From Sphaerolaimus hirsutus (lineage: Eukaryota; Nematoda; Chromadorea; Monhysterida; Sphaerolaimidae): a DNA stretch of 64,000 bases. Below the pieces are notes generated by a model that had not been told where the DNA came from, ran no database searches, and worked only from the letters and a program-made list of their open reading frames with translations. The stretch lies in assembly GCA_964036195.1 (NCBI GenBank), contig OZ038455.1, forward strand, positions 7,767,855 through 7,831,854. Direction: 5' to 3'. Positions 1 through 64,000 of this stretch are shown piece by piece. The translations under genes were made by a program, and so were the position numbers. Numbering within the stretch: the first letter of the stretch is position 1; each line of letters starts with the position of its first letter.

Positions 1-341
1 TACAGGGTCCTTCACATGACACATGACATTTTACATGTTTTTTACAGCATCTGGGCTGGCACCTGGTATCGCATTGATAACTACTTTGTCAATGGTAACC
101 ATTGCATCGTGACTGTCCAAAATAGGCAATGCACTGCCGGCATACATACATAACTTCCATGCATAATCACTGCTAACAGGTGGAACAGTAAACGGATTTA
201 TCACTGCAAAGCAGCGGTGTGGCTCCTGGCAGAGTTGTGAAACGGTATTTACATTTACCCAGAAGAACATCCATACTTTCCCAGTGTTAATACCGTATTT
301 ACTCGCGAGGTACCCCCCTCGAAATACGCCACTTCAAAATG
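1..341. other. No gene recognised
   Basis: This stretch holds no coding region that I can support. The start has TGACAT/ACATTTTACA-type repeats like those inside the adjoining MITE. Near 284-335 there is a remnant of the CTCGAAATAC repeat family that recurs through the window. Confidence 0.5.
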
Positions 342-349
342 CCCACAAT

Positions 350-1415
350 CAGGGTTGGCAAAATCTCAGAAAAAAAATAAAAATAAAATAAAAATAAAAT
401 GGAATATTCAAGAATAAAATAAAATAAAATAAAATGGAAAATTTAAGAATAAAAATAAAAATTGTATAAAAATTCGAATTTTTGTAAAAAAAATTTGTAA
501 AATTGTATAAAAATTCATATTTTTGTAAAATTGTATAAAAATTCATTTTTTTTGTAAAATTTTATCTCGTTGCTTGAGTTTCTACCTGTTTATTCATGGA
601 TATGGGAGCAGTCCCAAGTGTAAAGTGTCAAATGTCATGTAAAATGTCATGCAGTGTCAATTGTCATGACAAATGTAAGGTAAAGTGTAAATTGTCATGA
701 CATGTAAAAAAAAGTATCAATTGTCAAGCAAATTGTGTCCAAATCTTATGTTTGATATCTAAATCTTATGTTTTGTATCCAAATTATGTTGTTGTTGAAT
801 CCAAATCTTATGTGAACATTTGGATGCAAAAACATAAGATTTGGATACAATACATACTATGGATACAAAAACACAAGATTTGGATACACAATTTACACTT
901 TGCATGACATTTGACATGACACTTGACATTTTGCATGACAATTGACACTTTACTTTACATTTGTCATGACAATTGACAAATTGCATCACATTTTATAAAT
1001 GTGCCCAGCACACTCCACTAGTCCTTCTACTGAAAATGCAAACCATTCTTATCAATAATTGTAACTTTACACTTGCAGCTAGCTAACAATACATACTGCA
1101 TGCAACTTTTGAAAAGTAAGGGAAAAATTTGTCACAGGTTTTTGATGTATAGGTCTAATTATAACATTTTTCTGGCCTTGCATGCATGATTCTGATTTTT
1201 TGTAAAATTTTTGTACAATTTTTGTAAAATTTTTGTAAAATGTGTCATTTTATTTTATTAATGACTTTTGGGAATAAAATAAAATAAAATAAAATGAAAC
1301 AAGAATAAAATTAAAATAAAATAAAATGAAACAAGAATACAATTAAAATAAAATTAAATTTTTATACAATTTTTATACAATTTTACTAAAATGAATTTTT
1401 ATAAAACCAACCCTG
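350..1415. mobile_element. hAT-type MITE, CAGGGTTGG family, copy A
   Basis: The element begins CAGGGTTGGCAAAAT and ends AAAACCAACCCTG. It is flanked by an exact 8-bp duplication CCCACAAT (342-349 and 1416-1423). An 8-bp duplication with CAGGG-type ends fits the hAT superfamily. No transposase is present, so it is non-autonomous. The subterminal regions on both sides are made of AAATAAAATAAAAT and TTTTGTAAAATT arrays. The centre has TGTCATGACA-type repeats. The same family recurs at 42089-43886 and 55014-56706. Confidence 0.85.
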
Positions 1416-1607
1416 CCCACAATGAATTAATAGACATCCCTTGAAATACCTACCAAATTGAGTTATTCTTAACTAATGAGTTTCTTGTCTGTCTCACATC
1501 CTAGTTTGAACAGGTGATTTTCGCTCAGTTCATGGTATTACGTTCTGCACCCATGTGCTTGAGAACAAAATGTCTTCACGGGACAATGCCAATAAATTTG
1601 TAAATAC

Positions 1608-1967
1608 CGTATTTCCTCGAAATACCCCCCCTCGTTTGACCCCCCCCCCTCCCTCTCGAGACCACTATGAAACAATCACCCCCCCTCGAAATACCCCCCC
1701 CCCAGATTTAGTGTAAAGAGAACGTACATGACAAATACTGCAGTTTGTGTTCTGCGTACTGCAGAAGACACGTTAAAACAATGTTGGAATCACGTTAGAA
1801 CAGTGTTTATACCATCTACGTACTAATATTAGTATACAGGAGTTGATACATGTCAGTTATTGATGCATTTTTTTACCCCAGCGCACATCACAAACCACGA
1901 TTTTGTACTAGGATTTCAAAAAAATTTCCTGTGAAATAATAACCCCCCCTCGAAATACCCGGTACCG
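1608..1967. mobile_element. CCGTATTT / CTCGAAATACCCCC repeat copy
   Basis: This copy of the most frequent short repeat in the window starts TACCGTATTTCCTCG and carries C-runs alternating with CTCGAAATAC. It resembles 14930-15380 and 41053-41520, where the ends are clearly inverted and TA is the likely duplicated target. It is diverged, and its right end runs into the next repeat. Confidence 0.55.
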
Positions 1968-2332
1968 TATTTCTTCTAATAGAAGGGCAGGTCTCCAATA
2001 GAAGGGCGTCTTTAATAGAAGGTACACTTTTTCGACTCAATTTGGGCCACGAAATAGATAGAAGGGCGGTCTCCAATAGAAGGTACACAAAGTGCTGGAC
2101 TTGTGCCAAATGAATGAGAAAAAAATATCAGCGGATATTGTGATTTAGTAGCTTTATTTATTTTGCGGTACTTCAAAATCAAATATTGAATGAACTCTAC
2201 GTATCGTCATTCCATGCACTGTCGGTGACGTAATACTTTGAAAAACCTAGGTAGAACCTGAAAAAAGTTGGATGAGAAGTTGTAGAAAAAATATAAGGGC
2301 AGTGAAAAAATCGAAGGGTGCCCTTCTACGGT
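1968..2332. mobile_element. MITE with ATAGAAGGGC subterminal repeats
   Basis: It begins TACCGTATTTCTTCTAATAG and ends with CCCTTCTACGGTA, so the ends are inverted. The inner part repeats the motif AATAGAAGGGC. A related element with AATAGAACGGC repeats lies at 39571-40001. No coding potential is visible. Confidence 0.6.
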
Positions 2333-3500
2333 ATGTATCCTATGGAAATATGGTATGTATGTATCCTAACCTACAACTTTAGAGCTGCCGTTAACGTTTT
2401 TTTAACGAAAATGTACTCTTCATTCAGCTATTTACAGAGGCCCTAATCGGGGACCGGTCCCCGGCAAAAAAATCATATTTTTCAAAAGTCAATAATTTGG
2501 GTTGTTTGCATGTTAATTAGGTAAATTATCACCAAATTTGCATGCACAAAATTTCTGTAAGACGGTTACACACTGATGCATATTCTTTGGGAGGTGTTTA
2601 AATTTTTTTTTGATTTGTCTCAATTTTGGCATGTGTACTCCTTTGTTTAGTGAGTACACATGCCAAATGTCAGCTCAGAGCAGTTAGTGGCTCTTATTTT
2701 TTAACGCTTTTATTTTTCTCAATCATTGTGTTTTGTACAGTGAACGAAATCCCACTGGGAACCAGTCCCTGGTGGCAATAGAAATGTCCCCGACAGGGGC
2801 CAAACGTCCCGTGAGAAAAAAAGTTTTTAGTCAACAACCAAATTTGGTCCCCTACCTACACTACAGGGGACAAATGTCCCCTGCAGGGAACCAAAATTGT
2901 GTCCCCTGTAGGGGACCAATGTTCTTTGTTTACTGAAAATAATTTTTTTTCACAGGGGACGTTAGGACCATAACGGGAACCTTTCTGTTCGCACCGGGGA
3001 CTGGTACCCGGTGGAATTTTGTTCACTGTACAAAAATACGGTGATTAAAAAAATAAAAGCATTAAAAATGAGAACCACTAATTGCTCCGAGCTGAAATTT
3101 GGCATGTGTAATCACTAAACAAAGGAGTACACACATGCCAAAATTGAGACAAATCCAGAAAAAAAAAATTATACACCCCCCCCCCCCCCGCCCCAAAGAA
3201 TATGCATCAGCATGTGTAACCATCTTGCAAATTTTCTGATAATTAGCTGAATAAACATGCAAACAACCCATACGCACAAATTATTAACTTTTGAAACATT
3301 CATTTTTTGCTGGGGACCGATCCCCGACCTGGGGACCGGTCCCCGATGGGATATATCAGTTGTTATTCAATCTCTGTGTTCATTGGGAACATTTTGTAAA
3401 GTGTCAATTCACTTTACATTACAGTCATTGCGAATTCATTCAGAACATTGCTATCCATCATGTCACTCAAGTTGACCTATTATACTCGGGTTACTTGATG
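2333..3500. repeat. GGGGACCGGTCCCC-rich repeat region
   Basis: The region starts with CAGCTATTTACAGAGGCCC, which matches the ends of the 60-bp palindrome at 48546-48605. It contains several short palindromes such as GGGGACCGGTCCCC and GTCCCCTGCAGGGGAC. The part at 2500-3060 is repeated in inverted order at 3060-3300, with TTTGGCATGTGTACTCC and its complement. A related copy lies at 4850-5390. It is transposon-derived and has no convincing ORF. Confidence 0.5.
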
Positions 3501-4850
3501 CCGTACATTTTTCCCGAGGAAACCCTCCCGCGGTGTGATACATCATAAATTTTAGCCGCTGTCCAACTCGTTCCCGGGTGAAATACAAAAAAAAATAGGT
3601 AGGTATGTATCATGGAAAATTCGGCCGCGCTAGAACTCGTTCAGACGAAATGCACGAAATATTTCCTGAATCTAAAGGCCACATACGCCGCAGGCTGAAA
3701 TAAGTTCCGCTGAAGATAAATAGGAATATTTCTGTTCCGGAAACGCGACATATTTACTTGAAATTAGTAGCGTACCGGCATACAGGCAAATCTATTATTT
3801 TCTTGATTCTTTTGTGAAAAATCGGTCCTTAATGTTTTCCGTTTGACATATATATTTGACTTTGATAGAAACGGTACGTAACTCCTATCTGTTTGTAGAG
3901 TATCGTGTCTGCCGAGTATATCTGTTTGGCCACACTTATTTACGGTTTTTGGTAAAGCCTATTGGGAAAAGCCTATTCCACAAAACTCCTGATGAAATAA
4001 TAACCCACCTCAGATAAACATAAAAATACCCACACCCCCCTCAAAATCTGCTGGCTAAATGATAAACACCCTTATTTTGGGTATTTTGAGAGAAAAACAG
4101 TACACTTCCCATGTATTTTAAAAACACCTTACATTTTAGCACAAATACTCGCAATTGGAAGAAAGCTATTTGTGCTTATGTTTACACTTTCCAAAAATAC
4201 CAGTTATTACAACTCTGTTTCCTGTCTGAGTGGCACACAGTGTGACGGTATCTGGAAATTTTGACACAGGTTATTTGTCAGACACAAATGAATTGTCACA
4301 GGACACACTTTGACACAAGCCCATATTGACACATGGCCATATTGACACATGGCCATATTGACACATGGCCATATTGTCTAGTATTAAATTTTTAAGTGTT
4401 TTTCCTGAATGAATTTTCGAATTTTTGAATTTTTCCTCAAATTAATTTTCAGATTTTTAAGTGTTTTTACAGGGGTGAAATAAGAATTTGAAAGTTCTGC
4501 AAAAATTTGAAAATTAGAAAATGTTTTCGAATTTTAGAATCTTTTTTTGCCATCGTTAATATTGACACAGACACAATTTGTCACTTGACCATCTTGTGGC
4601 ACAACACTCACATCATTTATCTTGCATTGTTTATTGTGTTAAAAGTAATTTTGTCATCATTTCATTTTGAAATAACCATTTGATCAATAAACAAGCAAAA
4701 ATCTTTCAGGTTTTTTTAGATGGGATATAGTGGAGTTCATTGCAGAGCAATTTTTTATGACAATTTTTTATTCAGGAAAATAAAGTAACATTCAGTGCAA
4801 AGCATGCCATTAGTACAGCTAATTACAGTGACCCTTTCCTAAAAATAAAA
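3501..4850. other. Intergenic AT-rich sequence
   Basis: I see no gene. There are CCCCTC-type repeat remnants near 4010-4060 and a short tandem repeat at 4320-4375, annotated separately. Confidence 0.4.
4320..4375. repeat. 18-bp tandem repeat, about three units
   Basis: The unit ATTGACACATGGCCAT is repeated head to tail about three times without obvious mismatches. Confidence 0.85.
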
Positions 4851-5395
4851 ATTTTTAACAGTCAATAATTGGTGTGTATGGGTTGTTTCCATGTTAATTA
4901 GGTTAATTATCACCACATTTTCATGCACAAAATTAATGCTAACAGTTACACATGATGATGCATATTCTTTGGGAGTGTGTAAAGAAATTTTTGATTTGTC
5001 TCAATTTTGGCATATGTGTACTCCTTTGTTTAGTGAGTATGCCCAATTTCAGCTCAGAGCAGTTAGTGATTCTTTTTTTGTCTATCACTGTACTTTTGTA
5101 TAGTGAATGAAATCCCACTGGGGACCAGTCCCCGGTGTAAAGGGAAAGGTCCCTGACAAGGTCCAAACATCCACTGTGAGGAAAAAAATTTTATCAGTAA
5201 ACAAATAGTTTTGGTCCCCTACACTACAGAGGACAAATGTCCCCTGCAGGGGACCAAAATTTTGTCCCCTATAGGGGACAAGTGACTTGTTCTTTGTTTA
5301 CTGAAAATAATTTTTTTCACAGGGGTTGTTCAGACTGTGTCGAGAACCTTTCTGTTCACACCAGGGAATGGTCCCTGGTGGGATTTCCGCAGTAT
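4851..5395. repeat. Second copy of the GGGGACC repeat family
   Basis: The sequence parallels 2480-3030. It has the same CAATAATT...GGTTGTTT...TTAATTAGGT block, the same CTCAATTTTGGCAT block, and the same array of GTCCCCTGCAGGGGACC palindromes. The two copies are clearly diverged. Confidence 0.6.
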
Positions 5396-5655
5396 TTATT
5401 TAGCAGCGGGATCTTTATAAAGCTGTGCGACAACTCTGCCTGCATCACCTAGATCTACAGCGCTTCTAGATGCACCTTTCATTTTAAAATTTGGATCAAA
5501 AATAAAAGCATAGAGCACAGATTAAAACATGTAAATACAAATGTTCTTTGAAAAAATGACAAACGTGGGTCAGTTTCTAAATAAAATGACTGCGTAGCCT
5601 CTGCAGTCATCAAGGTTGAAGCTGTTAGGGATGACGATGTTGAGATCACCGCTAC

Positions 5656-6557
5656 TAGGGTGTAAAATTTCTGTTTCCATTTTCCGTTTCCGCCTTTCCG
5701 CAGGAAAATTTTTTACCTTTCCATTTTCCGTTTTCCGGCAGCCAAAATTTTTTTACTTTTCCATTTTCCATTTTCCGGCAGCTGAAAATTTGTTACCTTT
5801 CCGTTTCCGTTTTTCCGGCCCATTTTTCTGTTTTCCGGCTGAAATTTATTTACCTTTCTGTTTCCATTTTTCCAGGCCATTTTTCCATTTTCTGGCATTT
5901 TTCCATTATTTTTCCAATCTGTATTTATCTTTTTCCACTATGGTGTTTTTAACTACCAGGTTCTTGTGTCGTTCATAACTTTTATCTGTATCTAAATCTG
6001 TAAAAAACAAAGAAATTTTGGACACATACACTGCAGTCCGCTGAGTATACTTCTTACTGTTCAGTTACATTCTAAGTTCACTTTTGCTAAATTCTTATTG
6101 TTGTTGTAATGTATTTTTGCTACCTTTTGATGATTTTTTGTTGGTTCAGTTAAGCTTGAACTACAAGGGAAGTTACTGGCATGATCCATAGTTGCAGAAT
6201 GTACAGCTACCACAATCAAAGCCAAACAGGCAAACCTGCATGCAGGTTTTCCTTCTGCAAATTTGTACATTTTCCATGCAAATTTCACTTTATTTTTTTC
6301 TGTTTCCGTGAAAATTTCTGTTTCCGTGAAAATTTCTCTTTCCGTTTTCCGGCATTTCATTTTTCTGTTTTCCGTTTTCTGGCTGATAAATTTTTTTTTA
6401 CCTTTCCGTTTTCCGTTTTCCGCAGAGTGAAATTTTTTTACCTTTCCGTTTTCCTGCAGAATTTTTTTTTTACCTTTCCGTTTTCTGTTTTCCGTAAAGT
6501 GAAAAATTTTTACCTTTCCGTTTTCTGTATTCCGTAAAAAAAATTTTTGACACCCTA
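5656..6557. mobile_element. hAT-type MITE, TAGGGTG family with TTTCCG arrays
   Basis: It starts TAGGGTGTAAAATTT and ends AATTTTTGACACCCTA. The exact 8-bp duplication ACCGCTAC is at 5648-5655 and 6558-6565. Most of the 902 bp consists of arrays of TTTCCGTTTTCCG separated by GGCAGC-like spacers. The apparent ORFs here are translations of that array and not genes. An opposite-orientation relative lies at 13750-14339. Confidence 0.9.
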
Positions 6558-6810
6558 ACCGCTACCACACAAATTCAATGGAAACAACTAGCTCCACGGA
6601 CAAGCATACCAACACTTGATCATGCAATTTATGCACCCAAATTTATTATTATATGTACCCAAAAATAATATTTTACAATCCCACAACAAAAAAATATGCA
6701 ATTTACTGAAATATACTAAAAAATACTTGAAAAATACTTTTACACTTTTATATTTTACCAAAGTATTTGGTTAAAAAAGTATTTTATTCAGGTATTTTTT
6801 GAGCATGGGT

Positions 6811-7932
6811 AAAAAATTACAGGTATGGGTACTTTTCAAAAGTTCTGTACTTTTAACAGTGAACAAAAAAGTTCCGCACTTATAACAGTGAACAAAAAAG
6901 TTCTGTATCTATTATGGCTGTGTCAAAGTGTCGAAGCAATTCACCATACACCAACCTTGATCGACGGTGCTGTGCCTGTGACCGAAGCTCCTTCCCCTGT
7001 GCGAAAAAAGCTGTGTTTCAATGAATGTCAAAAATTCAATTCAAGTTGTGGTGTAACCAATTATGTTTCAACACACATTGAAAATGAAGTGGTTTTTTTG
7101 TTCCTTAACACACATGAACAAACTGCACAAATAACTGCACATAGAAAACATAAAAAACAAAGAAAAAAGTGTATTTTTCAGCTGCATTATTGCTAAAGTT
7201 GCAGTTGTTAAAACGTATTTACACTTACTCACAAATACATATACTTGAGTACTTTGTAAATACATATACATATACTTTTAAAATGACCGTGTACTCACCT
7301 GTATGCATACTATTGAAATGAACACGTTTACGTATTTCCCGTATGAACCGCTCCTGTACAACGCCCCGGGCGTTACACAGCTTACTGGGGGATGTAGCCC
7401 CCACCTCCCCTGGATACGCCCCTGTATGATGGGTCTACATGCATGATGGGTAGCAAAACATGCGTGACGGGCCTGCATGCGTGATGGGTATGCATGCGTA
7501 ATGGCACAACGCCCGGGTCGTTACACAGTTTTATAGGGCCCCCCGGTGCACTTAGCTTGCTTTAAAAAAATTCCGTGGCGTGCATTGAATTAGCTGTACG
7601 CTAGGAACGAAAAATATGTACATAAGCTTACATAGTTTTTACGAAAATTTGCCTTGCATAACGCCACGCCCATCCAATGATTTAACACCCGGGTAAAAAG
7701 TATGTAAAAACATGTAAAAAGCAGTCGCTTTTACATTTTTCATGAAAAGTACCCACTTTTACATATTCTACGAAGAAAAGTACTAGTTTTTTTTCATTTC
7801 CGGGGGGTGGGAGTACTCAATTTCACATGTTCCTGCGAAAAAAATAATTTACTCACATCTACTCAAGAGTATGGGTAAAAAAAGTATTTTACACTTTCTG
7901 TACTCAAAAAGTTCAGCGCTTTTAACAACTCT
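6811..7932. mobile_element. Probable MITE(s) of the CAGAGTTGTTAAAAG family
   Basis: The right end reads CGCTTTTAACAACTCTG, the complement of the ends seen at 46581 and 40589. The left part repeats TTCTGTACTTTTAACAGTGAAC. I could not place a matching left end or target duplication, and a second insertion around 7340-7560 seems to interrupt it. Confidence 0.45.
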
Positions 7933-7943
7933 GGTGTGGAACC

Positions 7944-8084
7944 TCGAGTTTGGTCGTCCCTTCGCGCGACCACCTTATGCCAATCGCGCAACTTGAACGC
8001 GTGCGTCATAGTCGATTCGTCGTTGCAGCACCAAATCATGGTCACCGCCGCCAGCACGATGCCCTTGACCGTGTCCATGCTCAT
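7944..8084 (-). CDS. Possible first coding exon of an unrecognised gene
   Basis: This is a weak call. Minus-strand ATG 8084 opens about 47 codons in a GC-rich island that stands out from the AT-rich surroundings. The N-terminus MSMDTVKGIVLAAVTMIWCC is hydrophobic after a short polar start, like a signal peptide or anchor. A charged stretch with KLRDWHKVVARRDDQT follows. A possible donor is GAG|GTTCCA at the left edge. A CAGAGTTG MITE ends a few bases beyond it. I find no downstream exon and do not recognise the family. It could also be a chance ORF. Confidence 0.3.
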
Positions 8085-8348
8085 GTCGCTCCGCTCGGCG
8101 TTGGTAACTCGGCTCGCTTATTTTGTAGATTGGATGCTTCTGTTCAATTGAGTGCCCATGGGGTGCTACTGGAAGTGATTTATAGCGGGTTTTGAGGATG
8201 TTTTGGTGTTTGCGTTTTACCGGTAACACATTATTTAGTTTCGGCATTTTGTTACTTACACGCGAGTTCAATGCGCAGCAAATCGGCAGCGAAATGGAAA
8301 AAATACATTTTTACCTCAATATAAGGTACTAGCAGGACTGTAGTAGTA

Positions 8349-8822
8349 TGGTAATGTAGTGACACGATGCAGTGCAAATTACCATCAGCAATATCAGAAA
8401 CCCCTGTAGTCACTGTATCAAAAAACCCACATGGATCATGTCATGATTTGTAATTTGGTATTGTTTGTATTGTTGGTACATTACATATTGCTTTTCTAAA
8501 CACATGGCTAGCATGCAGGCAAGCTGAACTATAAGATATCCAACCATGGGCTCTGTATGGGTTAGATGGAGAAGAATTGAGTGCTTTATTGACTTTGGAC
8601 TTCTATACCTCCACTTTCGACTTCCATATCTTATAGTTCAGCTTGCCCGCATGTTAGTCATGTTTTTAGAAAAGCAATATGTAATGTACCAACAATACAA
8701 ACAATAACAATACCAAATGACAAATCATGACATGATCCATGTGGGTTTTTTGATACACTGACTACAGGAATTTCTGATATTGCTGATGGTAATTTGCACT
8801 GCATCGTGTCACTACATTACCA
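8349..8822. mobile_element. Fold-back MITE with about 195-bp arms, TA target
   Basis: The ends TGGTAATGTAGTGACACGAT and its complement are inverted. The arms at 8349-8545 and 8628-8822 match almost throughout, leaving an 80-base loop. TA dinucleotides flank both ends (8347-8348 and 8823-8824), which suggests Tc1/mariner-type mobilisation. It encodes no transposase. Confidence 0.8.
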
Positions 8823-9404
8823 TAAATTTTAAAAAGAACCCCATGTGCTTACAATATTTCAAATAATGGGGTCTTATTATGTGGCGTAGATAACAAGTTG
8901 ATATAACAATTTATTCTTTGGTAGAAATCAATACTTATTATGCTTATCGGATCACTGATGGCTCCACAGTAATTCTACTGCTATTTACATAGCATTATAA
9001 ACTACTGCCACTTGTCCAAAGTTTGAAAAATGGGGTCATTGAAAAAACAACATTTTTTCCATCCCTATGCCCATCTACACAAACATCAGCACCCCCAATT
9101 TATAGGCAAGTGACAGCAGCAGTAGTCTTGTGGATTTGGACCCCCACAGAGGTTCGTATAGATAGTAAATTGCTCCTCCAGAGCATAAATACTAAGAATG
9201 TTTTTTGGGGTTACAGGTTTCAATAGATCGGCTTTTCAAGGTTTAGAAGGTGAGTGAAATTGAATTGGATATAGGGGCAAAATTTCTCAAAAATACCTCC
9301 AAAAATTTCTCAAAGATTTTTGTTTTGGGCGGTGAGGGGTCCAGGGGATGGTACCAAAAAATCATCTCCGGTTTCTTAAAAATAAAAAACGTTCTTAAAA
9401 ATAA

Positions 9405-9620
9405 AAAAAACGCAAGCATCAAACCGTTTTTTAAATAAAAAAACCTTGTTTAAAAAATTGCAAGCATCAAACTGATTTTTGAATAAAAAATGTTGTTTAA
9501 AAAAACGCAAGCATCAAACCATTTTAAAACCTTGTTTAAACAAACGCAACCATCAAACTGATTTTTGAATAAAAAATGTTGTTTAAAAAAACGCAAGCAT
9601 CAAACCGTTTTTTAAACTGG
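9405..9620. repeat. Tandem array with ACGCAAGCATCAAACC motif
   Basis: The motif CGCAAGCATCAAAC recurs five or six times, separated by TTTTTAAATAAAAAA-like spacers. A longer unit of about 120 bp, with TGATTTTTGAATAAAAAATG, repeats twice. It is noncoding. Confidence 0.75.
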
Positions 9621-10290
9621 GGTCGTTGAAAAAAACAATGTTTGTTCCATCTCTACTGCTGGATAGATGGATAGAGTTGGGCACTTTTTTGGGGTGGGGA
9701 AGTGAACCCACAGGGAGAGTTCAGAGAGTTCAAAGGGTTCAATAGCTGGAGAGTTCAAAGGGGGACATAACCTCAACCCCTTTACTAGACTGCTTGACAA
9801 CAGAACGAAAAATTCCATCAACTTTCTACTTGAATGTCACATGACTGCATACACAGTTCACATGAATATTTATGTCTGTGATTATCGAGTCGAGACTAAT
9901 AAAGATTTCTATTGGCCAATAAGAAACAGTTTTAATACTCGCATAATGTTCAATTGACAACATTTTCACAATGTTCAATCTTCAGCACCTGTATTGATGA
10001 CCACACTCACATTCTTCCCCACAATGTGCCGCACGCCCGATTCCTCATTGGGTGGTGTGTGTAGACAGAACACGGTAAAACTCCCGGACCCTGTAAAATG
10101 CCCTTACTTTTATTTTTTATCTGATGTTTGACATTTTACAGGGCACTTTAGATGACTTTTCACACTATGCATGACACTTGACATTTTACAGGGTGCGGGA
10201 ATGGAATGGAATTATTTAGTGTCAACTTTCCATTTTCCGTTTCCGCTTTTTGGAGCCAAAATATCTACCCCACCTTTCAGGGGTCTGAAC
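9621..10290. other. Intergenic sequence, nothing recognised
   Basis: I find no coding region or clear repeat boundary. ACATTTTACAGGG-type repeats near 10085-10200 resemble the first bases of the window. Confidence 0.4.
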
Positions 10291-10298
10291 AGGGGGGG

Positions 10299-10823
10299 TA
10301 GGGTTGGGGAACCGAACCGAACCAAACCGAGAACTGAGCACTATTTTGGAACCAAGAACCGAGAACCAGAACCGACCTTGAGAACCAAACCGGAACTGAG
10401 AACCGGCACTTATACCTGGAACCGAAGTAAATACCCAAAAGAACCGAAATTTTCTAGGAATCTTAAAGTTTTTAAACAGCGTTTTGTCAACACCTACATC
10501 TAAGCCTTTAAACAGCAGCTGAACATCTTGGTGCATGTTCAGAATTGCAAAATTCATCTGTTTGCATCTGTACTTACACATGTAAACGTTATTGTTTGTC
10601 TTGTATATTGTTTTTCTATTGTTCAGCCGATTATTACCCAATACCCGGTTATTGTATCACCCGGAACCGAAATTTTGATCATTTGAGAACCGAACCGGAA
10701 CCGAGTTTAAGAAGCGAACCGAAAACCGGAACCGAAAATTTTCAGGAACCGAGAACCGATACCCGAACCGAAATCTTTTGGAACCGAGAACCGGAACCGA
10801 AAATTTTGAAATTCCCAACCCTA
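10299..10823. mobile_element. hAT-type MITE, TAGGGTTGGG family with GAACCG arrays
   Basis: It begins TAGGGTTGGGGAACCGAACC and ends TTCCCAACCCT(A). The flanks AGGGGGGG (10291-10298) and AGGGGGGG (10824-10831) fit an 8-bp duplication, although the poly-G makes this less certain. The subterminal parts on both sides are arrays of GAACCGA and AACCGGAACC. Confidence 0.75.
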
Positions 10824-10831
10824 GGGGGGGG

Positions 10832-11872
10832 GGGGTTCAGTAAACATTACCCAAGATCGCATGCCTTGACTATGGCGAGCATCAATTTTGCTAAATCCAC
10901 GAGCAAAATCCAGACAGTAGAAGGCGAGTGAGTTAGTAGGTCATGGCTGTAGCATGTAGCATGTAACGTAGCATGTAACTTTCGAAGCTGTTACGAAACT
11001 ACCTTTATTCACAGGATGCACGTGCAAATTAAAAGTGTCCGCATTCTGTGTGAAATCATTCACAAATTGGGTACAATGACCCTATGAACTTTGCGCCTCC
11101 TATCTTTTGCATTGGGCATACTTTACATGTGGCATACTTTGCGTGCAGTTCACTCAGAAATATATAGGTTTATTGATATCTCCAATATAAAGTACCCTCT
11201 AATATAAGGTATAACTTTTTGCTCCTTGAACGTGACGGTCAAAAACGCTCAAAAAAGCTGATGAAATCAATATAAGGTATACGGTATACCCTAGGTATAC
11301 CTTATATTGGAGGTAATACTGTATTTGGGATTTGCGGTTCTGTCTGCCAGTTACGTGTATTACGTAAGAACTTGTTAAATTTCTTCGTTTAAAAACGTGA
11401 AGTATTCCATGCTCACACACTGTCCATGTACAGGAAATGTAAACTAAATTTCACCGTGTTCAATCTGAGCGAAATTATTGCAGTGGCTTTTTTATCAATC
11501 AAATATCAATTTTATATTTGAAAACATTTTTACGTTCCCCGGTCATATAAAATATATGAAACTTATTGAATGGTTCACTACTAGTAAATCATGTTTGCAC
11601 TAGTTTGCATAACTGCCAGCACGGAGCCAAAGCGGGTGGGTAGCACAAATAATGATTTCACACTGGAAGAAACACAAGGTACGGATATAATTAAACGCTG
11701 ATTCCTTTTGAAAGGACACACGGAGGCAAAGGCGCAAATTAGCTAAAAAGGCCAAAGATAATGACGAAAGATAATTTCATCGCGGGTATTCATCTCACCA
11801 TCCGCGCTATTCGATGTAATAAAGCTGGAAATAAATCCGAACACGATAATGTCGTAAATAAACCAAGTGAAA
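10832..11872. other. Upstream flank of the receptor gene
   Basis: No ORF is supported. At 11180-11330 there is an imperfect inverted repeat built on AATATAAGGTATA and TATACCTTATATT, probably a small MITE. The region just 5' of 11873 would hold the receptor's 5' UTR and promoter. I cannot point to a core promoter element. Confidence 0.4.
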
Positions 11873-12028
11873 ATGAGTGCCGAGAAAGGGCTGGACGCGT
11901 GCGTGTGCGAGCTGGTGGAGGGCTTCTACGCGCTCGTGGTGCCCGCCGAGCCGCAGACCGCCGCCGCCCCGCTGCAGCTTGGCCTCGCCCTGCTCACCGT
12001 CGCCGCCAACCTAATCCTTCTCGTTCTG
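11873..12028 (+). CDS. Receptor exon 1: N-terminus and TM1
   Basis: ATG 11873 opens 52 codons that end at CTG|GTGAGT, phase 0. The protein starts MSAEKGLDACVCELVEGFYA. It continues into a hydrophobic helix with LALLTVAANLILLVL, where N would be the TM1 Asn of rhodopsin-type receptors. The block is much more GC-rich than its flanks, typical of a true exon. The start was chosen because it is the first ATG in this frame in the GC-rich block. An in-frame TAG follows five bases into the intron, so splicing is required. Exon 2 at 15773 continues in phase. Confidence 0.6.
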
Positions 12029-12063
12029 GTGAGTTAGCTAGTGAGCTTTGAAGTGTCCATAGC

Positions 12064-12263
12064 NNNNNNNNNNNNNNNNNNNNNNNNNNNNNNNNNNNNN
12101 NNNNNNNNNNNNNNNNNNNNNNNNNNNNNNNNNNNNNNNNNNNNNNNNNNNNNNNNNNNNNNNNNNNNNNNNNNNNNNNNNNNNNNNNNNNNNNNNNNNN
12201 NNNNNNNNNNNNNNNNNNNNNNNNNNNNNNNNNNNNNNNNNNNNNNNNNNNNNNNNNNNNNNN
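12064..12263. other. Assembly gap, 200 N
   Basis: Exactly 200 undetermined bases, the usual size for a gap of unknown length. It lies in receptor intron 1. Confidence 0.99.
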
Positions 12264-12850
12264 TTGTAGTCTGGCCTTAGATGTTGATGGCAATTAATTG
12301 GCAGCAAGAGTTAACTCATTTTCATTTTCTAACTCTGACTTTATGCTGTCGAGTTTTGCGATGTATTCTCATAAATACTTACCGTATTTCTTCTAACAGC
12401 GTAAATATAAGATACAGTCAAGTCATTTTCATTTTCGAACTAGGACATGTGCATTTTGGCCCCAAAATTGATATTCTAAAGCCATTGCCATCTAAAGCCA
12501 TATAAATATTTTGCTCCACGGCACAGTATTCAACAGACATTCATATAATGCGACACAATTTGTACATGTGCCGCTATTTTCAGTGCATTTCTGCACACAT
12601 TTTTTGGTATGCAGTTTCATTCTCTTTCTTTTCTGTAGTTTTACACTACAAAGCGCGTTTTTTCGAAAGTGTAAAACCGGACAAAGTGAAAAAAAATTTA
12701 CGCTTTTAGTACCCGGGTATTTTGGCTGGGAAAGCGTAATAAAGAGTACAGGTATTTTATGAAAGTGTAAGCGTAAGCATGAGTATAAATACCCATTTAC
12801 CCGTGTATTTCGGGTAAGCGTAAATACGCTTTCGCAACTCTGCTTTGAAG
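12264..12850. repeat. Diverged repeats with CCGTATTTC and GTAAGCGTAA motifs
   Basis: TACCGTATTTCTTCTAACAG at about 12381 matches the ends of the ATAGAAGGG MITEs. The right part repeats GTAAACG/GTAAGCG and ends TTCGCAACTCTG, like the right end of the CAGAGTTG family. The left end is not visible and may lie in the gap. Confidence 0.5.
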
Positions 12851-12853
12851 TGT

Positions 12854-13157
12854 CACAGCAAATAATGTGCTCGTGAAGTGCACTGAAGTGGTCTGAAGTG
12901 CCCCTTGTGATCACACTTCAGACCCTGATCACGCCTGATCACCAGGCACTTCACCACTCGTGATCACACTTCAGAGCCTGATCACGCCTGATCACCGCTG
13001 GAATGCACTTCACCGACACTTCACGGATTTGTTTACTAAATTGTTTACAGAAATAAAAAATTAGTAATTCGTGAAGTGCGTTGAAGTGCCTGCGAGCGTC
13101 TGCGTGAAGGCACTTCACCGCAGATCACGGCAGATCACCAGCGCATTTTTTGCTGTG
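12854..13157. mobile_element. MITE with CACAGCAAA ends and TGT duplication
   Basis: The left end CACAGCAAATAATGTGCT is inverted at the right as AGCGCATTTTTTGCTGTG. TGT flanks both ends (12851-12853 and 13158-13160). The interior repeats GAAGTGC and TGATCACxCTTCA. An unoccupied version of the site, with CTTTGAAGTGT joined directly to CCATAGC, is present at 12046-12063. That supports these borders. Confidence 0.75.
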
Positions 13158-13250
13158 TGTCCATAGCGTTGCACGAAATGGGTTGTTTTTTTCTGAAAAT
13201 AAAATTTAATATACAAAATAGAAAAATGATATTTTTTCTCACAAAATGAA

Positions 13251-13749
13251 TACCGTATTACCTCGAATTATACCTCCTTGAATTAACCCCCCCCCCCCTC
13301 GAATCGAACCCCCCCCCCCCCCTCAAAATGGGCTGGGGTAATAATACCCCCCTCGAAATCCCCCCGGAAGAATGTACATTATGTATGCAATGTAAATATT
13401 TCATGATGTATTTATTTATGACTGCTAATTTCTTCGCAGCTACACAAAGACAAGTTTGTGTAGCTGTCTACGTCTTTGTGTCCAAATGAATCCTGTTTGG
13501 ACACGTTTATTACCTGTTTTGGGTACAAAAATATATACTGTTTACTATGATCTTTATGAAAATTTCTCGGAATACCCCCACCCCCAAAATAGAGTGTAAA
13601 CAGAAACAAAAATGACAAAAGCTGCAGTTTGTTTTCCAGGCAACGCAGAACACACGTCAAAACAATGACTGTGTTACGTTAGAGCAGGGTTTGTACCATC
13701 TACCGTATTTCTTCGAAATACCCCCCTTGAATTAAACCCCCCTCGAAAT
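13251..13749. mobile_element. CCGTATTT / C-run repeat, left part
   Basis: It begins ACCGTATTACCTCGAATTATACC and has long C-runs alternating with CTCGAA. It is interrupted by the MITE at 13750-14339 and resumes beyond it with the same CTCGAAATACCCC motif. Confidence 0.6.
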
Positions 13750-14339
13750 TAGGGTGTCAACAAAAACTTTTTGGCGGAAAGCGGAAACGGAAACGGAAAA
13801 ATTTTTGCAATTGCCGGAAAACGGAAAAAATCTTGAACCTGCCGGAAAACGGAAAACGGAAAAATGAAGAGCCGGAAAACGGAAACGGAAACGGAAAAAC
13901 TTGCTGAAATTATGCCGGAAACGGAAAAAATTTGCTGAAATTTTGCCGGAAATGGAAGAAAATTTACAGAAATTTATCCAGAAATCAAAAAAGTTGCAGA
14001 AATCTTGCTAGAAATAGAAACAATTCACATAATTGAGAACCTGCATGCATGTTTACCAGTTTGGCTGAAACAGAAAACAGAATTGAGCCAGAAAATGAAA
14101 AAAGTTGGAATAACAGACAATTGAGCCGGAAAACGGAAAAAAGGCGGAAAAACTGAAATTTTAGCCGGAAAACGGAAAATGAGCCGGAAAAACGGAAACG
14201 GAAACGGAAAAAAAATTTAGCAGCTGGAAAACGGAAATGGAAACAGAAAAAAAATTTAGCAGCCGGAAAACGGAAACGGAAAAAAATTTGCCTGCGGAAA
14301 GCGGAAACGGAAAATGGAAAACGGAAAGTTGACACCCTA
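13750..14339. mobile_element. hAT-type MITE, TAGGGTGTCAA family with CGGAAA arrays
   Basis: It starts TAGGGTGTCAACAAAAACTT and ends GAAAGTTGACACCCTA. The exact 8-bp duplication CTCGAAAT lies at 13742-13749 and 14340-14347. The interior is arrays of GGAAAACGGAAACGG. It is the reverse-strand relative of 5656-6557. It sits inside an older CTCGAAATACCCC repeat. Confidence 0.88.
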
Positions 14340-14347
14340 CTCGAAAT

Positions 14348-14820
14348 ACCCCCAGGTGTTTTCGGGCTGAGGAAATAATAAACCCCCCTCGAAATACCCC
14401 CATCTGGAATAAGCTACATCATGTATCCAAGGTATATGATGTATTTATTGCTGTCATTTTGCATTGCAGTTATACATATACTGTATTTGCTTGAATATTT
14501 CCCCCCCTTAAATAATTTCCCCCACGAATAATCCCCCCTGTAAGACAAGTGAGGAAATAATAATTCCCCCCTCAAATAATCCCCCCTTTAAAGATTGATT
14601 AATTTGTTCTACCTAATTTTAACAAAAATGGCACGTTATTGTGTTTATAAGGCATGTTTTGGGAAATGTGTTGATGGAAACATGCTTGAAAATTTTGACG
14701 AAATAATAATTCCCCCCCCCCCGCCATGAATAATTCCCCCTCTAATAGTTCCCCCTCAAAAATGTCTGACGAAATAATAATCCCCCAGGGGGATTATTCA
14801 AGCAAATACGGTACGCTAGT
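14348..14820. mobile_element. CCGTATTT / C-run repeat, further copies
   Basis: This holds the continuation of the interrupted C-run repeat, then a second copy (about 14470-14815) with TAATTCCCCC motifs that ends CAAATACGGTA. It is noncoding. Confidence 0.55.
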
Positions 14821-14929
14821 TTGTGTAGCATGTATGTTCATATGTCCCAAAATATCCCATTTGATCACGTTTATTACCGGTTTTGGGTAAGTAAAAGCTA
14901 CGGTTAGCGGTTCTTTACTACCGTATTTA

Positions 14930-15380
14930 CTCGAAATACCCCCGGGGGGTTTATTGTTTCAGAGTGAGAATTTTGAGGGGGGGTTAAACGAGGGGGGGGG
15001 GGTATTTCGAGGGGGGGTTTATTATTTCGCCAGAAATTTTTTGAAATCCCAGTACTAAAATGTAGTCTGAAACGTACGCAGACGTCGAAAAATGCAACAA
15101 AAATCGCCATTTATAAGACTCTAAAGACATTTATAAGTGTGTAGACGTACAAACACTGTTCTCACATAACAGAGTCATCGTTTTTAACGTGTATTCTGCA
15201 TTGTCGGGATGACAAACCACAGCCCTTGTCATTTACGTTCTCTATACACTAAATTTGGGGGGGGGGGGGTATTTCGAGGGGGGGTTTATAAGTTCATAGT
15301 GTCCATTTTGAGGGGGGGGTATTTCGAGGGGGGGGGGGGTATTTCGAGGGGGGGGGGGGTATTTCGAGGAAATACGGTAT
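14930..15380. mobile_element. MITE with CCGTATTT ends and G-run/CTCGAAATAC arrays
   Basis: It begins CCGTATTTACTCGAAATACC and ends TTTCGAGGAAATACGG, flanked by TA. The same ordered contents recur at 41053-41520: the CAGAGTGAGAAT block, the GACGTCGAAAAATGCAAC block and the TAACAGAGTCATCG block. It is therefore a defined element and not random low complexity. It encodes no transposase. Confidence 0.75.
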
Positions 15381-15510
15381 ATCTTTCCCGAAAATTTCTG
15401 GCGTAATAATAACCCCCCCAAAAAGCCCCCCCCCCCTCGAAATACCCCCCTCAAAACTTCCACTCTGAAAAAATTAACCCCCTGGGGGTATTTCGGGGAA
15501 ATACGGTACA
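15381..15510. mobile_element. Fragment of the CCGTATTT family
   Basis: This shorter piece has CCCCCCTCGAAATACCCCCC and ends GGAAATACGGTA. It adjoins the preceding full copy. Confidence 0.55.
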
Positions 15511-15772
15511 TAGGTATTTTTATAAGTCTATAGAGTCTTATAAATGGCTGTTATTGTTGCATTTTTCTATGTCTCAATACGTTACACACAACAAATTAGT
15601 ACTGGGAGTTCAAGAAATTTCAGGTGCAATAATAAACCCCCTCGAAATACCCCTCTCCCCCCAGCCCCTCAAAATTTCAACTATGAAAAAGTACACCCCG
15701 GGGTTATTTCTAGGAAGTACAGTAATTAAATTTGACTAATATATTGAATTAACCATTGGGATTCCATTTCAG

Positions 15773-15861
15773 CTGTTTCAAAGTACTATTCCAGCACCAG
15801 GGGTTTTTGCCGCACCCAGGGCACGGGCGAACAGTGGTACCCTATATTCTCTCGGCCATAG
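15773..15861 (+). CDS. Receptor exon 2: first intracellular loop
   Basis: The exon lies between acceptor CATTTCAG and donor ATAG|GTAAGC. It enters at phase 0 and leaves at phase 2. It adds 29 codons and part of a thirtieth, including RARANSGTLYSLGH, between TM1 and TM2. The loop is long for this receptor class. The alternative reading of this exon, KVLFQHQGFLPHPG, does not fit the phase of exon 1. Confidence 0.5.
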
Positions 15862-16056
15862 GTAAGCAGAGGATTTGGAATCCAAATTTTTGTAGTATTT
15901 CACAAAAAAATTGACAAAAATTCAACTTTTTATACAATTCTTTTGTTTTGAAATGTTTCATTTTATTTATCATTGAACTTTCAACTTTAATTTTTTGCCA
16001 ATCCCGATTATGATTCACCGCTGCTGAAATTGTCTAAATATGCCGTATACTCTCAG

Positions 16057-16230
16057 CAATGGGCCTTCACTACCTCGAATCCTGCAGAGAATTAGCATGA
16101 CGCAATTTCCAATTGTGGATGGGGTTACGCACAGCGGCAGGCGCGTGGACAAGTTGATCGCTTGTTTGGCTCTCACGCAGGTCCTACATGCAGTCGTCAG
16201 TGTGCCCATAGGGCAGCCGATATTGTTTAC
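16057..16230 (+). CDS. Receptor exon 3: TM2
   Basis: The acceptor is TCTCAG and the donor TTTAC|GTGAGT. The exon completes the codon split with exon 2 and ends at phase 2. The second half reads VDKLIACLALTQVLHAVVSV, which matches the TM2 pattern LALxDxLxxxxxxP with the conserved proline following (VPIG). The highly conserved TM2 aspartate is replaced by Q. Intron 3, which follows, holds the whole retrotransposon nest. Confidence 0.6.
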
Positions 16231-16332
16231 GTGAGTTGACATGCCATTGGACACCTCTCAGATTGAATGAGCCTTCCCTATTCGAGGGTATACGGTGTGT
16301 AACCATGTTTTTAGGTAGCCAAAATAGTGATT

Positions 16333-16597
16333 TTAAAGGTGAAAATTGACTAAATGAGGCAAAGAAAAAAAAAGAAAAACGTCGAAAAAGACAAACTCCC
16401 ATCAGAGGGGTAAGTTTGACGTTTGGAGTTGAGAATAGGGAGGCAGGGTACATCAGACCAGTCTTTTAATGACCGCTGGTGACTCGGGCCGGTTTTTTAA
16501 AGCTTCTGGACATATTTGGCCTGTCTCTAAGGTGTAAAATCGCCGCTCAAAGAGAGCTGGAGCAGTGCCAAGAAAATGTCCGCCATCTTTTGGCAAG
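16333..16597 (+). promoter_or_regulatory. 5' UTR of the non-LTR element with two possible splice donors
   Basis: There are two possible donors before ORF1: CTAAG|GTGTAAAA (GT at 16532) and GGCAAG|GTATTC (GT at 16598). Both could join the acceptor TTTATATAG at 17285. The first removes ATG 16576. The second leaves ATG 16576 as a short out-of-frame upstream ORF. Only unspliced RNA uses ATG 16576 to open the long frame. Confidence 0.45.
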
Positions 16598-18149
16598 GTA
16601 TTCTTCAACTATGCACGTACGCAATTATTACCATAATTTTGGCACATACGTACGAGTGTGGGACATACCTTGGAAGTTACGTTGTATCTGAAAATGATAC
16701 ATCGAATTTGTCACGTAATGTGAAAAAGTCGTATGCTACTATATATAACAGCGACTTAAACACTGTAACATCTGTATTACATGAAAATCAGTGTTTGCGA
16801 AGTACCGCGATGCGGTATTTTAACTACAAGCAGAGTTTTTCGATTGAACTTCCGTATTGCTTTCCGATTTCTGACGTATACGTTTCGGATCGTCGTAAAA
16901 AAGGAAATAAACGTCGAGTGCTCTGGTTGAAGGAGGAGGAAATTTCGGCGGTTCTACACGTTCGAACTGGTGAGTCCGAGGGGAACCGTCGGTGGGGATG
17001 TTTTCAACATCTGCGAAAAGTCATTTCACACGCCTCGGGTCAAATATTTAAGTACCCAGAAGGAAATGTGAACGGACTTAAAACAATGGGTTGTAATTAT
17101 GAATACACCTGTATTTTATCGGATTTAAGAATACTATCTTGGGAAACGAAATTTTCGGAATCAAAAATTTTCGAGTATTCATGTGATTTGTTTATTTCAC
17201 GAAATCGAAGATATCGGAAATTTCTCTTTTTAAATATTAAGCGAGATTGCCATAATCTGACATATTACGGTTTCTATTTATATAGGGATACATGGCGCTC
17301 GTTGAAGAGGTGGAAAACGAAAACGATGGTTTCGTTGACACCTCTCAAGATTCCCAAGACCCAGAGGGCACAAAATCGCAGCCGCTACGTCGTTCGGGGC
17401 GTAAATCAGGCAGTTTTCGTGTTCTGGCGAGTAAAGGGTGCACGGCGCAGGGCGGAGGACCGAAAAAACGCACCGCGACAACGGTTAGTGGGGCCGTGGG
17501 ATAATTATCTGGCATATGGTGAGGGGCATTATATTGTCAGTTCCATTTGTCAGATAATGTTGGGTTCCTGTTTTACTGTTGAGATTGGTTGCATTAGAGA
17601 ATACTATATTGCGATGCCTCTAACTCGCAACAGTGCACGCCTCACTAGATTGTGTACTTTTGAAAACACAGACTTCTTAGCTCAAAGAACATTGACGTTG
17701 AAATTGAAATCAACGTTTATGGGTCAACAAAACGCTTTAGAGATAATGTTTGTAACTCGCATGTGGTTTATCTTAATGCACCGTTGCGAAGTTATTATTG
17801 AATCGCGCAGGAATGTGGGTAGGTTGACAAATTATAAAATCGCAACCCCGCAGGCTCTGTCGCACAAGACGAAGCGCGAAAAAAGCTTCATTGCAAACAG
17901 GTCCGACATGGACACTGAGTCGGAGGGCTTGACTACGTCACCGGCGATGACGGCGGCGGACACGGTGGCGATGAAAACCAAGTTTGGGACCATGACGCCG
18001 CGCGAGCGCGTCTCCTTCGTCAACACTCTGGTCGAGTCGCGCTCTGGGAAATACGCTGAGCTCGCGGAGCAGATGCGCTTGATGGATGAACTGCTGGCCA
18101 AAGGTCTGATCGATGTAAGTGGCATGGGGGAAAGGTTTTTTGCTCTTTC
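16576..18149 (+). CDS. Unspliced long frame, 5' part (ATG 16576 to BEL insertion)
   Basis: ATG 16576, with A at -3, opens a frame that is free of stops up to the BEL target site. It resumes in the same phase at 30727. It covers predicted intron 1, exon 1 read in a different frame from the spliced one, intron 2, and exon 2 in the shared frame. The N-terminus has a hydrophobic segment with YAIITIILAH that could act as a signal or anchor. The rest is rich in Cys, Tyr and Arg and matches no domain I recognise. About 525 codons open in such AT-rich DNA is not expected by chance. Either it is translated, or the intron model is wrong here. Confidence 0.55.
17286..17483 (+). CDS. Non-LTR ORF1 exon 1 (ATG 17292)
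   Basis: The acceptor is TTTCTATTTATATAG and the donor ACG|GTTAGT. ATG 17292 gives 64 codons at phase 0, starting MALVEEVENENDGFVDTSQD. An acidic, Ser-rich start is followed by a basic part with GPKKRTATT. The exon is GC-rich beside AT-rich flanks. In the unspliced RNA the same bases are also open in a second frame. Confidence 0.55.
17854..18114 (+). CDS. Non-LTR ORF1 exon 2
   Basis: The acceptor is ACCCCGCAG and the donor a consensus GAT|GTAAGT, phase 0 in and out, 87 codons. The protein is polar, with ERVSFVNTLVESRSGKYAEL and a likely helix QMRLMDELLAKGLID. GC content jumps sharply at the exon border. Here the spliced frame and the long unspliced frame are the same. Confidence 0.55.
18115..18149 (+). 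other. Start of ORF1 intron 3, target of the BEL insertion
   Basis: GTAAGT at 18115 opens the intron, which resumes at 30727 and ends at acceptor CCCCTGCAG (30967). Without the BEL element the intron would be 276 bases, divisible by three, and without a stop in the long frame. Confidence 0.5.
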
Positions 18150-19448
18150 TGTGATGAAGCCACCGAAGTCAGCGTCTTCTACCACCGAATCCGGCTGCTT
18201 CAAGACCGTAGTGAGAAACGGCCTTTAGAGTGGTTGATTTCCCGTTGTAGCCGAACGTCCACTTGTCGACAGTTAAGTTGAGTTTATTTCGTAGTCGTGT
18301 GTTGAAAAGGGGATTCGAATTGTTTCAGGTACTTTATTTCGATCAGATACAGCGTGTTACAAAAGCGCAAAGTCTAGCGAGCTTCCTAATCGAAGTTTCT
18401 ATCACTAGCTTATTTTCGTTCAGAAGCTTGGGGTCCGCAGACTGAAGTAAAAACTTCCAAAGTAGCTAAGACACGGAAATCATGTATAGAAAAACAGTTA
18501 CAGTAATTTCCTAATACAAATGCACAAATAAACCACTAATATAGCAATAAGACACATTTGATAGAAACAGTTGGCTTATTCTATGCGTGCATACATTCAA
18601 ATACTTATGGTAAAGAAATACCAGGTACAAATTGGGTTAATAGAAAACTATTAATCTTGAGAGGCGCGAAGTCGGCAAACTCGGCCGATTTACTAATTTG
18701 TTCCAATTTGTCAGAAAACATTGACGCACATTGGAACTAATAAAATAGGGTTTGAAACTGTAAATAGTAGTGTAAATGTTCCTAATGACATAAATAGAGC
18801 AGGGTATATTCGATATAATAATAATTACTTCCTGGAAACGTATATTTCATAATTGGTAAATTGGGACTTATTCGAGGTAAACGGGTATATTAATTGAGCA
18901 GGGTCTATAATATATTCAGCTTGAGCAAAGTATTATAATTATTAAGTAAATATAAATATAAGTTGTGGACAGGGTTAAACAATTATGCCTACGCGAAGGG
19001 CTTCGTAAAACACGTACAGTAAATGCTAGTTGCATACAGGGCACTATTTCTCCATTAGGACGCTGGCCTAGATAATTACGCAGCACGTAAATATTTACAA
19101 GATTTGACTTTTGTAAACTGCAAGTAAACTATGCAAATGTATGTATAATCATGATCAGAAAATTACGGCGAGTTGAATGAGCCTAATTTTATATTAATAC
19201 ACCTAATAATAACATATTTGACCTTTTAACCTAAACATTCCACATAAACCTATCAATAACTTATAGAACACTTTCCTAATCGAATATTCTCCATGGGTAA
19301 ATAATATAGTGCAGGAAATACAATTTGCGTGGTAAATTAATATAGTGTATAAATTGTAAATTAGTGCAAATAAGTAAATGTGCAAATATGAGCCTAATTA
19401 TCAATTCTCTGTATTTCTTTATCCATCCATTTTGCCACGGTCAGCACA
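18150..19448 (-). repeat. BEL/Pao 3' LTR, copy 1
   Basis: It is 1299 bp. On the coding strand it starts TGTGCTGACC and ends TTCATCACA, so TGTG and CACA are inverted ends. It is AT-rich. I count four differences from the 5' LTR by eye. No clean polypurine tract is visible just before it; the preceding bases read CTTCCGCCCGGAG. Confidence 0.95.
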
Positions 19449-19490
19449 CTCCGGGCGGAAGAGTTGCTGCACCCCGTTGTTGCAGCAACG

Positions 19491-22400
19491 TCACATGCTG
19501 GTGGTGGTGGGCGCCAAAGTGATGAGTGGCGTTTCCACAGTCGCCTCGGTGGTGAACGTGGTCGTGCGCGAAGTCGTGGGTGTGCGTGAAGTTGCAGGTC
19601 CGGTTGTTGGTGATGCCAACGCCGACCTAGCCTGATGATGAAGCAGGTAGTTGCCCGTGTCGCTTCCTGCGCGTTCGCGTGAGGTGAATTTGCGGATATC
19701 GGGCATGTGAACACTGTCTCTGTTCCTGGCTCTGACTTGTCCTTCATCAGCTGAACTTTCATCTGGTTGAACGTATGCTGATAGTGACTTTGCCATTCTG
19801 TCCTCTGTTTCTGCTCTCCTGGAAAATCTGACGGACTGTGTTGAGTTGGATCTGGCTCTCCTCTTGATTGCTGGTCTCAACTCTGTCTTGCGCACCTTTC
19901 TTTGTGGATAATTGGTCTCTTTCTGAGTTGATTTCTTGATAGTATATCTGATGGCTCTGAAGCATAGCCATATGCATTTGAATGGACACACTATGCATTT
20001 CCATATGCATGTGTATACACATGGTGGAATCACTGGTTTTCCTGTGGCAATTCTCCAATTGTACCACAGGTACCCTGCAGCTACGATTCCAGCTATCAGG
20101 ATTGTGATTCCCAGCAGCATTGCGATTGTGTTGATGATCACTTGAAAGGGTCCCTTCAGCATTCCTCCCATAAAGTTGGTGTACCCTTTTGACACTCCAG
20201 AGATATAGTGACCATATGCTTTGCCGATTCCTGCTGCTGTCTGTCCAATTCCAGCTCCAATGCCTTCTATTGAATTTCTGATCACTCTGGGATCCAATGA
20301 CATATCTGCCGTGTAATCAATCAACTGGTTCTGCACATGCTCCAAATTCTGTAGTCTCTGAATCTGGCCTCTGACATCCATGAAATTGGTCGCTCTGTTG
20401 ACAATGTTGGTGAACAGGTGAGGCGCATCAAACGTGAAGGCCTGCCATTGTCCTTTCCATGTCATTTCAATCGGTGTCTCTGTGACGTGCACCATTCCAT
20501 GTGCGGACTTCCATTGTCCATGTTCATTTCTGTACAGGTGCGGTGTGGTGTGGCTGCAGTCCTCTTCTGGTGATTTCTCCACCAAGTCTCTGCTGCCTGG
20601 GCTCTTGAACCACAAGGGCCCATCTTTGTCCAATCTCATTGGTGTGTACTTGTAGCATGTTTCTCCCACTTTTCCTGTCTGATAAATTATGTATGGCTGC
20701 ACTTCCTTGCATTCCCAAAACATAATTGCTTCTCCAGCCCATTCTGCATGAACATCCTGTCTTCCCAGCATGGCTCGAATCCCCAGTGTTGGATCGATGC
20801 GGAAAAGCTGAGTCAACATGTCCAGCTGGTTCTTGCGAAGTTGACATAGCTGATGCCATACAATCGCAAATTGTGCCTGAGTCATCTCTCTGACTACATG
20901 TTGCAGGAACTGAAACTTGGAGTTTCTGTCGTCCAATCTGGCATACAATGTTCCACTGATTGTCGACTCTCTTGCCTCCACTATCTTTCCTGGCATTGCC
21001 CATTCCACAGGCACATCTTCTCTTCTGTCAAACTGGATGAATACACCTCCTTGATCGGTGTAGTATGTGTCTCCCGGAACACATTCTGAACCAATTGGCC
21101 TCTTTGTCTTGTTGCTGTGGGAGTATGCTGCTTGCAATTTTGACACAATAATTGTCTGGCCAGATATCTCTGATTTGAATCTGCCAATTCTCTCATATGC
21201 ACATTGATGCTTGAAGTTCTCTGTATCCCACACTGTGATTCCATAATTGTGGTCTCTGCAATGTCCCATCATGGCTCTGCATTGGCTGAAATCTTGCAAG
21301 TCGCTGATTACAGTTTTTCCATCGAGTGAAGCCACGGTTCCTTCTTCCATGTAGAAGTTACTGACGACATTTTCTTTGTCATGACAACACCATGAATATT
21401 CCACATTCAAGGTTTGATTGGTTGTCCACACTCTGGGCTCCATTTCCACCAAAGGTGTTCCTCTAAACATCTTGTGAATTCTTGCATAGTTACAGGCTAC
21501 CACGCCAACTTGCTGGTATTTCTCAAAATTGCCTGTAATGCCTTTCGCTCCCCAGAAACTGGTGTGTGTAATAATCTCTTTGATTCTGATGTAGCATCTG
21601 TATGCTTTCTCTTTCTGTGGAATCTGTCTCTGTGCGTAAAGTGTAACTTTCATTGCCTTGACAAAATTCCTTGGTGGGATATGGCACTGCACTTCTTCAG
21701 GAACTGTAAGCGCATGTACATGTCTTCCACTGGTGCAAATCTGATACTTCTGGCTTTGTGAGCTGATCACTTGTTCCACAGGATGGTCCTTGATTGCATC
21801 CTTGAATCTCTCATAAGTCTGCATTTCTCTGACAGATTTTTGTGGCCATTCTGAAGGCAAAGGCGGCAATCCATGATGTGCTGCCAATGATGGTGGCCTT
21901 ACTGTCGAGGTTTCTAGAACGTATGTTCTGGAAAATACTTCGCTGTAAGCCTTGCCGGCTTCTCTCAGCGTTGCTGACTCTGACATGCCTGTCAGCATCA
22001 ACACCATACACAGCATTCCAATCACCAGACTGCTGGTGGTTGCCGTGGTTTTCCCTGTTGCACTCCTCAGGACTCTATCCGATGCTGAGTTCCTCTGAGC
22101 AGGGTTTGGTACAGAGTCTCTGTTCGAGCTCTGATTTCTGACATGTTTCTGGACAATTGCTGGGTCCAGTAAATCCACTTTGACTGTCACTGCTGTCTCT
22201 GGGATATCCATTGTCTTTGAATTGATTTCCAGTGGATACAATTGATTGAGTGGTCTGCTGACCACATTTCTGTTGGCAGTTCTGACTTTTGCTGAGCGAA
22301 TCTGTCCATCTTTGCTGGGATCTAACTGCTCGATGCGACCCATCCTCCATGCACCTCTGGGCATGTTCTCTTCATAAATCAGCACAACTTCATTCACTTT

Positions 22401-25400
22401 GGGTTCTTGAGTCGCTGTCAATCTGCCATGTTTGTGCGTCACCTGAGTTCTTTCCCTCAAGCTTGGGATATACTCTTGATGCCACAAGTCCCAGAACTTA
22501 TCCAAAGTTTGCTGGGTTGTCTCCCAATATTTCTGCAGTTTCGCTGCGTTATCCATTCTGGGCACGAATTCTCCATCTTTGTCTGCGTCAAACTGTGGTG
22601 CTCCAATCTGACCTTCCCCTGTCAGGAAGTCTTTTGGCGTCAGCACTCTGAGGCTCTTTACATCACCATAGATGTAAGAGATTGGCCTGCTGTTGATCAC
22701 TGCTTCAACTTCTGGCAGAAGTGTCAACAATTCTTGCAGGGTTAACATTCTGTGCCCCACAGCTGCTTTGAAATGTTTCTTGGTGATGCCCACCATTCTC
22801 TCATAGACACCTCCCTGCCATGGTGCCATAGGAGTAGTCATGTTCCACTGGATTTGTTGCTGTGAGCAGTAAGTCTGTACCGCTCCACTTTTGACCATTT
22901 CTGACCATTCCTTTCCAGTATTGATGGCCTTGTCAGTGCTTGTGCTGAGCACTTTCTCTGTCAATTTGAATTGCGTCGCATTGTCTGAAATAACTGCTTC
23001 AGGCTTTCCACGCCTGGCGATGAATCTCCTGATTGCGTTCAGGAATTCTTGTGCTGTCATGTCCAGCACACTTTCCAGATGAACTGCACGTGTCACCATG
23101 CATGTGAACAAACAGATCCACATTTTCCTGTGATCTTTGTCCACTTTGTACCAAACTGGTCCCAAATAATCCAAGCCCGTGTATTGGAACGGTCTGGCTC
23201 TCTGAACTCTGGTTTCTGGTAAATCTGGCATTGGTGGAAGCTGGTACGGCTTCGCTCCCAATTTCTTACAGGTTGGGCAGGTTCTGGTCACATTGTAGAT
23301 CACCCGTCTGCCCTGTGTAATCCAGTACTTTTGTCTGATCGCTGCCAATGTGTGTTGCACTCCTGCGTGCATCAACTTCTCATGCTGGTCTCTGACGATC
23401 AGCTGAGTCACTGTAGCCGTTGCTGGCAACAGTATGAGTGGCACTGTGATCTCCTGTGGGTCTGTATGCTCCATTCTGCCATGGCACTTCAGGATTCCAT
23501 CCTGATGCATTTGCACATTGAGCCATTTGATCAACTGCTGGTCTGCAGCTGTTTTCTTGCTATTCTGGCTGCCTCTGCTGTGGCCTGTTGCCAGAATCTC
23601 TGCCACTCTTTTGTAATGATTTTGTTGCGTCACTTTGATCCAATATTTCAACGCAATCTCTCTCTCTTCAATGCTGATAATTCCCTGTGGTTTTATTGTA
23701 CCACAGATACTTTTCATGATTTCTGACAATCCATTCTGACTGTCATTTTTGCTGCGCTTTTTGTGCATCTGTCGCACAAATCTCATCACGTATACTGTTG
23801 CATCCAGTAATTTCGTCAGTGATGAGAATCTCTGAATCTCAATTCCCAATGGGTTGCTTTGCTTGCTTTCGTCAACTTGCACATTGCTGGTATCTGGGTC
23901 ACTGACCACTTGCTGTGTGGCGCCCAGGTAAATTGGACTGGCTTTTGGGAACTTGAGCTCTTCTCTCTTGATTTCTGCCATTACTTCTGGCGTAACTGGC
24001 TCCACTTTCGGCTCTGGCCACTCTCCAGTCATCAGCCATTCTGGCCCTTTCCACCACAGGTTACTGCCTTCCAACTCTGACATATTCATGCCTCTTGTAG
24101 CCATGTCAGCTGGGTTCTCCAGTCCTGCGATGTGTCTGATATGCATGTTTTCTGTCTCACTCTGAATTTTCCTGATTTCATCCAATCTGTTCTTGACAAA
24201 ACATGCCAGTGGCTTCGCAGTTATCAGCCACTTCAGACAACAAGTTGAATCTGACCATACGACTGTTTGACCGAATTTGACGTCCTTGAGCTCCTTGTGA
24301 ATAAACTTTGACATTCTGCTGCCGATCAACATTGCTAACAATTCCAGCCGTGGAATTGTCACTTCTGGTTTCTTTGGAGCGAGTCTCAATCTGGAGTACA
24401 GCAGGCTTGACGTGCCGCTGTCATTTTCTGTTTTCTGGCATATGTATGCCGCTGCGCTGTATGCCATTGCTGAGGCATCGACGGAAATGTGCAGTTGTGC
24501 ATCTGCACCACTCTGATAATTCAAATTTCGGTTGAACTTGATCTGTCCAACTTTGAGCAACTCTGTCTCTAATTGCTGCCAAATTGCTGTCTGTTCCTCA
24601 GACAGGGGTGTGTCCCATTCTTTGGCACTTGGTCCTGAATGCCATAACGTTTGCAAAAATCTCTTTGCTGGCAGTAGGACAGGACTAACGAGTCCCATTG
24701 GATCAAAACATCCCGCAGTCACCTTTGCAACTGTCCTTTTCGTGGGAAGTTTGATTTTCTGGTCAGTTTCTGATAACTGTGATTGCTGAACTGTCTTTGG
24801 CGTTTTCAGCCACATCTGGTCGCTCTCTGTGTCCCATTTCATTCCTAGGACTGTTGTGACAATTTCCTTGGCCACATCTGACTCTGCCAATTGCCAAGTA
24901 AAACTCTTATTGTTGCTGTTCCATTCTCTCAGATTCATCTGTGCCTCTGTGAACAGCACTTTGGATTCCTGGTACAATTCGATTGCTTTCTGCTCTGTAT
25001 CCACACTGAGGATCAAATTATCCACATACAGATTTTCATCGATCAATTTTGCATTCTCTGTGCCAGCTTGATTCAGGTGGTATCTGACTGTCAGCGCTAG
25101 CAGCGCTGGGCTGCAGATTATGCCAAATGGCAATCTGGCAAATCTGTAAATCTGAATGTTGTCCTCCATAGATGGTTTCGTGGGATCCTTGTACCACAGA
25201 AATCTTGTCACGTCTCTGTCACTGTCTTGCAGACTGATCTGCAGAAATGCTTTCTCTATGTCTGCAACCAGGGCGATTCCATGCAACCGGAATCGCATCA
25301 GCATCCCTACCAGCTGTGGTAGTATCACTGGACCGCGGTACATGCACTCATTCAAGCTTGGCATGCCTGGCGGTTTTGCTGAGGCATCATATACCTCTCT

Positions 25401-28193
25401 GACCTTTGTGGTAGTTTTCTCTGGCGTTATCACTGGTTGATGAGGCAATATATGGAACTTTCTGCCATCCATAATATCCTCTTGAACTTTCTCAATCACT
25501 CCTTGCTCCTCTTGCGTTTTCATGATTGTCTGAATTTTCTCCAGTAATTCTGGGTCTCTCTTGAGCCTATTGGTGAGGTATCTGAACCTCTTGAACGCCA
25601 TTGCCTTGTTATCTGGGAGCTCATGCAAATTCGGTTTGTACATGAACTTTACAGAGTACCGTCCATCTGGGTTTCTCTGTACACTCTCATTGAATTGCTT
25701 GATGGCCTCATCGTCCTCGACGAGGTCTGGCTGGTCCATTATGCCAATGGTATCCAGTCTATCCATGTCTTTGACATTTGGTACAGGAGCAATTGACAAC
25801 GGTGCTTCCTCGTACCACTTTTCTCTCTGAATTTGATGCACAATTGTATTGACCACCACCGGATATGCGCCATCCGTGGTCCATTGATTTCTGTTGCTCA
25901 TCAGCTGCCCACCTCCCATCAGCAATCCCAATTCTGATGGAATGACATACAATCCTGACGGAAGTTTGGTGGTGCTGGTGTTTCTGGACATCAAGTCCCA
26001 GAAATAATTCAAGCCCACTATAATGTCTGGCTTGAACTTGCACTCTGTCCCTTTTTCCTTGGGAATTCTGTCTGCAAAGTAACTCTCATCCGGGAAGTAC
26101 TTCTGCAGGTACTTTTCGTCCTGTTCTGACACAGGCACTTTGACCTGTTCTGTGGTCAACGTCGGGACCACATCAGCCACCATATCAACTTTCTGGCCAT
26201 TTCTGAGCCGCATTCTGAATTCCACTTGCTGTACTACTTTATAGTGCGGCTTTTCATTTCCGAATGTGTACACCTGGATGTGGTGTTCACCTGTACTCTT
26301 CAAATTGAGTTTCTTGGCCACTTTCTCTGACATGTACGTTCCCTGGGATCCTGTGTCCAGGAACGCTTGAATCTGTAGCGGTGGCTGTTCAGGCTCCATC
26401 TCTGTATCCATTTCTGAAGCCTCAATCACGGTTCTGGCTGTCATCAACATTGACATATTCCTGTTTACTGACAGGTTCACTGACGTATTTTGTTGCTTTG
26501 TATTTGGTTCTGTAACCACTGTGCTGGATATGGTTTCTGTCTCTACCATTTCTGGTCCAGCTTCTTCCACAGTGACACAATTCACTGTGGCCTTTCTCTG
26601 TTGGCTCTGTGCTGGTCGACCGGCCGTCGGCACAGACTTTCTGCCATTGTTTGCTGCTTGCTGGCCATTCTGTTGACCATTCGCTCTGAATGCTGGAATT
26701 TGCCGTCCAGCGTTTCCATTGCCATTGTCACCAAATTTCTCTGGGCACACCGCAGTGTGGTGCCTATTGGACTTGCAATAGAAACAATTTCTCGTAAATT
26801 GACATTGATTCATGTAATGCCCTCTCTGCAGGCATCTCAGGCATCGCTCTGCCTTTGACAAAATCACTCTCCTTTCTCTGGCAGTTTTGAACTTTGGACA
26901 CTTATCATTAAAGTGTAATTGCTGTGTGTCATTGCAGAACACACACGGCCTCCCAGGATTCATAAATCCAGCCTGTGGTGCACTCTGACCATTCTGGATC
27001 ACAGACATGCTCCCTGTGCTGGTCCTTGGGTTCTCTGGCCCTCTGAATCGATTCCCATTGCCTTGGAATCGATTATTGAATTGCTGTGCGCGAGGATTAT
27101 TCCCGAATCCCTGGCGCGATTGCTGAACTGGTGCTTCAGTTTGCTGTGCGTGCTGTACAGCCTCACTGAGCGCTAGCTGCTTGCCAAACAGCTCTCTGAA
27201 TTTTTCCACCGTCAAGGCTTCCTCAGTTCCCTGTTCCTTCTGGATTTCTCTGAGAACCTCGGGTGGCACTTTCTGTTGCAGCTGGCTCAACAGCATTGGA
27301 TGTTCCACTGATTCACCCAGTGACTCCAACTGCTGGAGCAGCCTTTCAATTGCATCAAACAAAATTCTCATATCCTGACAGGTATTCCTGGCCTGTCGCA
27401 ACTTCATGATATTACTCATCAGCGTGTTTCTGACCACAACTTGCTGGTCATATCTCTTTTTGAGCATTGCAATTGCGGGTGCATAATTCTCTGCGGTCAC
27501 ACTCAATCCACTGATCATGCCAAATGCTGAGCCTTTCAGCAAGCTCCTCAAGTATGAAAACTTGGAAATGTCCTCCAAATCTGTCCGATTGTGAATGTGG
27601 GATTCGAACATTTGCCACCATGATCGAAATTTGACAATTTCCCCAGTAAACTGTTCCACTTCCAGTTTCTGTAATTTGACGCTCTTTGCTGTGGTTGCAT
27701 TGGTTGAACTGGCCCCCGGAGCAGCTCCCTGAGCTGTCAGAGCCATCTGGGCAGCCATCTGCTGTATGAATGCTGTATTGACTTCATACATGGTATTTCC
27801 GCTCTGTTGCTGGATCATGTCTTGCAACTCTTCGATGTATACATTCATGGCTGCAATTTTCTGTGTCACCAAGTCTGACATGTTTGCATACTCCTCATAT
27901 GAGTCTTGGTATATCTTCTGTTCTTGTTCCAACTGGTCGGGTTCGTCAATGTCCTTGACGATGTCCCTCCATGCGTCAAATTGAGTTCTCACTGCAGTCA
28001 TTGCACTTTCCAATTTTGCACCCTCCTGTTTGATAGTTGCAATCACTCTTCTCATCTCTGTTCTCTTATCTTCCTTTGATGCTTCCGCAAATAGCTCCAG
28101 GTCATACTTGGCAAATTCTCTTGCCAATCTGCTTTCCACCCTGTGCTTTGCTGGCCCCAGGGTCTTTCTGATGTGACCTGTTGGCGAAACCAT
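19491..28193 (-). CDS. Gag-pol-env polyprotein of BEL/Pao element, 2900 aa
   Basis: One uninterrupted frame. Gag (about 1-540) has a DUF1759-like core (KLQKLEVEQFTGEIVKF) and two C-x2-C-x4-H-x4-C knuckles near 450-490. The aspartic protease is at about 611 (AFLDTGSQGTY). RT spans about 900-1150 with YVDN at the catalytic turn near 1056. RNase H is near 1242 (SVDAS), followed by an H-H-C-C integrase finger near 1600. The integrase D, D and E lie near 1670, 1739 and 1793. A DUF5641-like tail follows. From about 2054 comes an env-like part: a hydrophobic signal (GMLCMVLMLTG), a long Cys-containing ectodomain with N-glycosylation sites, a TM helix near 2684 and a basic tail. The env origin is not assigned. 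BEL elements with captured viral glycoproteins are known. There is no stop or frameshift between gag, pol and env. Confidence 0.95.
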   Translation of the reverse strand: MVSPTGHIRKTLGPAKHRVESRLAREFAKYDLELFAEASKEDKRTEMRRVIATIKQEGAKLESAMTAVRTQFDAWRDIVKDIDEPDQLEQEQKIYQDSYEEYANMSDLVTQKIAAMNVYIEELQDMIQQQSGNTMYEVNTAFIQQMAAQMALTAQGAAPGASSTNATTAKSVKLQKLEVEQFTGEIVKFRSWWQMFESHIHNRTDLEDISKFSYLRSLLKGSAFGMISGLSVTAENYAPAIAMLKKRYDQQVVVRNTLMSNIMKLRQARNTCQDMRILFDAIERLLQQLESLGESVEHPMLLSQLQQKVPPEVLREIQKEQGTEEALTVEKFRELFGKQLALSEAVQHAQQTEAPVQQSRQGFGNNPRAQQFNNRFQGNGNRFRGPENPRTSTGSMSVIQNGQSAPQAGFMNPGRPCVFCNDTQQLHFNDKCPKFKTARERRVILSKAERCLRCLQRGHYMNQCQFTRNCFYCKSNRHHTAVCPEKFGDNGNGNAGRQIPAFRANGQQNGQQAANNGRKSVPTAGRPAQSQQRKATVNCVTVEEAGPEMVETETISSTVVTEPNTKQQNTSVNLSVNRNMSMLMTARTVIEASEMDTEMEPEQPPLQIQAFLDTGSQGTYMSEKVAKKLNLKSTGEHHIQVYTFGNEKPHYKVVQQVEFRMRLRNGQKVDMVADVVPTLTTEQVKVPVSEQDEKYLQKYFPDESYFADRIPKEKGTECKFKPDIIVGLNYFWDLMSRNTSTTKLPSGLYVIPSELGLLMGGGQLMSNRNQWTTDGAYPVVVNTIVHQIQREKWYEEAPLSIAPVPNVKDMDRLDTIGIMDQPDLVEDDEAIKQFNESVQRNPDGRYSVKFMYKPNLHELPDNKAMAFKRFRYLTNRLKRDPELLEKIQTIMKTQEEQGVIEKVQEDIMDGRKFHILPHQPVITPEKTTTKVREVYDASAKPPGMPSLNECMYRGPVILPQLVGMLMRFRLHGIALVADIEKAFLQISLQDSDRDVTRFLWYKDPTKPSMEDNIQIYRFARLPFGIICSPALLALTVRYHLNQAGTENAKLIDENLYVDNLILSVDTEQKAIELYQESKVLFTEAQMNLREWNSNNKSFTWQLAESDVAKEIVTTVLGMKWDTESDQMWLKTPKTVQQSQLSETDQKIKLPTKRTVAKVTAGCFDPMGLVSPVLLPAKRFLQTLWHSGPSAKEWDTPLSEEQTAIWQQLETELLKVGQIKFNRNLNYQSGADAQLHISVDASAMAYSAAAYICQKTENDSGTSSLLYSRLRLAPKKPEVTIPRLELLAMLIGSRMSKFIHKELKDVKFGQTVVWSDSTCCLKWLITAKPLACFVKNRLDEIRKIQSETENMHIRHIAGLENPADMATRGMNMSELEGSNLWWKGPEWLMTGEWPEPKVEPVTPEVMAEIKREELKFPKASPIYLGATQQVVSDPDTSNVQVDESKQSNPLGIEIQRFSSLTKLLDATVYVMRFVRQMHKKRSKNDSQNGLSEIMKSICGTIKPQGIISIEEREIALKYWIKVTQQNHYKRVAEILATGHSRGSQNSKKTAADQQLIKWLNVQMHQDGILKCHGRMEHTDPQEITVPLILLPATATVTQLIVRDQHEKLMHAGVQHTLAAIRQKYWITQGRRVIYNVTRTCPTCKKLGAKPYQLPPMPDLPETRVQRARPFQYTGLDYLGPVWYKVDKDHRKMWICLFTCMVTRAVHLESVLDMTAQEFLNAIRRFIARRGKPEAVISDNATQFKLTEKVLSTSTDKAINTGKEWSEMVKSGAVQTYCSQQQIQWNMTTPMAPWQGGVYERMVGITKKHFKAAVGHRMLTLQELLTLLPEVEAVINSRPISYIYGDVKSLRVLTPKDFLTGEGQIGAPQFDADKDGEFVPRMDNAAKLQKYWETTQQTLDKFWDLWHQEYIPSLRERTQVTHKHGRLTATQEPKVNEVVLIYEENMPRGAWRMGRIEQLDPSKDGQIRSAKVRTANRNVVSRPLNQLYPLEINSKTMDIPETAVTVKVDLLDPAIVQKHVRNQSSNRDSVPNPAQRNSASDRVLRSATGKTTATTSSLVIGMLCMVLMLTGMSESATLREAGKAYSEVFSRTYVLETSTVRPPSLAAHHGLPPLPSEWPQKSVREMQTYERFKDAIKDHPVEQVISSQSQKYQICTSGRHVHALTVPEEVQCHIPPRNFVKAMKVTLYAQRQIPQKEKAYRCYIRIKEIITHTSFWGAKGITGNFEKYQQVGVVACNYARIHKMFRGTPLVEMEPRVWTTNQTLNVEYSWCCHDKENVVSNFYMEEGTVASLDGKTVISDLQDFSQCRAMMGHCRDHNYGITVWDTENFKHQCAYERIGRFKSEISGQTIIVSKLQAAYSHSNKTKRPIGSECVPGDTYYTDQGGVFIQFDRREDVPVEWAMPGKIVEARESTISGTLYARLDDRNSKFQFLQHVVREMTQAQFAIVWHQLCQLRKNQLDMLTQLFRIDPTLGIRAMLGRQDVHAEWAGEAIMFWECKEVQPYIIYQTGKVGETCYKYTPMRLDKDGPLWFKSPGSRDLVEKSPEEDCSHTTPHLYRNEHGQWKSAHGMVHVTETPIEMTWKGQWQAFTFDAPHLFTNIVNRATNFMDVRGQIQRLQNLEHVQNQLIDYTADMSLDPRVIRNSIEGIGAGIGQTAAGIGKAYGHYISGVSKGYTNFMGGMLKGPFQVIINTIAMLLGITILIAGIVAAGYLWYNWRIATGKPVIPPCVYTCIWKCIVCPFKCIWLCFRAIRYTIKKSTQKETNYPQRKVRKTELRPAIKRRARSNSTQSVRFSRRAETEDRMAKSLSAYVQPDESSADEGQVRARNRDSVHMPDIRKFTSRERAGSDTGNYLLHHQARSALASPTTGPATSRTPTTSRTTTFTTEATVETPLITLAPTTTSM

Positions 28194-29405
28194 TTTTGCT
28201 GATGAATTTTTCCTTCACTGTTTCTCTTTATAGTGCGTCGCCTGTGACGCTTGTGACGCTTCTCTGCGTCTTTCTGTGCAGTGCTCTGTGCACCACGGAT
28301 TTGTTGTGCCACACACAATACCAATGCAGTCCTACAGGCCCCTGACGTGTTCTCACGCGTTGACCTTTACTGCACTGGCACCAGGTGTGTTCCTAAAGCC
28401 CCTGACGTGATTGTTTACACGCGTTGACTTCAACACACCGGTCAAATCCACCTGGACAATAAACAATTTATTTGCCCAGCAGTGTGCGCCCAAGGAGGGT
28501 CCGTACACACTCTTTCTGAGCGCTCTGGCGCTCTTTCTGGCACGCCTGTGTGCCTTGTGACCACGCCGGCCACTTGCTTTCCTGAGCGGCTCCTGTGCCG
28601 CTGTGCGCAGTGCTGCGCTTGCCGTGTCGCCCGTGACACGTTTCTGTGCACTCTGGTGCACTTTCTGATTCTGGGCAGTGTTTCTTTACACTGCTCTGCA
28701 ATTGCGTCTGTGCAATGCAGTTTTCTGGCACTTTTGTGCTGTCTGATCTGATGGTACCGAGCAGGCACAGCGTGTATATTTGATGGGAGCTCCGCAAAGC
28801 CCCTACACGCCACCAAGTATCCTAATACTTGGTTTTCAAATCCACTCTCTGTCAGCTACAGCCCTCTGTCAGCTACAGCCCTTTGTACACTGATACCCCT
28901 ACTTTTGCACTTCCGAGGTATGAGTCCACTCTTACCCAGTGGAGCGAGGGACCTCCGCGAATGCCCAAAAAACAGCCCTTTGACTAGCGTGGCTCTGTGG
29001 CGATCCTGTCTCCGTCAGGTCACCCTCCCTTGGCATAGGAAGGACGTGCGAGCGGTCACTGGCGTCCGGATGTCCAGGAGCGTCCAGCAAAAGTTTGACC
29101 ACCGTCCGACAATGACTCCTTGTCAAATGCCGGTGCCGCCCAGCGTCTAGCACCTTGCCAGAACACTGGTGAAAGCTGCCTGAAATCCTGACAGGCTTGT
29201 CAGAACTCCAGTGTCCTCCGCGCGTGAGCGTAGAACCGCTCCCAGGATGTAGACAGGAGTGCCGTGACTTTGGCACAATGCTGTCTGCAAATCAACAGCC
29301 AACGCTCAGCCAAGGCCAATTGATGTTCAGCAGGACTTTTGAAGTTCTGCCAACTGCCGCACAATGTCCGTTCCGGCTTGGTGATAGCACAATGTCATGC
29401 AATCA
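28194..29405 (-). other. BEL/Pao 5' leader
   Basis: This is about 1.2 kb of GC-rich untranslated leader between the primer site and the gag ATG. It has many short GTGCGCTCTGGCGCTC-like repeats. The equivalent sequence continues at the right window end in copy 2. Confidence 0.7.
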
Positions 29406-29422
29406 CCCTGCTCGCTGCGCCA
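29406..29422 (-). promoter_or_regulatory. Primer binding site
   Basis: On the coding strand TGGCGCAGCGAGCAGGG follows the 5' LTR with no spacer. TGG would pair with a tRNA CCA end. I did not identify the tRNA. Confidence 0.7.
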
Positions 29423-30721
29423 TGTGATGAAGCCACCGAAGTCAGCGTCTTCTACCACCGAATCCGGCTGCTTCAAGACCGTAGTGAGAAACGGCCTTTA
29501 GAGTGGTTGATTTCCCGTTGTAGCCGAACGTCCACTTGTCGACAGTCAAGTTGAGTTTATTTCGTAGTCGTGTGTTGAAAAGGGGATTCGAATTGTTTCA
29601 GGTACTTTATTTCGATCAGATACAGCGTGTTACAAAAGCGCAAAGTCTAGCGAGCTTCCTAATCGAAGTTTCTATCGCTAGCTTATTTTCGTTCAGAAGC
29701 TTGGGGTCCGCAGACTGAAGTAAAAACTTCCAAAGTAGCTAAGACACGGAAATCATGTATAGAAAAACAGTTACAGTAATTTCCTAATACAAATGCACAA
29801 ATAAACCACTAATATAGCAATAAGACACATTTGATAGAAACAGTTGGCTTATTCTATGCGTGCATACATTCAAATACTTATGGTAAAGAAATACCAGGTA
29901 CAAATTGGGTTAATAGAAAACTATTAATCTTGAGAGGCGCGAAGTCGGCAAACTCGGCCGATTTACTAATTTGTTCCAATTTGTCAGAAAACATTGACGC
30001 ACATTGGAACTAATAAAATAGGGTTTGAAACTGTAAATAGTAGTGTAAATGTTCCTAATGACATAAATAGAGCAGGGTATATTCGATATAATAATAATTA
30101 CTTCCTGGAAACGTATATTTCATAATTGGTAAATTGGGACTTATTCGAGGTAAATGGGTATATTAATTGAGCAGGGTCTATAATATATTCAGCTTGAGCA
30201 AAGTATTATAATTATTAAGTAAATATAAATATAAGTTGTGGACAGGGTTAAACAATTATGCCTACGCGAAGGGCTTCGTAAAACACGTACAGTAAATGCT
30301 AGTTGCATACAGGGCACTATTTCTCCATTAGGACGCTGGCCTAGATAATTACGCAGCACGTAAATATTTACAAGATTTGACTTTTGTAAACTGCAAGTAA
30401 ACTATGCAAATGTATGTATAATCATGATCAGAAAATTACGGCGAGTTGAATGAGCCTAATTTTATATTAATACACCTAATAATAACATATTTGACCTTTT
30501 ATCCTAAACATTCCACATAAACCTATCAATAACTTATAGAACACTTTCCTAATCGAATATTCTCCATGGGTAAATAATATAGTGCAGGAAATACAATTTG
30601 CGTGGTAAATTAATATAGTGTATAAATTGTAAATTAGTGCAAATAAGTAAATGTGCAAATATGAGCCTAATTATCAATTCTCTGTATTTCTTTATCCATC
30701 CATTTTGCCACGGTCAGCACA
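29423..30721 (-). repeat. BEL/Pao 5' LTR, copy 1
   Basis: It is 1299 bp, the same length as the other LTR and almost identical, with single-base differences for example at 29545 and near 30500. On the coding strand it would hold the promoter. I cannot place a TATA box with confidence. Confidence 0.95.
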
Positions 30722-30726
30722 CTTTC

Positions 30727-33700
30727 TTTGGTGCTGTTTTTACATGACCATTTAGATATGCATCCAAACGTAAGTGATGTACACTTCGGATGTATCTATG
30801 AGAGAACCTTTTCAGCATTAGTTTTACCAAAGAGTGCTAAACAAGATTTAACCACGTCGGTGGTACAGGCTGCGAAGGAGAGTTTTGAATTGTGCAAAAA
30901 AGCTACTAACGTTTCCTACTTGAATTTATTAGCTATGCATAATGTAAACGATATAACTCCCCTGCAGGCTGAATCCCTGGGTGTGTTCACGTGCCAATCC
31001 AAGGAGATCTTTGCTAAATTACAGCATGCCATTTATTTAAGTGGGCAGATCGACTTGGGGCAGGCCATGATCGTCGAAACGATGCAGCTCGAATCTCAGC
31101 GCATGCAAACCCAATTATGGGACGAGTTAAAAGTGCAGCGTGAGATGGTCGAGCGGGTGCAACTCAGCTTGCAGGCCAAGGGAGTTGATCTAACGGCCGA
31201 TGTGAACAACATTTTCATGTTGAGTAGCACCGAGCCGCAGGATCCTATGTCCTTTTTTCATCGGACTGACTTCCTGGCTTTCGGCATACACTGGAAGTGC
31301 ATTATGTGCGCGCTGCTCTGGCACAAAGGCGAAACACTGGGTGTGCCGGCACTCAAAGAAGAAGCCATACGGTGCAACATATCGTATATTGAATATGACC
31401 CGATGGCCCCCAGTGTTATGGCCAAGTGCTGGGCGGAGTGGCGCAACGAGCAGTGGAAATTGTATTATGACAATACCGACGACAATCACGCCGTCACATG
31501 GTATGATAAAACAATTTCCGAAGATTCTGCTCGTATGCGCAGTACACCCGCCTACCGCTCCCTCGTGGCAGTTTTGCAAATGTGCGTCAAGGGGAATAAA
31601 GCCTTCGCCATGTATTTAAAACTCACGGGGTCGCGGCAGATCCACAATGCGGCGCGCGCGCATCGCTTTCTCGGCAACGGCTATAATAAAACTTCGTGGG
31701 ATGGTGTGACGAAATCGAGCGACGGCCGAAACATGAATATGTACGGCCTGGCCCTCGAGGAAGTGCGCGCCTCCCCGGAGCTCGCCTCGCTGGTATTTAC
31801 GCCAGAGGAGGAGCAGGCCTATAATGCCGAGTTTGTGGTGTTTGAAGCGGACCAGATGTGGACCGTGGGCACAAGAATTGAGGCGCACAAAGAGAGGGCG
31901 AAAGCCATGCACCAAGGTAGGCTGGGTGGTTTGCACAGTTCCCGTGGGAATAATGCAAAATGGGGGAAAACGATACGCAATATTCAAAAATATATTGAAT
32001 TCGGTATCAAAGAATCTGAGATAGAAGATGGGGAAATTGTAGAGTTTTCGGTAAAGGAGAGCGTTATTAAACGCTATACGATATGTCCTGAACCACTCCG
32101 CCATTCCCAAATGTCACTATCCATGATATCTCAACCCTCACCTTCCATTACAGTCAACCAGTGGAACCAGACGATCAACAAGCGCAACAAGGGGAAGTCG
32201 TCCTCCAGTTCCGCCGGCGCGGCGGCTGCCGGGGTGGAGCCCGCTGAAGGTGCGGGTGCGGCCGCAGATGATGGCGCTGTGGACATGGAGAACGAGGTGA
32301 TTCAGCGTTTTCATCTTGACTACGAGGACAACCCTTTACGGTTGTGGGCGGGCAAGTTTGCGGAAAAGAGCGGCAATCTGACCCCTAAAACAGTAGACAT
32401 CCACTCGCCGGCGGCCATCAGTGCTGCCAAAATGGCGGTCACTACAGACGCCATGGGCGGGACAGTCAACTGGGAGGATAAAGTTTTTGTCTCCGACTGC
32501 GGATGGTTTACCATTAGGGATCTTTTGCGCTCTTTTGACCACGATCCATGCGAATGGCAGCCATACCTGCAACGGGATGTGAAACGTCCGGTGACCTGGC
32601 AATCGCCTGTATGGTCTTTAACGCCGCTGCCCACGAACTTCTTTTCAGATAAGTTCTCGCGTGATGACAAGTATGGCCAGGACCATACGGGTCCGCGTGA
32701 TGGGTGGTTAGGCGTGTCGGTCGATTTCATACCGTTGCGCGTGTGGCTGGTGGGCGACAGCACTGCTAAATCGGTGAGAGTGCCGCTCCTGGACTGTTTA
32801 CGTAAAAGTGTCGTCCACACGGAGGCGGCGCACTTGCCAAATACGGTGTCTGTGTCGACTATCGCCACTTGCTACACTGGGTGTAGAATGGCAACTATGA
32901 AAGGTGCGTGTGCCCTGGCAGATTTTAGCGAGGTGAAAATTGTGGTCTGGAAATCAATTCTGGACTACATTGACACCGCATTTTGCTTAGCTAAATCGGG
33001 GGAATCGGAAGGCATCTGCCAATTCGTGCGGAATGTTTACGTGGCGCTGTTACAACTGCGTTTCATTCTGTTCGACCAGGGCTTGCCGCACATTCCGATT
33101 GTGTGTTGCGTAACCCAGCCATTTTTTCCGGCACAAGAGGGTGTCGCACACAACGCGTACGCAGAGGCTGTGATTTGGAGGCTGGGTAGAGACATTGAAT
33201 CAGCATTGTCACGGGTCTGCGCCAATATACCTGGCGTAACCATCACCCAGCCTCTGAATTACATGCTGCGCAACAAAAAATCCGCAATAATTCCGCACCT
33301 AGTGGGTGTGGACACAATGCGCCTATATGAAGGGATTGTAGGCACGGACGGCATCCATCTGAGCAAGTACGGGGAGACGTTTTTGGGGCGCCTATTGGCC
33401 CGGGATTGCGTACTGGCGCTGGAAGGTTACAGCGCTCCAACGCTATCCAGGTGGGCGAAATATAGTATAGCGCTCATTAACACTAGTGGTAGATGTTACA
33501 GGTCGAACATATGTTACTGTGACTGGCTCAACACTTCCAACTTTACCTCAGGTGGCGGCAGATGTGCGGGTCGACCGATCCCGACCTTTGCAAAGAGGGG
33601 CAAAGGCTGCTGGCGGACCTGTTCAACAGGGCGAGGGAGGTCTGTCATTTTAATGACATGTATCGGTTGCACAATATCTGGTGATATGTCCACCCGAGAT

Positions 33701-33991
33701 TCCAAAATCTTACAGGAAGTTCAAAAAAGCGTGGACGCGGTGCTCGTGGACTCCCGTACGGGCGCGGAGCTGGCGGTGCGGCGCAAATTCGTGGCGCCGG
33801 CGGCAGCCGAAATAGCTCGGTTGGAAGTGGATCCGAGCGCCGAGGAAGCCTGCAGCAGAATAACCGGTCCAGGTGAGATTGTTGCGGTGGGATTGACTGT
33901 GCTTTACACATTTAGTATTATATTTTATATGCTGGTTTCACAATCCATACCGCAAACACTTCAAAATGTACTTATGCAATCACAGCTCTGA
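30727..33991 (+). CDS. Unspliced long frame, middle part (ends at TGA 33989)
   Basis: The frame continues in phase from 18149 after removing the BEL element and one target copy. It covers intron 3 remainder, exon 3, intron 4, exon 4, intron 5, the exon 5 and 6 regions read in another frame, and intron 6. It ends at TGA 33989-33991. The same frame is open again from 33992 into ORF2. This is the main evidence that unspliced RNA may be translated. Confidence 0.55.
30968..31916 (+). CDS. Non-LTR ORF1 exon 3
   Basis: The acceptor is CTCCCCTGCAG at phase 0 and the donor ACCAAG|GTAGGC at phase 1. It adds about 316 codons. The start is helical, with LWDELKVQREMVERVQLSLQ, a possible coiled coil as in many ORF1 proteins. 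Further on is a Trp-rich segment with WAEWRNEQWKLYYDN. I do not recognise a named domain. GC content is high compared with both flanking introns. Confidence 0.6.
31917..32153 (+). other. Stop-free ORF1 intron 4
   Basis: It is 237 bases, starts GTAGGC and ends TTCCATTACAG. Its length is a multiple of three with no stop in the flanking frame, so retention adds 79 residues, including ESEIEDGEIVEFSVKES. It is clearly more AT-rich than its neighbours. It may be read as intron or as coding sequence. Confidence 0.5.
32154..33450 (+). CDS. Non-LTR ORF1 exon 4: SGNH hydrolase domain
   Basis: The exon enters at phase 1 and leaves at phase 2 at TCCAG|GTGGGC. After a Ser/Ala-rich linker and a region with VSDCGWFTIRDLLRSF comes an SGNH (GDSL-like) esterase fold. 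Block I is VWLVGDSTAKS (near 32740-32765), with the nucleophile Ser in GDS. Block V is GTDGIHLSKYGETFLG (near 33340-33385), with the D-x-x-H pair. In spliced numbering the domain spans about 665-890. Esterase domains of this type occur in ORF1 of CR1-like elements, where the substrate is unclear. It would act in the element's RNA-protein particle. Confidence 0.7.
33451..33551 (+). other. ORF1 intron 5
   Basis: It is 101 bases from GTGGGC to CTTTACCTCAG. It is AT-rich, and not a multiple of three, so splicing changes frame for the following exon. The long frame remains open through it. Confidence 0.55.
33552..33872 (+). CDS. Non-LTR ORF1 exon 5, with one internal TGA
   Basis: Spliced to exon 4 it reads RWRQMCGSTDPDLCKEGQRL and then a helical stretch LLADLFNRAREVCHFNDMYR. 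At 33682-33684 there is TGA (spliced codon 944). The same frame then gives an RG-rich part, SSKKRGRGARGLPYGRGAGG, up to AACCGGTCCAG|GTGAGA. TGA may be a CGA decayed at CpG, since the context is GG(T/C)GA. If so, this copy makes a truncated ORF1 protein when spliced. In the unspliced frame the same bases are also open, with a different sequence. Confidence 0.5.
33873..33985 (+). other. ORF1 intron 6
   Basis: It is 113 bases, starts GTGAGA and ends TGCAATCACAG. It is AT-rich, and open in the long frame, where it would encode a hydrophobic stretch with VLYTFSIIFYMLV. Confidence 0.55.
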
Positions 33992-34127
33992 CCGGGGTGC
34001 CGCGGCAGCCAATGCCGGTCAAAATCGCGGAGCGCACGGCGGCCGTGGTCGCGGCGGCCGAAGTGGGGGCCCACCAGGAGGCCCGCCGGGCGGCAGCAGC
34101 AAAGGCTGGTACTTCTACCGCGAATAA
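33986..34127 (+). CDS. Non-LTR ORF1 exon 6: RGG tail and stop
   Basis: Joined in phase with exon 5 it gives an RGG-box tail with HGGRGRGGRSGGPPGG and ends KGWYFYRE at TAA 34125-34127. The six coding exons sum to 3162 bases, exactly 1054 codons including stop. RGG tails bind RNA, which suits an ORF1 protein. Reading instead from exon 5 in the long frame would give an Ala-rich sequence, which is less protein-like. Confidence 0.55.
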
Positions 34128-37100
34128 AAAAGGGTCAAGTAGTGCGGCCGTTAGGTGATTTGTGGCTTAGGGCGGGTAGGCAGATGCACCTCTGTTTCAG
34201 AAGGTGCGAGCTGCTTCACCTATTTTGTTCATGCTGCGGCTTGGTGATTGTTTTTTGTTTTATTTCCTCCAAATTTAACTATGGCGTGACCTCACAGGGG
34301 GAGCTGGCAAAAAGTCATGCACCAGTAGTGAGGAAGGGCACTACGATGATAATATATAATATATTAATAAATGCCTACCTATGTGAGGTTTCGCCATACA
34401 GTGCTGTACGTCTGTGTTTGAGGTATCTGGCACTGTATGTTTGGTCGATGCGACTTCAATGGTGTCTACTTAGAAGATCCGAACTGAAGGGGGAGATGGC
34501 CTTAATATATAGTTTAAAACACTTTGCCAGATCTCTCAGACATTTACGGTTCTTTTTAGTCTACTTTCGGTTTGGTAGACTATATTGCTTTATATTTTTA
34601 GGACACCGGTTACGTATGTTTTGCCATACACTTATCTCGATTCGAGATCTCCTGCCTTTAAACGTGTTTTATGAAGTGCGTTATACTTCGCTTGTGGCCG
34701 CTGTAGGCCGACATTTGGCTTTTTCTGAACACAAGTATTACATAAAGAGGCCAGTATACAGTGAGGGCATGGAAGTGGTCGGAGATAAGAAGAAGTTAGG
34801 TGAAACAGGCGTTTTGCAACGCAACTATGTGTCACATGCTGATACTCTACAAACCGATATGACACAAAATGGCAACCCTATATCGGGTTCTCCATCAAAT
34901 GTTCGGCCCACTAAGGAATCAAATATAAGGTCTGGTACTGAATTTACAATATTTTACCAAAATGTAAACTCAATCAGGCATAAGCATGCACAGCTCCAAA
35001 ATATTGGGTCAAAGGGGTATGATTGTATTGCCTTGTGTGAGACGAATGCAGTACATAAGGTGCATTTGCCTGATATTCCTGGGTATACACTAAACGCCAT
35101 CATGAAGCCGGTTAATGGTAATGGTGGAATAGCTGTATACACAAAATGTACTATTGAGTGTTCCGTCTTGGGAGGGGACTACTGGGAAAATTGTGAAAAT
35201 GTCTTATGGCTCACTCTACGATGCCACAAATCATCCACTTTCATAATGCTTGCTATAGTTTATCTATTTGATGCTGGGAAAGTAGCGCGTAATAGAGACT
35301 ACATGCAGCAAAATGAAATTATCCTGTCCAATCTGTCAAAACAAGTATCAGAGAACACAGTGAATGGTAACCCATCCCTATTAATAGGTGATTTTAACGG
35401 TCATATAGGGAATTATCACCCAGGACTTGATCGGAATAGTCACGTGATAAATGACACAGGTAGGCTAGTGAACTCATTTATCAGAGTAAACGACTTATAT
35501 GTCGGCACCTCTGTCACTGACATATGGTGGTCCTACGAAGCAGGTATAACACGTTCACTGTTAGATCTAGCTCTGTTTGATACCACCGCTGAATGGACTA
35601 GTGAAGTTTCACACTTCAGTCCGACCAGCGATATGTCAATCGGTTCAGACCATTGCTCTCTACACTTATCGGTAGTTGCTAATAATATACAACTCGTAGC
35701 ACCCGCTGATGATAAGTATAAACATCAATGGGTTGTGAAGGGTGAAGATGTTATTGAACCGTTCTCAAAATGGCTAGAGGAATCTTTAACAACACTTGTC
35801 GATGATGAATGTACATATGAAAACATTCTGGAGCATCTTCAATGTGTGGCCTCTAGGCGGTACCCTATAAAGGTAATGAACTGTCAGACAACGTGTGTGG
35901 CATTACGCATACGTCGTCTGAAAGCTGAGATACAAAAACTACGGCGAAAACTACACTTGAATGTAATTATGTACTCAGAGTACAAAGTACTTGTCACGGC
36001 TCTACGTAACAAAATACGTATTTGCGAGCATGACTATGAGTTGGACATCAAGCGCAAACGACTTGATGTTGAGTTGCAATCAAGTAGCACTAAAACAGAT
36101 CTCTATAGTATGGCCCGCCGGTATAAAGAGGGTGGCATACTGTATCCAATGCTAAGATCAGAGTCTGGCTTGGCAGATACAAAAGATAAGATATCGCAAG
36201 TGCTAGAGGGGTTCTGGAATAAAGTTCAAATGGCAAATCCAATGAGCTTGCTTCCAGACTCCTGCAAAACAAGTCTGTCAGGCATTATATCCGGTACACT
36301 TAGGTGTAGCCTCGAGGAGAGGATAACCTCAACAGAAATAAAACTAGCCATTAAGACGTTAAAACTGGGTAAATTGCCGGGGACCACTGGTGTGTATCAT
36401 GAAATGCTACGCGGCAGTGGTAGTCAATTGATTAGGGTTCTTACACTGCTGTTTAACATGTGGTTTGATGGAAATCCAATCCCACAAACAGCAAAAACAT
36501 GTAAGTTATCTCTTCTGCATAAAAAAGGGTCTAAATCTTGTGTCGATAATTATCGATCAATAGGTTTACAATGCAACATTCTAAAACTATACTGTTCCGT
36601 ACTGAATAATAGGCTGTTATCAGCCTTTGAAAGTGTGGATGGTTTTGGAAGTATGCAGGGTGGCTTTCGAAAAAAGCGTCGCACAACAGATAACCATGTT
36701 ATTATACAGGGCTGTCTGAGCGGTAAACAGAGTGTTTCCGCATGTTTTGTAGATGCTGTTAAGGCCTTCGATAGGGTTCCGCGTGATAAATTGTGGCGTA
36801 AGCTGCTAGATTACGGGTACCCTTCGAAATTTGTCAGCTCTATATCTAGTACGTACGACGATCTGCGCTGTGTAATACAGTATGGTTCGACATACAGTGA
36901 CGAGTTCACCTATAGGCTAGGTGTACGGCAGGGGTGCTGTCTTTCACCAAGTCTGTATGTCTTATACTTAGCGGATCTACGTACTGATCTTGAGAGCTTG
37001 AAGATAGGAGCGCAACTAGGGGGAACCAAAGTGCCAGCAGTGTTCTTTGTTGATGATATCGCCCTATTAGCTAATACATCACATGATCTCCAGGCCATAA

Positions 37101-38269
37101 TGAATAAATTTACAGAATGGTCCTGGAGGTGGGGGGTTGCAATACACCCAGATAAAAGTAAAATATTGCACTTTCGATGTAAATCCAACCCAACACGTCT
37201 TTGGACACTGGGTAAGGATATAAACGGGGACTTTCAGTCCATTTCGGAAGTTGATGAGATAAAATATTTAGGCTTAACGCTTACATCATCCAACAATATG
37301 TTCAGTAAGCAACGTCAACTACTTCTCCAGCGAGCACAAACTGCTGCTATTATGGTTGGAGAATTAGCTTCAATGTCACTGTGTCCGTTTTGGGCAGTCA
37401 ATAGACTGTGGACACTTTATGCTATGACAAAAGTTTTCTACGGAGTGGAAATCTTTGGCCTTCCAAAGCAAACCTTAGCGAAGCTAGTTGGCATACAAAT
37501 GTCTGTATACAGAACGGTATGCCGTGCCCCGGTGCATCTATCAAGCAGATGTATTGCTATAGATGGTGATGTGACAACAATGAAAGCTTGGTATACACAG
37601 ATCATTGTAGGTCACTGTCGGTACTTAGAAAGCAATCACGTTAGCTTAACGACTAAACAGGCGTTTAACCTCTGGGGTAGGACTAAATTAAACCTACCAC
37701 GACGCCAAAGCCCTTCGGGGAGGTCGGCTGCGTTGTTAAGTGATGCTAGTATCGATCCATCATTGGGTTTAAAGAGCATTAAACAGATCGCTAAGCAAAA
37801 TGCATGGGGGGATAGCTCACTAGGCAAAGTGTATCTGTCACGTACACGGTTGGAGCGCTACTGGGAAACCAACCCCGAACCACTAAATACATATAAAATT
37901 TACTCAGATGAAATGCCATGGGTATTTGCACGACATGGATTGTTTCAAAAGACTATACAATTTACGCTGAGTAATACAGGGAAAAAGTGGTCAAGGTGTA
38001 AGTTGTGCGTAAAGTACGGTCATGATTTCTGGCCTACATTATCACACTACTTGTACGGTTGTCAGGATGTGGCCATAATATATTGGCGCAATAAACTCCT
38101 TAGGGAGCTAAACACTGACTGCTGTGAGGAAAAGTGCTGTCATATGTTGAGTATGGGGGAACCTATTGAACGGCTAGCGCACCTTGTAAAATGCAGCTGT
38201 AAACAGTTGAGAAGGTTGATATCCTCGCATATCACAGCACTAGATGCCTATCTATACGGCCTTGAATAA
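33992..38269 (+). CDS. Non-LTR ORF2: AP endonuclease and reverse transcriptase
   Basis: The frame is open from just after TGA 33989 to the stop at 38267-38269. From codon GTG 34142 it has 1375 residues; the first ATG is about 34182. Numbering from 34142, the first 266 residues have no recognised domain. The AP-type endonuclease spans about 267-510 (FYQNVNSIR, ALCETNA, LIGDFNGHIG, SDHCSLHL). RT spans about 720-1050 (CFVDAVKAFDRVPRDKLW, RLGVRQGCCLSP, FVDD near 968-971 in place of the usual YxDD, WGVAIHPDKSK). A C-terminal C-x2-C-H-C finger starts near 1286 (CKLCVKYGHDFW). The catalytic aspartates are present. The copy looks intact. It shares the reading frame with the unspliced ORF1 region, from which only one TGA separates it. 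Confidence 0.9.
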   Translation, partial: PGCRGSQCRSKSRSARRPWSRRPKWGPTRRPAGRQQQRLVLLPRIKKGQVVRPLGDLWLRAGRQMHLCFRRCELLHLFCSCCGLVIVFCFISSKFNYGVTSQGELAKSHAPVVRKGTTMIIYNILINAYLCEVSPYSAVRLCLRYLALYVWSMRLQWCLLRRSELKGEMALIYSLKHFARSLRHLRFFLVYFRFGRLYCFIFLGHRLRMFCHTLISIRDLLPLNVFYEVRYTSLVAAVGRHLAFSEHKYYIKRPVYSEGMEVVGDKKKLGETGVLQRNYVSHADTLQTDMTQNGNPISGSPSNVRPTKESNIRSGTEFTIFYQNVNSIRHKHAQLQNIGSKGYDCIALCETNAVHKVHLPDIPGYTLNAIMKPVNGNGGIAVYTKCTIECSVLGGDYWENCENVLWLTLRCHKSSTFIMLAIVYLFDAGKVARNRDYMQQNEIILSNLSKQVSENTVNGNPSLLIGDFNGHIGNYHPGLDRNSHVINDTGRLVNSFIRVNDLYVGTSVTDIWWSYEAGITRSLLDLALFDTTAEWTSEVSHFSPTSDMSIGSDHCSLHLSVVANNIQLVAPADDKYKHQWVVKGEDVIEPFSKWLEESLTTLVDDECTYENILEHLQCVASRRYPIKVMNCQTTCVALRIRRLKAEIQKLRRKLHLNVIMYSEYKVLVTALRNKIRICEHDYELDIKRKRLDVELQSSSTKTDLYSMARRYKEGGILYPMLRSESGLADTKDKISQVLEGFWNKVQMANPMSLLPDSCKTSLSGIISGTLRCSLEERITSTEIKLAIKTLKLGKLPGTTGVYHEMLRGSGSQLIRVLTLLFNMWFDGNPIPQTAKTCKLSLLHKKGSKSCVDNYRSIGLQCNILKLYCSVLNNRLLSAFESVDGFGSMQGGFRKKRRTTDNHVIIQGCLSGKQSVSACFVDAVKAFDRVPRDKLWRKLLDYGYPSKFVSSISSTYDDLRCVIQYGSTYSDEFTYRLGVRQGCCLSPSLYVLYLADLRTDLESLKIGAQLGGTKVPAVFFVDDIALLANTSHDLQAIMNKFTEWSWRWGVAIHPDKSKILHFRCKSNPTRLWTLGKDINGDFQSISEVDEIKYLGLTLTSSNNMFSKQRQLLLQRAQTAAIMVGELASMSLCPFWAVNRLWTLYAMTKVFYGVEIFGLPKQTLAKLVGIQMSVYRTVCRAPVHLSSRCIAIDGDVTTMKAWYTQIIVGHCRYLESNHVSLTTKQAFNLWGRTKLNLPRRQSPSGRSAALLSDASIDPSLGLKSIKQIAKQNAWGDSSLGKVYLSRTRLERYWETNPEPLNTYKIYSDEMPWVFARHGLFQKTIQFTLSNTGKKWSRCKLCVKYGHDFWPTLSHYLYGCQDVAIIYWRNKLLRELNTDCCEEKCCHMLSMGEPIERLAHLVKCSCKQLRRLISSHITALDAYLYGLE

Positions 38270-38984
38270 TACTGTATTGTGTAGATGTTTTATCATGCTC
38301 TACTGCAATAGAAATATTACAACTAAGATGCACATATTTACAGTATGTTAGTATACCCGTCATCTTCCTTTTTATGGATAATCGTTCAGAGTCAAGGGGT
38401 GTTATACAAGTGCAACGACACATATAAAGTGTCACGATCATTGCATCATGACATATCATGGGATTTTAACTTCCACATGTAAACATTGAGCAATGTCGTG
38501 TGTATTGAGTATTGAGTATGCACAAGAATATACCCTAGTCTCATATAAAACTACGAGTATTTTAGGTAAACCCAGGGCCCTGGTACCATACGTGCTTTAG
38601 TTTTACTATTATAATTATGCATATTACAATGTATCTCAAGCTCGCGACTGGTACTATATTAAAGTTGTTTTTGTACCTCAGCTAAATCTACCTACTGTAT
38701 CGCAATTAAAGATTCTGTTTACTTTGTTCATTTTGTTCACTTTATTGATTGGCCATACCCGTGAAGCATTTAGGTCCTGTTTTATATGCCGTTATTATTT
38801 CCTGTTCCATGTAATGTGTATGAAGTACTTGCGTATATTTACTGTTGGGTAACAGGTAAAACCTATTAATAATTTCAACTGTCAACACTGTCATCCTATA
38901 ATTTCGCAACTGTTTTTCTATGTTATTACAATGCCCGTGACTTGTAGAGCCAGACGTGGTATGTGTGTTAAATAATAAAAAAAT
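38270..38984 (+). other. 3' UTR of the non-LTR element
   Basis: AT-rich, no ORF. It ends in an A-rich tail TTAAATAATAAAAAAATAATA overlapping the proposed target duplication at 38985. Confidence 0.6.
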
Positions 38985-39159
38985 AATAGTGATTCAGCGC
39001 CAATTGGGACCCCCTTTGGAAGCCCATGCCACGGGTCTACATGTGTAGCGGGTTTGCATGTCTAGGAAGCCTACATCTATCACCATTAAGCAGAAGTCTT
39101 GGCACCAAAGTCGATTGTACACATGTTCACACATTCGCCCCCCCCCCCCCTCTCCCCAG

Positions 39160-39370
39160 CATACTTCTGTTCTGCCGCACCTTTTTCCTCCTAGCCAGCG
39201 GGTTCACGCAAGTCGTGCTCGCCGTGGACCGCCTCCTGGTGATGTTCTCTCCGTTCCACGCTGTGAATGGCGTCGCCGCAAAATGGGCCAAACGTTTACT
39301 GGTCATTTGTTGGCTGCTGGCTGCATTGGCTGCTTCCTACGCTGTGGGTTTCCTTTTAGGGTTCGATCAA
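39160..39370 (+). CDS. Receptor exon 4: TM3 and TM4
   Basis: A long C-run and CTCTCCCCAG form the acceptor, and CAA|GTGTAA the donor. The exon enters by completing a codon split with exon 3 and leaves at phase 0. TM3 reads ILLFCRTFFLLASGFTQVVL with the expected Cys at its start. It is followed by AVDRLLVMFSPFHAV, where DRL stands for the DRY motif and P sits at its usual place in the second loop. TM4 contains LLVICWLLAALAASYAV. This exon is the clearest rhodopsin-type signature in the gene. Confidence 0.75.
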
Positions 39371-39570
39371 GTGTAATACTTACATTCTCGTGTTCATAAT
39401 ATTTACACCAGCGTTACACAGAGGCCACGTGAACCACCCATTTATCCTATGAGAGTCACCCATTTTGATGAATAATGCTACTGATACCGCATTCAATTAG
39501 CCTGCTCCCTGTGCCGGAAAATATCCGACGCTAATCAATCTAACGTGATTACATGATATTTAACGATATT

Positions 39571-40001
39571 ACTGTATTTCTTTAAATAGAACGGCATACA
39601 TCCAATAGAATGGCACCTCAAATAGAACGGCAGGTTTTGGCACATTTTTGCGCTCACAAAAACAATAGAATGGCAGCCTCCAATTGAACGGCACCTGCAA
39701 TAGAACGGTATGAAGAAGTAATGTCGGGAGTGTGCCAGAAGACACTCACAATTTTTGCGCTCACAAAAACAATAGAATGTAAATGTATGGCGAGAACGCT
39801 GAAAGCAGTCAAAACGATATTCAATTTCAAATTCATGCTCTTACATTCAAATATTGCTCAAACTTCATAAAAAATAGGATGTTCAGATGAGGAATATGTG
39901 AAAAATTTGGAGAAAAATAGAACGGCAGCCTCCAATAGAACGGCAGGTAAAAAAGTTGACAAAAAATAGCATGGTGCTCTTCTATTAGAAGAAATACGGT
40001 A
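39571..40001. mobile_element. MITE with ATAGAACGGCA repeats, 20 bp before receptor exon 5
   Basis: It begins TACTGTATTTCTTTAAATAG and ends CTATTAGAAGAAATACGGTA. AATAGAACGGCA or its degraded forms recur seven or more times. The right end leaves only about 20 bases of original intron before the acceptor of exon 5. Confidence 0.7.
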
Positions 40002-40021
40002 CATGACATCTAACATGACAG

Positions 40022-40211
40022 GTGGGTGTGTACGCGTATCTCCGCGGTGCTACGCAGCTGCGCACCATGTCCACCAACGTGTACAACAACTACCGGCCAT
40101 TGTTGTCGCTGAACAAAGTCTCCCTGCTCGTGACCGTCTACATAGCGCCCGTGTTTCTGTGCGCCACGTTCAATTTGATCAGCATGGTCCGGATTCGAAA
40201 ATCGAATACAA
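40022..40211 (+). CDS. Receptor exon 5: second extracellular loop and TM5
   Basis: The acceptor is TAACATGACAG. It adds VGVYAYLRGATQLRTMSTNV, then TM5 with VSLLVTVYIAPVFLCATFNL, which has the conserved mid-helix proline, and then a basic end MVRIRKSNT. The donor CAA|GTCGTT is weak. I chose it because only phase 1 lets exon 6 stay open. Confidence 0.6.
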
Positions 40212-40252
40212 GTCGTTGTTCTTTTTCGTGGATGTTTGATAGGATGGAACTG

Positions 40253-40588
40253 GTATCAGAGTTGCCAGAAGTACCAAACTTTGTCAAAATGTAAATGTAA
40301 AGTATTTCTTTTTTTACTCCCCCCTGACCCTGAGTACAGAAAACGTAGAGCAATTTTGACTTTAACTCATGAGTAAACATGAGAAAAATGCTTTTTTTGC
40401 CCAGAAAACGTAAAAGTATGTATTTTTGAGAAGTTTCACCTGCATGTTCACTCAAGATCATTAATTTTCATAACCTTTTGCCCATTTTTGCTTTCAATAC
40501 ACTGCATTTTTTGTGATTCGTGTGTATTTTGCCTATTTTCAGCTATTTTTGGCTACCTATTTTTTCCCTGCAGTCATTTCTAAAAACC
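40253..40588. mobile_element. Diverged CAGAGTTGCCAGAAG element
   Basis: It begins CAGAGTTGCCAGAAGTACCA, a variant of the CAGAGTTGTTAAAAG end, with CGTAAA and TGAGTAAAC motifs inside. It is interrupted by the copy at 40589-41539, and its right end is not found. Confidence 0.5.
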
Positions 40589-41539
40589 AGAGTTGTTAAA
40601 AGTACCAAACTTTTTTTCAAAGTATACATAAACGTAAAGTACAGGAAACGTAAAGTAATTTTTTTATTTTTACTCATGAGTAAACGTGAGTAAACATACT
40701 TTTCCCCGCAGAAAACGTAAATGTAAACTTTTGAGAAATGTCGTTAAATTTTTAGAGACATGTGGCTCAAAATAAGTCATTTCATAACTTTTTGAGTATT
40801 TTACGCAATTATTAACTATAAATATTTTCGGTTCTACACCCATTTTCGACTAGTTTCCCGTATTTTTACCTCATTTTCTCCTTTTTCCCTTCTATGCCTT
40901 TAAAAACCTATATAAAAGACGATCTAAAATACGTTTTCTGTACTCGAGTACTTTCAAAAGTATACGTAAAAGAGAGTACCAGAACTTTTTTCGAAGGCAA
41001 CGCAAACGTATTTACTCTGTACTCGAGTATACGTATTTATCGAGTAAAAGTACCGTATTTCCTCGAAATACCCCCGGGGGGTTTATTGTTTCAGAGTGAG
41101 AATATTGAGGGGGGGTTAAACGAGGGGGGGGGTATTTCGAGGGGGGGGGTTTATTATTTCGCCAGAATTTTTTTGAAAACCAAGTACTAAATTGTCGTCT
41201 GAAACGTACGCAGACGTCGAAAATGCAACAAAAATCGCCAGTTATAAGACACTCAACACTTGTATAAGTGTGTAGACGTATAATCACTGTTCTCACATAA
41301 CAGAGTCATCGTTTTTAACGTGTGTTTTGCATTACCCAGATGACAAACCGCAGCCTTTGTCATTTACGTTCTCTATACACTAAATTTGGGGGGGGGGTAT
41401 TTCGAGGGGGGGGTTTATAAGTTCATAGTGTCCATTTTGAGGGGGGGTATTTCGAGGGGGGGGGTATTTCGAGGGGGGGGGGGTATTTCGAGGGGGGGGG
41501 TATTTCGAGGAAATACGGTAAATACGTTTTAACACTATG
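40589..41539. mobile_element. hAT-type MITE, CAGAGTTGTTAAAAG family
   Basis: It starts CAGAGTTGTTAAAAGTACC and ends CGTTTTAACACTATG. It has an exact 8-bp duplication CTAAAAAC (40581-40588 and 41540-41547). Subterminal GTAAACGTAAA and ACTCATGAGTAAAC motifs are repeated on both sides. A CCGTATTT MITE is nested at 41053-41520. Confidence 0.85.
41053..41520. mobile_element. CCGTATTT MITE nested in the hAT MITE
   Basis: It is flanked by TA and starts CCGTATTTCCTCGAAATACC, with the mirror image at the right. The order of inner blocks is the same as at 14930-15380. Confidence 0.75.
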
Positions 41540-41691
41540 CTAAAAACACCAGTGTAGCTGTCATCGAGCTGTCAGCTTCTGGACTGAGTGAGCGTTCAAT
41601 AGGATTCAATAAACCCCCTGGGGGTATTTCGAGGGAATATTGTAGTCTCAGTATAAACAGCATGCTTATAAAGTTCGAAACGCCGGCGCAG

Positions 41692-41879
41692 GTGTCACAA
41701 GTCGTCGTGAATGCCAGTCCTCAGTGTTCCAAGCGACCACCTCGCTCGTGTCACGCCAATCCCGAAAAAATAAGCACCTGCCCAATGTCCGCTCTGAGGC
41801 GGCCCTGACGCAAACGGAACGCGTCGGAAAATCCACACGCAGACGTTTCAACAAGCGCTCGACGTATTTCACACCGCAG
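41692..41879 (+). CDS. Receptor exon 6: third intracellular loop, part 1
   Basis: The acceptor is GCCGGCGCAG and the donor CCGCAG|GTTGGT. The exon is GC-rich and only one frame is open. It encodes a hydrophilic, basic loop with VSRQSRKNKHLPNVRS and KSTRRRFNKRSTYFTPQ. Long basic third loops are usual in this receptor class. It leaves at phase 0. Confidence 0.6.
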
Positions 41880-42088
41880 GTTGGTTTGTGTTAGTGTTGC
41901 GTACTCACTGTTGAAGAGCGTGCCATCCAAGTGCGTTTGCAAAATGCCTTTCACTTGAAAGAGAAGAAAAAATGTCATCAATTTCCTCACGTAATATGGT
42001 AGTCAACCGCGTACTGCCAGTTGACGATGAAAACTCTGAAACGATGGGCAACTCACTGTCATTCAACTCCGCATGCATTCGTCACAAC

Positions 42089-43886
42089 CAGGGTTGGCAA
42101 AACCTCAGGGGGAAAAAATAAATAAAATAAAATGGAAAATTAATAAAATTAAAATCAAATTTTACTAAAATTTGAAGTTTTGTACAATTTTTGTAAAATT
42201 TTACAAAAACTCGAGTGTCTGTAAAGTTCTATAAAAGATTTCCATCCTGTTCCTTAAGTTTCTAGCTCCCAATTTGCAGAACTGGTGCCTTGTTTTTGCT
42301 TTCATTGCTGTGATTGAAAAATATTTTTAATCAAAATTGCAAATTTTCTCATCTTTTGATATATTTTCACCTTAATAAAAATTACTAATTCATGTTATTT
42401 TTCCCCATTGTCCCATTTCCATACCTTGAAAAAGCCTACGTATTGAACCCCCACAAGCCACCCCCCCTACAAAAAAAAAATTTTTTTATCTATCTTTCTA
42501 TCTGGAGGAGCAATTAGCTACATATCTATCTGGCCCCTGCGAGATCAAAATTCCTATGTCGCAACACGATTCACAAGTCTACATTCAAATTTTTGGTATT
42601 CTAGCATGCACATTGTTTTATTGTCTTGCATGCAAGAATCCGATTTTTTTGTAAAAAATTTGTAAAATTTTTGTAAAATGGTTCAATTTTATGTTATTAA
42701 TTACTTTTCAGAATTTTACATTCATGTGTCTCCTTCTGTCTTACGTTGGCAGATTTTGATGCCCGTTGAGTATGTTTGGGTTTGGGGTCTGGGCTACGAC
42801 GAATTGTTTTAGTTTGCTCGAAAAATACCCCAGTTCCAAGATAAGGGGGGTCTATAAAAAGGTGGTCATTTGTGGTCAAAGGTGATCGGCACATTGAATT
42901 TGAAGCTAAATAACTTGGCCATTTCTGGGCCGATTTGGATCGTTCAACACTTAAATTGATCAGGACAACATGCAGATTAAATTTTTGTGATCGCATTAGT
43001 GATGTTTAAATTCCTTATGCCGATTTTACCCAGTTTTTAAACATGAAAAATTAAATATTCTGAACATGCTATCGTACACTTTAGACCACGAGAAGTCGTA
43101 TACCAAAATAATGAGTTCAATATCTCTTTCCAATCAAAAGTTATAGCACTTTGAACTTTAGCCTCCCACTCATAAAATAACCGCATGAAGAACAGTGCAT
43201 AGAGATAATCAGAACATCTACAGGCCATTAAGATCATTTTAAGTATTTAGAGGCGAAAATCGGCTGAGAAATGGCTGTGATGTAGAGTTTTGAATTTGCA
43301 TGCTTTGTTCTTCATGCTTTCGTTTATATTTATGGTCTGCAAGTGGAACTTTAAGTGCTGTAACATTTGACTGGAAAGAGATATTGAAATAATTTTTGCG
43401 CCAGATTAATTCTTTTTGTCTAATGTATATGATAGCACAAGTATATGATAGCGTTCAAACAAAACCGTCTTGAAAAAATATTATTACGATTATTTTTCAT
43501 GTTCAAAAACCGGGTCAAATCGGCACAAGGAATTTAGACATCACTAACCGGACCGCAAAAATGGAATCTGCAGGTTGTCCTGATCATTTTAAGTGTTGAA
43601 CCATCCAAATCGGCCCAGAAATGGACAAGTTATTAAGCTTCAAAGTCAATGTGCCGATCAACACACAAAATGACCACCTTTTTATAGACCCCTCTTATCT
43701 CGGGACTGGGGGATTTTTTCGAGCAAACCAAAACAATTCGTCATAGCCCAGACCCCAAACCCAAACATACTCGACGGGCATCAAAATCGGCCAACGTACA
43801 ACAGAATGGGACACATGAATGTACATATGTATAAAATCACAAAAAATCATCCCTTATTAGTTTACACCCTAATAAAACCAACCCTG
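42089..43886. mobile_element. hAT-type MITE, CAGGGTTGG family, with fold-back insert
   Basis: The ends CAGGGTTGGCAAAACC and AAAACCAACCCTG match the copy at 350. The flanks GTCACAAC (42081-42088) and GTCACTAC (43887-43894) differ at one base, so this is an older insertion. Between the family-specific ends lies a long inverted repeat at 42717-43824. Confidence 0.8.
42717..43824. mobile_element. Fold-back element with about 340-bp arms
   Basis: TACATTCATGTGTC at the left is inverted as GACACATGAATGTA at the right. The arms (about 42717-43060 and 43490-43824) match for most of their length, for example GGGTTTGGGGTCTGGGCTA and its complement. No target duplication was identified, and no transposase. 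Confidence 0.75.
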
Positions 43887-44574
43887 GTCACTACACACAC
43901 GACGGGGCTGCGACGATAAGATCCGACCTAAGTCCTTACCATCCGACTTTCTATAATGATTTGTCTATTGAACTCATATCGCACTCGCATAAAAAGTTCG
44001 ATTGAATCAAATGTATCGTGAACCGAATGGAATCCATCCACTCAAGTTTGAATAAAAAACATACGTCATTGGTAACCAAGGACCAAATCATTGAGTTCGT
44101 CAAGGTCGCAATAAGTCTCACATAAATGCAGATGAAGCGGCATTCAATTCCAATGCATATGGCCGCGCCGTTGTCACCGTTCATCGCACCATTATGCCAT
44201 TCCGGTTCGTTGAATGATAGAAAAAGTCCCAGAAATTGATATTTTTCACGATAAATACAATAAAATATCAAAAATGAGGTCTTGCATTGCTATCAGGTTT
44301 TTCCGGAGAGATTTTTTATAATTTGTTTACGAGAAGGAAATACAAAACATACCTAGGTATCTCATTTATAGTTTTTAGTATTGTCTGCGTCTACATTTTC
44401 TGAGGATGAACCAGACTTTCGTGTCTTCCCATTATGTTGTATTTACATAGGGCGATTTCGATGGTGTTCAAGTATAATCTTTCTGTCGGGGTTTGGGGTC
44501 GGGCTCGGGGCTATGACTTTTTGCTTGCATAACAACGCCCCCAAAGGATTTACGCCTGGGCGTTATATTTACTA

Positions 44575-44665
44575 CCGTATTACCTCGAAATACACCCATT
44601 CGAGGGGGGGGGTATTCGAGGGGGGTCTATTATTTCGCCAGAAATTTTTGGAAATTCCCCATACT
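44575..44665. repeat. Short CCGTATTACCTCGAAATAC fragment
   Basis: This is the truncated left end of a CCGTATTT-family element. Confidence 0.55.
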
Positions 44666-44799
44666 CAGATGTATAAAAATCAAACAATTACATAGATGTA
44701 CAGGTGCTTTAAATAGAATAAATGGGGTGTTAGATCAGGTAGAAATAAAAAACATCTACTTCAACGAGCTAAATTGGCTAGCAGCCAGATATAATGCAC

Positions 44800-45177
44800 T
44801 TTGAACTAGGAGTGGAGCTAAGAGAAAGATTTGTAAACGCTGCTCCAGCAAGAACGTGAAAATTGTTGCTAATCTGCATCATTTTTTGTATATGTGTCCT
44901 GTTAATAAATCAGAGCGTGAAACTTTAGGGACAATTCGCTGCTCTATACCATGTGATTGGAGAGTGAATCCCCTTGGAGCCAAATTATGCCACTCACACA
45001 GACAGGGTATAGATACCATGATCCGTAGATGTATGGTGCAAATAACAGATCGATAAAGATGCCAGGGTTAGGGCTGATATTCTCAGCCTGGGTCTGGAGG
45101 TGATAGTTCAGAGAGGGGCGGAACCCAGCAATGGGTATGGCCCCACATCTCACGTTTATGATAATAATAATAATAAA
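44800..45177 (+). pseudogene. 5'-truncated non-LTR retrotransposon, 3' end of ORF2
   Basis: Near 44830 a frame reads KICKRCSSKNVKIVANLHHF followed by a C-terminal Cys, the C-x2-C-H-C finger found at the end of LINE ORF2 proteins. It resembles the finger of the intact element at 38000 but is a different family. The ORF ends at 45056. A TAA/AATAA microsatellite tail closes the element at 45160-45177. An in-frame TGA upstream shows decay. It lies within receptor intron 6. Confidence 0.65.
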
Positions 45178-45289
45178 GTCATATATGACATAAACCCTTC
45201 ACTAACGTCACTCAGTCATCCGTTTTAACGTGTGTTCTGCATTGTACAGATCTCAAACTGTGGTATTTGTCATGTACGTTCTCTTAACA

Positions 45290-45360
45290 TTCAATTTTAG
45301 GGGGGGGTATATCGAGGGGGGTAATTCAAGGGGGGTTAATTCGAGGTAATACGGTAGTTT
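45290..45360. repeat. CCGTATT repeat right end
   Basis: G-runs with ATTCGAGG ending GTAATACGGTA. Confidence 0.5.
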
Positions 45361-45496
45361 TAGAAAAGTTAACTGAAGCGTGCCTCGATTTTGTGTAACG
45401 CAGAGTGGTTTACAGTTGATAATGAAGGAATGTAAAAGTAGGATAATGACATTTTTGTATTTCATGATACAGTTCAATGATTGTGACTAGTCGCAG

Positions 45497-45569
45497 ATCT
45501 ACGAATACCAAAGTTGCCAGAGGCACAGACGAAAAGTACGCCGAAACACACTCGCCGCGCCACAAACAG
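45497..45569 (+). CDS. Receptor exon 7: end of the third intracellular loop
   Basis: The exon sits between acceptor GTCGCAG (or the TAG six bases earlier) and donor AACAG|GTATTT. In phase with exon 6 it reads YEYQSCQRHRRKVRRNTLAA, a basic segment of the kind that precedes TM6. The other open frame (KVARGTDEKYAETHSP) would need a different phase. Confidence 0.5.
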
Positions 45570-45579
45570 GTATTTTCCG

Positions 45580-45930
45580 TATTTCCCCGAATTACCCCCC
45601 CCCCCCCCCCGGGAGCTGGGGGTTATTTTTTCAGAGTGGAAATATTGAGGGGGTCAAACGAGGGAGGGGGGAGTATTTTTTCGACAGAAACTTGTTGAAC
45701 TCCCAGAACTAATTTGTTGTATGTAACATACGCAGATGTAGAAAATTGCAACAACAACTGCCATGTATAAGAGTGTATAGACTTATAAATATGTAAATAG
45801 ATGGTATACTATGTTCTAACGTAACACAGTCATTGTTTTTAACGTGTTACGCCCGGAGGGGTATTTCGTGGGAGGGTTTAATAATTCATAGTGACGATTT
45901 TGAGGGGGATATTTCGAGGAAATATGGCAG
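45580..45930. mobile_element. CCGTATTT MITE, diverged copy
   Basis: It begins TTCCGTATTTCCCCGAATTACC and has the CAGAGTGGAAAT, GCAGATGTAGAAAATTGCAA and CACAGTCATTG blocks seen in 14930-15380. The right end reads TTTCGAGGAAATATGG. Confidence 0.6.
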
Positions 45931-46580
45931 TAATGTAATTTTTATGTTTTTATGTTTTTATGTTTTGAATACCTAGGTAAAGCCCCTTTTACACTGCACT
46001 TGTGTGATAACAATAGATCTTACTCGTCACAGACCGTTTTGTGATGACAAATCTATTTTTTAGCAGATTTTCATGAGTGCGAAAACTGGTCGGCCTCGTT
46101 ATTGGTGACAAGTAACGACCCTTTTTTAACCATGCTCATTGTGACGACTAGATCAAATATTTTACTTGTCGTCACACTCGCACAATGTGACGGCCGCTTT
46201 TTTTAATTGTAAGCGCACCGGACGGCTTATAAACATGTATAACTCTTGGGCAACACACACAATTCATCTGAAATTTGACATACATATACACCTAGGTGGT
46301 ATGTATACTTTACCACATTCACTCATGAATATGGAACTTTTCACTTGACTTATTGAACTTTTTCAAGTGTTGTCAGAGTTGTCACAAAAATGCAGTGTAA
46401 ACGCTGTCTAAATATATCTTAATGTTTGTGGACATTCTGGCACATTTTTGTTTTTTTTTCCACCAGAAATATAGAAATGTGAAATTGAAGATTCACGATT
46501 GTTTTTTGAAAAATTTTACAAATAATATTTTAAAATTAAAATGTTTTAAAACTTTTCGCAGTTGTTTCTCTTATTCACAG

Positions 46581-47428
46581 CAGAGTTGTTAAAAGTACCA
46601 AACTTTTTTCAAAGTGTACGTAAACATAATATATTTATTTTTTACTCACCCCGTGAGTACAGAAAACGTAAAATAATTTTGTTACTTTTACTCATGAGTA
46701 AACGTGAGTAAATGTAATTTTTCCTCTGGAAAACGTAAATGTGATTACCGTATTACCTCGAAATACCCCCATGGGGGTTTATTATTTCGCCAGCAAAATT
46801 TGAGGGGGGGGGTTAATTCGAGGGGGGGTTTATTCGAGGGGGGGGGTTTATTATTTCGTCAGAAATTTTCGTAAGGATCGTAGTAAATAGTAGGGATTTG
46901 CGTACCCAAAATAGGTAATAAATGTGTCCAAATAGGATATATTTGGACATAAAAACGTTGATAGCTACCCAAACTACTCTATGTGTAGCTGCAATGCAAA
47001 TTAACAGTAATATACATCATGTACATTGCGTACATGACGTTTTTATTATGTACATGACGTACATCAATCCGAAGGGGGGGGGGTATTTCGAGGGGGGGGT
47101 TTATTATTTCCCCAGCCCATTTTGAGGGGGGGTTAATTCGAGGGGGGGGGTTAATTCAAGGGGGGGGATAATTCGAGGTAATACGGTATTTTTGAGAAAA
47201 GCCGCAACAATTTTTGCCCAAAACCACTAATTTTGAAAACTTTTTGCCGATTTTAAGCACTTTTTGGTTATACATGTACTTACATATTTATTTTTGAAAA
47301 TTTTCCAGTATTTTTCGCATATCCTCTTCCTTTTTCCCTTCTATGCCTTCAAAAAATCACCATAAAAGACTATCTGAAATAAGTATACGTATTTATCGAG
47401 TAAAAGTAAATACGTATTAACAACTATG
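46581..47428. mobile_element. hAT-type MITE sitting on the exon 8 splice acceptor
   Basis: It starts CAGAGTTGTTAAAAGTACC and ends TACGTATTAACAACTATG. The exact 8-bp duplication ATTCACAG is at 46573-46580 and 47429-47436. The right-hand copy directly precedes receptor exon 8 and forms its acceptor. The left-hand copy follows the old pyrimidine-rich stretch TTGTTTCTCTT. A CCGTATTACCTCG element is nested at 46747-47188. Confidence 0.9.
46747..47188. mobile_element. Nested CCGTATTACCTCG MITE
   Basis: Inverted ends TACCGTATTACCTCG and CGAGGTAATACGGTA. The inner block TGTCCAAATAGGATATATTT resembles 13490-13560. It is noncoding. Confidence 0.7.
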
Positions 47429-47436
47429 ATTCACAG

Positions 47437-47610
47437 CTGGCGGGTGCTACTGTGCGACGTTGTCTCCGTTCTATGTCTGGCCGTACTTCGTTTGCCCATA
47501 CTGGTCAGCCTGGTGGATGGCACCAGAATTCTGTGCACTGGCGGCAACTGCGCTGATTACCTTGCCATGGTGTCGTTTGGTAGATCGAGCGCTAGTGGTG
47601 CGGAGCAATT
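47437..47610 (+). CDS. Receptor exon 8: TM6 and start of TM7
   Basis: The phase from exon 7 selects the frame GGCYCATLSPFYVWPYFVCP, an aromatic, proline-bearing helix in the place of the TM6 F-x-x-C-W-x-P motif. A second hydrophobic part follows, ALAATALITLPWCRLVDRAL. The donor is AAT|T|GTGAGT at phase 1. Another frame (VLLCDVVSVLCLAVLRLPIL) is also hydrophobic but out of phase. An hAT insertion supplied the acceptor now in use. Confidence 0.55.
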
Positions 47611-48103
47611 GTGAGTTTAGTAGATATTTCTACCTACCTTTGGAAGTTGGGCATATTTTGTAATTTTTGTAATCATTATATACTCGGCAAACTTCATACC
47701 ATAGTTGTTAAAATGTATTAACGTTTACACAAAAAATTTGTATACTCAAGTACTGAGTATATACATTTACGTTTCCTCTGGAAAAAGTACCTGTATATAT
47801 TTTTATAGGTATACTTTTAAAAATGCTCGAGTATACAAAACGTTTCTCAAATAGGCTTTTAGATTTATGAGCTTTTTCAAAGCTTTGAAAGGCAAAAGTG
47901 GGGGTGGGGTGCAAAAAAGGGAATAATAGCCAAAAATGAGTACCGTATTTCCTTGAAATACCCCCGCCCTCGAAATACGCACCTGTATTCACCTAGGTTT
48001 GATTGTCTTCCATTTTTCGTATCCACATACTTCCCCTCATTACGCACAGAATCCACAATGTATCGCTATATGCCAATTCAATTTTCAATGTTTTCTTATA
48101 TAG

Positions 48104-48228
48104 TCAGTGTTCACCCACTGTTATGGAAAATTTGTCTAATGCCATATCGTGTGGGGAAGAATTTATCATACGGTGCATGCCACGTGTTATCAAGAAACGG
48201 ATTGTTAAAGATTGGCAGCAAAAGTTAA
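48104..48228 (+). CDS. Receptor exon 9: end of TM7 and tail
   Basis: The acceptor is TTTTCTTATATAG. In phase with exon 8 it reads FSVHPLLWKICLMPYRVGKN and stops at TAA 48226-48228. HPLLW-x6-Y-R matches the NPxxY-x(5,6)-F pattern at the end of TM7, with N changed to H and Y to W. The nine exons sum to exactly 460 codons. An alternative frame has a basic tail (RCMPRVIKKRIVKDWQQK) that would join exon 48802 in phase, but it needs a different exon 8 donor. Confidence 0.5.
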
Positions 48229-48281
48229 ATGCTCATGAGCAGGTTTGTAGTTTTACCCTTCTGTCTATAACCTACTCGGTG

Positions 48282-48530
48282 AACATGATACTCTGCCGTC
48301 GTACTGATTTATGTCTCACGTTGGAAGCGTGCCAATAATCATAAAGCATGCTATTTTTGTATAAAATATAAAAAAATCATTGTTGTGAATAAGTTAACGT
48401 ATCACGTTATAACTGAGATGAATTCTTTCAACTTTTTATAAAAATCACATGTGTAGAAAAATATTTGGCACACTTCCAGCGGGAAGCACGCGTGCAGGGT
48501 GTAATGTTACTCGAGTATACTATTTGTAAT
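48282..48530. repeat. Older copy of part of the 49142 repeat
   Basis: GATACTCTGCCGTCGTACTG and the following 230 bases are a diverged version of 49142-49375, including TGGAAGCGTGCCAAT. Confidence 0.75.
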
Positions 48531-48545
48531 ACAATACCCAAGGAT

Positions 48546-48605
48546 GGCTATTTACACAGGCCCCGGCCGGGGACCGGACCCCGGCCGGGGCCTGTGTAAA
48601 TAGCC
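48546..48605. mobile_element. 60-bp perfect palindrome with 9-bp target duplication
   Basis: GGCTATTTACACAGGCCCC and its exact complement enclose GGCCGGGGACCGG-type sequence. CCCAAGGAT is duplicated at 48537-48545 and 48606-48614. The ends resemble those at 2427 (GCTATTTACAGAGGCCC). It looks like an element reduced to its termini. Confidence 0.85.
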
Positions 48606-48801
48606 CCCAAGGATGAGTAAGTTTTTTAACCCTTTCTGTTTTTAGTTTTTCAAAAATGAACACCAAAATTTTGTGCCAAAAACTCTAGTATCAACAGATT
48701 CATATACCGTATTTCAAGCAAAAAAAACAAAAAAAAACAAAACAGAGTTACCGTATATCCTCGAACTTACCCGCCATTGCAAATGAATGCTCAGACTCCA
48801 T

Positions 48802-49007
48802 CTACACCGTGCGTTATGACTGTGGGATCGGGATCGGATCTTGGTCAGGGTGAATTACCGTCTGGCCGTAAACTTCCGGTGCATTCAGACACCGAAGCCA
48901 TGCCGCTGGCACGCAGCCAGCAAAATAACCAGTCTCCTAACAGCTCTGAAGACAGGAATTGTGATGTGATAACATTCAAGGCGGAAGTGTATCTAGGGGT
49001 GAGTTGA
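48802..49007 (+). CDS. Possible receptor C-terminal tail exon
   Basis: It follows acceptor GAATGCTCAG. It encodes a Ser/Asn/Gln-rich tail: TPSTPCVMTVGSGSDLGQGE, then SQQNNQSPNSSEDRNCDVIT, ending at TGA 49005. Polar, Ser-rich tails are common in such receptors. It joins the basic alternative frame of exon 9 at phase 0 (CAG|GTTTGT donor at 48241-48243). It may also end in a donor GGG|GTGAGT. I cannot tell whether it belongs to the receptor. Confidence 0.4.
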
Positions 49008-49141
49008 GCACGCATGAAAAGTTTATTGTGATTCTGGCATCTGCAACTCGACCATAGTCATTAAAATCCCTGAGTGAACTTTTGCAGTTTTAATATATTG
49101 AAAAATACATGTTCGCACTCAAATATACTCGGCGGACATAT

Positions 49142-50418
49142 GATACTCTGCCGTCGCACTCATTTATGTCTAACGTTGGAAGCGTGCCAATGATTATAAA
49201 GCCTGCGATTTTTGTAAAAAAGATGGAAAAGTCATTGTCGTGAAAAAATCAACATAGAGCGTTATAACAGAGATGACTTTTTCAACTTTCTGTGAAAATC
49301 GCATGCGTAAAAAAATCGTTGGCACGGTTCCACGGGGAACCACGCATGTTGGGTCTAAAGTAACTTGAGTATACAAAAAACAACAATGTTCTCTTCAAAA
49401 GATACACGTTCAGGAAGCAATAATACTCAATGGACGGCATAATCAGGCTATGTGCAATATGTGAAATAAGTCACAATGATGGCAATTAGCCAACAGCAAT
49501 TTGTACAGGTGTCAGTAATTTTACGATGAGTAGGTATTCTGACGAAACACCAGTTGGATACCGGTCTAAAAATAACTAAGTATATTTTTCTACCTACCGT
49601 ATTTCCTCGAAATACCCACCTCGAAATACCTCCCGTCTCGAAATACCCCCCCCTCAAAATGGACACTATGAAATAATTAACCACCCCCTCGAGATCCCCC
49701 CCTCGTTGAAACCCCCCCCCCTCAAAATTCTCAATTCTCACTCTGAAACAATCACCCCGGGGGGTAGTGATGTAAAAAGCGCCAGACTTTTGGCGCCAAG
49801 CGCCAAAAGCGCCATGGCGCTTTTCCGGAACTAGCGCCAAGCGCCAATGGCGCCACAGCAAAATGGCGCCAAGCACCAAAAGCGCCACGGCGCTTTTCTG
49901 GACCTTAGCACCAAGCGCCAAAGGCGCCAGGGGGACATGGCGCCAAGCGCCAATGGCGCCAGCGCCAAAATGATTTTGCTTTTAATGATAAATGCAGGTG
50001 AGACAAAGTACTATTTTCTTCACTTTCAATAACTTGTATTGCCTCCAAAACACAAAAATGATCAAATAATGGAAATCCATAAGTTTTCTTGCTCAACATT
50101 CAAGTGTATCTAAGACTGGTTCAAATAGATAACAAATTGCCTCTCTGAAGTGGTAGAAGCTGAAAGATTGTCTGGGGGTTGGGGGTTGCAGAGTTTCGAT
50201 CTATTGGATATTTCAAGATTTAAAGTGCAAACTGTGAGATAACAAGGTAAAAACAGCTAAATTACATGTCTGAGTAAAATACCTATGTAAAATAATGAAA
50301 TACATGGCCAAAAATTGTTGAAAATGGGCAATAAGGCACATGAACACCGCGGCACAATTATCACACTCTGGCGCTTTTTTGGCGCTTTAAAAAATGGTAG
50401 CGCCAAGCGCCAATGGCC
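49142..50418. repeat. 1277-bp tandem duplication, unit 1
   Basis: The unit starts ATACTCTGCCGTCGCACTCA and ends AGCGCCAAGCGCCAATGGCC. It contains a C-run/CTCGAAATAC repeat, GGCGCC arrays and an AT-rich part. Unit 2 follows directly at a period of 1277 bp. Confidence 0.9.
49770..49972. repeat. GGCGCCAAGCGCCA array
   Basis: The left part begins TAGTGATGTAAAAAGCGCCAG, like a hAT-type end, and is filled with AGCGCCAAGCGCCAAAAGCG and TGGCGCC units. The same array recurs at 51047-51250 and 51645-51778. The matching right end is not in the window, since BEL copy 2 starts inside the array. Confidence 0.7.
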
Positions 50419-51695
50419 AATACTCTGCCGTCGCACTCATTTATGTCTAACGTTGGAAGCGTGCCAATGATTATAAAGCCTGCGATTTTTGTAAAAAAGA
50501 TGGAAAAGTCATTGTCGTGAAAAAATCAACATAGAGCGTTATAACAGAGATGACTTTTTCAACTTTCTGTGAAAATCGCATGCGTAAAAAAATCGTTGGC
50601 ACGGTTCCACGGGGAACCACGCATGTTGGGTCTAAAGTAACTTGAGTATACAAAAAACAACAATGTTCTCTTCAAAAGATACACGTTCAGGAAGCAATAA
50701 TACTCAATGGACGGCATAATCAGGCTATGTGCAATATGTGAAATAAGTCACGATGATGGCAATTAGCCAACAGCAATTTGTACAGGTGTCAGTAATTTTA
50801 CGATGAGTAGGTATTCTGACGAAACACCAGTTGGATACCGGTCTAAAAATAACTAAGTATATTTTTCTACCTACCGTATTTCCTCGAAATACCCACCTCG
50901 AAATACCTCCCGTCTCGAAATACCCCCCCCTCAAAATGGACACTATGAAATAATTAACCACCCCCTCGAGATCCCCCCCTCGTTGAAACCCCCCCCCCTC
51001 AAAATTCTCAATTCTCACTCTGAAACAATCACCCCGGGGGGTAGTGATGTAAAAAGCGCCAGACTTTTGGCGCCAAGCGCCAAAAGCGCCATGGCGCTTT
51101 TCCGGAACTAGCGCCAAGCGCCAATGGCGCCACAGCAAAATGGCGCCAAGCACCAAAAGCGCCACGGCGCTTTTCTGGACCTTAGCACCAAGCGCCAAAG
51201 GCGCCAGGGGGACATGGCGCCAAGCGCCAATGGCGCCAGCGCCAAAATGATTTTGCTTTTAATGATAAATACAGGTGAGACAAAGTACTATTTTCTTCAC
51301 TTTCAATAACTTGTATTGCCTCCAAAACACAAAAATGATCAAATAATGGAAATCCATAAGTTTTCTTGCTCAACATTCAAGTGTATCTAAGACTGGTTCA
51401 AATAGATAACAAATTGCCTCTCTGAAGTGGTAGAAGCTGAAAGATTGTCTGGGGGTTGGGGGTTGCAGAGTTTCGATCTATTGGATATTTCAAGATTTAA
51501 AGTGCAAACTGTGAGATAACAAGGTAAAAACAGCTAAATTACATGTCTGAGTAAAATACCTATGTAAAATAATGAAATACATGGCCAAAAATTGTTGAAA
51601 ATGGGCAATAAGGCACATGAACACCGCGGCACAATTATCACACTCTGGCGCTTTTTTGGCGCTTTAAAAAATGGTAGCGCCAAGCGCCAATGGCG
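50419..51695. repeat. 1277-bp tandem duplication, unit 2
   Basis: It is nearly identical to unit 1. I noticed only two base differences (near 50752 and 51271). It continues into a further GGCGCCA array at 51695-51778 before the BEL copy 2 LTR. Confidence 0.9.
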
Positions 51696-51779
51696 CCACT
51701 GGAAAGTAGCGCCAAGCGCCAAAAGCGCCATGGCGCTTTTCGGAAACCCGGCGCCAAGCGCCAATGGCGCCACAGCATT

Positions 51780-53075
51780 TGTGATGAAGCCACCGAAGTC
51801 AGCGTCTTCTACCACCAAATCCGGCAACTCCAAGACCGTAGTGAGAAACGGCCTTTAGAGTGGTTGATTTCCCGTTGTAGCCGAAAGTCCACTTGTCGAC
51901 AGCCAAGTTGAGTTTATTTCGTGGTTGCGTGTTGAAAGGGGGTTTCGAGATTGTTTCAGGTACTTTATTTCGATCAGATACAGCTTGATACAAAAGCGCA
52001 AAGCTGAGCGAGCTTCCTAGTCAAAGTTTCTATCGCTAGCTTATTTTTAAGACTTGGGGTGGGTCCGCAGACTGAAGTAAAAACTTCCAAAGTAGCTAAG
52101 ACACGGAAATTATGTATAAAACACAGCTACAGTAATTTCCTAAATTCAAATGCACAAACAAGACATAAATGCAATAATAAGACACATTTAGTCAAGACAG
52201 TTGGCTTACTTTACGCATGCATACATTCAAATAACTATGGTAAAGAAATACCAGGTACAAATTGGGCTAATGGAAAAACTATTAATCTTGAGAGGCACAA
52301 AGTCGGCAAACTCGGCCGATTTACTAATTGGTTTCAATTTGTCAGAAAACATTGACACAAATTGGAACTAATATAATAGGGTTTGGAAACTGTAAATAGT
52401 AGTGCAAATGTTCCTAATGACGTAAATAGAGTAGGGTATATTCAACACAACAATAATAATCACTTCCTGGAAACGTATACTTTATAATTAACAAATTGGG
52501 ACTTATTTGAGGTAAATGGGTATATTAATTGAGCAGGGTTTATAACATATTTAATTTGAGCAGGGTATTTACTGTAAATGTCAAAGTAAATAATAAACAG
52601 TGAGCAGGGTTTAATAATTATGCCTACGCAAAGGGCTTCGTACCGTAAATGCTAGTTGTACACAGGGCACTATTTCTCTATTAGGACGCTGGCCTAAGTA
52701 AGTACGTTGCACATAAATATTTTACAAGATTTGACTTTCCCAAATTGCAAGTAAACCATGTAAATGTATATATAATAATTATCAGAAAATTACGGCGAGT
52801 TGAATGAGCCTAATTTCATATTCATAAACCTAATAATAACTCATTTGACCTTTTAACCTAAATATTCCACATAAACATATCAAATAATCATAATACACTT
52901 TCCTAATTGAATATTCTCCATGGATAAATAATATAGTGCAGGAAATATAATTTGCATGGTAAATTGATATAGTGCATGAAATGTAAAATAGTGCAAATAA
53001 GTAAATGGACAAATATGAGCCTAATTATCAAATCTCTGTATTTCTTTATCCATCCATTTTGCTACGATCAACACA
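51780..53075 (-). repeat. BEL/Pao 3' LTR, copy 2
   Basis: It aligns along its length with the LTRs of copy 1 but with many substitutions and small indels, for example near 52045 and 52590. On the coding strand it begins TGTGTTGATC. The 5-bp flank GCATT (51775-51779) cannot be checked because the other LTR is beyond the window. Confidence 0.9.
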
Positions 53076-53117
53076 CTCCGGGCGGAAGAGTTGCTGCACC
53101 CCGTTGTTGCAGCAACG

Positions 53118-55013
53118 TCACATGCTGGTGGTGGTGGGCGCCAACGTGATGAGTGGCGTTTCCACAGTCGCCTCAGTGGTGAACGTGGTCGTGCGTGAAG
53201 TCGTGGGCGTGCGTGAAGTCGCAGGTCCGGTTGCTGGTGATGCCAACGCCGACCTAGCCTGATGATGAAGCAGGTAGTTGCCCGTGTCGCTTCCTGCGCG
53301 TTCACGTGCGGTGAATTTGCGGATATCAGGCATGTGAACACTGTCTCTGTTCCCGGCTCTGACTTGTCCCTCATCAGCTGAACTTTCATCTGGCTGAACG
53401 TATGCTGATAGTGACTTTGCCATTCTGTCCTCTGTTTCTGCTCTCCTGGCAAATCTGACGGACTGTGTTGAGTTGGATCTGGTTCTCCTCTTGATTGCTG
53501 GTCTTAACTCTGTCTTGCGCACTTTCCTCTGTGGATAATTGGTCTCTTTCTGAGTTGATTTCTTGATAGTATATTTGACGGCTCTGAAGCATAGCCATAT
53601 GCATTTGAACAGGCACACTATGCACTTCCATATGCATGTGTATACGCATGGTGGAATCACTGGCTTTCCTGTGGCAATTCTCCAATTGTACCACAGGTAT
53701 CCTGCAGCTATGATTCCAGCTATCAGGATTGTGATCCCCAGCAGCATTGCGATTGTGTTGATGATCATTTGAAAGGGTCCTTTCAGCATTCCTCCCATAA
53801 AGTTGGTGTACCCTTTTGACACTCCAGATATGTAGTGACCATATGCTTTGCCGATTCCTGCTGCTGTCTGTCCAATTCCAGCTCCAATACCTTCTATTGA
53901 ATTTCTGATCACTCTGGGATCCAATGACATGTCCGCTGTGTAATCGATCAACTGGTTCTGCACATGCTCTAGATTCTGTAGTCTCTGAATCTGGCCTCTG
54001 ACATCCATGAAATTGGTCGCTCTGTTGACAATGTTGGTGAACAGGTGAGGCGCATCAAACGTGAAGGCCTGCCACTGTCCTTTCCATGTCATTTCAATTG
54101 GCGTCTCTGTGACATGCACCATTCCATGTGCGGACTTCCATTGTCCATATTCATTTCTGTACAGGTGCAGTGTGGTGTGGCTGCAGTCCTCTTCTGGTGA
54201 TTTTTCCACCCAGTCTCTGCTGCCTGGGCTCTTGAACCATAAGGACCCATCTTTGTCCAATCTCATTGGTGTGTACTTGTAACACGTCTCTCCCACTTTT
54301 CCTGTCTGATAAATTATGTATGGCTGCACTTCCTTGCATTCCCAAAACATAATTGCTTCTCCAGCCCATTCTGCATGAACATCCTGTCTTCCCAGCATGG
54401 CTTGAATTCTCAATGTTGGATCCATGTGAAAAAGCTGAGTCAACATATTTAGCTGGTTCTTGCGAAGTTGACATAGCTGATGCCACACAATCGCAAATTG
54501 CGCCTGAGTCATCTCTCTGACTACATGTTGTAGGAACTGAAACTTGGAGTTTCTGTCGTCCAATCTGGCATACAATGTTCCACTGATTGTCAACTCTCTT
54601 GCCTCCACTATTTTTCCTGGCATTGCCCATTCCACAGGCACATCTTCTCTTCTGTCAAACTGGATAAATACACCTCCTTGATCGGTGTAGTATGTGTCTC
54701 TAGGAACACACTCTGAACCAATTGGTCTCTTTGTCTTGTTACTATGAGAGTACGCGGCTTGCAACTTTGACACAATAATTGTCTGGCCAGATATTTCTGA
54801 TTTGAATCTGCCAATTCTCTCATATGCACATTGATGCTTGAAATTCTCCGTATCCCACACTGTGATTCCATAATTGTGGTCTCTGCAATGTCCCATCATG
54901 GCTCTGCACTGACTGAAATCTTGCAAGTCACTGATTACAGTTTTTTCCATCAAGTGAAGCCACGGTTCCTTCTTCCATGTAGAAGTTACTGACGATATTT
55001 TCTTTGTCATGAC
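53118..55013 (-). pseudogene. Copy 2 env-like region, C-terminal part
   Basis: It corresponds to env from the ectodomain to the basic tail of copy 1. An extra T in a homopolymer near 54945 shifts the frame. The hAT insertion at 55014 separates it from the upstream part. The TM helix and tail are preserved. Confidence 0.85.
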
Positions 55014-56706
55014 CAGGGTTGGCAAAATCTTAGAAAAAAATAAAAATAAAATAAAAATAAAATGGAATATTCAATAATAAAATAAAATAAAATAAAATGG
55101 AAAATTTAAGAATAAAAATAAAAATTGTATAAAAATTCGAATTTTTGTAAAATTTTTGTAAAATTGTATAAAAATTCATATTTTTGTAAAATTGTATAAA
55201 AATTCATATTTTTTGTAAAATTTTGTCTCATTGCTTGAGTCTCTACCTGTTTATTCATGGATCTGGGGGCAGTCCCAAGCATTGTAAAGTGTCAAATGTC
55301 ATGTAAAATGTCACGCAAAGTGTCAATTGTCATGACAAATGTAAAGTAAAGTGTAAATTGTCATGACATGTAAAAATTAAAGTATAAATTGTCAAGCAAA
55401 TTGTGTTCATATCTCATGTTTTATTTTGAAATCTTATGTTTTGTATCCAAATTGGATCCAAATCTACAAAAACACAAGATTTGGATACACAATTTACACT
55501 TTTGCATGACATTTGTCATGACAATTGCCACTTTGCTTGAAATTTTACATGACACTTGACATTTTGCATGACAATTGATACTTTACTTTACATTTGTCAG
55601 ACAATTGACACTTTGCATGACATTTTACAAATGTGCCCAGCACACTCCAGTAGGGTTCAAACGATATGACTTTTCGATATCGATATTCGATATTCGATAT
55701 ATTTTTTCTGAAACTCGATATTCGATATCGATACGATATGGAACCTCGATATCGATATTCGATATTCGATATTCGATATTTCGATATTCGATATTGCGAT
55801 TTGCTTTTGGTATAGCAAGGCATATTTCAAGTGACATATTGTACTTTCATGTGGTTGCACGCATGGTTAATCATCTCTTTAGTTAAATGTGAATGGTACA
55901 AGTGATTTTAACAAGGTTTACATCACTCAAAAGTAGAACATGTAGAAAAAAAAACATGATGAATCAATGTGTATCAGACAAATAAAAATTGGTACTGATA
56001 ACCTGATTGCTAAGGGCATGTTGCAAAAAAATAGAATATCAGCATTTTCTGGCTTCAAATTTAGCACTCCAACAAAAATGACATTATAAGTACTGTACTT
56101 TTACTCATCTAATACAATTATCAGATCAGATCAAGCACATCAGATCAATCATAAATATCTCAAAATGAAAATGATAACATTTTTTGGGACACAATATAGG
56201 TTCGATATATCGAGAAAATGGTCGATATTCGATATTTTTTCAAAATTTTCAATATCGATATTCGATATTCGATATTAAAAAATGGTCGATATCCGATATT
56301 CGATATTCGATACGATATATCGTTTGAACCCTACACTCCAGTAGTCCTTCTACTAAAAATGCAAACCATTCTTATCTATAATTGTAACTTTACACTTGCA
56401 GATAGCTAACAATACATATTGCATGCAACTTTTGAAATGTAAGGGAAAAATTTGTCACAGGTTTTTCATGTATAGGTCTAATGATAACATTTTTCTGGCC
56501 TTCCATGCATGTTTCTGATTTTTTGTAAAATTTTTGTACAATTTTTGTAAAAATTTTGTAAAATGTGTCATTTTATTTTATTAATGACTTTTGGGAATAA
56601 AATAAAATAAAATAAAATGAAACAAGAATAAAATAAAAATAAAATAAAATTTTTATACAATTTTTATACAATTTTACTAAAATGAATTTTTATAAAACCA
56701 ACCCTG
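55014..56706. mobile_element. hAT-type MITE, CAGGGTTGG family, in BEL copy 2
   Basis: It has an exact 8-bp duplication GTCATGAC (55006-55013 and 56707-56714). The intact copy 1 shows the empty site near 21380. It closely resembles the element at 350-1415, except that it carries the insertion at 55651-56333. Confidence 0.95.
55651..56333. mobile_element. hAT-type MITE with CGATATTCGATAT arrays, nested
   Basis: It starts TAGGGTTCAAACGATATGAC and ends ATATCGTTTGAACCCTA. It has an exact 8-bp duplication CACTCCAG (55643-55650 and 56334-56341). Both subterminal zones are CGATATTCGATATCGATAT arrays. The middle is unique AT-rich sequence. Confidence 0.92.
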
Positions 56707-58470
56707 GTCATGACAACACCATGAATATTCTACATTCAAGGTTTGATTAGTTGTCCACACTCTGGGCTCCATTTCCACCAAAGGTGTTCCTCTGAACATC
56801 TTGTGAATTCTTGCATAGTTACAGGCTACCACGCGAACTTGCTGGTATTTCTCAAAATGGCCTGTAATGCCTTTTGCTCCCCAGAAACTGGTGTGTGTGA
56901 TGATTTCTTTGATTCTGATGTAGCATCTATATGCTTTCTCTTTCTGTGGAATCTGTCTCTGTGCATAAAGCGTAACTTTCATTGCCTTGACAAAATTCCT
57001 TGGTGGAATATGGCACTGCACTTCTTCAGGAACTGTAAGCGCATGTCCATGTCTTCCACTGGTGCAAATCTGATACTTCTGGCTTTGTGAATTGATCACC
57101 TGCTCCACAGGATGATCCTTGATTGCATCTTTGAATCTCTCATAAGTCTGCATTTCTCTGACAGATTTTGGTGGCCATTCTGAAGGCAAAGGCGGCAATC
57201 CATGACGCGCTGCCAATGATGGTGGCCTTACTGTCGAGGTTTCTAGAACGTATGTTCTGGAAAATACTTCGCTGTAAGCCTTCGCTTCTCTCAGCGTTGC
57301 TGACTCTGACACGACTGTCAGCATCAACACCATACACAGCATTCCAATCACCAGACTGCTGGTGGTTGCTGTGGTTTTCCCTGTCGCACTTCTCAGGACT
57401 CTTTCTGATGCTGAGTTCCTCTGAGCAGGATCTGGTACAGGATTTCTATTTGAATTCTGATTTCTGACATGTTTCTGGACAATTGCCGGGTCCAGTAAAT
57501 CCACTTTGACTGTCACTGCTGTCTCTGGGATATCCATTGTCTTTGAATTGATTTCCAGCGGATACAATTGATTGAGTGGTCTGCTGACCACATTTCTGTT
57601 GGCAGTTCTGACTTTTGCTGAGCGAATCTGTCCATCTTTACTGGGCTCTAACTGCTCGATGCGACCCATCTTCCATGCACCTCTGGGCATGTTCTCTTCA
57701 TAAATCAGCACAACCTCATTCACTTTGGGTTCTTGAGTCGCTGTCAATCTGCCATGTTTGTGTGTCACCTGAGTCCTTTCCCTCAAGCTAGGGATGTACT
57801 CTTGATGCCACAAGTCCCAGAACTTATCCAAAGTTTGCTGAGTTGTCTCCCAATATTTCTGCAGTTTCGCTGCATTATCCATTCTGGGCACAAATTCTCC
57901 ATCTTTGTCTGTATCAAACTGTGGTGCTCCAATCTGACCTTCCCCTGTCAGGAAGTCTTTTGGTGTCAGCACTCTGAGACTCTTCACATCACCATATATG
58001 TAAGAGATCGGTCTGCTGTTAATCACTGCCTCCACTTCTGGCAGAAGTGTCAACAATTCTTGCAGGGTTAACATTCTGTGCCCCACAGCTGCCTTGAAAT
58101 GCTTCTTGGTGATGCCCACCATTCTCTCATAGACTCCCCCTTGCCATGGTGCCATAGGAGTCGTCATGTTCCACTGGATTTGTTGCTGTGAGCAGTATGT
58201 CTGTACTGTTCCACTTTTGACCATTTCTAACCATTCTCTCCCAGTATTAATGGCTTTGTCAGTGCTTGAGCTGAGCACTCTCTCTGTCAACTTGAATTGC
58301 GTCGCATTGTCTGAAATCACTGCCACAGGCTTTCCGCGCTTGGTGATGAATCTCCTGACTGCGTTCAGGAATTCCTGTGCTGTCATGTCCAGCACACTTT
58401 CCAGGTGAACTGCACGTGTCACCATACATGTGAACAAACAGATCCACATTTTCCTTTGATCTTTGTCCAC
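56707..58470 (-). pseudogene. Copy 2 integrase C-half and env N-part
   Basis: The frame is open from just 3' of the 32-bp deletion to the hAT insertion. It holds the second integrase Asp (ISDNATQFK), the Glu region (WQGGVYERM), the DUF5641-like tail and the first part of env with its signal segment. Confidence 0.9.
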
Positions 58471-59761
58471 TTTGTACCTGGAACGGTCTGGCTCTCTGGA
58501 CTCTGGTTTCTGGTAAATCTGGTATTGGTGGAAGCTGGTACGGCTTCGCTCCCAATTTCTGACAGGTTGGGCAGGTTCTCGTCACATTGTAGATCACCCG
58601 TCTGCCCTGTGTAATCCAGTACTTTTGTCTGATCGCTGCTAACGTGTGTTGCACTCCTGCATGCATCAACTTCTCATGCTGGTCTCTGATGATCAGCTGA
58701 GTCACTGTAGCTGTTGCTGGCAACAGTGCGAGTGGCACTGTGACCTCCTGTGGGTCAGTATGCTCCATTCTGCCATGGCACTTCAGGATTCCATCCTGAT
58801 GTATTTGCACATTGAGCCATTTGATCAACTGCTGGTCTGCAGCTGCTTTCTTGCCATTCTGACTGCCTTTGCTGTGGCCTGTTGCCAGAATCTCTGCCAC
58901 TCCTTTGTAATGATTCTGTTGCGTCACTTTGATCCAATATTTCAACGCAATCTCTCTTTCTTCAATACTGATAATTCCCTGTGGTTTCATTGTACCACAG
59001 ATACTTTCCATGATTTCTGACAGTCCATTCTGACTGTCATTTTTCCTGCGCTTTTTGTGCATCTGCCGCACAAATCTCATCACGTATACTGTTGCATCCA
59101 GTAATTTTGTCAGTGATGAGAATCTTTGTATCTCAATTCCCAACAGGTTGCTTTGCTTGCTTTCATCAGCTTGCACATTGCTGACATCTGGGTCACTAAC
59201 CACCTGCTGTGTGGCGCCCAGGTAAATTGGACTGGCTTTTGGGAACTTGAGCTCTTCTTTCTTGATTTCTGCCATTACTTCTGGCGTGACTGGCTCCACT
59301 TTCGGCTCTGGCCACTCTCCAGTCATTAGCCATTCTGGCCCCTTCCACCACAGGTTACTGCCTTCCAACTCTGACATATTCATGCCTCTTGTGGCCATGT
59401 CAGCTGGGTTCTCCAGTCCTGCGATGTGTCTGATGTGCATGTTCTCTGTCTCACTCTGAATTTTCCTGATTTCATCCAATCTATTTTTGACAAAACATGC
59501 CAGTGGCTTCGCTGTTGTCAGCCACTTCAGACAACAGGTTGAATCTGACCATACAACTGTCTGACTGAATTTGACGTCCTTGAGCTCTCTGTGAATAAAT
59601 TTCGACATTCTGCTGCCGATCAACATTGCTAACAATTCCAGCCGTGGAATTGTCACTTCTGGTTTCTTTGGAGCGAGTCTCAATCTGGAGTACAGCAGGC
59701 TTGACGTGCAGCTGTCATTTTCCATTTTCTGGCATATGTATGCCGCTGCGCTGTATGCCAT
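58259..59761 (-). pseudogene. Copy 2 RNase H and N-terminal integrase
   Basis: It is open from within RNase H to the region past the 32-bp deletion at about 58477. There the frame shifts, and the peptide segment with the first integrase Asp is lost compared with copy 1. Confidence 0.9.
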
Positions 59762-59800
59762 TGCTGAGGCATCAACGAAAATGTGCAGTTGTGCATCTGC

Positions 59801-62800
59801 TCAATTCTGATAATTCAAATTTCTGTTGAACTTGATCTGTCCAACTTTGAGCAACTCTGTCTCCAATTGCTTCCAAATTGCTGTCTGTTCCTCAGACAGG
59901 GGTGTATCCCATTCTTTGGCACTTGGTCCTGAATGCCATAACGTCTGCAAAAATCTCTTTGCTGGCAGTAGGACAGGACTGACGAGTCCCATTGGATCAA
60001 AACATCCCGCAGTCACCTTTGCAACTGTCCTTTTCGTGGGAAGTTTGATTTTCTGGTCAGTTTCTGATAATTGTGATTGCTGAACTGTCTTTGGCGTTTT
60101 CAGCCACATCTGGTCGCTCTCTGTGTCCCATTTCATTCCTAGGACTGTTGTGACAATTTCCTTGGCCACATCTGACTCTGCCAATTGCCAAGTGAAGTTC
60201 TTGTTGTTGCTGTTCCACTCTCTCAGATTCATCTGTGCCTCTCTGAACAGCACTTTGGATTCCTGGTACAATTCGATTGCTTTCTGCTCTGTGTCCACAC
60301 TGAGGATCAATTTATCCACATACAGATTTTCATCGATCAATTTTGCATTCTCTGTACCAGCTTGATTCAGGTGGTATCTGACTGTCAGCGCCAGCAGCGC
60401 TGGGCTGCAGATTATACCAAATGGCACTCTGGCAAATCTGTAAATCTGACTGTTGTCCTCCATGGATGGTTTCGTGGGATCCTTGTACCACAGAAATCTT
60501 GTCACATCTCTGTCACTGTCCTGCAGACTGATCTGCAGAAATGCTTTCTCTATGTCTGCGACCAGTGCGATTCCATGCAATCGGAATCGCATCAGCATCC
60601 CTACCAGCTGTGGTAGTATCACTGGACCGCGATACATGCACTCATTCAAGCTTGGCATGCCTGGCGGTTTTGCTGAGGCATCATATACCTCTCTGACCTT
60701 TGTGGTAGTTTTCTCTGGCGTTATCACTGGTTGATGAGGCAAAATATGGAACTTTCTGCCATCCATAATATCCTCTTGCACTTTCTCAATCACTCCTTGC
60801 TCCTCTTTTGCTTTCATAATCGCCTGAATTTTCTCCAATAATTCTGGGTCTCTCTTGAGCCTGTTGGTGAGGTACCTGAACCTCTTGAACGCCATTGCTT
60901 TGTTGTCTGGGAGTTCATGCAAATTCGGCTTGTACATGAACTTTACAGAGTACCGTCCATCTGGGTTTCTCTGTACACTCTCATTGAATTGCTTTATGGC
61001 CTCATCATCCTTGACGAGGTCTGGCTGGTCCATTATGCCAATGGTATCCAGTCTGTCCATGTCTTTGACATTTGGTACAGGAGCAATTGACAATGGTGCT
61101 TCCTCGTACCACTTTTCTCTCTGAATTTGATGCACAATCGTATTGACCACCACCGGATATGCGCCATCCGTGCTCCATTGATTTCTGTTGCTTGTCAGCT
61201 GCCCACCGCCCATCAGTAATCCCAATTCCGATGGAATTACATATAATCCTGATGGAAGTCTGGTGGTGCTGGTGTTTCTGGACATCAAGTCCCAGAAATA
61301 ATTCAAGCCCACTATAATATCTGGCTTGAACGTGCACTCTGTCCCTTTTTCCTTGGGAATTCTGTCTGCAAAGTAACTCTCATCTGGGAAGTACTTCTGC
61401 AGGTATTTTTCGTCCTGTTCTGACACAGGCACTTTGACTTGTTCTGTGGTCAACGTCGGGACTACATCTGCCACCATGTCAACTTTCTGGCCATTTCTGA
61501 GCCGCATTCTGAACTCCACTTGCTGTACTACTTTATAGTGCGGCTTTTCATTTCCGAATGTGTACACCTGGATGTGGTGTTCACCTGTACTCTTCAAATT
61601 GAGTTTCTTGGCCACATTCTCTGACATGTACGTTCCCTGGGATCCTGTGTCCAGGAACGCTTGAATCTGTAGTGGTGGCTGTTCAGGCTCCATCTCTGTA
61701 TCCATTTCTGAAGCCTCAATCACTGTTCTGGCTGTCATCAACATTGACATATTCCTGTTTACTGACAGGTTCACTGACGTATTCTGTTGCTTTGCATTTG
61801 GTTCTGTAACCACTGTGTTGGATATGGTTTCTGTCTCTACCATTTCTGGTCCAGCTTCTTCCACAGTGACACAATTCACTGTGGCCTTTCTCTGTTGGCT
61901 CTGTGCTGGTCGACCGATTGTCGGCACAGACTTTCTGCCATTGTTCGCTGATTGTTGGCCATTCTGTTGACCATTTGCTCTGAATGCCGGAACTTGCCGT
62001 CCAGCGTTTCCATTGCCATTGTCACCAAATTTCTCTGGGCACACTGCACTGTGGTGCCTATTGGACTTGCAATAGAAACAATTTCTCGTGAATTGACACT
62101 GAGCCATATAATGCCCTTTCTGCAGGCATCTCAGGCATCGCTCTGCCTTTGACAAAATCATTCTCCTTTCTCTGGCAGTTTTGAACTTTGGACACTTATC
62201 ATTGAAGTGTAATTGCTGTGTGTCATTGCAGAACACACACGGCCTGCCAGGATTCATGAATCCAGCCTGCGGTGCACTCTGACCATTCTGGATCACAGAC
62301 ATGCTCCCTGTGCTGGTCCTTGGGTTCTCTGGCCCTCTGAATCGATTCCCATTGCCTTGGAACCGATTATTGAATTGCTGTGCGCGTGGATTATTCCCGA
62401 ATCCCTGGCGCAGTTGCTGAACTGGTGCATCAGTGTTCTGTGCGTGCTGTACAGCTTCACTGAGCGCTAGCTGTTTGCCAAACAGCTTTCTAAATTTCTC
62501 CACCGTCAAAGCTTCCTCAGTTCCCTGTTCCTTCTGGATTTCTCTGAGGACCTCTGGTGGCACTTTCTGTTGTAGCTGGCTCAACAACATTGGATGCTCC
62601 ACTGATTCACCCAGTGACTCCAACTGCTGGAGCAACCTTTCAATTGCATCAAACAAAATTCTCATATCCTGACAGGTATTCCTGGCCTGTCGCAACTTCA
62701 TGATATTACTCATCAGCGTGTTTCTGACCACAACTGGCTGGTCATATCTCTTCTTGAGCATTGCAATTGCGGGTGCATAATTTTCTGCGGTCACACTCAA

Positions 62801-63070
62801 TCCACTGATCATGCCAAATGCTGAGCCCTTCAGCAAACTCCTCAAGTATGAGAACTTGGAAATGTCTTCCAAATCTGCCCGATTGTGAATGTGGGATTCG
62901 AACATTTGCCACCATGATCGAAATTTGACAATTTCCCCAGAAAACTGTTCAACTTCCAGTTTCTGCAATTTGACGCTCTTTGCTGTAGTTGCATTGGTTG
63001 AACTGGCCCCCGGAGCAGCTCCCTGAGCTGTCAGAGCCATCTGAGCAGCCATCTGCTGTATTGACTTCAT
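59801..63070 (-). pseudogene. Copy 2 gag, protease and RT
   Basis: It holds most of gag, both zinc knuckles, the DTGS protease and the RT. The catalytic turn reads YVDK where copy 1 has YVDN. It ends at a TGA where copy 1 has a Gly codon, just before RNase H. Confidence 0.9.
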
Positions 63071-63479
63071 ACATGGTACTTCCGCTCAGTTGCTGGATCA
63101 TGTCTTGCATCTCTTCGATGTACACATTCATGGCTGCAATTTTCTGTGTCACCAAGTCTGACATATTTGCATATTCATCATATGAATCTTGGTACATCTT
63201 TTGTTCTTGTTCCATCTGATCTGGATCGTCAATGTCCTTGACGATATCTCTCCATGCGTCAAATTGAGTTCTCACTGTAGTCATTGCACTCTCCAATTTT
63301 GCACCTTCCTGTTTGACAGATGCAATCACCCTTCTCATTTCTGTTCTCTTCTCATCCTTTGATGACTCTGCATATATTTCCGGGTTATACTTTACATATT
63401 CCCTTTGCAATCTGCTCTCCACCCTGTGCTTTGCTGGGCCCAGGGTCTTTCTGATATGCCCTGTTGGTGAAGGCACCAT
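62949..63479 (-). pseudogene. Copy 2 gag N-terminus
   Basis: It starts at the gag ATG and matches copy 1 until an 11-bp deletion between short GCTGTA repeats near 63059 puts the rest out of frame. Confidence 0.9.
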
Positions 63480-64000
63480 TTTTGCTGATGAACTTTTCTT
63501 TCACTGTTTCTCTGTATAGTGCGTCGCCTGTGACGCTTGTGACGCTTCCCTGTGCCTTCTTGTGCACTTCTCTGTGCACCACGGATTTGTTGTGCCACGC
63601 ACAATACCAATGCAGTCCTACAGGCCCCTGACATGTTCTCACGTGTTGACCTTTACTGCACTGGCACCAGGTGTGTTCCTAAAGCCCCTGACGTGATTGT
63701 TTACTTCAACACACCGGTCAAATCCACCTGGACAATTCTTTGCCCAGCAGTGTGCGCCCAAATAGGGTCCGTACACACTAGTGTGCGCCCGAGGTGGGTC
63801 CGTACACACTCTTTCTGAGCGCTCTGGCGCTCTTTCTGGCACACCTGTGTGCCCCGTGACCATGCCGGCCACTTGCTTCCTGAGTGGCTCCTGTGCCGCT
63901 GTGGGCACTGCACTGCGCTTGCTGTGTCGCCTGTGACACGTTTCTGTGCACTCTGGTGCACTTTCTGATTCTGGGCAGTGTTTCTGTACACTGCTCTGCA
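63480..64000 (-). other. Copy 2 5' leader, cut by window end
   Basis: It is similar to 28194-28720 of copy 1, with small indels and a local duplication of GTGTGCGCCC...GGGTCCGTACACACT at 63749-63810. Confidence 0.8.

Follow-up and report, generated by a model that had tools for sequence, protein, structure and literature searches.

Stop-free predicted introns in the reverse transcriptase frame of a LINE retrotransposon of Sphaerolaimus hirsutus

The window, a 64,000-nt stretch of the S. hirsutus genome (GCA_964036195.1, contig OZ038455.1, positions 7,767,855 to 7,831,854), holds a copy of a non-LTR retrotransposon (LINE, APE-type) that is likely to contain spliceosomal introns and to switch between two products by splicing. 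Its predicted introns and a linker carry no stop codon in the frame that enters the reverse transcriptase (RT), and stop gains are purged in this frame only. We favour, with reasonable rather than high confidence, the reading that this LINE lineage marks its genome RNA by intron retention: RT would be made only when every intron is kept, the cis-acting RT would copy unspliced RNA only, and selection would see little beyond stops and frame. The parts of the element, in positions of the window, are as follows.

16365..16409, + strand: E0, leader exon of 45 nt with which the element begins; similarity between copies starts here, and GT comes next in each of 10 other copies
16410..17285, + strand: I0, intron holding the polyprotein ATG; donor GT 10/10, acceptor AG 11/11
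16576..16578, + strand: start codon of the unspliced 3038-codon frame; AAGAAAATG in 10/10 copies examined
17286..17483, + strand: E1, first ORF1 coding exon, ATG 17292 (MALVEEV...), its coding frame offset by +2 from the open one
17484..17853, + strand: I1, intron; GTTAGT 11/11, AG 11/11; 0 stops
17854..18114, + strand: E2, exon in the open frame; open-frame dN/dS 0.08 and 0.13
18115..30967, + strand: I2, BEL-interrupted intron, 276 nt without the BEL insert; donor GT 11/11, acceptor AG 12/12; 0 stops
18150..30721, - strand: BEL/Pao LTR element inside I2, foreign to the LINE; LTRs, target duplication, Pao peptidase, RT and integrase parts
30968..31916, + strand: E3, exon in the open frame with weak NADAR similarity; dN/dS 0.09-0.16 where computable
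31917..32153, + strand: I3, segment with GT...AG ends whose open-frame protein sequence is conserved; GT 10/10, AG 8/10 aligned (the other two placed by hand)
32154..33450, + strand: E4, exon in the open frame with GDS...DGIHL motifs; dN/dS 0.07-0.13
33451..33551, + strand: I4, intron; GT 15/17, AG 16/16; 0 stops in 15 copies
33552..33639, + strand: E5, exon constrained in both non-open frames (16 copies)
33640..33715, + strand: I4b, intron; GT 16/16, AG 16/16; 0 stops in the window
33716..33872, + strand: E6, exon, RGG-rich in frame +2 (16 copies)
33873..33985, + strand: I5, intron; GT 16/16, AG 14/21 by local matches; 0 stops
33986..34127, + strand: E7, final ORF1 exon, TAA 34125-34127; its RGG tail can be recognised in other families too
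33989..33991, + strand: TGA of this copy in the long frame, within E7; not seen at the same place in nine other copies
34128..34929, + strand: U, linker from the ORF1 stop to the endonuclease, through which the long frame stays open; no stop versus a shuffle mean of 15.5
34769..34771, + strand: possible own ATG of ORF2, 7 nt past an AG; suggestive only
34931..38269, + strand: ORF2 domains, APE endonuclease and RT (PF03372, PF00078), stop 38267; domain start set by eye
38270..38985, + strand: 3' UTR with A-rich tail; approximate end, near which similarity to a 98% copy stops

The class assignment rests on ORF2, in which Pfam found an RT domain (PF00078, E 2e-30) and, 5' of it, an APE endonuclease (PF03372, E 7.4e-6, 26.3 bits versus a cut-off of 24.5). 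The closest PDB relatives of this RT were R2, followed by LINE-1 ORF2p, and dN/dS across the endonuclease start (34930-35300) was 0.04 and 0.10. The LINE has no LTRs of its own, the sole LTR pair inside it being that of the BEL insert, and its 3' end is A-rich. Its ends were defined by comparison with other copies; a search for a target-site duplication at these ends returned shared A runs only. Several of 35 genome matches begin within ORF2, at breaks that may be other than truncations. Outside this genome, none of the 7994 candidates scored for the ORF1 piece (P0002) was a homologue at E 0.001, and the ORF2 piece had 14 matches, all to distant RT proteins (22-28% identity); both searches covered candidates up to a capped length, shorter than a whole polyprotein. 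The giant ORF of one other copy (L033) had no homologue outside the genome at E 1e-5 among 4123 candidates, none was found for the element in viral contigs, and the window contained no tRNA or Rfam match.

An earlier note had described, with the BEL insert excluded, a frame open from ATG 16576 to the stop at 38267-38269, with 3039 codons and one TGA at 33989. The recount upheld this and gave 3038 codons, the TGA included and the stop coming on top. In the left arm (16531-18149) the open frame had 0 stops and the other two frames 33 and 31; in the right arm (30727-38269) it had the TGA at 33989 and the terminal stop at 38267, versus 188 and 151. The arms are separated by the BEL insert, whose LTRs (18150-19448 and 29423-30721, 1299 nt each) differ by 4 mismatches and which is flanked by a 5-bp target duplication, CTTTC; the long frame rejoins across it. 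The window copy is dead for the long product, broken by this insert and by the TGA at 33989. Three other copies had the same frame open from stop to stop over 3038, 3050 and 3227 codons, some further copies hold stops or frame-breaking indels, and the open frame was the ORF2 frame in every family examined. In the search that yielded 85 genome matches, many matches cover only residues past ~525, the query having entered the BEL LTR.

That note also expected dozens of stops in AT-rich DNA of this extent, and shuffling gave a number of that order. The 891 intron and linker codons of the window, a count outside which the TGA in exon E7 falls, had 0 stops, whereas dinucleotide shuffles averaged 52.2 ± 6.6 and none of 2000 fell below 32; in I0, read from 16576, the shuffle mean was 13.8 and again no stop was present. 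The proposed count of stops in intron segments across copies gave 0 in each of eight copies, which were partly picked for long frames (552-1006 intron and linker codons each, shuffle means 33-62; for the pair of 40% copies the I2 boundary was off by one base, giving 130 nt where the true length is 129). Linker U, which only a fusion needs to be open, had 0 stops in all eight. Chance openness was ruled out by the shuffles, the other two frames and the independent families.

Length was largely kept in frame as well. The difference from the window was a multiple of 3 in 11/11 copies for I1, 16/16 for I4b and 15/15 for I5; U was off by 1 in 3/18 copies and I0 in 1/10. Among the introns and linker of copies with at least 70% identity, 7 indels were counted, 3 of them not multiples of 3.

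Stop gains counted once per event numbered 5 in the open frame, all in single copies, versus 15.0 expected, and 28 versus 21.3 and 24 versus 24.8 in the other frames. Pairwise counting gave 7 versus 83.8 expected. When each changed base was taken singly against the consensus, the open frame had 12 versus 24.7, and the other two 43 versus 30.8 and 43 versus 36.5.

The suggested comparison of dN/dS between introns and exons separated the two: introns were near 1 (I2 left out) and most exons at or below 0.16, with I3 as the exception (0.13-0.36 in eight pairs, 0 stops). Pooled values were 0.91 and 1.11 for I0 and 1.79 and 0.99 for I1; the poorly conserved U gave 0.55 and 0.69. Between subfamilies most introns were ~50% identical or less and barely alignable, and I3 aligned as protein. 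For distant copies in this comparison the frame of the window was applied once they had been aligned, so their stop counts (for example 10/903 in I0 and 21/1717 in U) include alignment drift. Apart from I3, the introns have probably been selected for absence of stops and keeping of frame, not for amino-acid content.

The exons outside the open frame are under selection in the frames that splicing would join. For E1 (11 copies), dN/dS was 0.09 in the spliced frame and 3.15 in the open one. The values for E5 (16 copies) were 3.54 open, 0.52 in +1 and 0.23 in +2, and for E6 (16 copies) 0.19 in +2, 1.47 open and 3.05 in +1. E7 gave 0.43 in +1, 0.65 in +2 and 3.82 open in 15 close copies; four distant copies were uninformative (1.03-1.12 in all frames). 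Only splicing brings together the frames under constraint in E1, E6 and E7, as one 279-aa RGG ORF. Selection on the RGG frame agrees with the end of spliced ORF1 proposed earlier, at 34127; a frame of E5-E7 running beyond 34127 was discarded, the selection on E6 and E7 favouring the RGG frame.

GT/AG was present in every copy at 10 of 12 splice sites. The I4 donor misses were L032 and L033, where GT is present in the alignment and the local match overran by one base; the I5 acceptor misses include L013 and L014, both with AG at the aligned place. An intron 1 acceptor at 17900 was rejected, other copies pointing to 17853, and a donor at 16598 was replaced by 16410, which is conserved and follows the leader. 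Leader splicing from donor 16410 would drop ATG 16576, leaving 17292 as the first ATG after the leader in 9/10 copies. Upstream of ATG 16576 its frame meets a stop after 20-31 codons in 10/10 copies. At least one further ATG also lies upstream in 10/10, which counts against the reading we favour, as do the stops and out-of-frame indels of some copies, the constraint on E5 in two frames and the lack of constraint in distant copies of E7.

Two exons carry possible domains. The NADAR match in E3 was seen in 5/6 relatives (E 0.0016 at best; the window copy reached 15 bits versus a cut-off of 35.1), and none of the 15 papers listed, out of 104 on NADAR and retrotransposons, was relevant by title. 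The GDS...DGIHL motifs of E4, invariant in six relatives, we take to resemble an SGNH hydrolase, without a database match. AlphaFold gave an unusable model of E3-I3-E4 (pLDDT 36), and a profile search found no PDB relative at E 1.

The stop-free introns, the purging of stop gains and the spliced-frame constraint on exons support the earlier proposal that unspliced RNA is translated, or was until recently. Under the intron-retention reading, spliced RNA (E0-E1-E2-E5-E6-E7) would be translated from ATG 17292 to 34127 into an ORF1 protein of 279 aa with an RGG tail, perhaps beside a longer spliced form with E3-E4. Unspliced RNA would start at ATG 16576, inside the first intron, and be read through every intron in a single frame to give a polyprotein of ~3000 aa, perhaps processed, with NADAR-like, hydrolase-like, endonuclease and RT parts. 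This RNA would also be the retrotransposition template. If RT is encoded by unspliced RNA only and prefers its own message, the RNA copied would be intron-bearing, and the introns would thus outlast retrotransposition. No spliced retrocopy was found among 34 and 93 genome matches. The missing spliced copies are also compatible with an absence of splicing.

An unlikely alternative is that the open introns only shield unspliced RNA from nonsense-mediated decay, while the fusion has no role and ORF2 is translated from its own ATG at ~34769, perhaps on an mRNA with another splicing pattern. In its favour, U is poorly conserved, and 8/8 other copies have an in-frame ATG 186-210 nt 5' of the (F/Y)QNVN motif, preceded by AG at a distance of 1-7 nt; because this ATG and AG recur just upstream of the endonuclease, ORF2 might also start independently. 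Against it, ORF2 shares the open frame in every family examined, this frame also preserves I3 as protein, and RT made from a spliced mRNA should yield spliced copies, which the 0/34 and 0/93 counts lack. Slightly less probable still is one long polyprotein made without any splicing, with hypervariable linkers and with E1, E5, E6 and E7 as overlapping reading frames. The conserved long frame, the protein conservation of I3 despite its GT/AG ends and the same lack of spliced copies would all fit, but GT/AG persists in all copies at 10 of the 12 sites while most intron interiors barely align between families, and the frames of E1, E6 and E7 form one ORF only via splicing, E5-E7 having no ATG in the RGG frame in the window. 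A third alternative, in which the open frame is a leftover of polyprotein coding sequence that became intronic only recently and has had no time to decay, is very improbable and was rejected: I3 can be aligned as protein across subfamilies, but the divergence of the other introns implies turnover, five lineages nevertheless keep them free of stops, and purging of stop gains is seen inside one clade.

Elements copied through RNA are expected to lose introns. The intron-retention reading, if true, explains how spliceosomal introns persist in such an element and how one transcript gives much ORF1p and little RT, as a non-LTR counterpart to the Gag/Gag-Pol ratio switch. A LINE with several introns tied to RT expression would be a direct answer to how introns survive retrotransposition. 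It would also be a clean natural case of selection mainly against stop codons (dN/dS near 1, stops purged) and a useful test case for gene predictors and nonsense-mediated decay. Under the model, particular split reads, ribosome footprints and peptides are expected.

Two-ORF APE LINEs (L1, CR1 and others) have an APE endonuclease and RT in ORF2, an RNA-binding ORF1 and an A-rich 3' end. The element shares the ORF2 endonuclease-RT, the A-rich 3' end and a putatively RNA-binding ORF1; to our knowledge, these LINEs have an unspliced ORF1 and a separate ORF2, with no polyprotein running through introns.

Intron-bearing Penelope-like elements are another known case, and the available part of PMC3846280 states that their introns survive retrotransposition, does not exclude an unspliced sense template and, in that part, leaves an open unspliced frame unmentioned. 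They differ in their GIY-YIG endonuclease, pLTRs and self-priming or antisense models (PMC3846280); the ORF2 piece matched only PF03372 and PF00078 in Pfam at E 0.1, and thus no GIY-YIG endonuclease.

The nearest parallels are LTR elements. According to the portion of PMC3735527 available, unspliced RNA of the barley Copia element BARE1 is one Gag-Pol frame and replicates, and removal of a short U-rich intron shifts the frame to give Gag only. Here too the unspliced frame passes through introns into RT, in a window copy itself broken by the BEL insert and the TGA at 33989. BARE1 has one 104-nt intron and separate promoters for genomic and translated RNA (PMC3735527), whereas the element described here is a LINE with about seven predicted introns and a different predicted start codon for each RNA form. 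In Arabidopsis EVADE (EVD, Ty1/Copia), as far as the available text of PMC8892269 goes, full-length unspliced RNA gives the GAG-POL polyprotein and short spliced RNA serves GAG, splicing being coupled to early polyadenylation. Unlike both, our element has an APE endonuclease and no LTR gag-pol, the LTRs being those of the BEL insert. The earlier statement that no element with such a switch is known therefore holds for non-LTR elements, for which no case was found in the literature searched, and fails for LTR elements. Because BARE1 and EVD carry a similar switch, the principle is, by that literature, new only for non-LTR elements.

Outside a BEL/Pao insert, the unspliced reading frame of a LINE-type element stayed open between ATG 16576 and the stop at 38267; in the window its sole interruption was TGA 33989. 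This bears out what an earlier note had claimed of this frame. The left arm had 0 stops in the open frame, 33 and 31 in the other two; in the right arm the open frame had 2, namely TGA 33989 and the terminal stop, and the others had 188 and 151. The element is composed of alternating GC-rich and AT-rich blocks, and its 3' part gave Pfam matches for endonuclease of the APE type (PF03372) and for reverse transcriptase (RT, PF00078). Because it has RT and endonuclease and no LTRs, its sequence places it among the LINEs. The presence of GT-AG introns and of a BEL element points to an animal as the likely source. The BEL insert and TGA 33989 leave the window copy unable to make the long product; an uninterrupted frame is present in other genomic copies.

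~16365-38985, plus strand: LINE-type element, from comparison with other copies
53118-63500, minus strand: second, similar BEL/Pao copy, interrupted, with a fusion-glycoprotein match like that of the insert
49143-51258: direct repeat, offset 1277, exact for 518 nt
14944-15450, 41076-41525 and 44604-47173: dispersed arrays rich in G runs, unit GTATTTCGAGG

The BEL/Pao insert in the LINE has 1299-nt LTRs with 4 mismatches and is flanked by CTTTC. It holds, at 19491-28214 on the minus strand, a single frame of 2907 aa that contains DUF1759, Pao peptidase, RT and integrase parts and also matches a viral fusion glycoprotein (Monjiviricetes_fusion); judged by these matches, it is an env-bearing BEL/Pao element. 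Each copy of the direct repeat carries a 177-aa minus-strand ORF, and no Pfam match was obtained for the one copy scanned (49448-49981).

The 348-Mb assembly containing the window was searched for other copies of the LINE. Queries with the 3' part, the ORF1 piece P0002 and the piece P0001 gave at least 35, 45 and 85 matches, respectively, many of the last covering just BEL LTR sequence of the query; these counts are lower bounds, with the best-scoring candidates alone taken in. The copies form five lineages. Measured stop to stop, the open frame spanned 3038, 3050 and 3227 codons in copies 98%, 67% and 53% identical to that of the window, respectively. Five further copies, two of them at 40%, had 2718-2925 codons. 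Among the P0002 matches listed at 53% identity or less, 9 of 11 fell within open frames 2000 aa or longer. Nine copies, chosen partly for reported long frames, were studied closely together with the window, one of them (c85) in its 5' part alone. The sets for dN/dS, splice-site and stop-gain counts were the best-matching loci, broken copies included.

No open-frame stop was found over the 891 codons of introns (I3 included) and linker U (34128-34929) in the window, where the shuffle mean was 52. The earlier note had proposed counting intron stops in other copies, and seven of these also had 0: those with 875, 887 and 887 such codons (shuffle means 52, 53 and 51), with 1006 (62), and with 585, 565 and 552 (37, 33 and 34). 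I0 and I1 were left out for one 50% copy, and I0 for two 40% copies. The null was 2000 dinucleotide shuffles per copy, with minima of 16-35 stops, and the same codons held 36-85 stops in the two other frames. Between lineages most introns were ~50% identical or less; identity was higher for I3 (0.74-0.77) and, in the 40% pair, for I4 (0.59).

The comparison of intron with exon dN/dS, proposed in the same note, was run on pairs in which dS was not saturated. Exons E2, E3 and E4 and the endonuclease start had open-frame values of at most 0.16 in almost every pair, E2 reaching 0.20 in the most divergent one. Pooled values were 0.66-1.79, mostly near 1, for I0, I1, I4, I4b and I5, and 0.55 and 0.69 for linker U. 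Unlike these introns, I3 gave 0.13-0.36 in eight pairs, and on these values it behaves as coding despite having splice sites. With splice sites at its ends and conserved protein inside (EDGEIVE motif), I3 (31917-32153) looks as if it were an optional segment. Read from ATG 17292, E1 gave 0.09, versus 3.15 in the open frame; E5 gave 0.52 and 0.23 in the two non-open frames versus 3.54, and E6 0.19 in the +2 frame versus 1.47. The 15 close copies of E7 gave 0.43 in the +1 frame, 0.65 in +2 and 3.82 in the open frame; in four distant copies every frame lay at 1.03-1.12. E5 (33552-33639) is seemingly constrained in two frames simultaneously, the open frame not among them.

Stop gains counted pairwise against the window, in pairs that are not independent, numbered 7 versus 83.8 expected in the open frame, and 112 versus 115.5 and 131 versus 98.2 in the others. 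Counting each change a single time, within alignments of one clade, gave 5 open-frame gains versus 15.0 expected (Poisson P = 0.003), each of the five confined to a single copy; the other frames had 28 versus 21.3 and 24 versus 24.8. Indels counted beside the pairwise gains (4 multiples of 3, 3 not) were too few to judge. Together, the intron dN/dS near 1 and the open-frame deficit argue that the introns are near neutral for amino acids and not for stops, a constraint limited to the frame entering ORF2.

Between-family alignments consisted of conserved blocks interleaved with blocks that barely align, and the block borders were splice sites: GT or AG was invariant (10/10 to 16/16 copies) at 10 of the 12 sites tested. 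The I4 donor was GT in 15/17 and the I5 acceptor AG in 14/21, most misses being ends of local matches; the I3 donor was GT in 10/10 rows and its acceptor AG in 8/10 as aligned. At the 5' end of full-length copies, GTAAGT or GTGAGT comes after a leader of 45 nt. Intron lengths differed among copies (I1 316-370, I4 68-161, I5 107-242 nt), and each intron's length class modulo 3 was constant nonetheless. Where copies had been selected for an open frame, this constancy is a consequence of the frame being open; in the less selected set the class was kept for I1 in 11/11, I4 15/15, I4b 16/16, I5 15/15, I0 9/10 and U 15/18 copies.

Splicing together E1-E2-E5-E6-E7 yields a predicted 279-aa protein that has a basic stretch close to its N-terminus and finishes at 34127 in an RGG tail; an RGG-like tail is readable in the 67% and 50-53% families. 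A longer spliced form with E3-E4 may also exist, E5 being constrained in two frames. NADAR-like and hydrolase-like motifs lie in the ORF1 part (30968-33450), the NADAR match being weak and present in 5/6 relatives.

ATG 16576 is a conserved start in the unspliced RNA sequence; other ATGs precede it, and in 10/10 copies a stop interrupts the frame 20-31 codons upstream. Splicing the leader to 17286 drops ATG 16576, and the first ATG is then 17292 in 9/10 copies. From this start-codon switch and the unspliced frame ending in RT, we propose two products: spliced RNA would give ORF1p, and unspliced RNA would give a polyprotein of ~3000 aa whose frame ends in RT and would also be the template for copying. 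An open linker U past the ORF1 stop is needed just if ribosomes arrive from upstream, hence the proposal of read-through. The polyprotein N-terminus (16576-16660) looked hydrophobic by eye in several families despite drifting sequence, and could be a signal or anchor. Eight of eight other copies have an in-frame ATG 186-210 nt upstream of the (F/Y)QNVN motif, with AG 1-7 nt before this ATG; the window has a comparable in-frame ATG at 34769, and region 34760-34771 is a possible extra acceptor and start of ORF2 itself.

No spliced retrocopy was found: none of 34 genome matches spans the E2/E3 border, and none of 93 to the joined E1-E2-E5-E6-E7 is spliced; one of the 93 extends 19 nt beyond a border, and that copy has its intron. 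Their absence is consistent with RT acting on its own message, and would also fit splicing being absent altogether. Because this absence is ambiguous, it is the exon frames and the splice sites that carry the weight in the case for the splice switch, against an element that is never spliced.

The earlier note knew of no element with such a splice-dependent switch. Judged by title and abstract start, the open-access papers listed gave no non-LTR element of such design, and to that extent this stands for non-LTR elements; a similar switch is known in Copia LTR elements. BARE1 (PMC3735527) and EVD (PMC8892269) make Gag from spliced RNA and Gag-Pol from unspliced RNA, and Penelope-like elements retain introns by an unsettled route (PMC3846280). 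The present element would share its way of working with the switch of BARE1 and EVD, and differs in that it is not a Copia element.
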